DNA of 37,179 nt, taken from assembly GCA_017631315.1 (NCBI GenBank), contig JAGBTN010000002.1, forward strand, positions 1 to 37,179, written 5' to 3'. Positions 1-37,179 of the stretch are shown here, one piece after another. A model generated the notes under the pieces. That model worked only from the letters and a program-made list of their open reading frames with translations, was not told the origin of the DNA and made no database searches. Both the position numbers and the translations under genes were made by a program. Position 1 is the stretch's first letter; the number at the start of each line of letters is the position of its first letter. The stretch is from Bacteroidaceae bacterium. Its GTDB lineage: Bacteria > Bacteroidota > Bacteroidia > Bacteroidales > Bacteroidaceae.

Positions 1-2587
1 GCTTAAGACATCTACCACTGTTACCTTGTCAAACAACACTGTTACCGAGTGTAAGAATGCAATCAGCCTTGGCTCATCTACAGGTGTAACCATTTCTGAA
101 TGTACTATCAATGTTGATGGTTACGGTGTTCGTGCCGATGGCGGTAGCAATGTTACTGTAACAAGTAGCGCAATTGAGGCATTCATTCCCGTTGTAGTGC
201 GCAATGCTTCTGTTGACAGCAACATCACATTCGAGGGTACAAACACAATGAATCAAACCAACACTGATGGTTTCTGGTGTGTTATCGGCACAGAAGAATA
301 CGAGGAAAATGGCAAATTGCCCGAAGCTGCAACTGCTAATGTTAGTGTTGTTCTCAACGGCAAGGGTCTCGATTTCAATGGCGTGTACGGTAACTATGGT
401 GTAGCAAGCATTGGAAATACTAAGTACTTCACATTTGCTAATGCTATTGCTGCTGCAAAGGCAGGTGATGTTATCACCATGTTGCAGGATATTACCGAAG
501 AAGTAACAGTTTCCAAGGCGGTAACCATCGATGGTGCAGGCAAAACCTACACCGGTAAGATGACTCTTACTAACAAGGCTGACATCACTATCAAGAATGT
601 AAACTTCGATGGTAAGGGTTATAACGGCTATGCTGTTGAAACTCGTGGGGCATATTACGTAACTATCGAGGATTGTACAGCGAAGAACTATGGTTATGGT
701 TTTGTTCAGACAGCTTCCGGTACTGTTCTTACAACCGTTAAGAACATAACTGTTAGCGATATGAACTACGGTGTGAAGATCGACTACTCCAACGCAGTCG
801 TTCTTGAGAACGTAGACATCACTGCAAATGTAGCAGCAGTTCTGAACTCCAACTACGGTGAGAAGACCATCACTGTTAAAAACAGTAAATTCAACATCCT
901 TGGTACATGGAAGAGAAATGACACTACGAAGACAACATATGTATTCGAAGGTGACAACACTATTGGTGAGTTCAAGACAGAAGCCGCACTTGATAACTTC
1001 AAGCTCGCTGTAGGTGCAACTGTTACAGCTCCCAATACTATTACTGCTACTGCTACAGAAGCTGGTTACTCTGTTGATTACAAGAATGGTAAGTACTTCG
1101 TTAAGCCCAATATTGCTAAGATTGGTGACACAATCTATGGAAGTCTTGCAGAAGCTATTGCTGCAGCAAAGGCAGGTGATGTTATCACCATGTTGCAGGA
1201 TATTACCGAAGATGTGACAGTTTCCAAGGCGGTAACCATCGATGGTGCAGGCAAAACCTACACCGGTAAGATGACCCTCAAGGCTGATGCAACACTCAAG
1301 AACGTCAACTTCGACGGTAAGGGCTACAACGGTTATGCTGTTGAGACTCGTGGTGCACAGTATCTGACCATCGAAGACTGTACCGCTAAGAACTATGGCT
1401 ATGGCTTCGTTCAGTTGGCTTCTGGTACAGCATTGACAACTGTTAAGAATGTTACAGCAACTAACATGAACTATGGTGTTAAGGTTGACTACAGCAGCGC
1501 TGTTGTTCTTGAAAACGTAGACATTACAGCTGCTGTTGCTGCTGTTCTTAACTCTAACTATGGCGAGAAGACCATCACAATCAAGGATAGTAAACTCAGC
1601 ATCCTTGGCACATGGACAAGAAACAACACCATAAAGACAAATTATGTATTCGAAGGTGAGAATACTGTTGGTACGTTTGTTATCGATTCTGCAATTGATA
1701 ACTTCTATCTCGCTGTTGATGCAACTTTGACTGCTCCCAACGATATTACCATGACTACCGATCGTTATTACGAGGTGAAGTACGATGATGATAAGTACTT
1801 TGTGGAGGCAATCACCATTGAACTTGTTGATGGTGAGGTAACAGAGTTCATCAATGCAAACAACATTGATGTTAAGGTTCTGACCTACAAGCGTAGCAAC
1901 ATCAAGTCAACCTGGACTCCGTTCTATGTTCCATTCGAAGTTCCTGTAAGCGCTATAGCTGACAAGTTCGATATTGCATACATCAACGACGTTCGTAGAA
2001 CAGACAGTGATAACAATGGTGAACTCGATGATTTCAGCATGGAGATTATCTACATCCACAAAGCTGGTGAAAATAGTAGCTGTGACGGCTCTAACAAGAT
2101 TCTCAAGCCCAACTATCCCTACTTCATCCGTTCAACGGCTGGTACTACAGAAATGAATATTACTCTTGAAGAAACAATACTCTATGCAGCTAAGGAGAAT
2201 ACCTTTGACTGCACAACAATGACAGAGAAGTTCGAAATCAAGGGTAATTACAAGCAGAAGTCTGACTTAGACAAGCAATTCGATTATGTTGTTGGTGGTG
2301 GTGAATGGGGCCATCTCGCAACAGGTTATTCCTTGAATCCGTTCCGCTTCTACATGACAAGAAGCTCTCGCTTCGAAGGCGAGCCGACTTCTTCTTTGGC
2401 TCCGATGAAGTCAATGAAGATTCGTGTTTGCGGTGAAGAAGACGAGAATGGTGCAACCATCATCTACGACGTTGTAGAAGACAGCCTGAATGGCAATGAC
2501 TTCATTTACGACCTGCAGGGTCGTCGTGTAAGCGAGCCTAAGAAGGGTGGCATCTACATCAAGAACGGTAAGAAAATTCTTTATTAA
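1..2587 (+). CDS. Large exported beta-helix repeat protein with C-terminal YDLQGR tag (5' partial)
   Basis: The reading frame is open from the left edge, so the N-terminus, including any signal peptide, lies outside; about 861 residues are visible. The visible part is rich in short beta-strand repeats with N, T, V and G (for example TIEDCTAKNYGYGFVQ), as in right-handed parallel beta-helix (pectate-lyase-like) surface proteins. Two copies of a module of about 237 residues lie in tandem (DNA about 415-1110 and 1126-1800), each opening with AIAAAKAGDVITMLQDI. After the repeats comes a roughly 230-residue non-repeat domain, then a terminal segment with YDLQGRRV and GIYIKNGKK. That ending resembles the tails of Bacteroidetes type IX secretion cargo, so export and cell-surface location are inferred. 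No catalytic residues were recognised; an adhesin or glycan-binding role is possible but unproven. The gene ends 72 bp before a small peptide gene. Confidence 0.8.
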   Translation, partial: LKTSTTVTLSNNTVTECKNAISLGSSTGVTISECTINVDGYGVRADGGSNVTVTSSAIEAFIPVVVRNASVDSNITFEGTNTMNQTNTDGFWCVIGTEEYEENGKLPEAATANVSVVLNGKGLDFNGVYGNYGVASIGNTKYFTFANAIAAAKAGDVITMLQDITEEVTVSKAVTIDGAGKTYTGKMTLTNKADITIKNVNFDGKGYNGYAVETRGAYYVTIEDCTAKNYGYGFVQTASGTVLTTVKNITVSDMNYGVKIDYSNAVVLENVDITANVAAVLNSNYGEKTITVKNSKFNILGTWKRNDTTKTTYVFEGDNTIGEFKTEAALDNFKLAVGATVTAPNTITATATEAGYSVDYKNGKYFVKPNIAKIGDTIYGSLAEAIAAAKAGDVITMLQDITEDVTVSKAVTIDGAGKTYTGKMTLKADATLKNVNFDGKGYNGYAVETRGAQYLTIEDCTAKNYGYGFVQLASGTALTTVKNVTATNMNYGVKVDYSSAVVLENVDITAAVAAVLNSNYGEKTITIKDSKLSILGTWTRNNTIKTNYVFEGENTVGTFVIDSAIDNFYLAVDATLTAPNDITMTTDRYYEVKYDDDKYFVEAITIELVDGEVTEFINANNIDVKVLTYKRSNIKSTWTPFYVPFEVPVSAIADKFDIAYINDVRRTDSDNNGELDDFSMEIIYIHKAGENSSCDGSNKILKPNYPYFIRSTAGTTEMNITLEETILYAAKENTFDCTTMTEKFEIKGNYKQKSDLDKQFDYVVGGGEWGHLATGYSLNPFRFYMTRSSRFEGEPTSSLAPMKSMKIRVCGEEDENGATIIYDVVEDSLNGNDFIYDLQGRRVSEPKKGGIYIKNGKKILY
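443..1273 (+). repeat. Direct repeat of about 711 bp inside the beta-helix gene
   Basis: The block at 443-562 recurs at 1154-1273, an offset of 711 bp (237 codons). Over this 120-bp stretch the copies differ at only a few positions, including synonymous sites. Beyond it the copies stay alignable as protein but diverge clearly in DNA, and the first copy has two extra codons. The pattern suggests a recent local gene conversion or duplication within an older tandem repeat. Confidence 0.85.
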
Positions 2588-2607
2588 TTGGTTAACACTT
2601 TAATTCC

Positions 2608-2639
2608 TCCCACGTGCGACAGTGATGTCGTCCGTGGGA
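2608..2639 (+). promoter_or_regulatory. Intergenic stem-loop between beta-helix gene and small peptide gene
   Basis: TCCCACG (2608-2614) pairs with CGTGGGA (2633-2639), and inside it CGAC (2617-2620) can pair with GTCG (2627-2630). It lies in the 72-bp gap and is followed by an A-rich run rather than T residues. It therefore looks more like an RNA processing or stability element, or a partial attenuator, than a full terminator. The function is inferred. Confidence 0.5.
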
Positions 2640-2659
2640 ATCAAAAAAAGCTAAGAATC

Positions 2660-2839
2660 ATGAAAAAAGAATATTTAAGCCCCGAAATGCAAGTTGTAAA
2701 GTTTACTATAAATAGTAATATACTTGCAGCATCAGAAATGCCGGGTGGCGAAGGTGATGTTATTCCTGATGTAAAGGAAGAAAATGGTAGTACAAACACC
2801 ACCGTTGGTGGCGGCTCTATCTGGGACAACGAATGGTAA
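2660..2839 (+). CDS. Small 59-residue protein, glycine- and asparagine-rich
   Basis: The ATG at 2660 gives 59 residues beginning MKKEYLSPEMQVVKF; the frame runs further upstream only through a TTG, and no ATG lies there. The N-terminal part has the look of small Bacteroidales proteins of the type 'YxxPxxxVVxI...LAAS', which I recall often lying beside large exported proteins; that association comes from memory. Then follows an acidic, Gly/Asn/Thr-rich tail ending in WDNEW. There is no convincing signal peptide. It lies 72 bp after the beta-helix gene, behind a stem-loop, and is followed by a strong terminator, so the two are probably one transcription unit. Function unknown; a peptide precursor or an accessory factor for the neighbour are both guesses. 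Confidence 0.6.
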   Translation: MKKEYLSPEMQVVKFTINSNILAASEMPGGEGDVIPDVKEENGSTNTTVGGGSIWDNEW

Positions 2840-2875
2840 TCTGCTGCAGATAAACATTTGAATCTATAACGCATT

Positions 2876-2900
2876 GGGGAGTGCCGAAATGGCACTCCCC
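2876..2900 (+). terminator. Rho-independent terminator after the small peptide gene
   Basis: A perfect 10-bp GC-rich stem, GGGGAGTGCC paired with GGCACTCCCC around a GAAAT loop, begins 37 bp after the stop codon and is followed by an AT-rich stretch (AATTGTATTT). Confidence 0.8.
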
Positions 2901-2948
2901 AATTGTATTTATGCTCCTTCACGCGGCTGATGTTACAGCCCTATTTGT

Positions 2949-3085
2949 GGCGACGGAAAACACCACGCGTCCTTCCGGCAAACTTCACGTGTGTAGTTGC
3001 CCAACTTCTCTGCAGAAGTTGGTAAAGTTCACTGCAGAAGTTTTTCGGGCTGTCTGGGAGTGCTGTAAACTGGCACTTTGGCAGA
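2949..3085. repeat. Possible diverged 22-bp-period repeat array
   Basis: This stretch lies in the 316-bp gap between the small peptide gene and the transporter. Two copies of a 22-bp unit containing CTGCAGAAGTT start 22 bp apart (near 3004 and 3026), and a weaker similar unit precedes them. CTTCCGGCAAA at about 2974 resembles the tail of the units at 32679-32766. A 9-bp stem (3001-3009 with 3014-3022) also forms here. Membership of the family of 22-bp arrays described elsewhere in this window is an inference from spacing and these short matches. Confidence 0.4.
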
Positions 3086-3090
3086 CATAC

Positions 3091-3132
3091 AAAATACCCC
3101 GCCATGATTGTTGAATCTTGGCGGGGTATTTT
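3091..3132. terminator. Bidirectional terminator hairpin
   Basis: A 13-bp perfect stem (3091-3103 with 3120-3132, sequence AAAATACCCCGCC) encloses a 16-nt loop. The ends carry A-run and T-run flanks, with GTGTTTTTTT after it on the plus strand. It is placed to end the leftward transporter transcript and any rightward read-through. Confidence 0.8.
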
Positions 3133-3155
3133 GTGTTTTTTTCTGCTGTGGCAGG

Positions 3156-4535
3156 CTATTGTTTCTTTGCGTCGAGGCGCTTCACCACCTGGCCATAGAC
3201 GATGAGGGCAATGGCGGACACCAGGGCGATGGCTCCGAAGCAGTACCAGATGTAGTGTGCGTTGGTGCTGGCTGCTGCCCATTCCTCGTGGGTGGAGAAG
3301 AGGGCTGGGTCGGGGCAATACTTGCTGAGCAGGAAGCCCGAGAGTCCGAAACCGCAGATGGACGAGAGAAACGAGTGGAGGTGGCTGAAGCCCAGATAGA
3401 GTCCCTCTTCGCCTTTGGGTGCCTGCAACGAGAAATACTCGAGGAAACGGGGGGAGATGAATGTCTCTGCCAAGCCCTGGAAGACGATGCCTACAACCAT
3501 CATGAACGCTACGGGGTGCATGGTGAGGATGGTGGTGCTGCCGTCGAGCATGTTGCCATAGGCCATGCAGATTGCCGAGATGGGCATGATGAACATGCCG
3601 ATGGTCATGGAGGTGAGGGCGCTGCGACTGCGCATCATCTGGGTGACAAGGCTCACTGTCAGCACCACCACCAGTGGGTTGACGTTGGCATACCACGAGG
3701 GCGATGCGCCTTCGCCTGCCAGACGGAGCACGTATTTGGGCATGGTGGCGTAGAGTTGCTGCTGCACGAGCCAGAAACCTGTGATGATGAGCGTGAGCAT
3801 GACAAGGCGGCCGTTGGTGCATACCTTAATCAGTGCGTTCCATATCTGACCGAAGGTCTTGCCTTCGCCCGTGTGCTGTGCGCTCTTGTAGAAGAACCAG
3901 ATGGCGAGGAGTGCCAGAAAAGTCATGGTGGCGGAGAAGTAGTTGAGTGTGATGAGACCTTCGTTGCCCAGTGCTTCGCGCAGAGGCTTCACGATGGTCT
4001 TGCCCGAGAAGGCACCGATGTTGACCATGGCATAGAAGATGGAGAAGCCTTTGGCACGTGTCTCGGGTGTCGTCTCCTTTGCCACTGTGCCCGAGATGAC
4101 GCTCTTGATGAACGAACCGCCACAGACGATGAGTGCCATGATGGGGATGATGCCGTAGCGCAGCTTGCTCTCGAGCAGACCGGTGAAGGTTGTTGTCTCG
4201 TTGTATTGTGCCAGGCCTGCTGCCTCGAGCCAGGTGGGATAGACAGCCAGTCCGAGATAGCCCACGGTGAGCAGAGCGAATGCCAGCAGCATGGAGTTGC
4301 GGAAACCTATCTTGTCGGCCAATGCCCCGGCAAACGTGGGCAACAGATAGAGGCAGGCGGAGAAGATGCCTGCAATGGCAGCCGACTCGATGTCGTCGAA
4401 GCCGAGAATACGGCTCAAATAGAGGGTGATGACGATGAAGACGCCATAGTATGCGGCGCGTTCGAATAACTCTACAGTGTTAGCAACCCAAAAGGCTTTG
4501 CTGAATTTTACTTTTTCCTTTGCTGTTGTACTCAT
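3156..4535 (-). CDS. POT/PTR2-type MFS transporter (probable peptide:H+ symporter)
   Basis: This is a 459-residue polytopic membrane protein, a length usual for MFS carriers, with about 12 hydrophobic segments. Near the N-terminus it carries ELFERAAYYG, which matches the ExxER-x-x-YYG signature of the proton-dependent oligopeptide transporter family; the first helices follow directly. Members import di- and tripeptides with protons across the inner membrane. Substrate cannot be fixed from sequence alone, and the family also includes nitrate and other solute carriers in other organisms. The ATG at 4535 gives a short cytoplasmic N-terminus typical of the family. It lies 73 bp downstream of the radical SAM gene in the same direction and may be co-transcribed with it; no separate promoter was seen. 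The terminator at 3091-3132 follows. Confidence 0.8.
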   Translation of the reverse strand: MSTTAKEKVKFSKAFWVANTVELFERAAYYGVFIVITLYLSRILGFDDIESAAIAGIFSACLYLLPTFAGALADKIGFRNSMLLAFALLTVGYLGLAVYPTWLEAAGLAQYNETTTFTGLLESKLRYGIIPIMALIVCGGSFIKSVISGTVAKETTPETRAKGFSIFYAMVNIGAFSGKTIVKPLREALGNEGLITLNYFSATMTFLALLAIWFFYKSAQHTGEGKTFGQIWNALIKVCTNGRLVMLTLIITGFWLVQQQLYATMPKYVLRLAGEGASPSWYANVNPLVVVLTVSLVTQMMRSRSALTSMTIGMFIMPISAICMAYGNMLDGSTTILTMHPVAFMMVVGIVFQGLAETFISPRFLEYFSLQAPKGEEGLYLGFSHLHSFLSSICGFGLSGFLLSKYCPDPALFSTHEEWAAASTNAHYIWYCFGAIALVSAIALIVYGQVVKRLDAKKQ

Positions 4536-4608
4536 TTTCTTTACGTGTGTTCGACGTGATGTCTGTGTCTGTAGTTTTTATATGGTTAATAGAATTTGTT
4601 TGTTCTCG

Positions 4609-5385
4609 TCAGTAACTCACCGAGACCTCGATGCCGAGTTCGCGGATGCGCTCTGCTATGGCGTTCATGATGTCGGCATCTGCCTTCTGCAGTCCGGCAA
4701 CGGGTGTCTCGCGGTCCAGCGTGTAGAGCATGACGGCGCGGGGCTTGATGCGTTGCAGTGCCTGGAGGTATGGGGCGATGTATGCCTCGCCAGTGTTGTC
4801 GAGGTTGTGGCCGTTGTATTGCCCTTTCATGAGCATGGTCTGTATGATGCAGTTGCCGCGGAACTGCTCGAGGCAACGGATTTGCTCCTCCACGTCGTAG
4901 TGTCCCTGCGGTTGGTCCACCAGGTTGATGTATTCGGGGCAGACGGTGTCGAGTTTGAGGATGTTGTTGTCGAAGTGCATCAGTGCTTCGCGTATCTCGG
5001 GGCGACGTATCTGTGTTGCGTTCGAGAGGATGCTCATCTTGGCAGACGGGCAGTAGATGTCGCGCACCTGCTTTACTCTTTCGACGATTTCGGGGAAGGC
5101 GGGATGCAGTGTCGGCTCGCCATTGCCGGCAAAGGTCAGCACGTCGGGTGTGATGCCTTCGGCACTCAGTTCCTGCAGTTTGCTTTCGAGGGTTTCCACC
5201 ACCTCGTCGGCCGTAGGCAGAGGGTTCTTGGTGCGACGTTCGCTGTTGAGTCCGCACTCGCAATAGATGCAGTCGAAACTGCAGAATTTTCCTCCCTTGG
5301 GCAGCAGATTTATGCCCAGAGAGATGCCCAGTCGGCGGCTGTGGATGGGGCCGAAGATGGGCGAATCATAGATGACTGTACTCAT
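4609..5385 (-). CDS. Radical SAM protein (COG0731-like)
   Basis: The 258-residue protein starts at the ATG at 5385; the open frame extends a further 182 codons upstream, but that would run through the promoter and into the neighbouring gene. Residues 11-22 (FGPIHSRRLGIS) and the cluster motif C35-x3-C39-x2-C42 (CSFDCIYC) are those of radical S-adenosylmethionine enzymes. FAGNGEPTLHP follows as the usual SAM-binding GEPT-type element. The layout resembles COG0731 Fe-S oxidoreductases, a group related to tRNA wybutosine synthesis enzymes but of unassigned role in bacteria. A [4Fe-4S] cluster and radical chemistry are expected; the substrate is unknown. A well-spaced promoter precedes it, and the POT transporter follows 73 bp downstream. 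Confidence 0.8.
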   Translation of the reverse strand: MSTVIYDSPIFGPIHSRRLGISLGINLLPKGGKFCSFDCIYCECGLNSERRTKNPLPTADEVVETLESKLQELSAEGITPDVLTFAGNGEPTLHPAFPEIVERVKQVRDIYCPSAKMSILSNATQIRRPEIREALMHFDNNILKLDTVCPEYINLVDQPQGHYDVEEQIRCLEQFRGNCIIQTMLMKGQYNGHNLDNTGEAYIAPYLQALQRIKPRAVMLYTLDRETPVAGLQKADADIMNAIAERIRELGIEVSVSY

Positions 5386-5393
5386 ATTGCGTG

Positions 5394-5424
5394 CAAAGGT
5401 ACGAGTAATAATTTGATTTTCAAA
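5394..5424 (-). promoter_or_regulatory. Bacteroidetes-type promoter for the radical SAM gene
   Basis: On the minus strand TTTG (5421-5424) lies exactly 19 bp before TACCTTTG (5394-5401), an ideal match to the Bacteroidetes -33/-7 pattern. Transcription would start only a few bases before the ATG at 5385. Confidence 0.75.
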
Positions 5425-5485
5425 ATTAAATGCTGAGACACAAAGAATTAAAAAAACATAATTCTTCATTCTCAAGACAAGGCTT

Positions 5486-5509
5486 TTTGATTTATTTATT
5501 GTATTTTTG
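5486..5509 (+). promoter_or_regulatory. Putative promoter for the DUF4294 gene
   Basis: TATTTTTG (5502-5509) matches the -7 consensus and lies 8 bp before the ATG at 5518. The nearest TTTG (5486-5489) is only 12 bp upstream, shorter than usual, so only the -7 element is well supported. Confidence 0.5.
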
Positions 5510-5517
5510 CAACAGAA

Positions 5518-6153
5518 ATGGTGCATAGGGCAATCATAACAACCATTGCTCTGCTCTTGGGCGCTCTTGTCTTTGCCCAGGAGGAGGCAGACGAACTGCT
5601 GCCACATGAGCCTGTGAACTACAAGCTCAAGCTGGAGACGTATCGCTACGTGAAGCCGCTCATCGAGAGGGGCGACACGATGTGGTGCTACCTTCTGCCT
5701 GAGTTGTGGGTATATCCGCCCTTGAAGTTCAAGAGCGAACGTCAGCGCCGTGCCTACAACAGGTTGGTATATAACGTGAAGAAGGTGTTGCCTATAGCCC
5801 AGCAGGTGAACGGACTCATTGCCGAGACGGCCGAGACGTTGGAGATGTTGCCCACAAAGAAACAGAAGAGTGCCCATGTAAGCGCGGTGGAAAAGGACAT
5901 CAAGGAGATGTACACGCCACAGATGAAGCAACTCACCTACTCGCAGGGCAAACTCCTCATCAAACTCGTGGACAGGGAGTGTAACCAGTCGTCATACGAG
6001 ATTGTGCAGGCATTCCTCGGTCCGGCAAAAGCCGCTTTCTACCAAGTCTTTGCCTGGACCTTCCGTGCCAGCCTGAAGAAAGAGTACCGTCCGGAAGAGG
6101 AAGACAAACTCATCGAGCGTGTAGTCCGGCAGGTGGAAACGGGGCAGTTGTAA
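5518..6153 (+). CDS. Secreted DUF4294 domain-containing protein
   Basis: The 211-residue protein starts with a hydrophobic signal peptide (about residues 1-20, ending near FAQ). The remainder matches my recollection of DUF4294, a Bacteroidetes family of unknown function: LPELWVYPPLKFKSERQRRAYNRL early in two blocks (PPLKFKSERQRRAYNRL is the core), then MYTPQMKQLTYSQGKLLIKL, then a tail with FRASLKKEYRP. It is expected to be periplasmic or outer-membrane associated. It is transcribed divergently from the radical SAM gene and converges with cysS across a 22-bp-period repeat array. No catalytic motif is visible. Confidence 0.75.
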   Translation: MVHRAIITTIALLLGALVFAQEEADELLPHEPVNYKLKLETYRYVKPLIERGDTMWCYLLPELWVYPPLKFKSERQRRAYNRLVYNVKKVLPIAQQVNGLIAETAETLEMLPTKKQKSAHVSAVEKDIKEMYTPQMKQLTYSQGKLLIKLVDRECNQSSYEIVQAFLGPAKAAFYQVFAWTFRASLKKEYRPEEEDKLIERVVRQVETGQL

Positions 6154-6157
6154 AATA

Positions 6158-6245
6158 GGTTAACCTTTCTGACAATAATGCTTAACCTTTCCGCCCGTAA
6201 TGGTTAACCTTTCTGCCCATAATGGTTAACCTGTTTTTTCTTAGA
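6158..6245. repeat. 22-bp-period intergenic array A (four units)
   Basis: Units start at 6158, 6180, 6202 and 6224, exactly 22 bp apart. Their cores are GGTTAACC, GCTTAACC, GGTTAACC and GGTTAACC, and the spacers run TTTCTGACAATAAT, TTTCCGCCCGTAAT and TTTCTGCCCATAAT. The last core is followed by TGTTTTTTC. The palindromic cores of units 3 and 4 can pair as an 8-bp stem with a 14-nt loop before this T-run, like a terminator for the gene ending at 6153. The spacing is strict while the spacers vary. Confidence 0.9.
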
Positions 6246-6258
6246 GGACAGACAAGAT

Positions 6259-6301
6259 AAACGCCGCCTGCTGTAGATGCGATTGTCAGCAAGCGGCGTT
6301 T
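6259..6301. terminator. Hairpin terminator between DUF4294 gene and cysS
   Basis: AAACGCCGC (6259-6267) pairs with GCGGCGTTT (6293-6301), and CTGCTG/CAGC can extend the stem inward. It lies 8 bp after the cysS stop codon on the minus strand and would serve cysS; T-rich sequence on the plus strand makes it possibly bidirectional. Confidence 0.7.
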
Positions 6302-6308
6302 GTGTTTC

Positions 6309-7808
6309 TTACTTGTTCAGCGTCCAGGAGAAACCGTCTTTGGTGTCCTTGACTTCGAAACCCAGTGCGGCAAGTTCGTCGCGTATCTTGTCGCTCAAAG
6401 CCCAGTTCTTCTCTGCCTTGGCTGCCTGGCGTTGCTCCAGAAGCATGTTGACAACTGCTCCGAAGGCTTCTTCGCGAGCCTTGTTGCTGACACCGGTGTC
6501 CTGGCGAAGGCCGAGTATCTCGGTGGTGAATGTCTCCATGAGTTGGAGCAGTGCCTGTGCCACTTCGGCGGTGATGCTTGCCTTCTTGTCGATGAGGCTG
6601 TTGATGGTGCGGCAGGCATCGAACAGGTGGCTGATGACGATGGGCGAGTTCAGGTCGTCGTTCATCGCATCGTAGAGTTTCGTGCGCAGTTCGTCCACGT
6701 ACTTCATCTCCACGGGCTGCTGCCCCTTCACCTTCTGTCCTTCCTGCAGACGGCGCAGGTTCTTCAGTCCGTCCATCAGGCGTGCCAGTCCCTTCTCTGC
6801 AGCCTGAAGCGCCTCGTTGCCGAAGTCGACAGTGCTGCGGTAGTGGGCTTGCAGAATGAAGAAACGGATGGTCATGGGCGTATAGGCCTGGCTGAGCAGC
6901 GGATGGCTGCCGTCGAAGAACTGCGGCAGCGTGATGAAGTTGTTGTACGACTTGCCCATCTTCTTGCCGTCGATGGTAATCATGTTGTTGTGCATCCAGT
7001 AGCGCACCATCTGGCAGCCCTGGCTTGCCACGGATTGGGCAATCTCACATTCGTGGTGTGGGAAGATGAGGTCCATGCCGCCGCCGTGGATGTCGAACTG
7101 CTCGCCGAGGTACTTCTTGCCCATGGCAGTACACTCGCAGTGCCATCCAGGGAAACCTTCGCTCCAGGGGCTTGGCCAGCGCATGATATGCTCGGGCTGC
7201 GCCGCCTTCCACAGAGCAAAGTCCGCCTGGTTGCGCTTCTCGCCAACACCGGCAAGTTCACGGCTCGCATCCTTCACATTCTCGAGGTCACGGCCCGAGA
7301 GGATGCCCCATCGGTGGTCCTTGTTGTACTTCTCTATGTCGAAATAAATGCTGCCATTGCTCTCGTAGGCATAGCCGTTGTCGAGAATCTTCTGCACCAA
7401 AGTCTGCTGCTCGATGATGTGTCCTGTGGCATGAGGCTCAATGCTCGGTGGCAGACAGCCCAGTGCGTCCATCGCCTCGTGGAAACGGTTCGTGTAGTAT
7501 TGGGCAACTTCCATCGGTTCGAGTTGCTCCAGCCGAGCTTTCTTCGCAATCTTGTCCTCACCCTCGTCGGCATCATGTTCCAGATGGCCCACGTCCGTGA
7601 TGTTGCGAACATAGCGAACCTTATAGTCCAGATGTTGCAGATAGCGGAAAAGGAGGTCGAAGGTGATGGCAGGGCGTGCATGGCCCAGGTGGGCATCACC
7701 ATAGACAGTAGGGCCGCAGACATACATGCCGACACGACCCGGAGTGAGCGGCTTGAAGAGTTCCTTCTGCCTGCTCAGTGTATTATAAATAAGAAGTGGT
7801 TGTTCCAT
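6309..7808 (-). CDS. cysS: Cysteinyl-tRNA synthetase
   Basis: This 499-residue cytoplasmic class I aminoacyl-tRNA synthetase charges tRNA-Cys using ATP. The HIGH-type motif is HLGH (residues 40-43), just after zinc ligand C31 in [16 protein letters not shown]. Other zinc ligands are in WHCEC (222-226) and HHECE (251-255), and the KMSKS-type loop is KMGKS (283-287). Length is usual for the family. I chose the ATG at 7808 over the TTG at 7823 because [10 protein letters not shown] is the normal family start. It follows the dnaE-trxA-small protein genes in the same direction after a 177-bp gap filled by a GC-rich repeat, so it may have its own promoter, which I could not identify. Confidence 0.96.
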
Positions 7809-7854
7809 ATTGTTAATGTTCAAAAAATGCTATAACGCCACAGCGTCCTCCTAG

Positions 7855-7990
7855 GTTAAGGTTAGCAGCCCCCTCCCGACCTCCCACAGGGGGAGGAGTT
7901 AAGGTTAGCGTTAAGGTTAGCAGCCCCCTCCCGACCTCCCCAGAGGGGGAAGGAGTTAAGGTTAGCGTTAGGGTTAGCGTTAAGGTTAAG
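7855..7990. repeat. GC-rich hairpin repeat with GTTAAG/GTTAGC hexamers
   Basis: Two copies of an approximately 55-bp unit start at 7855 and 7910. Each consists of GTTAAG and GTTAGC hexamers, then AGCCCCCTCCCGACCTCCC, then a G-rich arm (CAGAGGGGGAAGGAG in copy 2), then hexamers again. In copy 2 CCCCCTC (7924-7930) pairs with GAGGGGG (7943-7949). The tail 7967-7990 is hexamers only, including GTTAGG. This resembles REP-like or palindromic dispersed elements that I recall as common in Bacteroidetes. The right end supplies the stop codon of the small acidic protein gene. Confidence 0.85.
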
Positions 7991-8306
7991 CCAAACTTTC
8001 TCCATACTCCAGTTCACCATCGACAACCCAGCGGAGGTCTTCTGGTGAGAAGTCGCCTATCTTGTCCTTCTTGGCTTGGCGTGCAACATACTCTGCCACC
8101 TCCTCTACGTCGATGTCGATGTCCTCTTCGCCCGAATGTTTCTCGAGCAAATCGACATAGTACTCACCGATGATATCGATGAAATAGTAGAGTTCTTCTT
8201 CTGTAAACTTATCTTTAAGGTCCTGCGGCAGGTAACTCTGTATGTATTCGACCGTAAGGCGATCGTCCTCAGCATCGAGGATGAGGTCTTCTTCAAATGT
8301 AGCCAT
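7986..8306 (-). CDS. Small acidic protein of unknown function
   Basis: The 106-residue protein from the ATG at 8306 is strongly acidic (runs such as GEEDIDIDVEEVAEYV) and predicted mostly helical, with no signal peptide or membrane segment, so it should be cytoplasmic. I do not recognise a family. It lies 22 bp downstream of trxA and in the same direction, with dnaE before that, so it is probably in their transcription unit. Its stop codon TAA (7986-7988) is made by the edge of the GTTAAG repeat, so repeat insertion may have trimmed or altered the C-terminus (ending GELEYGESLA). Confidence 0.75.
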   Translation of the reverse strand: MATFEEDLILDAEDDRLTVEYIQSYLPQDLKDKFTEEELYYFIDIIGEYYVDLLEKHSGEEDIDIDVEEVAEYVARQAKKDKIGDFSPEDLRWVVDGELEYGESLA

Positions 8307-8328
8307 ATATTAATAAGGTATTAGCAGT

Positions 8329-8643
8329 TTAGAGCATGGCATTGATTTTCTCTTCGAGAACAGCACGTGGCACAAGCCCGACGCTGCGGTCCACTTCCTG
8401 ACCGTCCTTCAGGAAGACAACGGTGGGGATGTTGCGTACACCAAAGCGCATAGCCAGATCCTCGTCCTCCTCTACATCGCACTTGCCAACGATGGCGCGG
8501 CCATCATAGTCTTTTGCTACTTCCTCGATAATGGGTGCAAGACGTTTGCAAGGGCCACACCATGTTGCCCAAAAGTCCAGAACAATAGGCTTGCCGGTAG
8601 CCACCAGAGCCTCGAAGTTGTTGGTGTTGATTGTCTGTGCCAT
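8329..8643 (-). CDS. trxA: Thioredoxin
   Basis: This 104-residue single-domain thioredoxin has the active site WCGPCK (residues 28-33), and the cis-proline loop is in RNIPTVVF. It reduces protein disulfides in the cytoplasm and is itself reduced by thioredoxin reductase. There is no signal peptide, so this is the cytosolic type rather than a periplasmic thioredoxin-like protein. It lies 58 bp after dnaE and 22 bp before the small acidic protein gene, all on the minus strand. Confidence 0.95.
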   Translation of the reverse strand: MAQTINTNNFEALVATGKPIVLDFWATWCGPCKRLAPIIEEVAKDYDGRAIVGKCDVEEDEDLAMRFGVRNIPTVVFLKDGQEVDRSVGLVPRAVLEEKINAML

Positions 8644-8701
8644 AATATTATAATGTCTTTAATCGTTAAATAAAATCTATATTATATATATGTGTGTAAT
8701 C

Positions 8702-11700
8702 CTAATTAATGTTATATGAGAGTGCCGGACTTGCTTCGATGTCTTCAAGCAGTTGACGCACAACCTTGATGCTACGGGAGCGCGACGTCATGCGGAGCAG
8801 ATTGTGAGGATTGGTGGCATCGACAAACACAATTCGCAGGGTTGTCGTTCCAGGATTCTCGTCTGCATAGGAAGCAAGCATCTCAACATCGTCTTTGCTC
8901 AAAGAATTTGTGTTGACATTGATTGTAATGCTCTCAATGAGATTCTCGCTTACGTCGGCCAGCCACTCGATTTGCCCAATGCGCAGTTCGTATTCGCCAG
9001 GGCGGAAACGTTGCTCCTCAACGGTTGCCGTGATGAGTACAGAACGGTCGATGCTCAAATAACTGCCCCATTTCACCCAACTCTCGCCGAAGAGGGCTAT
9101 CTCGCCAGTGCCGCTGAAGTCTTCGATGCTGGCAATGCCAAATGGTTTGCCGTTTTTTGTTGTTCCAGAACGAACAGCCGTGACAATGCCTCCCAGGCGA
9201 ACGCTCTGCTTGGCAAAGGCGGTAAGGTTCTCCATCTGAGCCATCTTCAGGTTGCAGACATGTTGCAGGATGACATAATGTTCGTCGAGCGGATGCGCAG
9301 AGAGGTAAATGCCTACCAACGAACGCTCCTTGTTAAGCCTTTCCAGTGCAGACCACTCTTCGGCCTCCGGTATGGCAGGCTTACAAAGCTCTATGGCTTC
9401 CATTCCGAAAAGAGAGAACTGTGCCTCCATTTGTGTCTGCTGGAATTGAATGCTGTAACGCATAAGCATATCGAGAAAGACATTGCCTTTTGCATCCTCG
9501 GCAACAAACTGCTCGCGGCGGATGCCTTGTGCAATGCCATCGAAGGCACCGCTCAGAGCAAGGAACTCCAGTCCGTTGCGCTTTACAGAGGAGAGGTTGA
9601 CACGTTCGGCAAAATCGAAGATGTTGCGATACGGACCATTCTTTTCTCTCTCGTCGACGATTGATTGTACGGAGGCTTCGCTCAGTCCTTTGATGGCTGT
9701 AAGGCCGTAACGTATTTGCTGACGGTCGTTGACACCAAAGTCACGATGCGATTCGTTGACATCCGGACCAAGAACCTCGAGTTTCATGGCGTGACACTCT
9801 TCCAGGAGTTTTGTCACTTCCTTTACGTCGTCCTTGCCTCGTGTCAGCAGGGCAGCCATGAATTCGGCAGGATAGTGTGCCTTCATGTATGCCGTCTGGT
9901 ACGACACCCATGAATAGCAAGCTGCATGCGACTTGTTGAAGGCATACGATGCAAACTTCTCCCAGTCGCCCCATATCTTTTCGAGAATCTTTGGGTCGTG
10001 GCCGTTCTTGGTGCCGCCTTCGATGAATTTGGGCTTTAGTTGGTCGATGACATTCTTCATCTTCTTGCCCATTGCCTTTCTCAAAGTGTCACTCTCGCCT
10101 CGGGTGAAGCCGGCAAGTTTACGGGAGAGCAGCATGACCTGCTCTTGATAAACCGTAATGCCATAGGTGTCTTTAAGGTATTCTTCGCAGGCGTCGAGGT
10201 CGTATGTGATGGGTTCCAGTCCGTTCTTGCGTTTGATGAACTGCGGAATGTAGTCCATCGGTCCCGGACGATAGAGGGCATTCATGGCGATGAGATCTTC
10301 GAAAACTGTTGGATGGAGTTCCTTCAGATATTTCCTCATGCCGGCAGATTCGAACTGGAATGTGCCGACGGTTCTGCCTTCCTGGTAGAGTTTGTATGTC
10401 AGTTCGTCATCGATGGGGATGTTGTCTATGTCTATGTCTATGCCGTGTGCTTCCTTTACGATGCGACATGCTTCCTTGAGTTGTGACAGAGTTTTAAGTC
10501 CGAGGAAGTCCATCTTGATGAGGCCTGTGCTTTCGATGACATGGCCATCGTATTGTGTGACGGCTGTTTTGCGTCCGGGGAAGTCGGGGTCGTCGGCTGT
10601 GGAGACAGGGACGTGGTCGCTGATTGGGTCGCGACAGATGATGAAGCCGCAGGCATGTATGCCGGTGTTGCGCACTGTGCCTTCGAGTCGAAGGGCATAC
10701 TTGATGGTGTCGGCTTCTTTTTTGTCTTTTGAGAATCGTGCTTCTTTCAGTTCGGGTGTGGCATCGATATAGTTTGCGAGTGTTGGTTTCTTGCCTTCCG
10801 GCAGACGGTCGGGCATTGCTTTGCACCAGCCGTTTACTACAGACAGGGGAACTTTTTCTACTCGCCCGACGTCTTTGAGGCTGCTTTTGGCTGCCATTGC
10901 GCCATAGGTGATGATGTGGGCGCAGTTCTCTGCTCCGTATTTGTCCATTACCCACTGCAGTACTTTTCCTCTGCCGTCGTCGTCGAAGTCGGTGTCGATA
11001 TCGGGCAAAGAGATTCGGTCGGGGTTGAGGAAGCGTTCGAACAGAAGGTCGTATTTTATGGGGTCGAGTCGTGTGATGCCGAGACAGTATGCAACGACGG
11101 AACCGGCTGCCGAGCCTCGACCGGGGCCTACCCATACGCCGAGTTCGTTTCTGGCGCTGTTGATGAAGTCCTGCACGATGAGGAAGTACCCTGGGAAGCC
11201 CATGGTCTTCATGATGTGCAGTTCGAAGCGGATGCGGTCTTTCAGTTCTTGTGCAAGTGGAGTGGGGTAGAGTCGTTCGGCACCTTCGTAGGCGAGTTTG
11301 CCCAGATAGTCTGCTTCGAACTTTATTCTATAGAGTTTGTCTGTGCCGCCCAACTTGTCTATTTTCTTCATGCCCTCTTCTCGTGGCATGGTGTTCTGCC
11401 CGTTTTCGTCGCTTGTGAATTCGCGGATGAGGTCTTCTTCAGTGAAGCGTTGGCGCCAGAGTTCTTCTGTGCCGAAGTCTTCGGGGATGGGGAAGAAGGG
11501 CATGATGGGGTTTGACTCCAGGTTGTAGAGTTCTACTTTGTCCAGGATTTCGCTGGTGTTGGCCAATGCTTCGGGCAGGTCGTGGAAGACGCTGTTCATT
11601 TCGGCCTGTGTCTTGAACCACTCCTGTTTGCTGTAGCGCATACGGTTGGGGTCGTCGAGGTCTCTGCCTGTGGAGAGGCAGAGGAGCAGGTCGTGTGCTT

Positions 11701-12412
11701 CGGCGTCTTCCTGGTCGAGGAAGTGTGAGTCGTTTGTGCAGACGAGTTTTACGCCGTGTTTGCGTGCAAGGTCGATGAGGATGGGGTTGACTTGCTTTTG
11801 AACTTCGTAGAAGTCGCGGTTTGCTATTTGATTGGGGTCGGTTACTTCGTGTCGTTGCAGTTCGATGTAGTAGTCGTCGCCCCATATGTTGTGGAACCAC
11901 TTTATGGTTTCTTCTGCGCCGTTAATGTCGCCGTTCAGTATTTTCTTGGGTACTTCGCCGCCGATGCAGGCGGAGCAGATGATGAGTCCTTCGTGGTATT
12001 TCTCCAGGTCTTTGTGGTCGGTTCGTGGTCTCATGTAGAAGCCGTCCACCCATGCTCGCGATACGAGTTTGATGAGGTTGTGATAGCCTGTGAGGTTTTT
12101 TGCCAGCACGATGAGGTGCCATCCCGATTGGTCTTCTTTGCTTTCGCGAATGGTTTTGTCTCCGCTGCGTGCCACGTACATTTCACAGCCGAAGATTGGC
12201 TTGAAGGGTTCTTGTCCGTTTTTCTTTCTTTCCTTGTTGATGTTGTTGCAGTAGTCGTACAATTCTTTGGCACCGAACATGTTTCCGTGGTCGGTAAGTG
12301 CCATGCCTCGCATTCCGTCGGCGACGGCTTTGTTGACCATGCCTTTGATGGACGACTGTCCGTCGAGCAGGGAGTATTGTGAATGAACGTGTAGGTGTAC
12401 GAAGTCCTCCAT
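8702..12412 (-). CDS. dnaE: DNA polymerase III alpha subunit
   Basis: The 1236-residue replicative polymerase catalytic subunit belongs to the DnaE family. It has an N-terminal PHP domain with HLHVHS at residues 6-11, the polymerase core with GPGRGSAAGS (429-438) and catalytic aspartates in PDIDTDF (470-476), a helix-hairpin-helix region (AIKGLSEASVQ), and a C-terminal OB fold (VRLGGIVTAVRSGTTKNG). Length is usual for Bacteroidetes DnaE. The ATG at 12412 (MEDFVHLHVH) is preferred to the upstream ATG at 12472 because it places the PHP motif at the very start and leaves room for the promoter. It appears to lead a transcription unit with trxA and the acidic protein gene. Confidence 0.97.
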   Translation of the reverse strand: MEDFVHLHVHSQYSLLDGQSSIKGMVNKAVADGMRGMALTDHGNMFGAKELYDYCNNINKERKKNGQEPFKPIFGCEMYVARSGDKTIRESKEDQSGWHLIVLAKNLTGYHNLIKLVSRAWVDGFYMRPRTDHKDLEKYHEGLIICSACIGGEVPKKILNGDINGAEETIKWFHNIWGDDYYIELQRHEVTDPNQIANRDFYEVQKQVNPILIDLARKHGVKLVCTNDSHFLDQEDAEAHDLLLCLSTGRDLDDPNRMRYSKQEWFKTQAEMNSVFHDLPEALANTSEILDKVELYNLESNPIMPFFPIPEDFGTEELWRQRFTEEDLIREFTSDENGQNTMPREEGMKKIDKLGGTDKLYRIKFEADYLGKLAYEGAERLYPTPLAQELKDRIRFELHIMKTMGFPGYFLIVQDFINSARNELGVWVGPGRGSAAGSVVAYCLGITRLDPIKYDLLFERFLNPDRISLPDIDTDFDDDGRGKVLQWVMDKYGAENCAHIITYGAMAAKSSLKDVGRVEKVPLSVVNGWCKAMPDRLPEGKKPTLANYIDATPELKEARFSKDKKEADTIKYALRLEGTVRNTGIHACGFIICRDPISDHVPVSTADDPDFPGRKTAVTQYDGHVIESTGLIKMDFLGLKTLSQLKEACRIVKEAHGIDIDIDNIPIDDELTYKLYQEGRTVGTFQFESAGMRKYLKELHPTVFEDLIAMNALYRPGPMDYIPQFIKRKNGLEPITYDLDACEEYLKDTYGITVYQEQVMLLSRKLAGFTRGESDTLRKAMGKKMKNVIDQLKPKFIEGGTKNGHDPKILEKIWGDWEKFASYAFNKSHAACYSWVSYQTAYMKAHYPAEFMAALLTRGKDDVKEVTKLLEECHAMKLEVLGPDVNESHRDFGVNDRQQIRYGLTAIKGLSEASVQSIVDEREKNGPYRNIFDFAERVNLSSVKRNGLEFLALSGAFDGIAQGIRREQFVAEDAKGNVFLDMLMRYSIQFQQTQMEAQFSLFGMEAIELCKPAIPEAEEWSALERLNKERSLVGIYLSAHPLDEHYVILQHVCNLKMAQMENLTAFAKQSVRLGGIVTAVRSGTTKNGKPFGIASIEDFSGTGEIALFGESWVKWGSYLSIDRSVLITATVEEQRFRPGEYELRIGQIEWLADVSENLIESITINVNTNSLSKDDVEMLASYADENPGTTTLRIVFVDATNPHNLLRMTSRSRSIKVVRQLLEDIEASPALSYNIN

Positions 12413-12441
12413 AGTTGTTTTCGCAAGTTGGGATGAGAAGG

Positions 12442-12473
12442 CGAAGTTAATGCTTTTTTTTATAATGAGCAAA
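12442..12473 (-). promoter_or_regulatory. Putative dnaE promoter
   Basis: On the minus strand TTTG (12470-12473) lies 20 bp before TAACTTCG (12442-12449), one base off the TAnnTTTG consensus, about 30 bp before the dnaE ATG. Confidence 0.5.
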
Positions 12474-12521
12474 GGAATTGATGTTTTTTATATGGGGTCG
12501 GATAAAATCGTGCCTTTTGCC

Positions 12522-12552
12522 TTTGGTGGTTTGGAAAAAAGCGTTAACTTTG
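12522..12552 (+). promoter_or_regulatory. Promoter of psd-pssA
   Basis: TTTG (12522-12525) lies exactly 19 bp before TAACTTTG (12545-12552). The predicted transcript start near 12559 falls downstream of an in-frame ATG at 12478, which supports the ATG at 12574 as the psd start. Confidence 0.75.
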
Positions 12553-12573
12553 AGGCGCACTATATTGAATTCT

Positions 12574-13281
12574 ATGGGCAAAAGACTAAGAAAACTAAAG
12601 AAAATCCGCCTCCATCATGAGGGAAAGTCCACGCTTTTGTGGAGTGGTGTCGTGCTTTTGGCACTTAATTTTACCATATTGCACTGCTTTGAATCTCGCC
12701 TGCCGTTTGACATTTGCATTACGGTGAGTGCTGTTCTCTATGCTATTCTGCTGAACTTCTTCCAGTGCCCCATCCGAACCTTTGAGGGTGAGACGGAGGG
12801 TGTTGTTGTGGCTCCGGCGGACGGCCGTGTGGTTGTGGTGGAGGAGACGATGGAGAACGAGTATTTCCACGACCGTCGAGTGATGGTGAGCATCTTCATG
12901 AGCCTGTTCAACGTGCATGCCAACTGGATTCCTGTTGATGGAACGGTGAAGTATGTGAAGCACCACGACGGCAATTTCCACAAGGCTTGGTTGCCGAAGG
13001 CCAGCGAGGAGAACGAGCGCAGCACGGTGGTCATCGAGACACCGGACGGCACCGAGATTCTGGTTCGTCAGGTGGCCGGAGCCATGGCGCGTCGCATTGT
13101 TACTTATCCGCCTGTGGGCGAGGAGTGTTATATCGATGAGCACATGGGTTTCATCAAGTTCGGTTCTCGTGTTGACCTGTACTTGCCCCTCGGCACCGAT
13201 GTGCTGGTGAAGTTGGACCAGAAGACCGTGGGCAACGAAACGATTATTGCAATGTTGAAAAACGTAGCATCCAATGATTAA
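12574..13281 (+). CDS. psd: Phosphatidylserine decarboxylase
   Basis: The 235-residue enzyme makes phosphatidylethanolamine by decarboxylating phosphatidylserine at the inner membrane. Two hydrophobic segments lie near residues 20-65, followed by [10 protein letters not shown] (78-87), the [11 protein letters not shown] region (113-123) and the self-cleavage site FGSRVD with Ser198, which would become the pyruvoyl group of the small alpha subunit. The size is that of the short PSD type. The start at 12574 is fixed by the promoter ending at 12552; an upstream in-frame ATG would lie before the transcript start. It overlaps the pssA start by 8 bp, which fits coupled synthesis of two consecutive pathway steps. 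Confidence 0.95.
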
Positions 13282-13975
13282 GCGTCACATACCTAATTCC
13301 ATTACCTGCTGCAATCTTATTTGTGGTTGCATGGCGGTGGGCTGTGCTTTCTATGGGCAGTATCATTATGCTGTAGCAATGATTGTGCTGGGAGCCGTGT
13401 TCGATTTCTTCGATGGCATGGTGGCAAGAGCACTTGGTGTCTCTTCTCCTATCGGTAAGGAGCTCGATTCTCTGGCCGATGTGGTCACCTTCGGTGTAGC
13501 GCCAAGTGCCATTCTTTTCCATCTCTTCCACGAGGTGCACTATCCTGAGCTGCCGGTTCCGGTTAAAGATATTTTGCCTTTTACGGCATTTTTGATGGCG
13601 GCGTTTTCTGCTTTGAGGCTGGCAAAGTTCAATCTCGACGAGCGTCAGCACTTCGGTTTCATCGGCTTGCCTACGCCTGCCAATGCCCTGTTCTGGAGCA
13701 GCCTTGTGCTGGGCGAGCATGCTTTCCTTGTGTCGCAGAAGTTCAACGCAGTGTTCCTGTTCCTTTTCATGCTGCTGTTCTGCTTCCTGCTGGTTTGCGA
13801 GGTGCCTATGCTGGCGTTGAAGTTCAAGAATTTTGGCTGGGCGGACAACAAGCAGAGGTATGTCTTCCTTGTCGGCTGCCTGCCCCTGTTGCTGCTCGGA
13901 GCCTCGTCTCTTGCCGCCATCATCGTGTGGTATGTGGCGGTGTCTATCTTCTTTCCGAGAATCGTGAAAGGCTGA
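13274..13975 (+). CDS. pssA: CDP-diacylglycerol-serine O-phosphatidyltransferase
   Basis: This 233-residue integral membrane enzyme joins CDP-diacylglycerol and serine to form phosphatidylserine, the substrate of Psd encoded immediately upstream. The CDP-alcohol phosphatidyltransferase signature is complete: D47-G48, A51-R52, G61, D65 and D69 in the stretch [12 protein letters not shown] through LDSLADVV. Six or more hydrophobic segments follow. The ATG at 13274 lies inside the last codons of psd (8-bp overlap), indicating translational coupling. A 22-bp-period repeat array begins 34 bp after the stop, and the next gene (fbp) converges. Confidence 0.95.
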
Positions 13976-14009
13976 GGGCAAACAGCCCTATGGGCACGAT
14001 AAAAATAAA

Positions 14010-14119
14010 GGTTAACCTTTCCGTCGAGAATGGTTAACCTTTTTTGCTATAATGCTTAACCTTTATTGCCAAAACCCTTAACCATTATTTTGAGAACCCT
14101 TAAGCGTTTGCGGCAAGGT
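14010..14119. repeat. 22-bp-period intergenic array B (five units)
   Basis: Units start at 14010, 14032, 14054, 14076 and 14098, exactly 22 bp apart. Cores are GGTTAACC, GGTTAACC, GCTTAACC, CCTTAACC and CCTTAAGC; spacers are unlike one another except for a T-rich start and an AAT or AAC end. Units 1 and 2 can pair core to core and the second is followed by TTTTTTGC, which looks like a terminator for pssA. The array fills the convergent gap between pssA and fbp. Confidence 0.9.
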
Positions 14120-14163
14120 ACTGTTTCTTGTTGTGTAATGTGTTGTGTGATAATGGCTTATGT

Positions 14164-16140
14164 CTATCGCTTGGCTTTTTCTTTGATGAGGCCGTGGCGG
14201 TAGGCGTGGAGCAGTTGGTGGAGGTCGCCGATGTGCTGCTGCAGGTGCATGCCCTTGTCGGTGTCGCGCACTCGGATGCGGCGTCCCATCATCTCCACGA
14301 TTTGTTTGCTGCTCTTGATGTCGGTGCCTTTGGCCACAGCCTCCTGCGTGCTGTTGAACGGCTCGTGCTGGATGAGTTCGAAGCCACGGCTGTGATAGAC
14401 CAATGTGTAGCCTGCAATGCCCGTCGTGTGGTGGTAGGCTTTGGCAAAACCACCGTCGATGACCATCAGCATGCCGTCTGCCTTGATGGGATTCTCGCCC
14501 TGGCCGGCATGGACAGGAACGTGGCCGTTGATGATGTGGCGCGTCTCGCCCTCCACACCGAAGTGGTCCAGTAGGTCGGCACACACTTGGGGATTCTCAC
14601 GAAGTTGATAGTATGCGCCTTTCTCCTCGTGGTGCGTTATGGAATCGGCAAGGAAATACCGCTCGAAAGTCGTCATGCGGCTCTTGTCGAAGAGTGGGCT
14701 GTCTGGGCCACACCACAGGTACCAGAAGAAATCCCGTGCTGTACTCTTCACACTCTCGCCATAGGGAGACGGGAATGCCGTGCGCATCTTCAACTCGATT
14801 TGCTGCATCAGTTCGCAGCCGCAGTACGTGTTTCCGTCAATCTCCACCTCGCGCAGACTGCCGTCGGCATTGAGGGGAACGGAGGCATGGAACAGCAGAT
14901 TGCTGTTGCAGACCGTGAACATCGAGCCATGGCTCAGCAGGCAACGGATGTGCTTCTGCAGTTTTTCCGAAATAACGAATGAGTGATGCAGCCGCTCCAC
15001 GAGTTCTTCCTCCTCGGGCGACAGACGATATGGGTCGTTCACGTCGAGCGTAGGCAGAAAACTGTCCAGCAGCGGATAGTCCTTTCCCTCGAAGCGGTAA
15101 GTGCCACCCTGCAGGTCGATGTTCTCCAGCGTACCCCTTCGGTCGATGTTCCACTCGGGATGTTGCCTTATGAGTTGCCCCTCCAGTTTGAACTGGATGA
15201 CGGAAATCGCCTTGTGCATCTGGGCAATGAGGCGGATGTGCTTCTCGTCCGTCTCGCCCTCCCCGGTCCTGGTGTGCGGCAGGAACCGCAGACAAGGGTC
15301 GTCGGCATACGTCTCCATGGCAAACGTCGCCAGCGGAAGAAGATTGATGCCATAACCATCCTCCAGCGTAGCCATGTTCGCAAAGCGCAGAGAAAGCCTC
15401 AAGACAATGGCAATGCAAGCATCGCATCCGGCAGCAGCCCCCATCCAAAGCGCATCATGGTTGCCCCATTGCACGTCGAAGTTCTCGCGTGTGAGCAGAT
15501 AATCCATAATGATGTGCGCCCCCGGGCCACGGTCGAAGATGTCGCCCAGAATGTGAAGTTGGTCGATGCTCAACCGCTGAATGACGTTGCAGACCGTCAC
15601 AATAAAGTTCCTTGCCTGCCCTGTCTGTATGATAGTCTCCACGATGCGGCGCACATAGACGTTCTTGTCGTCGTCGTTAGGGCTTTCGTGAAGGAGTTCT
15701 TCTATGATGTATGCAAACTGCTTGGGCAAGGCTTTGCGGACTTTGCTTCGCGTATATTTGCTGCTCACCGAGCGACAAACCTGGATGAGCTGCAGCAAAG
15801 TGCGTGCATAGAAGTCCGAAAGATCCTCGTCGGCACCGTCTTCTATCATCTCGAGGCGTTTCTCGGGATAGTAGATGAGCGTGCAAAGGTTGTGCATCAC
15901 CTCTTCGGAGAGTGTTCCGTCGAAGAGGTCGTGAACCTTGCGCTTGATGTTTCCGCTGGCATTGCGCAGTATGTGCAGGAAGGCTTCGTGTTCGCCGTGG
16001 ATGTCGGCCACGAAGTGTTCTGTCCCTTTCGGCAGGCTGAGAATTGCCTCGAGGTTGATGATTTCTGCGCTCGCCCTCTCGCTGTTTGGGAATTTCTGCG
16101 AGAGAAGTTGCAGCAAACGCATGTTCGTGTCGTTTGTCAT
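14164..16140 (-). CDS. fbp: Fructose-1,6-bisphosphatase class III
   Basis: The 658-residue enzyme hydrolyses fructose 1,6-bisphosphate to fructose 6-phosphate in gluconeogenesis. It is the large class III type (COG3855), built on a calcineurin-like metallophosphatase fold: FVADIHGEHEAF (DxH) near residue 38, LGDIFDRGPGAH (GDxxDRG), VQWGNHDALW (GNHD) and INGHVPVHAG further on. Size is normal for the class. I chose the ATG at 16140 (MTNDTNMRLL), which overlaps the rsmA stop as ATGA; the open frame continues upstream only as a shadow inside rsmA. An ATG at 16122 is an alternative. It is probably translated by coupling to rsmA. Confidence 0.93.
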   Translation of the reverse strand: MTNDTNMRLLQLLSQKFPNSERASAEIINLEAILSLPKGTEHFVADIHGEHEAFLHILRNASGNIKRKVHDLFDGTLSEEVMHNLCTLIYYPEKRLEMIEDGADEDLSDFYARTLLQLIQVCRSVSSKYTRSKVRKALPKQFAYIIEELLHESPNDDDKNVYVRRIVETIIQTGQARNFIVTVCNVIQRLSIDQLHILGDIFDRGPGAHIIMDYLLTRENFDVQWGNHDALWMGAAAGCDACIAIVLRLSLRFANMATLEDGYGINLLPLATFAMETYADDPCLRFLPHTRTGEGETDEKHIRLIAQMHKAISVIQFKLEGQLIRQHPEWNIDRRGTLENIDLQGGTYRFEGKDYPLLDSFLPTLDVNDPYRLSPEEEELVERLHHSFVISEKLQKHIRCLLSHGSMFTVCNSNLLFHASVPLNADGSLREVEIDGNTYCGCELMQQIELKMRTAFPSPYGESVKSTARDFFWYLWCGPDSPLFDKSRMTTFERYFLADSITHHEEKGAYYQLRENPQVCADLLDHFGVEGETRHIINGHVPVHAGQGENPIKADGMLMVIDGGFAKAYHHTTGIAGYTLVYHSRGFELIQHEPFNSTQEAVAKGTDIKSSKQIVEMMGRRIRVRDTDKGMHLQQHIGDLHQLLHAYRHGLIKEKAKR

Positions 16141-16949
16141 GGAGTGGTGTTTTGTATGCGAAGGGTGAGGTTTATGAAGTCTTCCACGCTGAGTTGTTCC
16201 GGTCTCTTCTGCATGATTGGGTCGGCAAGCAGTTCGGTGAAGTCGGGTTTCTCTGTGCTTTCTGCTTCGAGAGCCGATAGGAGTGGCTTGATGTTGTTGC
16301 GCAATGTTTTGCGTCTCTGGTTGAATGTTGTCTTGACAAGCCTTTTGAAGAGTTTTTCGTCGCAGCCGAGGTCGGTGGTTTCGTTGCGTGTCAGCCGCAC
16401 GACGGCACTGCGTACTTTGGGTGGTGGGTTGAAGACGCCGGGTTCTACGGTGAAGAGGTATTCCACGTCGTACCATGCTTGTATGAGTACGCTGAGTATG
16501 CCGTAGGTCTTCGAGCCTGGCCCTGCTGCCATTCTCTCTGCTACTTCTTTTTGTATCATGCCTGTGCAGCAGGGGATAAGCTCCTTGTAGTCGAGCATTT
16601 TAAAGAAGATTTGCGAGGAAATGTTGTAGGGGTAGTTGCCTGTCAGGACGAAGGGTGAGCCCAGGAAGGTGCGTTCGAGGTGCATCTTGAGGAAGTCGTC
16701 TTCGATGATGTTGTCTTCGAGGTCGGGGTATGTTCGTCGCAGGTATTCTACGCTTTCGTAGTCGATTTCCACGACTTTGACTGGTCTTTGTTTTTGGACG
16801 AGGTATTGTGTCATGACGCCCATGCCTGGTCCGACTTCCAGAACGGGTAGTTGGGGGCATGCGTCTACTGTGTCGGCAATGCGGGATGCGATGCTCAAAT
16901 CGGTCAAAAAGTGTTGTCCGAGGAACTTTTTTGGCTTTACTGCTCTCAT
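16137..16949 (-). CDS. rsmA: 16S rRNA (adenine(1518)-N6/adenine(1519)-N6)-dimethyltransferase
   Basis: This 270-residue enzyme (KsgA) dimethylates two adjacent adenines near the 3' end of 16S rRNA during small-subunit assembly. The N-terminal KKFLGQHFL (7-15), SAM-binding LEVGPGMG (37-44) and catalytic NYPY (105-108) are intact. The ATG at 16949 gives the family's usual start, MRAVKPKKFLGQ; a GTG at 16976 lies too close to the predicted promoter. The stop overlaps the fbp start by 4 bp (ATGA). The upstream gap is shared with a divergent membrane-protein gene. Confidence 0.95.
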   Translation of the reverse strand: MRAVKPKKFLGQHFLTDLSIASRIADTVDACPQLPVLEVGPGMGVMTQYLVQKQRPVKVVEIDYESVEYLRRTYPDLEDNIIEDDFLKMHLERTFLGSPFVLTGNYPYNISSQIFFKMLDYKELIPCCTGMIQKEVAERMAAGPGSKTYGILSVLIQAWYDVEYLFTVEPGVFNPPPKVRSAVVRLTRNETTDLGCDEKLFKRLVKTTFNQRRKTLRNNIKPLLSALEAESTEKPDFTELLADPIMQKRPEQLSVEDFINLTLRIQNTTP

Positions 16950-16965
16950 TCTCCCTAATTCTTTG

Positions 16966-16973
16966 TACTTTTG
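16966..16973 (+). promoter_or_regulatory. Putative -7 element for the UPF0104-type gene
   Basis: TACTTTTG matches the -7 consensus on the plus strand. No TTTG lies at the usual -33 distance, so support is partial. It faces a similar minus-strand element 5 bp away. Confidence 0.4.
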
Positions 16974-16978
16974 CACGG

Positions 16979-16986
16979 CAAAGATA
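16979..16986 (-). promoter_or_regulatory. Putative -7 element for rsmA-fbp
   Basis: CAAAGATA on the plus strand reads TATCTTTG on the minus strand, a match to the -7 consensus about 30 bp before the rsmA ATG. The nearest upstream TTTG (17012-17015) is 25 bp away, longer than usual. Confidence 0.45.
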
Positions 16987-17008
16987 TGAAAAAAAGTTCA
17001 TTCGGGAC

Positions 17009-17992
17009 GTGCAAAGGATAAGAAAGTTTATCAAAATTGGTGTGCCTTTGGCTTTGGCGGCAGGCATATTGTGGTGGATGTATCGTGGTATTCGTTGGGA
17101 GGAGCTGACGGATGCTGTTTCGCATAAGATGTCGTGGTCTTGGATGCTTTTGTCTTTGCCTTTTGGCGTTTTGGCGCAGGTGTTGCGTGCTGTGAGGTGG
17201 CGCCAGGTGCTTGTTCCTGCCGGCGAGCGGCCTCGTCTTTCTACTTGTACGCATGCTGTCTTCCTGAGTTATGCCAGCAGCCTGGTTGTGCCTCGTGTGG
17301 GCGAGGTGTTGCGTTGTGGTGTGCTGAAGCGTTATGAGGGGACGAATTTCAGTTGTTGTGTGGGTACGGTTGTTACGGAGAGGATTATCGACACGGTGCT
17401 TGTTTTGTTGCTTTCTTTGCTGACGTTTTTGACGCAGGTGCCTGTCTTTTTGGATTTTTTCCGTCACACGGGTGTTTCTACGGGCAGTCTGTTTGGCCGT
17501 TTCACTGCTACGGGTTGGATTGTGACGGTTGCTTGCGGGCTGCTTGCTGTGCTTTGTGTGTGGCTGGTTTCGAGGCGTTTTCAGTTTTTTTCGAAGACGA
17601 AGTCTTTTGTTTCGGACTTGAAGAGTGGTTTGCTTTCTGTTCGTGAGGTGGAGAGTCCGTTGCTTTTTCTTGTTTATTCGGTAGGTATCTGGGCGAGTTA
17701 TTACTTGCATTTCTACTTGACTTTCTTTTGTTTCGACTTCACGGCGGGCTTGGGTTCGCTGGCTGCTCTGGTGGCTTTTGTGGTGGGCACGTTTGCCGTG
17801 CTGGTTCCTACGCCCAACGGGGCGGGTTCGTGGCACTTTGCTGTGAAGACGGTTCTCGTGCTTTATGGTGTCGGGCAGACCGATGCTGTGCTGTATGTTC
17901 TCATTGTGCATACCATTCAGACTCTGTTGGTTGCGCTGCTCGGCGTGTGGTCTTCCGCCTGCCTGGCGTTGCGCAGGAACAAGGTGTGTTGA
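17009..17992 (+). CDS. UPF0104/YbhN-type integral membrane protein (lysylphosphatidylglycerol synthase TM-like)
   Basis: The 327-residue protein has about eight hydrophobic segments and the family's characteristic pieces: AVRWRQVL early, VVPRVGEVLRCGVLKRYEG, then LVPTPNGAGSWH near the C-terminus. These match the flippase-like transmembrane domain of MprF and AglD (UPF0104). Stand-alone members are of uncertain role, probably in membrane lipid handling; there is no aminoacyl transfer domain here. No in-frame ATG exists near the start, so I propose the GTG at 17009 (VQRIRKFIKIG). An ATG at 16986 is out of frame and would give only an 11-residue peptide overlapping this start. The region is divergent from rsmA. 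The start is uncertain; the family call is fairly firm. Confidence 0.75.
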   Translation: MQRIRKFIKIGVPLALAAGILWWMYRGIRWEELTDAVSHKMSWSWMLLSLPFGVLAQVLRAVRWRQVLVPAGERPRLSTCTHAVFLSYASSLVVPRVGEVLRCGVLKRYEGTNFSCCVGTVVTERIIDTVLVLLLSLLTFLTQVPVFLDFFRHTGVSTGSLFGRFTATGWIVTVACGLLAVLCVWLVSRRFQFFSKTKSFVSDLKSGLLSVREVESPLLFLVYSVGIWASYYLHFYLTFFCFDFTAGLGSLAALVAFVVGTFAVLVPTPNGAGSWHFAVKTVLVLYGVGQTDAVLYVLIVHTIQTLLVALLGVWSSACLALRRNKVC

Positions 17993-18005
17993 GGGGGTGG
18001 AGGAA

Positions 18006-18093
18006 CATCCACTGCCAAGTCGGCCGGAAAGGCAGTAGATGACGGCCGGAAAGGTTAACCTAATTGACCGGAAAGGCAGTAGATGTTTTCTGG
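18006..18093. repeat. 22-bp-period intergenic array C (four units, minus orientation)
   Basis: Units begin at 18006, 18028, 18050 and 18072. Read on the minus strand, the spacer TTTCCGG follows cores that are GGTTAACC once and CATCTACTGCC-like twice (seen on the plus strand as GGCAGTAGATG). The first unit contains CATCCACTGCC, identical to an 11-mer at 32745. The 22-bp period is exact. The array lies between the UPF0104-type gene and sppA, both rightward, and ends about 70 bp before the sppA promoter. Confidence 0.8.
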
Positions 18094-18163
18094 CAGGGCA
18101 AGCCGTGTCTTTCCGGGGCATGTGCCTTGAATGGTTTCCCTGCCATGATTTCTTGCCTAAAAC

Positions 18164-18195
18164 CTTGCAGGAATGGCGAATAATCACTAACTTTG
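18164..18195 (+). promoter_or_regulatory. Putative sppA operon promoter
   Basis: TAACTTTG (18188-18195) is a full -7 match 53 bp before the sppA ATG; the upstream element is the weaker CTTG (18164-18167) at a 20-bp spacing. Confidence 0.55.
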
Positions 18196-18248
18196 CTCCC
18201 CGAGAGTATATAGATTATGTGTCGAAAACAAACAATTAGCATACAAAT

Positions 18249-20018
18249 ATGAAAGATTTTCTCAAGTACACAATGGCATCGGTCGTAGGCATCATCCTGG
18301 CCAGTGTCATCTTTTCAGTGATTTCCCTTATCTCCGTAGCCGGCATGATAGCAAGCGAAGGCGCCTCCGGCGTGGTGCCCGAAAACAGCGTTCTGCGCAT
18401 CAAACTGCAGGGCGAACTCGTGGAGAGGGCAGGCGAAGGCAGCCCCATGGACATACTCAATCAGGGAGAAGAAACCAGCATCGGACTCGACCAGGCACTC
18501 GAAGCCCTGAAGAAAGCAGCAGACAACGAGAACGTGAAGGGCATCTACCTGGAAGGCGGCCTGCTGGCAGCCGAACCCGCCATGCTGCAGGAACTCCGAC
18601 AGGGACTGCAGACATTCAAGGAAAGCGGCAAGTGGATAGTAGCCTATGGCGACACCTATTCGCGCGGAGCCTACTACATCTGCTCGCTCGCCGATGAAGT
18701 CCTGCTCAACCCAAGCGGTATGGTGGACTGGAACGGCATGTCCAGCAACCCCATCTTCTTCACCGGACTCTTGAAAAAACTCGGCGTCAAAATGCAAGTC
18801 TTCAAGGTAGGCACATACAAAAGCGCAGTCGAACCCTTCATCAACACCGAGATGAGCGAAGCCAACCGCGAACAAGTGCAAAGCTACCTGAACAGCATCT
18901 GGAACAACCTCCAGAAAGACGTGGCAGAAAGCCGTAAACTCTCCGTAGAAACACTCAATGCCCTCGCAGACAGCACCACCGTCCTCTGCCAGGCAGACGT
19001 CTACGTGGAAAACAAACTCGTCGACCAACTCGCATACATGAGCGACGTGAAAGAAACACTCCGCCACCGCCTCGAACTCCAACAAGACGACGAACTCAAC
19101 TTCACAACACTCGCCGACGTGGCAAACAGCGACAACCTCGGCAAGAAAATCGACGAAGAAATAGCCGTCTACTACGCCTACGGAGAAATAAACGACGCAC
19201 CCGCAGCAGGCTTCAACCAAGAACACTCCATCACCACACAACAAACCATAACCGACCTGCAGGAACTCCGCGAAGACGAAGACGTCAAGGCCGTAGTCAT
19301 CCGCGTCAATAGCCCCGGCGGCTCAGCCTATGCCAGCGAACAAATATGGCACGAAGTACAACTCCTCCGAGCCGAGAAACCCGTAGTCATCAGCATGGGC
19401 GGAATGGCAGCAAGCGGCGGCTACTACATCAGCTGCGGCGCTAACAAAATCTTCGCCGAACCAACCACACTCACCGGAAGCATAGGCATCTTCGGCATGA
19501 TACCCGATGCCAGCGAACTCCTCACCCAAAAGCTCGGACTCACATTCGACGTCGTGAAAACAAACGCCATGAGCGACTTCGGCGCAACAGGACGACCATT
19601 CAATGCCGCAGAAACAGCCAAAATGCAAAAATACATCAACAACGGATACGAACTCTTCATCGCCCGAGTGGCAGGCGGAAGAGGCATGACACCCGACAGC
19701 GTCAAAGCCGTTGCCGAAGGACGAGTATGGACCGGCGAACAAGCACTCAAGATAGGACTCGTCGACCAACTCGGAAACCTCGAAGACGCCATTGCCGCAG
19801 CAGCAGAACTGGCAGAGACAGACGAATACACTGTAGGCCGTTACCCCAGTCCCGAACCATGGTACATGTCAATCCTCAACAAGGGAAGCAACGAATACCT
19901 CGAGAACCAAATGCGAGCAGCACTTGGCGAATACTACCCGGCCTTCGCCCTCATTCGCCGCATCGGCAAGATGGACCAGATACAAGCACGCCTGCCATAC
20001 GACCCAAACATCAACTAA
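18249..20018 (+). CDS. sppA: Signal peptide peptidase SppA, 67 kDa type
   Basis: This 589-residue membrane-anchored serine protease degrades cleaved signal peptides. One N-terminal transmembrane helix (about residues 9-32) is followed by tandem halves of the ClpP-like S49 fold. The general-base lysine is K191 in TYKSAVEPF and the nucleophile is S389 in MAASGGYY, preceded by VNSPGGSA in the second half; both catalytic residues are present. Length matches the long SppA type of Gram-negative bacteria. It heads a rightward cluster with lpxK (52-bp gap), pnp and thiL. Its third codon positions are strikingly A/C-rich compared with the preceding gene. Confidence 0.95.
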   Translation: MKDFLKYTMASVVGIILASVIFSVISLISVAGMIASEGASGVVPENSVLRIKLQGELVERAGEGSPMDILNQGEETSIGLDQALEALKKAADNENVKGIYLEGGLLAAEPAMLQELRQGLQTFKESGKWIVAYGDTYSRGAYYICSLADEVLLNPSGMVDWNGMSSNPIFFTGLLKKLGVKMQVFKVGTYKSAVEPFINTEMSEANREQVQSYLNSIWNNLQKDVAESRKLSVETLNALADSTTVLCQADVYVENKLVDQLAYMSDVKETLRHRLELQQDDELNFTTLADVANSDNLGKKIDEEIAVYYAYGEINDAPAAGFNQEHSITTQQTITDLQELREDEDVKAVVIRVNSPGGSAYASEQIWHEVQLLRAEKPVVISMGGMAASGGYYISCGANKIFAEPTTLTGSIGIFGMIPDASELLTQKLGLTFDVVKTNAMSDFGATGRPFNAAETAKMQKYINNGYELFIARVAGGRGMTPDSVKAVAEGRVWTGEQALKIGLVDQLGNLEDAIAAAAELAETDEYTVGRYPSPEPWYMSILNKGSNEYLENQMRAALGEYYPAFALIRRIGKMDQIQARLPYDPNIN

Positions 20019-20070
20019 AACACCAACACAGCCTTAAACAAATACCATAACACCAAAACAAAAAACACAG

Positions 20071-21183
20071 ATGGAAGGCGACATGACACAGATACGCAGA
20101 TGGCTGATGCCGCTCAGCTGGCTCTATGGGCTGGGGATTGACATCCGTAATACCCTTTTCGACATAGGCATTCTGCCATCTGTGTCGTATGATATACCCA
20201 TCATCAACGTCGGAAACATCACAGTAGGCGGCACAGGAAAGACACCAGCCGTGGAATATCTGATAAGACTCCTTGCCAAGAAATACCGAGTGGCAGTGCT
20301 CAGCAGAGGATACAAACGCAGAACCAAAGGATATATACTCGCCACAATGGATTCCCCAATGGAGGAAATTGGCGACGAACCTTGGCAAATCAAACAAAAA
20401 TTCCCCGACGTTTACGTTGCCGTGGACGGCAACAGGAGGCGAGGCATAGAGCGGCTCATGGCCGATGAGGCAACGAAAGATGTGGAAGTCATACTCCTCG
20501 ACGATGCTTATCAGCATAGATATGTGAAGGCTGGGCACAACATTTTGCTCGTGGACTACCACCGCATCATCTCGGACGACTGTCTTTTGCCGGCAGGAAG
20601 GTTGCGCGAACGTGCTTCTTCCAGCAGGCGTGCATCGACGATTATCGTTACGAAGTGCCCGCGCCACATCAATGCGATGGGCTTTCGGGTTATCCTTTCG
20701 GCATTGCACGTCAGGCCTTATCAGCAACTTTTCTTCAGCACTTTCTGCTATGGCACGCTCCGCAAGCTTTGGGGCGAAGGTGATTTGGAGCCGGATATGT
20801 TGCGCAAGAACAATACGCATGTGTTGCTTTTGACCGGAATAGGTAATCCCCGTCAGATGGAACAGGACGTCCGTCGCTTTGTTCAGCATGTTACGCCGCT
20901 TTCTTTCCCCGACCATCATTACTATTCCCGCCGTGATATCGATGTTGTTCAGAAGGCTTTTCAGGCGTTGCCGAAGCCTCGTGTGATCATTACCACCGAG
21001 AAGGATGCGGCTCGTTTGCTGCATTTGCAGGGCTTTTGCGATGAGGTGAGGGAGAATACTTATGTGTTTCCTGTTGAGTTTGGCATCATGCGTGACGAGA
21101 AGGAGAAACTGGATAAAACGATTTTAGACTATGTACGAGAGAATAAGAGAGACGGCAGAATGGCTTCGCGAAAGAAGGCCTAA
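20071..21183 (+). CDS. lpxK: Tetraacyldisaccharide 4'-kinase
   Basis: The 370-residue inner-membrane enzyme phosphorylates the 4' position of the lipid A precursor disaccharide using ATP. An N-terminal membrane-associated segment is followed by a Walker A motif at residues 53-58 (GGTGKT) in INVGNITVGGTGKTP, then LSRGYKRRTKG and the DDAYQHRYV block, all typical of LpxK. Start: the ATG at 20071, 52 bp after sppA; a second ATG four codons on is possible. The 3' end overlaps the next gene by 53 bp in another frame, and the unusual tail (MASRKKA) may result from that. Codon choice changes from A/C-rich to G/T-rich around 20500. Confidence 0.94.
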   Translation: MEGDMTQIRRWLMPLSWLYGLGIDIRNTLFDIGILPSVSYDIPIINVGNITVGGTGKTPAVEYLIRLLAKKYRVAVLSRGYKRRTKGYILATMDSPMEEIGDEPWQIKQKFPDVYVAVDGNRRRGIERLMADEATKDVEVILLDDAYQHRYVKAGHNILLVDYHRIISDDCLLPAGRLRERASSSRRASTIIVTKCPRHINAMGFRVILSALHVRPYQQLFFSTFCYGTLRKLWGEGDLEPDMLRKNNTHVLLLTGIGNPRQMEQDVRRFVQHVTPLSFPDHHYYSRRDIDVVQKAFQALPKPRVIITTEKDAARLLHLQGFCDEVRENTYVFPVEFGIMRDEKEKLDKTILDYVRENKRDGRMASRKKA

Positions 21184-21943
21184 TGCTCCCGAGACGGCGA
21201 TTGTGCTGGGAACGGGTTTGGGTCAGTTGGCGGAACGCATTGAGAAACTTGTGTGCATCCCTTACGGCGAGATTCCTAACTTCCCGGTTTCTACGGTGGA
21301 GGGGCATGCCGGGCGGCTCATTTTCGGGCGTCTGGGCGGCAAGGATGTTATGGCGATGGAGGGTCGTTTCCACTACTATGAGGGTTACACGATGCAGCAG
21401 GTGACGTTTCCCATACGGGTGATGTGTGAACTTGGCATCAGGACTCTTTTTGTCAGCAATGCGGCGGGTGGTATGAATCCTGCTTTTTCGATTGGTGATT
21501 TGATGGTGATTACGGACCACATCAACTTTATGCCTGAGAATCCGTTGCATGGTCCGAATGTTCCTCCGGGGCCGCGTTTCCCGGATATGAGTGAGGCTTA
21601 TAGCCGTGAACTGATAGCCAGGGCGGACGAGATTGCTGCCCGTAATGGCATCAAGGTGCAACATGGTGTTTATCTGGCTACGCAGGGTCCGGCGTTCGAG
21701 ACACCGGCCGAGTATCGTATGTTTGCTTCGTGGGGTGCCGATGCCGTGGGCATGAGTACGGTTCCCGAGGTGATTGTTGCCAACCATTGTGGCATGCGTT
21801 GCTTTGGCATGAGTATCATTACGGACCTGGGGGGCTTTGGCGAGCCTGTCAAGGTTACGCATGAGGAGGTCCAGCGTGCTGCTGCGGCTGTTCAGCCCCT
21901 GATGGCTATCATCATGGAGGAATTGGTGAAGAGTGAAGATTGA
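21131..21943 (+). CDS. Purine nucleoside phosphorylase I (inosine/guanosine type)
   Basis: The 270-residue cytosolic enzyme cleaves purine nucleosides with phosphate to base and (deoxy)ribose 1-phosphate for salvage. Typical trimeric PNP-I motifs are present: IVLGTGLGQLA near residue 24, EGRFHYYEGY, VSNAAGGMNP, and the C-terminal GMSTVPEVIVANHCGM. The start at 21131 (MYERIRETAEWL) lies inside the end of lpxK, giving a 53-bp overlap, longer than usual but supported by the conserved N-terminal helix. It is closely followed by thiL (29 bp). Usual symbols in the family are punA or deoD-like; I leave the symbol blank. Confidence 0.93.
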   Translation: MYERIRETAEWLRERRPNAPETAIVLGTGLGQLAERIEKLVCIPYGEIPNFPVSTVEGHAGRLIFGRLGGKDVMAMEGRFHYYEGYTMQQVTFPIRVMCELGIRTLFVSNAAGGMNPAFSIGDLMVITDHINFMPENPLHGPNVPPGPRFPDMSEAYSRELIARADEIAARNGIKVQHGVYLATQGPAFETPAEYRMFASWGADAVGMSTVPEVIVANHCGMRCFGMSIITDLGGFGEPVKVTHEEVQRAAAAVQPLMAIIMEELVKSED

Positions 21944-21972
21944 AGAACTAAGTGTGAAGATTATTTGTAACG

Positions 21973-23043
21973 ATGGAAATATCTGAATTGGGCGAGTTTG
22001 GCCTCATTGAGCGTCTTGCCAAAGAGATAAGTGTGAAGAATTCGACTACGGTGAAGGGCATTGGCGACGATTGTGCCGTGCTGGCTCCTACAGAGGGTAT
22101 GCAGACTGTGGTCACTACCGATTTGTTGATGGAGGGCATCCATTTCGACCTCACCTATGTTCCCTTGCGCCATCTTGGCTACAAGGCGGTGATGGTGAAT
22201 CTGAGCGATGTGTTTGCCATGAATGCAGAGCCGCGCCAGGTGACTGTGAGCCTTGCCTTGAGCAGTAAGTTCAAGGTGGAGGATGTGGAGGAGCTCTATG
22301 CCGGCATGCGTCTGGCCTGCGAGAAGTGGGGCGTGGACATTGTGGGTGGCGACACGACGGCAAGCCTGACCGGACTGGCCATCAGCATTACGGCTCTTGG
22401 CGAGGCACGGGCGGAGGACATCGTGATGCGCAGTGGTGCCAAGCCGACCGACTTGATTTGCGTCAGCGGCAACCTCGGGGCGGCCTATATGGGTCTGCAA
22501 CTCCTGGAGAGAGAGAAACTCATCTACGACGAGCAGGTGGCGGAGGCGCGCAAGAGCGGCAGCAAGGAGCAGATGGAACTCCTGAAGGAAGCGCAGCCCG
22601 ACTTCAGCGGCAAGGAGTACATCCTTGAGCGTCAACTCAAACCGGAGGCAAGGGGCGACGTCGTCGCCACACTGCGCAAGGCAGGCATCCGCCCGACAAG
22701 CATGATGGACATCAGCGACGGGCTGAGCAGCGAACTCATGCACATCTGCAAGCAAAGCCAGACAGGCTGCCGCATCTACGAGGAGCGTCTGCCCCTCGAC
22801 TACCAGACCGCCGCAATGGCCGAAGAACTGAACCTGAACGTCAGCACCTGTGCCCTGAACGGCGGCGAAGACTACGAACTGCTCTTCACCGTGCCACTCG
22901 CGCAGAACGACACCGTCTCGGCACTCGAAGACATACGCGTCATCGGCTACATCACCGAGCCCGACAAAGGCTGCGCCCTCATCACTCGCGACGGCGGCGA
23001 ACACACTCTCAAGGCACAAGGCTGGAACCCCCTGAAGTCATAG
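21973..23043 (+). CDS. thiL: Thiamine-monophosphate kinase
   Basis: The 356-residue enzyme phosphorylates thiamine monophosphate to the active diphosphate, the last step of the pathway. It belongs to the PurM-like ATP-binding family. Motifs seen: ELGEFGLIERL at the start, GIGDDCAVL near residue 30, TTDLLMEGIHFD, VGGDTTAS and MMDISDGLSSEL. Length is slightly above the usual 310-350. It is the last gene of the sppA-lpxK-pnp-thiL group; no thiamine riboswitch is visible within the short 29-bp upstream gap. Codons turn markedly C/A-rich after about 22600. Confidence 0.94.
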   Translation: MEISELGEFGLIERLAKEISVKNSTTVKGIGDDCAVLAPTEGMQTVVTTDLLMEGIHFDLTYVPLRHLGYKAVMVNLSDVFAMNAEPRQVTVSLALSSKFKVEDVEELYAGMRLACEKWGVDIVGGDTTASLTGLAISITALGEARAEDIVMRSGAKPTDLICVSGNLGAAYMGLQLLEREKLIYDEQVAEARKSGSKEQMELLKEAQPDFSGKEYILERQLKPEARGDVVATLRKAGIRPTSMMDISDGLSSELMHICKQSQTGCRIYEERLPLDYQTAAMAEELNLNVSTCALNGGEDYELLFTVPLAQNDTVSALEDIRVIGYITEPDKGCALITRDGGEHTLKAQGWNPLKS

Positions 23044-23062
23044 CACACCCCCTCCGGAAAAA

Positions 23063-23150
23063 GGTTAACCTTTCCGCGCAGAATGGTTAACCATTATTGC
23101 AATAATCCTTAACCTAATTGGCAATAATGGTTAACCATTTTTTTCATATA
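23063..23150. repeat. 22-bp-period intergenic array D (four units)
   Basis: Units start at 23063, 23085, 23107 and 23129. Cores are GGTTAACC, GGTTAACC, CCTTAACC and GGTTAACC; the first spacer is TTTCCGCGCAGAAT, and the second and third end in CAATAAT. The last core is followed by ATTTTTTTC, so pairing with an earlier core would give a terminator-like structure for thiL. The array occupies the convergent gap between thiL and the C10 protease gene. Confidence 0.9.
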
Positions 23151-23190
23151 GGTGTCTGCTAAAAAAATAAAAACAAAGCCTGTATGATTT

Positions 23191-23234
23191 ATAAGTAAAT
23201 AGCCCGGGGACGATGCCCTGGGCTATTTACTTAT
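23191..23234. terminator. Long 19-bp hairpin in the convergent gap
   Basis: Positions 23191-23209 pair with 23216-23234 (outer arm ATAAGTAAATAGCCC) with one mismatch and a 6-nt loop. AT-rich flanks on both sides fit a bidirectional terminator for thiL and the C10 protease gene. The stem is unusually long for a simple terminator. Confidence 0.7.
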
Positions 23235-23303
23235 ATGCCTGTTGGTGCGTTCGGAAGCCCCACGGACGACAAAAGTCGCTCGGAGTGCTTACAGACTCCA
23301 CCG

Positions 23304-26300
23304 CTATTTCCTTATAAACTTCCTGCCGTTCTGGATATAGACGCCACGCTTCAGGTTGCTGGTCTCTATCTTGCGGCCCTGCAGGTCGTAGAGCGTTCCC
23401 TTATCGTCCTTGTCCGACTCGATGTTTGCAATGCCATCGGGGTCTACCTCTACGGTAAGAATGCCGTTGACATAGGTGAAAACATAGTTCTGTGCTTCGG
23501 CACCACTGACGACAATCTCGTATTCGCCGGCAGGACTGGACTCATCGGCCAGGCATGTGACGACAGGCATCTGCAGGAATACCTCTTCGGGTAACTCGTG
23601 GTTGCGGAGCGGCGTTCTGGTGTATTCGAACTCCGGATTGGGCTGTCCTTCCATTCGGGTATAGGATTTGGCCGTCACAGTGACGGGAGCAGGTTGCACA
23701 GTCAAGGTGCCCTCGTTCACCTGCAAATCAAGGCTGGTGATGATGTCGATGTTGCCGATGCCGATGGGATAGGTGCCTGTGGCAAGGGTGGCAACATTGT
23801 TGACAGAGACAACAGGGACAACATTGACAGGAGCGCCGGTCACCTCAAACGTAGCCTTTGCATTTGTACGACCATACTCACGCTCGGCATCGCTGGTCTG
23901 TATGACCGGAATGCCGGTAAAAGGCAGGATGGTGTATTTCTTCCAGTAGGTGTCGGCCTTGTAAGCCTCAACCATATTCTCGGGAACGAAGACAATGAGG
24001 GCACGCGAAGGCATGGCAGCTTCACGAATGTCCACTACGGTTGTGGCATTGAGTGCTGCCACATACTTCAGCGCCGAGCAGGACGCAAAAGCATACTTGC
24101 CAGCCTTCGTCACATTCTCCGGCAGAATGATGGACACCATCGTCGTGTTGGAACGAAAGGCCTCGGACGGAATTTCTGTCAGACCCGTGAAGTGGCGCAG
24201 GTCTTCAAGACTGGTAAGAGAGGTGTTACCCTTGAAGACAATGCCGATATCCTGAACAGATGCAACCTCATCGAAACTCAGCTCGCCATCGTCGTCCTCG
24301 TCCCATGTATTGACACAGAACAGTTCTACATATTCGTCGACGAAGGGCACGAGGCGCAATTTCCTACGCATCGAAACAACAGCCCTACGGAGTTCAGTCG
24401 ATGTGCTGGCAGGGTTTTCGTAAACAACCTGTTCGGACGTGGCATCGACCGTGCTGCCCTGAGCCTTCATGATAAGACTATACAGTTCTTCTCCAAGACT
24501 TTGCTTGGCACGGCAGGCCTTGACCTTCGTTACTTCCATGAAGCCCCATTGGCAGTTCTTGGGGTTAGTCTGGTAATCAATATCCCAATAAACACCGTAG
24601 GTCGGGCTGACATTTGAGGCATGCTGAAGGTCAACACCGGCATACTCTCCCTGTACGTAGTCGGCATTGTTTGTGGGTGGCTGGAAAGTATAAACATTGT
24701 CGAGTGAGTCGACAGGGTTGATAGCCCAGTAAGAATGAACATTGATGTCAGTATCTGTGAACGTGGACTTTCCTTCGCCGATGTTGCGGTCAGTGAAGAC
24801 TCTGCCCCATGCTTTTTTAGGACGGTCCGTCAGGTCTTCGGAATAGAAGTAGTAGATTCCAGGCATCGTGTTGCTCGGACGCCGGAGCTGCCACGTCAGA
24901 GGTGACGTGCCGACCACTGCCTGCGTACCCCACGACTCGCCGCGCGTGATGAACTTCTTTGTGCCGAGATTGTAGACGTAGTAGTCCGTGTTGACCTGAG
25001 GCGTAGAGAACTCGGGCAATTCCGGTACGCGGTATTCGCGTATGTTGTTGAATTTGCGCCAAACATCAGCCTCCTCATAAAGCTTCTTACTGCCGAATGG
25101 CACATAGAGGACGCAGTCGCTCAAAGGGTTGTTTTCGCTGTTTCCGAAATTGAAGGCAGCATCGTTTACGCTGATCTCCGAGGGGTCGGCCACGGGAAGA
25201 TAGAGCTCCCTCAGGGCAATACTGTTGAAGAAAGCCCTGCTGCCTATGGATGTAATGTGAGAAGGAAGTGTAATTTTCGTCACCTGAGGTTGCGCAGTGA
25301 AGGCACGGACACCTATCGTCTCGACGTTCTCTGGTAACGTAATCTCCGTGACATTCGAGCAGTTGTTAAAGTCCTCCTTGTTGATAATCACCAAACCGGT
25401 GAAGTGCTTGAGGTCTGCCAGCGAGGTGATTTCCTTATTGCCGGTAAATAATTTCTCCGGGAACTGCTTTACCGCGGCAGCTTCCTCTTTTGATATCTCC
25501 TTGTTGGCATCGCCGTCGAATCGTGCCAGAATAATGTCTCGGAACGCCTCATCCTCGAAGTTGATGAAGCCAAGCTTAGCACGCAAGTGGTAGCAAGCAC
25601 GCTGTAATTCTGAAAGCGAACTGCCGGTGTTGCTATAAATCACCTTCTCGTGCGATGCATTGAAATTCTGTTTCTCGGCAATCGAAATGAGGTTGTCCAG
25701 CTGAGAGGCATACTTAGTGTAGAGAAGGGCGTTCTCTGTAATCTCCACAAGCATCCATTGGCAGTTCAATGGGAACTGGTCATATGGAATGTCAAAGTAA
25801 ACTCCGTAGGTCGGATATGTGGCATTGCTCTCATGTCCGGGCTGTACACCGAGGTACCAGCCATCGTGGTAGTCGGCTGTGCCTTCAGAGCATTGAATGG
25901 TATAGATTTTATCTTGTCCATCCACAAGCTTTATCTGCCAGTTAGCAGGCTGTCCGTTTTCGTTCAGGCGGGTAGTGGCTCCGTCCACGAAGCAAGTCCT
26001 GATGCCCTCGCCCACATTGGGGTCAGTCGTGGAGCGGAAGAAGATTTTATTGTTTTTGTTGGGCGAATCGGCCGAATAGAGATAGTATTCATCCTCTGCC
26101 ATGTTAGTCTTCTTGCGGAACTCGAAGCGCATGGGAGAGTTCGTTTCTGCTACGACACCTTGCGTGCCATATGCCTCGCCGTGCGTCAGGTAACGTCCTG
26201 TACCAACATTATATAAATAATAACGCTTTCCTAGGGCAAGCTGTGCGAATACTCCCTGCGAGAGCGTACGCAGCTCATTAACGTTCGTAAAGTCCTTCCA

Positions 26301-28064
26301 CTGCTCTGCCGAGGTGAAGTATTCACGTTGGCCCTGTGGAAAGTTCAATACGGTCTGGGTTTTGTCCACTCCGGCAAAAACGTCTTCGCCCAGTTGCAGG
26401 TTCTGGGGGCGTTCGGTCTTGACGGTGATGGACTGCAGACCTGTGCAGCCACTGAAAGCACCGTCGCCGATGTAGGTAACACAGATGGGGATGGTTACCG
26501 AAGTAAACGTCTGGCAATCGGCAAAGGTTCGTGTCCCTATACGGGTAATGTTGACGGGCAACTTTAAGTCCTCCAAGCTGTTGCAGCCATTGAAGGCCTC
26601 ATCGCCAATGGCGTTGATTCCGTCAGGGAGAGCAAGTGTCTTCAGAGCACTACATCCGCTGAAGGCCCGTGCGCCGATGCTTTCCAGCTTTTTGGGCAAG
26701 CGGATGGAGGAGAGGCGCACACAGCCGTTGAAGGCATTGTCGGGAATCGAAACGACTGATGTAAAGTAGTACAACTCGTCGAAGGCCGTTAATATCTTTC
26801 CGCGGAAAGCTTCTCCGAGGTCTATGACGGCTGCAGCCTCGCCATAGGTGAACTTGCCGTCGCCGTCGCTGTCCCAGTTTTCCAAGCAGATTTGTTTTGC
26901 CATCTGATTGGAAATCTTTAGTTCAAGTGCCGAGAAGTCGTTAGGCTCGAAGTTGATGATGGCACACTGCGAGGCGGACCATCCATTCATTGTCTTGAGG
27001 GCAAAGTAACCGTCGCTGCCACCGTTCCATCCCCAGTTGATGTGATAAAGACCATCTTTATAGCCATCACAAAGAAAGGAGTGGCCGGCTCCATCTTGTG
27101 TGTGTCCGGCTAACTGGAAGGGGCGTCGTTGTTCTAACTCTCGGTAGAGGATTTCGTCCCAGTTGTTTTCGTCGTTGTAGTAGTGTGCCCAGACGGTACG
27201 CGGGTTGTCGCCATAGCCGAAGAAGTCCTTCAGTGGGCCAGGAACTCTGCTCGTCGAAGCTCCCGAGCCTCCGGGGGAGTAGCCCATGCCTAGTGAAACG
27301 CCACAATAGTGCATCAGTTGTGCGACGGCCAGGCAGCTCTTTTCGCTGGAGCTATTGCTATAGCTGTCCAGCATGTTGTCCCAGTCGATAGGCGATCCGG
27401 CAGGTATGCCTTCAACCGTCATTGTGCCCTTTTGGTCGTTTGTTAGCGTATAGCTTGGTATGTTAGCCTGTACTTCTCTGACGGACTTCTCGCGCTGATA
27501 ATACATGAGCTGTGCCATTGCGGTGGCCACACAGCCTGTGAGGGAACGTCCTTCGCCGAAGTAGATGGGGCACTCGTTGTTGTAGGGCCAGCCTTGTCCC
27601 CACTTCGTTGTCACCATGGGCTCAATGCTGGCGTGGACCTCAACACGCTTTCTGTTGGCTTTCTGTTGCTGGGATTTGGTGGGGTTTTCCATGAGGAAGT
27701 TGATGTATTCAGCTTGTCCGTCGAGCCAGTTCTGCATATGCGGTGGTAGTGAGTCGTAGCAGAATGAGCCTTCTTCGGTATAGCCGATGACTTCTCCGTA
27801 ACTGTCATCGCCTGGAACGATAACAAAGCCTTGGTTCTGGCCTCTGTCGAAGACGTAGTACAGCGCCTGGTTATCCTGGGCAGCCCCCTTGCTTCTTGCT
27901 AGTCGGCGGGAACTTGTGATTGGGGACAAGATGTTGCTTCCAGGCTTGTCCTTCATGTATTGTTCTGCTAATTTTAGTGCCTGTTCGCGGCTGATGGGGT
28001 CGGCATGTGCTGTAAAAACAAGTAGGATGTTTAAAACAAATAATGCGAGTCGATAGTTTTTCAT
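23304..28064 (-). CDS. C10 family (streptopain-like) cysteine protease with LRR_5, EF-hand-like and MBG-type modules
   Basis: This is a 1586-residue exported protein. Residues 1-21 form a signal peptide (cut near AHA). A SpeB-type propeptide follows (DPISREQALKLAEQYM), then the C10 catalytic domain with Cys178 (SLTGCVATAMAQ), His328 (GAGHSFLCDGY) and the Trp-rich HINWGWNGG (341-349). After residue 390 three modules each pair a Ca-loop-like segment (WDSDGDGKFTYGEA, FDGDANKEISKEEA, WDEDDDGELSFDEV) with BspA-type LRR_5 repeats. They alternate with two copies of a module opening YYLYNVGTGRYLT or YYVYNLGTKKFIT. An MBG-like domain (about 1440-1540) and a YDLQGRK...GVYIQNGRK tag close the protein. 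A secreted, surface-held protease is expected; targets are unknown. Confidence 0.9.
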   Translation of the reverse strand: MKNYRLALFVLNILLVFTAHADPISREQALKLAEQYMKDKPGSNILSPITSSRRLARSKGAAQDNQALYYVFDRGQNQGFVIVPGDDSYGEVIGYTEEGSFCYDSLPPHMQNWLDGQAEYINFLMENPTKSQQQKANRKRVEVHASIEPMVTTKWGQGWPYNNECPIYFGEGRSLTGCVATAMAQLMYYQREKSVREVQANIPSYTLTNDQKGTMTVEGIPAGSPIDWDNMLDSYSNSSSEKSCLAVAQLMHYCGVSLGMGYSPGGSGASTSRVPGPLKDFFGYGDNPRTVWAHYYNDENNWDEILYRELEQRRPFQLAGHTQDGAGHSFLCDGYKDGLYHINWGWNGGSDGYFALKTMNGWSASQCAIINFEPNDFSALELKISNQMAKQICLENWDSDGDGKFTYGEAAAVIDLGEAFRGKILTAFDELYYFTSVVSIPDNAFNGCVRLSSIRLPKKLESIGARAFSGCSALKTLALPDGINAIGDEAFNGCNSLEDLKLPVNITRIGTRTFADCQTFTSVTIPICVTYIGDGAFSGCTGLQSITVKTERPQNLQLGEDVFAGVDKTQTVLNFPQGQREYFTSAEQWKDFTNVNELRTLSQGVFAQLALGKRYYLYNVGTGRYLTHGEAYGTQGVVAETNSPMRFEFRKKTNMAEDEYYLYSADSPNKNNKIFFRSTTDPNVGEGIRTCFVDGATTRLNENGQPANWQIKLVDGQDKIYTIQCSEGTADYHDGWYLGVQPGHESNATYPTYGVYFDIPYDQFPLNCQWMLVEITENALLYTKYASQLDNLISIAEKQNFNASHEKVIYSNTGSSLSELQRACYHLRAKLGFINFEDEAFRDIILARFDGDANKEISKEEAAAVKQFPEKLFTGNKEITSLADLKHFTGLVIINKEDFNNCSNVTEITLPENVETIGVRAFTAQPQVTKITLPSHITSIGSRAFFNSIALRELYLPVADPSEISVNDAAFNFGNSENNPLSDCVLYVPFGSKKLYEEADVWRKFNNIREYRVPELPEFSTPQVNTDYYVYNLGTKKFITRGESWGTQAVVGTSPLTWQLRRPSNTMPGIYYFYSEDLTDRPKKAWGRVFTDRNIGEGKSTFTDTDINVHSYWAINPVDSLDNVYTFQPPTNNADYVQGEYAGVDLQHASNVSPTYGVYWDIDYQTNPKNCQWGFMEVTKVKACRAKQSLGEELYSLIMKAQGSTVDATSEQVVYENPASTSTELRRAVVSMRRKLRLVPFVDEYVELFCVNTWDEDDDGELSFDEVASVQDIGIVFKGNTSLTSLEDLRHFTGLTEIPSEAFRSNTTMVSIILPENVTKAGKYAFASCSALKYVAALNATTVVDIREAAMPSRALIVFVPENMVEAYKADTYWKKYTILPFTGIPVIQTSDAEREYGRTNAKATFEVTGAPVNVVPVVSVNNVATLATGTYPIGIGNIDIITSLDLQVNEGTLTVQPAPVTVTAKSYTRMEGQPNPEFEYTRTPLRNHELPEEVFLQMPVVTCLADESSPAGEYEIVVSGAEAQNYVFTYVNGILTVEVDPDGIANIESDKDDKGTLYDLQGRKIETSNLKRGVYIQNGRKFIRK

Positions 28065-28093
28065 TGGTTTATGATTTTATTTGGTATGCTTTA

Positions 28094-28101
28094 CAAAGTT
28101 A
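28094..28101 (-). promoter_or_regulatory. Putative -7 element for the C10 protease gene
   Basis: CAAAGTTA reads TAACTTTG on the minus strand, a full match, 30 bp before the ATG at 28064. No TTTG is found at the expected -33 distance, so the call is partial. Confidence 0.5.
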
Positions 28102-28407
28102 CGACTTATCTAAGCATTACATTTTATGTGCATAGTTAAATAATGTTAAGTGTGCGATTTTTTTTGGGGGGCTTTTAGACCATGAAATGGGATGTTTTAT
28201 GTGTAAAAAAATCTATCCTTCTGTATTCAAGAAGTATTCAATTCGCGGCGAAAGGTATAGCGTCGAGAGCGTTGTGAAGTGTGTTTTCGGGTGGGGCGGA
28301 TCTATGCGATGTGTTGTGTAAAACAGCCCCTGTTAGGTGTGTTTGATGTCCCCTTGTAATGTGAACTTGCGGAAGTTAGACAAATTGCCTTTTTTCTTGA
28401 GCTATTA
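28102..28407. other. Intergenic region between divergent genes, no gene recognised
   Basis: This AT-rich stretch separates the C10 protease promoter from the promoter of the small secreted protein. It contains TATTCAA repeated 11 bp apart near 28226 and G/T-rich segments, but no gene, tRNA or convincing hairpin. An open frame on the minus strand (28302-28634) overlaps the small gene antisense and looks spurious. Confidence 0.6.
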
Positions 28408-28439
28408 TTTGTCGTTTTGCTTGGAATTATGTAATTTTG
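28408..28439 (+). promoter_or_regulatory. Promoter of the small secreted protein and glsAB-like cluster
   Basis: TTTG (28408-28411) lies 20 bp before TAATTTTG (28432-28439), and the ATG follows 25 bp later at 28465. Confidence 0.65.
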
Positions 28440-28464
28440 TCGCTTGTAAAAAGGGTGAAAACTT

Positions 28465-28833
28465 ATGTTGAAGACAGCCATACGACGAATCTGTTTGCTT
28501 TTGTTGGTTGCTTGCATTTGCTGGCCGGCAGACGGTGCTGTGCGCAAACGTAAGGTGCGCAGACACCACGAGCCCGATACCATGATGGCGCCATTTGTGT
28601 CGCTCGAAATGCCGTCTGGTGGCAAAATGAGCACCTCCGCCTATCCCATACAGATAACCATAACAGGACGAGCCGTCCGCATCCAGAGCGATCACGACCA
28701 ACTCCTGCCCATCTACACACGCAGCGGAGTACTCTATCTCACAGCACGCCTCAGCAAAGGCACAAACTGGCTGAGCGGACTGCCCAGAGGACACTACTTC
28801 ATCAACAACCGCCCCGTCAACATCGGACAATAA
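28465..28833 (+). CDS. Small secreted protein, unknown function
   Basis: The 122-residue protein has a signal peptide (about 1-25, ending near ADGA), a basic patch (RKRKVRRHH) and a beta-rich C-terminal part that ends LSGLPRGHYFINNRPVNIGQ. That ending resembles the closing strands of small Bacteroidales Ig-like proteins (DUF3244-like) and also the G-x-Y-x-x-N pattern of exported-protein tails in this window, but the match is not strong enough to name. Expected location is periplasm or cell surface. It starts a rightward cluster, 41 bp before the glsA-like gene. Confidence 0.65.
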   Translation: MLKTAIRRICLLLLVACICWPADGAVRKRKVRRHHEPDTMMAPFVSLEMPSGGKMSTSAYPIQITITGRAVRIQSDHDQLLPIYTRSGVLYLTARLSKGTNWLSGLPRGHYFINNRPVNIGQ

Positions 28834-28874
28834 ACCCAAGGCAGCCACAGCCAACACCACACAACAAAACCCAA

Positions 28875-29687
28875 ATGGAAAACGGCATAAAGGAAATCAA
28901 CATAGACAGCATCGTCAGGAGCCGAGCAGGGAAACGCGCCAAATACGTACCCAAATGGCTCACATCACTCCTGGCACGCATCATACATCAAGAATTCATC
29001 AACATCTATCTGCGACAAGGACGAGTAGGTGTCGACTTCTGTCGAGGCGTTGTCGACTACGTAGGCGTCACAGTCAACGTAGAAGGGCGAGAAAACCTCC
29101 CCACCGACGGTCGACTCTGCACCTTTGTCAGCAACCACCCCCTCGGAGCCATCGACGGCGTAACACTCGGATGGGTCATCGGAGAACACTATCAAGGCAA
29201 AATAAAATACCTTGTCAACGACCTCCTCATGAACCTCCAGGGACTCGCACCGCTCTGCGTGCCCATTAATAAAATAGGCAAACAAGCACGCTCCTTCCCT
29301 ACCATAGTGGAAAACACCTTCAGCAGCGACTGCCATGTAATCATGTTTCCCGCCGGACTCTGCAGCCGCCGACAAGACGACGGCACCATCCGCGACGTCA
29401 CATGGAACAAAGCTTTCGTTGCAAAAAGCATACAACACCAGCGCGACATTGTGCCCATACACTTCATAGGGCAAAACTCAAACCGATTCTACAACGTAGC
29501 ACGATGGTGCAAACGCCTCCACCTCCCAAACTTCGCCATGGCACTCCTGCCCGACGAAATGTACCGTAGCCGAGGCAACCACTACACCGTACGCATCGGG
29601 AAACCCATACCCTGGCAAACATTCGACCGCACAAAAACCCCACAACAATGGGGCAAATGGGTACAAGACAAAGTCTACGAAATCTAA
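28875..29687 (+). CDS. glsA: Lysophospholipid acyltransferase family protein, probable GlsA (glycine lipid O-acyltransferase)
   Basis: The 270-residue protein is of the PlsC-like acyltransferase superfamily. The catalytic His/Asp pair is in FVSNHPLGAIDG (H88, D94), a spacing I associate with the hemolysin-like subgroup, and FPAGLCSRR (158-166) stands where PlsC enzymes have FPEG. In Bacteroides thetaiotaomicron, adjacent genes glsA and glsB encode the O- and N-acyltransferases of glycine lipid synthesis; the next gene here, 30 bp on, is a GNAT protein of the GlsB type. By that pairing this enzyme probably adds the second fatty acid to the N-acyl 3-hydroxy-acyl glycine at the inner membrane. 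A general glycerolipid acyltransferase is the alternative. Third codon positions are strongly A/C-rich. Confidence 0.72.
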   Translation: MENGIKEINIDSIVRSRAGKRAKYVPKWLTSLLARIIHQEFINIYLRQGRVGVDFCRGVVDYVGVTVNVEGRENLPTDGRLCTFVSNHPLGAIDGVTLGWVIGEHYQGKIKYLVNDLLMNLQGLAPLCVPINKIGKQARSFPTIVENTFSSDCHVIMFPAGLCSRRQDDGTIRDVTWNKAFVAKSIQHQRDIVPIHFIGQNSNRFYNVARWCKRLHLPNFAMALLPDEMYRSRGNHYTVRIGKPIPWQTFDRTKTPQQWGKWVQDKVYEI

Positions 29688-29717
29688 ACAACACCACCCC
29701 TACAATAACCAATCCCA

Positions 29718-30713
29718 ATGGAAGAAATCATAAGCCCAATTCCACGAGAAGTACTCAAAGCAGAACTTACACCAGATAAGCATCTGCGAATGACAAACAA
29801 AAGCAACAACGAGGTCTATGTTGTCACATGGCAGGACTCGCCAAACGTTGTTATGGAAATCGGACGACTGCGCGAAATAGCCTTCCGAGCAGCAGGAGGA
29901 GGAACCGGGAAAAGCTACGACCTCGACGAATACGATACCTGCGACAACCCATACAAACAACTCATCGTCTGGGATCCCGAAGAAGAGGAAATCGTAGGAG
30001 GCTACCGTTACATCCTCGGGAAAGACTGGGAAATCGGATCCGACGGGCAACCCAACCTTGCAACCAGTCACATGTTCCGATTCTCCGAACGCTTCATGAA
30101 AGACTATGCACCATGGACCGTAGAACTCGGACGCAGTTTTGTTACCCTCGAATACCAGAGCACCTTGCGAGGACGTAAAGGCATCTTTGCCCTCGACAAC
30201 CTTTGGGACGGACTCGGAGCCATAGTTGTCATCGAACCAACCGTACGATATCTCTTCGGAAAGTTCACCATGTATCCCAGTTACGACCGCATGGCACGCG
30301 ACATGATACATTACTTCCTGGGCAAACACTTCCCCGATCCCGACAATCTCATCTACCCCATGAAGCCTCTCGACCTGTGGCATGACCCCGAACAGTTCAG
30401 CCAACTCTTTACGGAGGATGACTTCAAGGCCGACTATCGTATATTGAATCGAGAGGTAAGGGCTCTTGGGTATAACATTCCGCCACTGGTCAATGCATAT
30501 ATGGGACTTAGTCCTACCATGAAACTCTTTGGCACGGCCATCAACGACGGCTTCGGCGATGTGGAAGAGACGGGCATTCTCATTGCTGTCGACGAGATTC
30601 TTCAGGAGAAACGCATGCGCCATATTGATACTTTTGCTGCAGAGCACCCCGAACTTGTAAAGATAACAAGCGGTGCGAACCGTATCTTCTATAAGCCGGA
30701 GGACTGTCAGTAG
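29718..30713 (+). CDS. glsB: GNAT-type N-acyltransferase, probable GlsB (N-acyl glycine synthase)
   Basis: The 331-residue cytoplasmic protein resembles the OlsB/hemolysin-like GNAT family (COG3176): REIAFRAAGGGTG with the following DEYD, VGGYRYILG, and ELGRSFVTLEYQ, then GKFTMYPSYD. OlsB relatives transfer a 3-hydroxyacyl chain from acyl carrier protein to the amine of an amino acid; in Bacteroides GlsB uses glycine. Its position right after a PlsC-type acyltransferase (30-bp gap) repeats the gls arrangement. Ornithine as substrate cannot be excluded by sequence. Codon use shifts from A/C-rich to G/T-rich at about 30400 within the gene, without a frame change. dgt follows after 51 bp. Confidence 0.75.
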   Translation: MEEIISPIPREVLKAELTPDKHLRMTNKSNNEVYVVTWQDSPNVVMEIGRLREIAFRAAGGGTGKSYDLDEYDTCDNPYKQLIVWDPEEEEIVGGYRYILGKDWEIGSDGQPNLATSHMFRFSERFMKDYAPWTVELGRSFVTLEYQSTLRGRKGIFALDNLWDGLGAIVVIEPTVRYLFGKFTMYPSYDRMARDMIHYFLGKHFPDPDNLIYPMKPLDLWHDPEQFSQLFTEDDFKADYRILNREVRALGYNIPPLVNAYMGLSPTMKLFGTAINDGFGDVEETGILIAVDEILQEKRMRHIDTFAAEHPELVKITSGANRIFYKPEDCQ

Positions 30714-30764
30714 TTCTTTTTTCGTGAGGTGGTGGTGTACTTTGGGATTAAGGATTAGGGCAGA

Positions 30765-32135
30765 ATGGCTAGTGAGATGATGAAATGGGAAACGCTGCTT
30801 TCCAGCAAACGGCTTGGGCAGGAGAATGTTCAGCAGGGCGATGACGACCGCACTGAGTTTCAGCGTGACTATGATCGCTTGATTTTTTCTGCGCCTTTCC
30901 GCCGCTTGCAGAACAAGACTCAGGTGTTTCCTTTGCCCGGAAGCATCTTTGTTCACAATCGTCTTACGCACAGTCTTGAGGTGAGCAGTGTGGGTCGTAG
31001 TTTGGGCAACGACATCAGCCGGCTCATTTTGCGCCGTCGTCCGGAACTTTATAGCACGCATTTTACGGAACTTGGCAGTATTGTGAGTGCTGCTTGCCTT
31101 GCCCATGATTTGGGTAATCCTCCTTTTGGTCATAGTGGCGAGAATGCGATTGGCACTTATTTCAGCGAGGGAAATGGTTTGTTTCTGAAGGACTATGTTT
31201 GTCCGGAAACGGGCGATGGTTTGTCTTCTGCGCAGTGGCATGACTTGACTCACTTTGAGGGTAATGCCAATGCTTTCCGTTTGCTTACGCATCATTTCAA
31301 GGGTCGCCGTCGTGGTGGGTTTGGCATGACGTACAGCACGCTGGCAAGTATTGTGAAGTATCCTTATTCTTCTGATTTGGCTAACGGCAAGGGTAAGTTC
31401 GGGTTCTTTCGCAGCGAGGTGAAGGATTATGAGCATATTGCTCGCGAGTTGGGCATCATTCGTCTTCCGTCGCCCAGTGGATCGGTGCGTTATGCTCGTC
31501 ATCCGTTGGTTTATTTGGTTGAGGCGGCGGATGATATCTGCTACCAGGTGATGGACATTGAGGATGCTCATAAGTTGAAACTCTTGACCACTCAGGAGAC
31601 GAAGCATTTGTTTTTGGCTTATTTTACGCCGGAGCAGCAGTCGTTGATCAGGAAGCGTCTGGTTCCTTTTGCCGATGATGTCAACGAGCAGATAGTGTAT
31701 TTGCGTTCGTGTGTCATCAATGCTTTGGAGCAGCAGTGCGTTCAGGCTTTCCTGGAGAACGAGCAGGAGATTCTTGCGGGCTGTTTCGAGGGCAGGCTCA
31801 TCGAGCATATAGACGATGTGCCTCGCAGTGCTTACGAGCAGTGTGAGCGCACGGCTAACGAGAGGATTTACCACTGCAAGGATGTGGTGGACATTGAGAT
31901 TGCGGGCTATAAGGTGATTACGACGCTGACCGACCTTATGGTTCAGGCTGCCACACACTCGGATCGTGACTTCTCGCAGCTGCTCATCAACCGTGTCAGC
32001 ACGCAGTACGACATTCTTGCCCCTACGCTCTATGGGCGCATTATGGCTGTGCTGGACTATATTTCGGGCATGACCGATGTCTATGCTCTCGACCTTTATC
32101 GTAAGATAAACGGCATGAGTCTGCCCGATGTTTAG
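30765..32135 (+). CDS. dgt: Deoxyguanosinetriphosphate triphosphohydrolase family protein
   Basis: The 456-residue HD-domain enzyme hydrolyses dGTP (or other dNTPs) to the nucleoside and triphosphate, controlling dNTP pools. Motifs: [20 protein letters not shown] near residue 37 in two halves ([21 protein letters not shown]), [10 protein letters not shown] with H69, and [12 protein letters not shown] with H114-D115. Length is that of the type with a C-terminal extension. The ATG at 30765 is used; ATGs at 30777 and 30780 are alternatives. It stands 29 bp before dut, another nucleotide-pool enzyme, and is probably co-transcribed with it. Substrate preference beyond the family name cannot be read from sequence. 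Confidence 0.92.
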
Positions 32136-32164
32136 GCATTAGTAACATTGAAAAGCATACAGAT

Positions 32165-32599
32165 ATGAAAGTAGAGATAATCAATCGCAGTCATCATCCA
32201 CTGCCGCAGTATGCCACGCCGCAGTCGGCTGGTGTGGACCTTCGTGCCAATATCGAGTCGCCCATAGAGTTGCAGCCCCTGAAGCGCTGCCTTGTCCCCA
32301 CGGGTCTCTTCATGGCTTTGCCTCCGGGCTACGAGGCTCAGGTGCGCCCCCGCAGTGGTCTTGCCATCAAGCACGGCATCACAGTCCTCAACACTCCCGG
32401 CACCATCGATGCCGACTATCGTGGCGAGATCTGCGTCATCCTTGTCAATCTCTCCGACCAGCCTTTCCTCATCGAGGACGGCGAGCGCATCGCCCAGATG
32501 GTCATCGCCCGCCACGAGCAGGCCGAATGGGAGGCTGTGGAGGTTCTTTCCGAGACGGAGAGAGGTGCCGGAGGCTTCGGTCATAGCGGAACAAAGTAA
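32165..32599 (+). CDS. dut: dUTP diphosphatase
   Basis: The 144-residue trimeric dUTPase converts dUTP to dUMP, preventing uracil incorporation and supplying dTMP synthesis. All five conserved motifs are visible: [41 protein letters not shown] and [10 protein letters not shown]. Length is standard. It follows dgt by 29 bp. In my recollection dut next to TPR, DUF4292 and M23 genes is common in Bacteroidales, as here, although a 22-bp repeat array separates dut from the TPR gene. Confidence 0.97.
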
Positions 32600-32678
32600 G
32601 GAACCTACGTCTGTCAACATAGCATCTCCACAATGTCTGCACAGCACGCAAAAAACAACGGCCAAAGGGCGACGGAAA

Positions 32679-32766
32679 CATCTACTGCCTTTCCGGCAAT
32701 AATGCTTAACCTTTCGGGCAATAATGGTGTGCCTTTCCGGGCAACATCCACTGCCATGTTTTTCCG
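32679..32766. repeat. 22-bp-period array E, running into the TPR gene start
   Basis: Units begin at 32679, 32701, 32723 and 32745. The first three end in the spacer TTTC(C)GG(G)CAA; cores are CATCTACTGCC, GCTTAACC, GGTGTGCC and CATCCACTGCC. The fourth unit spans the ATG (32756) of the TPR gene, and the first codons (ATGTTTTTCCG) replace the usual spacer TTTCCGG. The array thus provides the gene start. It uses the alternative CATC-ACTGCC core also found in array C. Confidence 0.85.
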
Positions 32767-34480
32767 AAGCCTTACCCTTGTCATTCTGTCCCTCTTGTTT
32801 GCAGGGGCGGAAGCCTTTGCGCAGACACGTTTCGACTACTTCTATCTCGAGGCCGAGAAGTGCCGTCAGCAGGAAGACTACCCTTCGGCAATGGACCTCT
32901 ACCGCCACTGTCTCGACATCAATCCACAGGCCCCCGAGGCACTCTACAACATGGGAGTGCTCCACCTCTACCTGCGCTCCGACAGCCTCGGAACGGCATA
33001 CATCCGACAAGCCTGCGAGCGCGACGCCAACAACCCCTACTACCTCGAAACACTTGCCGCACTCTACCTGAACAAACGCGACGCCGAATCCGCCATACCC
33101 GTACTGGAGAAAATGGCAACCCTGCAGTCGCGCCGCAGCGACATCCTCACCCAACTGGTGACACTCTACCACACCGTGGGCGACACCGACAAAGCCATCG
33201 GAGCACTCAACCGCATAGAACTCCTCGAAGGCGTCAACCCACAGATAACCATCGAAAAGTTCAGACTCTACAAAGAGAAAGGCATGCTCGACTCCGCCTT
33301 CGTGCAACTCCAGACACTCTGCGACGAATCACCACACGACATGAACATCCGAATCGTGGCAGGCACACAGTATATGAACGCCGGAGACACAGCCAAAGCA
33401 CTCGAAATCTACAACGAAGTGCGCCGCCAGGAACCAACAAACCTCAACCTCCACCTCGCCACGATGGACTACCTTCGCGACCAGGGAAAACACAAAGCCT
33501 ACGACCGCATGCGCGACTCCTTGCTCTTCAGCCCCGAGTCACCATCACAACTGCGAGTCCTTCTGCTCAAGTCATACATCGCCGACGTACAGCGAGACTC
33601 CACATACACCACACAACTCACCGCCGCCTTCGACACCCTTCTCGCCAAACCACAGCAGAACACCGAAATACTCATCATGAAGGCAGCATACCAATCCTTC
33701 AGCAAACAACCACAAGAAGCCATCTGCCAGACAATGAGACAAGTGCTCGACGTCGAACCGGGCAACCAGATGGCACTGAGCGAACTGCTCCAATACTACG
33801 CAGAAAGAGACGACGGAAAAGGCGTAGAAGACATCAGCCGGAGAGGACTCAACTACCATCCCGAAGAAATATCCTACGCCTACTACCTCGGATTGGCACT
33901 CGCCGAACAGAAAAAACTAACACAGGCAACCGAAGTCATGCAGCAGGGACTACGCGTCCGGACAGACGACGTACACCCACACCTCGTGTCAAACGTCTTC
34001 GCAACACTCGGCGACATATACTACCAGCAAGGCAAAGAACAAGAAGCCTATGCAGCCTACGACTCCGCACTCGTCTACAAAGACGACAACATCCCCTGCC
34101 TCAACAACTACGCCTACTACCTTAGTCTGAAAGAAGAACAGCTCGACCGCGCCGAAGAGATGAGCTATCGCACCGTACGCCAAGAGCCGGAAAACATCAC
34201 ATACCTCGACACATACGCCTGGATACTCTTCAAGAAAGGAGACTATGCCCACGCACGAACATACATGGACAAAGTGGTCCCCCTACAAAAGACCGACGCC
34301 GAACTCCTCGCCGACCAGGCAATGCTCGGAAACATCCTCGAACATGCAGGCGACATCTACGCCCACCTCGGCGAACAAGAAACAGCGATGCGACTCTGGA
34401 AACTGGCCAAAAAGAAAAACGACGACACCTGTTCGCCACAGTTACGCAAGAAGATACGGCAAAAGAAATACATCAAATAA
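32756..34480 (+). CDS. Secreted tetratricopeptide repeat protein
   Basis: The 574-residue protein begins MFFRSLTLVILSLLFAGAEAF, split here as a hydrophobic signal peptide ending near FAQ (about residue 22). TPR-type helices fill the rest: FYLEAEKCRQQEDYPSAMDLY, then APEALYNMGVLHLYL and at least eight further 34-residue repeats to about residue 560. Such proteins are scaffolds in the periplasm or outer membrane; no enzyme motif is seen. I chose the ATG at 32756 because it yields a clean signal peptide; an open frame extends 41 codons upstream but is made of the repeat array. The downstream DUF4292 lipoprotein starts 8 bp later, indicating tight coupling. Confidence 0.85.
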   Translation: MFFRSLTLVILSLLFAGAEAFAQTRFDYFYLEAEKCRQQEDYPSAMDLYRHCLDINPQAPEALYNMGVLHLYLRSDSLGTAYIRQACERDANNPYYLETLAALYLNKRDAESAIPVLEKMATLQSRRSDILTQLVTLYHTVGDTDKAIGALNRIELLEGVNPQITIEKFRLYKEKGMLDSAFVQLQTLCDESPHDMNIRIVAGTQYMNAGDTAKALEIYNEVRRQEPTNLNLHLATMDYLRDQGKHKAYDRMRDSLLFSPESPSQLRVLLLKSYIADVQRDSTYTTQLTAAFDTLLAKPQQNTEILIMKAAYQSFSKQPQEAICQTMRQVLDVEPGNQMALSELLQYYAERDDGKGVEDISRRGLNYHPEEISYAYYLGLALAEQKKLTQATEVMQQGLRVRTDDVHPHLVSNVFATLGDIYYQQGKEQEAYAAYDSALVYKDDNIPCLNNYAYYLSLKEEQLDRAEEMSYRTVRQEPENITYLDTYAWILFKKGDYAHARTYMDKVVPLQKTDAELLADQAMLGNILEHAGDIYAHLGEQETAMRLWKLAKKKNDDTCSPQLRKKIRQKKYIK

Positions 34481-34488
34481 GGCAAACA

Positions 34489-35343
34489 ATGAAAGCAATA
34501 CAACGCATCACCGTCATGCTTCTCTGCATCGTGCTGATGGCATCCTGCGGCACACGCAAGTCCTCCGTGGCAAAAAGCAATGCCAAGGCCGACAGCAACA
34601 CCACCCTTTTGCAGAACATAGTGCAGACGGTCAATGCCAACAGGCAGAGCGAAACCTTCGTCACAGCCAAAGCCTCCTTCGCTTTCCAAACAGGCAGCAA
34701 GACAACTTCGCTCGGCGGAATGTTGCGCATGAAGCGCAACGACGTCATACAACTATCGCTCGTCACCTTCGGAATCCTCGAGGTGGCACGCATAGAGGTG
34801 ACGCCCGAATACTTCATGATTGTAGATAAAATGGGGAAACAGTATGTCAAGGCAGCCTTCCGCGACATCCCTTTCTTCGAAGGAGCCAATATAGATTTCC
34901 ACACTCTACAGTCCCTTTTCTGGGGAGAACTGTTCCTGCTTGCCGAGTCCGGCACTATGCCTGCGGAAAAACAGTTCGCCAAATCGGCAGACGGCGACAA
35001 GGTGACGTTGGTCAATGCCGATAGTCGTCTGGCAGTTTTGACGTTCATTGTCAACGCCATCGACGGCCTTGTGCGCCAAGTGGCAGTATCTTCTCACAGA
35101 ACAGGTGTGTCGCCCTATATGACATGGGACTATGTGGAGTTCTCTCCGCTGGGGGAGAAAAAGTTTCCCACGAGGCACGACATCTCCATTGCTGCCGGAA
35201 GCCGACCTTTCAAGGCAACGCTTTCGCTCTCCAACCTCAGGAACGATTCGGGTTGGGAAACGCGGACAGACATCTCCGGCCGTTCCTACAAGGAGATAAC
35301 GGCAGACAAACTCATGTCGTACCTTATGAATCTGAACCGATAA
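34489..35343 (+). CDS. DUF4292 domain lipoprotein
   Basis: The 284-residue protein has a lipoprotein signal peptide with the lipobox LMASC, so the mature protein starts at Cys20 with GTRKSS and is anchored in a membrane, probably the outer. The rest looks like DUF4292, a Bacteroidetes family recalled as LolB-like: FVTAKASFAFQTGSK, GGMLRMKRNDVIQLSL, and EVARIEVTPEYFMIVDKMGKQY in two parts (EVARIEVTPEYF, MIVDKMGKQY). A role in envelope lipoprotein or lipid handling is possible, not shown. It lies between the TPR gene (8 bp) and the EnvC-like gene (31 bp). Confidence 0.82.
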   Translation: MKAIQRITVMLLCIVLMASCGTRKSSVAKSNAKADSNTTLLQNIVQTVNANRQSETFVTAKASFAFQTGSKTTSLGGMLRMKRNDVIQLSLVTFGILEVARIEVTPEYFMIVDKMGKQYVKAAFRDIPFFEGANIDFHTLQSLFWGELFLLAESGTMPAEKQFAKSADGDKVTLVNADSRLAVLTFIVNAIDGLVRQVAVSSHRTGVSPYMTWDYVEFSPLGEKKFPTRHDISIAAGSRPFKATLSLSNLRNDSGWETRTDISGRSYKEITADKLMSYLMNLNR

Positions 35344-35374
35344 AACCGTACCTTTTCTCACAAAAGCCTGCACA

Positions 35375-36682
35375 ATGAACAGAATTCTTTTTCTTTGTCT
35401 CAGCCTGATGCTCTTTCTGCCTCTTGCCGCACAGAACAGCAAGAAGGTGAAGGAACTGAAGCAACAGCAGTCTAAGCTCAAGACGGAGTTGCAGAACTCC
35501 AAGACGCAGCTCAGCAAGACGCAGAAGAGGGTGAAGAGCGGGCAGCAGAATGTGGATTATCTGGGTGCGCTGGTGAACAACCGACTGAAGCGCATCCACG
35601 AGCTGGAGGAGGAGCTGAACAAACTGGAGGACGATATTACTCGCATGCAGAAGGACATCACGAGGATTGACAGCGAACTGCGTCTGCGTCGCCAACGCCT
35701 TAAGGCGGCCATTCGCAACGCCAGAGTTCAGCGTGAGAACCACGACCCTTTGGTCTTCATCTTCTCGGCAAAGACGGTCAGCCAGATGTACCGTCGTGCC
35801 CGCTACGCTCGCGAGTATGTCGTCTATCAGCATAATCTCAGCGGACAAGTCTTGCAGAAACAGGCCGAACTGCTCAAGGCGCAGAACCGTCTGCTCGAGG
35901 CAAAAAGCCGGAAGAGCGCCAAGCTCAACGAAATCATGGAGCAGCGCAAGAGCCTGAACGAACAGCAGATGCAGGAAAAAGAGAGGGTGGCAGGACTCAA
36001 GAAGAAAGAGAGCGGACTGAAGGGCAAAGTGGCAGAGCAGCAGAAACAGATTGCTGCGCTCGACAGGAAGATTGAGGAGGTGATTGCCTACGAAATAGAG
36101 CAGGCCAGAAAAAAAGCAGAGGAAGAGGCCCGGAAGAAGAAGGCCGCAGCAAAGAAAACCACAACAACAAAGACCAAACAACCAGCCTCCACCTCGAAAC
36201 CCAAGACAGAAACAAAGCCCGCCACCACGCAAAAGAGCGGCTCATGGCTTACGGCAGCAGACCGACAGCTCAACGGCACCTTCGAACAGAACAAAGGCCG
36301 TCTGCCAGTCCCCATCACCGGACAGTATATGCTGGGCAACCGTTTCGGCATCTACAACGTGCCGGGCATGAAGAATGTCCAGCTCGACAATAAAGGAACA
36401 GACTACGTTGGCCGCCCGGGAGCCCGTGCCCGTGCCATCTTCGACGGCGTCGTCACCAGTGTCTTCCAGTTCTCCGGCACACGCAACGTACTTGTTCGTC
36501 ACGGCAGTTATATCTCCGTCTATTGCAACCTCTCCAGCACCATCGTGCAGAAAGGACAGAAAGTACGTGCCCGCGACATACTCGGCACCGTCGCAAACGA
36601 CGGCAGCGGAAACTGCACGCTCCATTTCCAACTCCGAAAAGAGACCACCAAACTCAATCCCGAAGCCTGGATAGGAAGGTAA
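35375..36682 (+). CDS. EnvC-like murein hydrolase activator (LytM/M23 domain, degenerate)
   Basis: The 435-residue exported protein has a signal peptide (1-20, ending LAAQ), a long coiled coil (about 24-225), a Lys/Ala/Thr-rich linker (about 225-285), and a C-terminal LytM/M23 domain (about 305-435). The M23 zinc motifs are not intact: the HxxxD position reads NKGTD, the HGSYISVYCNLS segment has Asn where His is usual in SHL, and the last motif is TLHFQLRKE instead of HLHFE. This pattern fits EnvC/NlpD-type activators of amidases rather than an active endopeptidase. It acts in the periplasm at the division site by analogy with EnvC. It is the last gene before the rRNA region. Confidence 0.85.
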   Translation: MNRILFLCLSLMLFLPLAAQNSKKVKELKQQQSKLKTELQNSKTQLSKTQKRVKSGQQNVDYLGALVNNRLKRIHELEEELNKLEDDITRMQKDITRIDSELRLRRQRLKAAIRNARVQRENHDPLVFIFSAKTVSQMYRRARYAREYVVYQHNLSGQVLQKQAELLKAQNRLLEAKSRKSAKLNEIMEQRKSLNEQQMQEKERVAGLKKKESGLKGKVAEQQKQIAALDRKIEEVIAYEIEQARKKAEEEARKKKAAAKKTTTTKTKQPASTSKPKTETKPATTQKSGSWLTAADRQLNGTFEQNKGRLPVPITGQYMLGNRFGIYNVPGMKNVQLDNKGTDYVGRPGARARAIFDGVVTSVFQFSGTRNVLVRHGSYISVYCNLSSTIVQKGQKVRARDILGTVANDGSGNCTLHFQLRKETTKLNPEAWIGR

Positions 36683-36752
36683 GCACCCCCATCCCCCAAG
36701 AACATCACACACCACACCTCAAACAAAACAGGTGTACCCCTCCTCCAAACAA

Positions 36753-36840
36753 CCTTAACCATTCTTGCCATAAAGGTTAACCATTCTTGTTGGAAAGGTT
36801 AAGCATTACAGTCGGAAAGGTTAACCTTTTTTCGATGCAT
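36753..36840. repeat. 22-bp-period intergenic array F (four units)
   Basis: Units begin at 36753, 36775, 36797 and 36819, exactly 22 bp apart. Plus-strand cores are CCTTAACC, GGTTAACC, GGTTAAGC and GGTTAACC; GGAAA precedes the third and fourth, so the consensus with TTTCC after the core reads on the minus strand. The last core is followed by TTTTTTCG on the plus strand, terminator-like for the EnvC-like gene. The array lies between that gene and the rRNA promoter. Confidence 0.9.
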
Positions 36841-37006
36841 CCCCATGCTTTAGCCCATGCCGTGAGCATTTCCGGTTTCCCCCTTTCCTGGTCCCCATTG
36901 TTATCGTGTTTCAGCCATTTTGTGAGAATCCCTTACGCGCGCGTATATTATATAATATGTGTACGGAGTAAAAAACGCCTTTTTTATGAAAAAAGATGCA
37001 GAATAT
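36841..37006. other. Intergenic stretch before the rRNA promoter
   Basis: C/T-rich sequence (to about 36900), then ACGCGCGCGTATATTATATAA, given here only as a GC-alternating block followed by an AT block near 36936-36957, then A/T runs. No gene is visible; the AT-rich part may serve as an upstream activating element of the rRNA promoter. Confidence 0.5.
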
Positions 37007-37037
37007 TTTGGTAGTTTGCAGAAAAGCCGTACCTTTG
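37007..37037 (+). promoter_or_regulatory. Strong promoter, probably of an rRNA operon
   Basis: TTTG (37007-37010) lies exactly 19 bp before TACCTTTG (37030-37037). AT-rich sequence, including TTTTTTATGAAAAAA, lies upstream as expected for rRNA promoters of this group. The downstream leader supports the assignment. Confidence 0.8.
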
Positions 37038-37043
37038 CACCCG

Positions 37044-37179
37044 CAAACGAAACAAGAGCTCCCCTGCGGAGCGAAGTTGAGTCAGGCAAGCTCCATCGGG
37101 AGCACGTTCTTTGAAAGATTTACATAGACAGAGATTGTAGTACAAGAAACAAGTACAAGCGAACCGTCAATATCCAAAA
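37044..37179 (+). other. Probable 16S rRNA operon leader (gene begins beyond window)
   Basis: The leader contains GCTCCC (37057-37062) that can pair with GGGAGC, then GTTCTTTGAAAGATTTACAT, AGTACAAG twice and GAACCGTC. I recognise GTTCTTTGA followed by such AGTACAAG segments as features of Prevotella-type pre-16S leaders. The mature 16S start (AGAGTTTGATC) is not in the window, so this remains an inference. Confidence 0.65.

Follow-up and report, generated by a model that had tools for sequence, protein, structure and literature searches.

Phased palindromic arrays at operon ends in a Bacteroidaceae genome suggest a stop or boundary signal for transcription of a kind not yet described

Results

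The window, by which we mean the whole 37,179-nucleotide stretch that was analysed, contains seven arrays of short cores with a 22-bp period, none of them assigned a strand. Six had been described in an earlier note, and each was recovered in the 22-bp register, no more than a few bases from where it had been placed. The seventh (2979-3042), absent from that note, belongs to a CTGCAG-core family and lies beyond the 3' end of gene 3156-4535 (minus strand), at a distance of ~113 bp; TRF reports period 22 and 2.9 copies, with 31/44 matches at lag 22. The array at 6158-6231, with four GGTTAACC-type cores, sits between the convergent DUF4294 gene (5518-6153, plus strand) and gene 6309-7823 (minus strand), and its edges are A-rich on the left and TGTTTTTT on the right. 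Another convergent pair, gene 13379-13975 (plus) and FBPase_2 (14164-16476, minus), encloses the array at 14010-14105, whose four or five cores are GGTTAACC (twice), GCTTAACC, CCTTAACC and CCTTAAGC. Sixteen bp 3' of an LPG-synthase-like gene (16859-17992, plus) is a mosaic array at 18009-18082 (CCACTGCC / GGCAGTAG / GGTTAACC / GGCAGTAG), which gives just 24/44 matches at lag 22 because its cores are mixed. The gene run S49-LpxK-21131-21973 is closed by four cores in register at 23063-23136, A-rich at the left edge and ATTTTTTT at the right. A second mosaic at 32682-32755 (CTACTGCC / GCTTAACC / GGTGTGCC / CCACTGCC) follows gene 32165-32599 (plus) and precedes the next plus-strand gene; the ORF there could start at 32633, but our codon-usage caller puts its start at 32756, which would make this array intergenic. 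The last array, at 36753-36826 (CCTTAACC / GGTTAACC / GGTTAAGC / GGTTAACC, then TTTTTT), is 3' of an M23 peptidase gene (35375-36682, plus) and perhaps begins at 36731, where GGTGTACC may be a fifth core on the lattice. The two mosaics place GGCAGTAG/CTACTGCC/CCACTGCC and GGTGTGCC cores on one lattice with GGTTAACC or GCTTAACC. All gene calls come from a simple codon-usage caller. Rfam at gathering score gave no match in the window, and only tRNAs in six 20-kb stretches of this genome (G000).

Pitch and abundance were measured in 412,144 bp of G000 (174,965 bp of C1, 200,000 bp of C3 and the window), or 15% of the genome. Every GGTTAACC pair at a lag of 15-30 bp in this sample fell at 22 (32/32, with none at the other 15 lags). 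GGTTAACC occurs 93 times, seven of eight other 8-mers 0-7 times, and the variant GGTTAAGC 22 times. Genome-wide, GGTTAACC-N16-TTAACC has 155 forward and 160 reverse matches, and a reversed control pattern has none. It is the 22-bp register that gives the strong signal, the single 8-mer being enriched just mildly in the window (19 occurrences with one mismatch allowed versus 9.9 expected, a count reached by 1/100 shuffles). The sample holds 37 chained arrays, 26 of them with four recognisable cores; outside these there are 82 half-core matches, all single. The 14-nt spacers use a small vocabulary (ATTATTG in 29 and ATTATGG in 16 of 210 arms), and a spacer is not copied along with its core. CRISPR arrays have near-identical repeats of ~21-48 bp with unique spacers; we rejected that identity here, where the repeated core is 8-14 bp and the spacers come from this small vocabulary. 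None of 36 arrays lies wholly within a called gene. Lag-22 arrays occupy 5/29 divergent, 7/28 convergent and 20/100 tandem gaps, a weak 3' preference in G000 alone. The arrays of this genome have a short A-run at the left edge and a T-run at the right.

An independent MAG of a sister species (G023) aligns in full with 27 of the 37 arrays. Divergence is 2.9% in the core, 14.1% in the spacer, 14.6% at third codon positions and 11.2% in other intergenic DNA, the apparent divergence of end cores being lowered because arrays were detected by TTAACC/GGTTAA. Spacer positions 10-11 and 20-21, which played no part in detection, change in 1% and 3-7% of cases, and the centre (positions 14-16) in 27-31%. 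The core and its flanking TT/AA are nearly unchanged across the 27 orthologous arrays, which supports the proposal that the period is selected and not a leftover of recent duplication; by this comparison of aligned sequences, AAWGGTTAACCWTT is under purifying selection. Indels are rare: these arrays differ by just two genuine 1-base indels that we could find, of which one affects an end core and the other a variant core. Recent tandem duplication and assembly artefact were rejected as origins: spacers differ within an array while cores and pitch are kept, and 27/37 arrays align in the G023 MAG.

In near species outside G000, we located 76 arrays: 35 in tandem gaps, 25 in convergent gaps, 6 in divergent gaps, 1 intragenic and 9 at locus edges, in a set that for location, edge-run and gap counts includes redundant stretches (G008, G005 in part). 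The tandem arrays lie a median of 21 bp from the stop codon and 186 bp from the next start, and 32/35 are nearer the 3' end. Positions are conserved. Orthologous 3' ends carry a 22-bp array in 46/79 cases where the window has one versus 5/95 where it lacks one, each species being counted once, with the sister G023 excluded and with Fisher p-values that ignore shared ancestry. In these counts the array-bearing side comes from six genes and the array-free side from ten, of which most are within gene runs with little intergenic room; at the roomier array-free ends 7986 and 12724, orthologues carry an array in 0/11 each. For the nearer species alone the counts are 44/60 versus 5/93, and almost all of the 19 and 2 rows added to reach the totals concern DUF4294 in members of the genus that are further off. 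A downstream 22-bp array follows the DUF4294 orthologue in 6/22 other genus species and in 4/4 of the nearer set, and follows the orthologue of gene 6309-7823 in 5/9 other species. The two 3' ends orthologous to those at array 14010-14105 have arrays in 7/12 and 9/13 other species, the end at array 18009-18082 in 10/13, and the end at array 23063-23136 in 9/10; S49 and LpxK, inside the run before that last array, have them in 0/11 and 0/10.

The core is far less widespread than the architecture. TTAACC-N16-TTAACC gives more than 190 matches per strand in 2/139 genus genomes, the species of G000 and one sister, followed by G082 (17/17, with a GGGTTAACCC-type core), G019 (20/12) and G089 (11/14, mostly another hairpin repeat). 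A stricter pattern matched 1/151 family genomes in a draw outside which G023 and G082 fell. A Prevotella-wide GGTTAACC element is thereby rejected. The earlier note had not foreseen this pattern: the 22-bp architecture is found across the genus with other palindromes, often at the same operon ends, but the GGTTAACC core occurs in mass in just those two genomes. Among 12 genomes, GGTTAACC has 155 matches in G000, 156 in G023 and 0-1 in the others; CCGCRYGCGG has 309 in G163, 334 in G165 and 0-2 in the others; and CCCTATAGGG has 113 in G005 and 0-3 in the others. Each of the three searched cores is thus nearly private to one or two of the 12 genomes. Isolated pairs of foreign cores are present in other genomes. 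The claim that the spacing never slips holds for the samples of G000, G163 (32/32 core steps at 22 bp), G005 (7/7) and G008 (5/5), but not for G165, where 3/12 steps are 21 bp, nor for another genus species that seems to use a 23-bp pitch; TRF reports indels of 1-7% in 11/37 period-22 arrays of near loci. Viral contigs have no match to GGTTAACC or CCCTATAGGG and five to CCGCRYGCGG, of which one (L224) is by eye a real array. It comes after a stretch like a tRNA 3' half, where ARAGORN calls no tRNA, and may thus stem from the host, at a site of attachment; borrowing of the host core by viral contigs was rejected.

Most arrays have strong potential to fold as RNA. The median folding z is -3.5 over 53 near-species arrays (42 at -2 or below, 11 above -2; L087, L088 and L089 omitted for redundancy) versus -1.0 over 85 array-free 3' ends, 25 of which fall below -3. 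Of 32 tandem-gap arrays, 23 have more structure on the sense strand than on the other; the L121 array has no excess structure. First and last cores are complementary in 5/9 readable G163 arrays, and G000 arms are less complementary than shuffled ones (z -3.7, -3.0). A G-U signature of RNA was not supported: G-T is not in excess over A-C in the transcribed strand of near species (200 versus 306) or G000 (108 versus 126), in a test whose overlapping cells make the p-values descriptive only. Nor was there support for the outer flanks of G000 arrays as closing stems (permutation p 0.16 and 0.94). A-run and T-run edges are equally conserved in tandem arrays (6/81 versus 7/83), and both are less marked in other near species (best 8-nt window 4.2-4.6 versus 3.0-3.4). 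An intrinsic terminator has a GC-rich hairpin with a U-run immediately after it; cores such as GGTTAACC are not GC-rich. By eye, a hairpin and T-run like those of an ordinary terminator follow 3/7 tRNA ends read in G000.

Discussion

Taken together, these observations suggest that, in this group of uncultured gut bacteria, the arrays at many operon ends are a hitherto undescribed signal that either stops transcription or marks a boundary. Our preferred reading, to which we give a probability of roughly 40%, is that they are bidirectional operon-end elements that stop or block transcription through DNA-level recognition of phased cores by a species- or clade-specific dimer. Each array sets out roughly four sites of dyad symmetry along a 22-bp lattice that is nearly rigid, a pitch of about two helical turns. 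The dimer would recognise the palindrome of the core (AAWGGTTAACCWTT in G000), and neighbouring dimers on one face of the DNA would cooperate as a roadblock at operon ends, with transcript hairpins and U-runs perhaps aiding release of RNA polymerase. We speculate that when the protein's specificity shifts in a lineage, the genome-wide cores would follow, while positions and pitch stay. As in arrays of DNA-binding sites, we find helically phased spacing together with conservation of base identity, the 21-bp steps of G165 being the exception, and the pitch and the shared core are better accounted for by a species-specific dimer that binds DNA than by RNA hairpins alone. Somewhat doubtful is a fuller version, in which a fast-evolving dimer would polymerise or stack on two-turn phased palindromes at many operon ends as a protein-dependent bidirectional termination system, its cores switching genome-wide with the protein between species as place and pitch are kept. 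A search for the binding protein covered one family, HU/IHF (PF00216), and gave no candidate; its copy number (3-5 in all 11 genomes searched) was uninformative and was dropped as a lead. Some observations speak against the preferred reading. The T-runs come beyond the array, like those that follow the hairpin of an intrinsic terminator, and not where a stalled polymerase would be; against recognition of DNA there are also the strong RNA-folding potential of most arrays and the lattice slips (G165, the TRF indels and the G000/G023 indels).

It is possible, though we would not bet on it, that no protein is needed and that the arrays are elaborate intrinsic terminators in which the cores of different units would pair with one another, giving the order core, loop, core, U-run whichever strand is transcribed. 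Such a reading draws on the A-run/array/T-run layout, the low folding z, the more structured sense strand, the complementary end cores of G163 and the 21-bp slips in G165, which led us to rate it slightly higher and the DNA-level reading slightly lower; the conserved G000 bases (core plus TT/AA) would then be stem and the fast-changing centre loop. The arrays resemble bidirectional intrinsic (Rho-independent) terminators, which work on both strands, in an A-run, an inverted-repeat region and a T-run at operon ends, but they differ in having several sites, a near-invariant pitch and a genome-wide core under base-identity selection, and the hairpin terminators at G000 tRNA ends look, by eye, unlike them. 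RNA pairing alone also leaves unexplained the constant loop length in the G000, G163, G005 and G008 samples, and why one core serves 37 arrays and 155 genome-wide pairs while species differ; it sits poorly with the lack of G-T bias, the anti-complementary arms and arrays such as L121.

Two further readings seem to us improbable. Under one, mobile repeats of the REP/BIME kind would have been scattered by a transposase with a preference for 3' ends, species-specific families replacing one another. REPs are described as short palindromic repeats of high copy number that lie downstream of coding regions, between tandem or convergent genes, and some of their families are species-specific (PMC3733652), and our arrays are likewise high-copy extragenic palindromes, mainly 3' of genes. 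The isolated foreign-core pairs and the matches to Y1_Tnp (PF01797) in 4/12 genomes (G012, G163, G167 and G168) point the same way. This RAYT-type transposase was, however, not found in the other eight (G000, G023, G005, G008, G024, G164, G165 and G166), and G165 lacks it although it shares its core with G163. The hairpin unit of a REP bears a GTAG or CGTC tag at one end; no such tag was seen by eye on the GGTTAACC unit (unit consensus and window arrays), and the GTAG within the GGCAGTAG cores of mosaics is not part of a tagged hairpin. Unlike REPs, the arrays form a 22-bp direct lattice of ~4 sites, mosaics stay in phase, spacers do not travel with their cores, and species whose cores differ often have arrays at matching operon ends. 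The other reading, which we hold no likelier, is of a DNA-level boundary not mainly for termination, at which phased dyads would attract a factor of the nucleoid, gyrase or insulator type, and this factor would keep domains of supercoiling or of transcription apart where operons end. The two-turn pitch and the edges, symmetric even in tandem gaps, would suit it; moreover, one G000 array lies, by eye, beyond an apparent canonical tRNA terminator and others lie in divergent gaps, so some arrays may be boundaries and not terminators. Against it, the strong preference for 3' ends near stop codons in other near species and for the ends of gene runs is terminator-like.

As the earlier note had surmised, we found no described element of this kind in the literature searched. 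BrickBuilt, an intergenic Bacteroidales minisatellite/MITE with predicted stem-loops, is described with 19 MITE-like copies, most with a leader or tail, and 1-23 imperfect 23-nt repeats (PMC4596501). It and the 22/23/41-nt direct repeats of Porphyromonas gingivalis resemble our arrays as Bacteroidales tandem repeats of 22-23 nt, but ours have ~4 units and more than 100 matched pairs per genome. Protein-roadblock terminators are alike in working only: a DNA-bound protein downstream of genes arrests the polymerase, the arrays' own protein being putative. A roadblock combined with an RNA hairpin is reported for Pol I (PMC12366685), but the arrays are bacterial and spread over many operons.

If the preferred reading is right, many operons in these bacteria would end in a modular array of sites whose geometry is kept while the recognition sequence differs genome-wide between species. 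This would be a bacterial case of concerted turnover of cis-acting sites, and possibly a mode of termination that depends on a factor and differs from both the intrinsic and the Rho kind. In practical terms, 22-bp lattices would flag operon ends in uncultured genomes of the genus, and the core may serve as a clade marker.

Results

Read in register, units stand 22 bp apart at all six places in the window where the earlier note had reported arrays; that set holds, but a seventh 22-bp array, with a CTGCAG core at 2979-3042, had been missed. The arrays at 18009 and 32682 are mosaics with several cores each. In 412 kb of the window's own genome (G000), the core GGTTAACC occurs 93 times; of eight further 8-mers counted there, the variant GGTTAAGC occurs 22 times and each of the remaining seven 0-7 times. 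Exact GGTTAACC pairs at lags of 15-30 number 32 at 22 and none at any other lag, and up to 140 bp the only further distances are 44, 66 and 88. The two strands of the whole genome hold 155 and 160 matches to GGTTAACC-N16-TTAACC and none to the reversed pattern. Chaining from half-cores gave 37 arrays, with four recognised cores in 26, three in 8, five in 2 and two in 1. There are also 22-bp arrays on CACGTG, GCACGTTAA and GGTGTGGC cores in this genome.

Between GGTTAACC cores the G000 consensus is WTT-N8-AAW, and each period therefore holds a core dyad and a spacer dyad set 11 bp from each other; the core also occurs as the variants GCTTAACC/GGTTAAGC and CCTTAACC/GGTTAAGG. A predominates in the 12 bases ahead of the first core and T in the 12 past the last, with 5.65 A before and 5.85 T after in tandem arrays and 6.70 and 6.60 in convergent ones (other base 2.1-2.4). 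In six arrays called divergent the right edge is not T-rich on this 12-base measure (2.67), which may be misplaced there, because one of them (C1 47065) runs on with another core in phase, followed by ATGTTTTT. Edges are weaker in other near species, where the best 8-nt window of tandem and convergent arrays has 4.2-4.6 T after or A before versus 3.0-3.4 of the other base. In G000 the complementarity between spacer arms falls below that of arms permuted among arrays, both across the spacer (z -3.7) and across the core (z -3.0), with no reduction in direct similarity of adjacent arms; arms flanking a core or spacer avoid complementarity (heterotypic flanks), and by eye the two sides of the core are also unlike in G163, another genome of the genus.

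The nearest relative sharing the core is the sister species G023, to which contig L109, of roe-deer colon MAG origin, is assigned by its 97% match; full alignments were obtained for 27 of the 37 arrays. Taking every aligned array base together, cores diverge at 24/824 (2.9%) and spacers at 148/1046 (14.1%), beside 14.6%, 3.7% and 2.3% at third, first and second codon positions and 11.2% in other intergenic DNA. Divergence inside the spacer is 1% at positions 10-11, 3-7% at 20-21 and 27-31% at 14-16. Bases deleted in G023 amount to 0.1% in arrays versus 0.7% in other intergenic DNA. Six aligned arrays are gapped inside or within 10 bp, with a true 1-base indel in two, in an end core (C1 40120) and a variant core (C3 146366); a 23-base insertion lies immediately outside one further array. 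Thus a 14-bp palindrome is held, while the mid-spacer drifts in sequence and rarely in length. The first five bases of tandem array edges are alike in conservation (A side 6/81, T side 7/83).

None of 36 placed G000 arrays lies wholly within a called gene; 20 are tandem, 10 convergent and 6 divergent, one of the last sitting 3' of a tRNA operon and past what looks, by eye, like its own terminator. A core-independent lag scan found arrays in 7/28 convergent, 20/100 tandem and 5/29 divergent gaps, so that the 3' preference is weak in G000 alone. It is strong in other near species (22/62, 36/259 and 6/84), where tandem arrays stand a median of 21 bp past the stop codon and 186 bp ahead of the next start, closer to the 3' end in 32 of 35. 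Across the genus, counting each species once and excluding G023, orthologous 3' ends carry a 22-bp array in 46/79 cases for the six array-bearing window genes versus 5/95 for ten array-free genes (nearer species only, 44/60 versus 5/93). The weakest of the array-bearing set is DUF4294 (6/22, the misses mainly in more distant species), and the exception among the array-free is gene 4609, with arrays at 2/5 ends. Along the run S49-LpxK-21131-21973, arrays occur at 0/11, 0/10 and 1/10 inside ends and at 9/10 terminal ends. Units at common operon ends are unlike from species to species.

Two other window features were noted: a GTTAAGGTTAGC tandem repeat (7855-7988; 12-bp copies inside a 55-bp unit) in the gap 3' of gene 7986-8306, whose orthologous 3' ends carry a 22-bp array in 0/11, and a large protein (23304-28064) with Spi inhibitor, C10 peptidase, BspA-type LRR and MBG domains.

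Of 139 genomes of the genus, 2 hold GGTTAACC arrays in large numbers, and G082 has a related but smaller set. In 285 kb from 15 near loci, including G023, Tandem Repeats Finder returned 57 repeats of period at least 12, 37 at period 22 (11 of these with indels of 1-7%), 8 at 44 and 1 at 43; 49 other Bacteroidales loci (877 kb) gave none at 22 and 11 at 21, and period 22 was likewise absent from 214 kb of Firmicutes sequence (16 loci). Among near-species intergenic gaps of at least 66 bp, lag 22 appears in 64/405, and any other lag shown outside 43-45 in at most 7. Core steps are 22 bp in 32/32 cases in G163 stretches, 7/7 in G005 and 5/5 in G008; CCGC..GCGG cores of G165 (L120) step 22 bp in 9/12 and 21 bp in 3/12. 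G004 is apparently on a 23-bp pitch (core GACAATACTATTGTC; L075:8058-8118, L076:3518-3574, L076:19414-19467), three arrays by Tandem Repeats Finder of which the lag scan recovered two, and pitch may differ by lineage. Many consensus units, turned about the main dyad, read CAA..core..TTG (cores such as CGACGCGTCG, CCGCACGCGG and TTAACGTGTTA), exceptions being the G005 unit CCCCTATAGGG and L110. The cores searched for in 12 genomes each proved near-private: GGTTAACC to G000 and G023, CCGCRYGCGG to G163 and G165, CCCTATAGGG to G005.

Several further repeats came to light. Locus L111 (305-392) has a 22-bp array of CTGTTTCCACGTGAGAAACAAA, which we take to resemble the ParB parS palindrome. Short 21-bp tandem repeats, some palindromic (TGTTACAAAGTTTGTAACATG, TTTCACACTGTGAAA), occur in L124, L127, L128 and L157 from other Bacteroidales, including Alloprevotella. 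Viral contig IMGVR_UViG_3300028888_002997 carries a 22-bp array of CCGCACGCGG that closes with CGTTTTTT (L224:4806-4931), directly after a stretch resembling a tRNA 3' half; it may represent host DNA flanking a prophage. The many TTAACC-hairpin-TTAACC units on a few contigs of G089 and G069 (e.g. TTAACCAGCGACCCTGTCGCTATTAACC) are a different repeat family that fits the search pattern by coincidence.

Discussion

No Rfam family matches the window, and none of the papers listed by the literature searches, subscription papers and preprints being outside their scope, describes such arrays. REPs, in the excerpted account of PMC3733652, are alike in location, palindromy and species specificity, but that excerpt mentions no fixed lattice; their tags were not seen by eye in the arrays here, and a Y1_Tnp/RAYT match is missing from 8 of 12 genomes, the window's own included. 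The nearest published tandem repeats met within the order are BrickBuilt and the 22/23/41-nt repeats of P. gingivalis (PMC4596501, in excerpt); the 188-bp P. intermedia repeat (PMC4755523, likewise) differs in size.

How might such arrays act? RNA alone may account for them, a reading only a little less likely than the one preferred below. On the transcribed strand the median folding z is -3.5 in 53 near-species arrays versus -1.0 in 85 array-free 3' ends (25 of which fall below -3), and 23 of the 32 tandem arrays have more structure on the sense strand than on its complement. However, z lies above -2 in 11 of the 53, G-T mismatches show no preference over A-C, four of the five species sampled keep a single loop length, and one core, held by base identity, is common to unrelated loci of a genome. 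For these reasons we prefer, at a probability of about 0.42, a putative protein that would bind DNA as a dimer on the phased lattice, perhaps assisted by a transcript hairpin. No such protein was found.

The finding of the earlier note is sound, and larger than a view from sequence alone could show: the pitch, and often the place, is kept, and the core differs between species. As for function, which we infer, the place, symmetry and A/T edges of the arrays fit bidirectional termination or an operon-end boundary.
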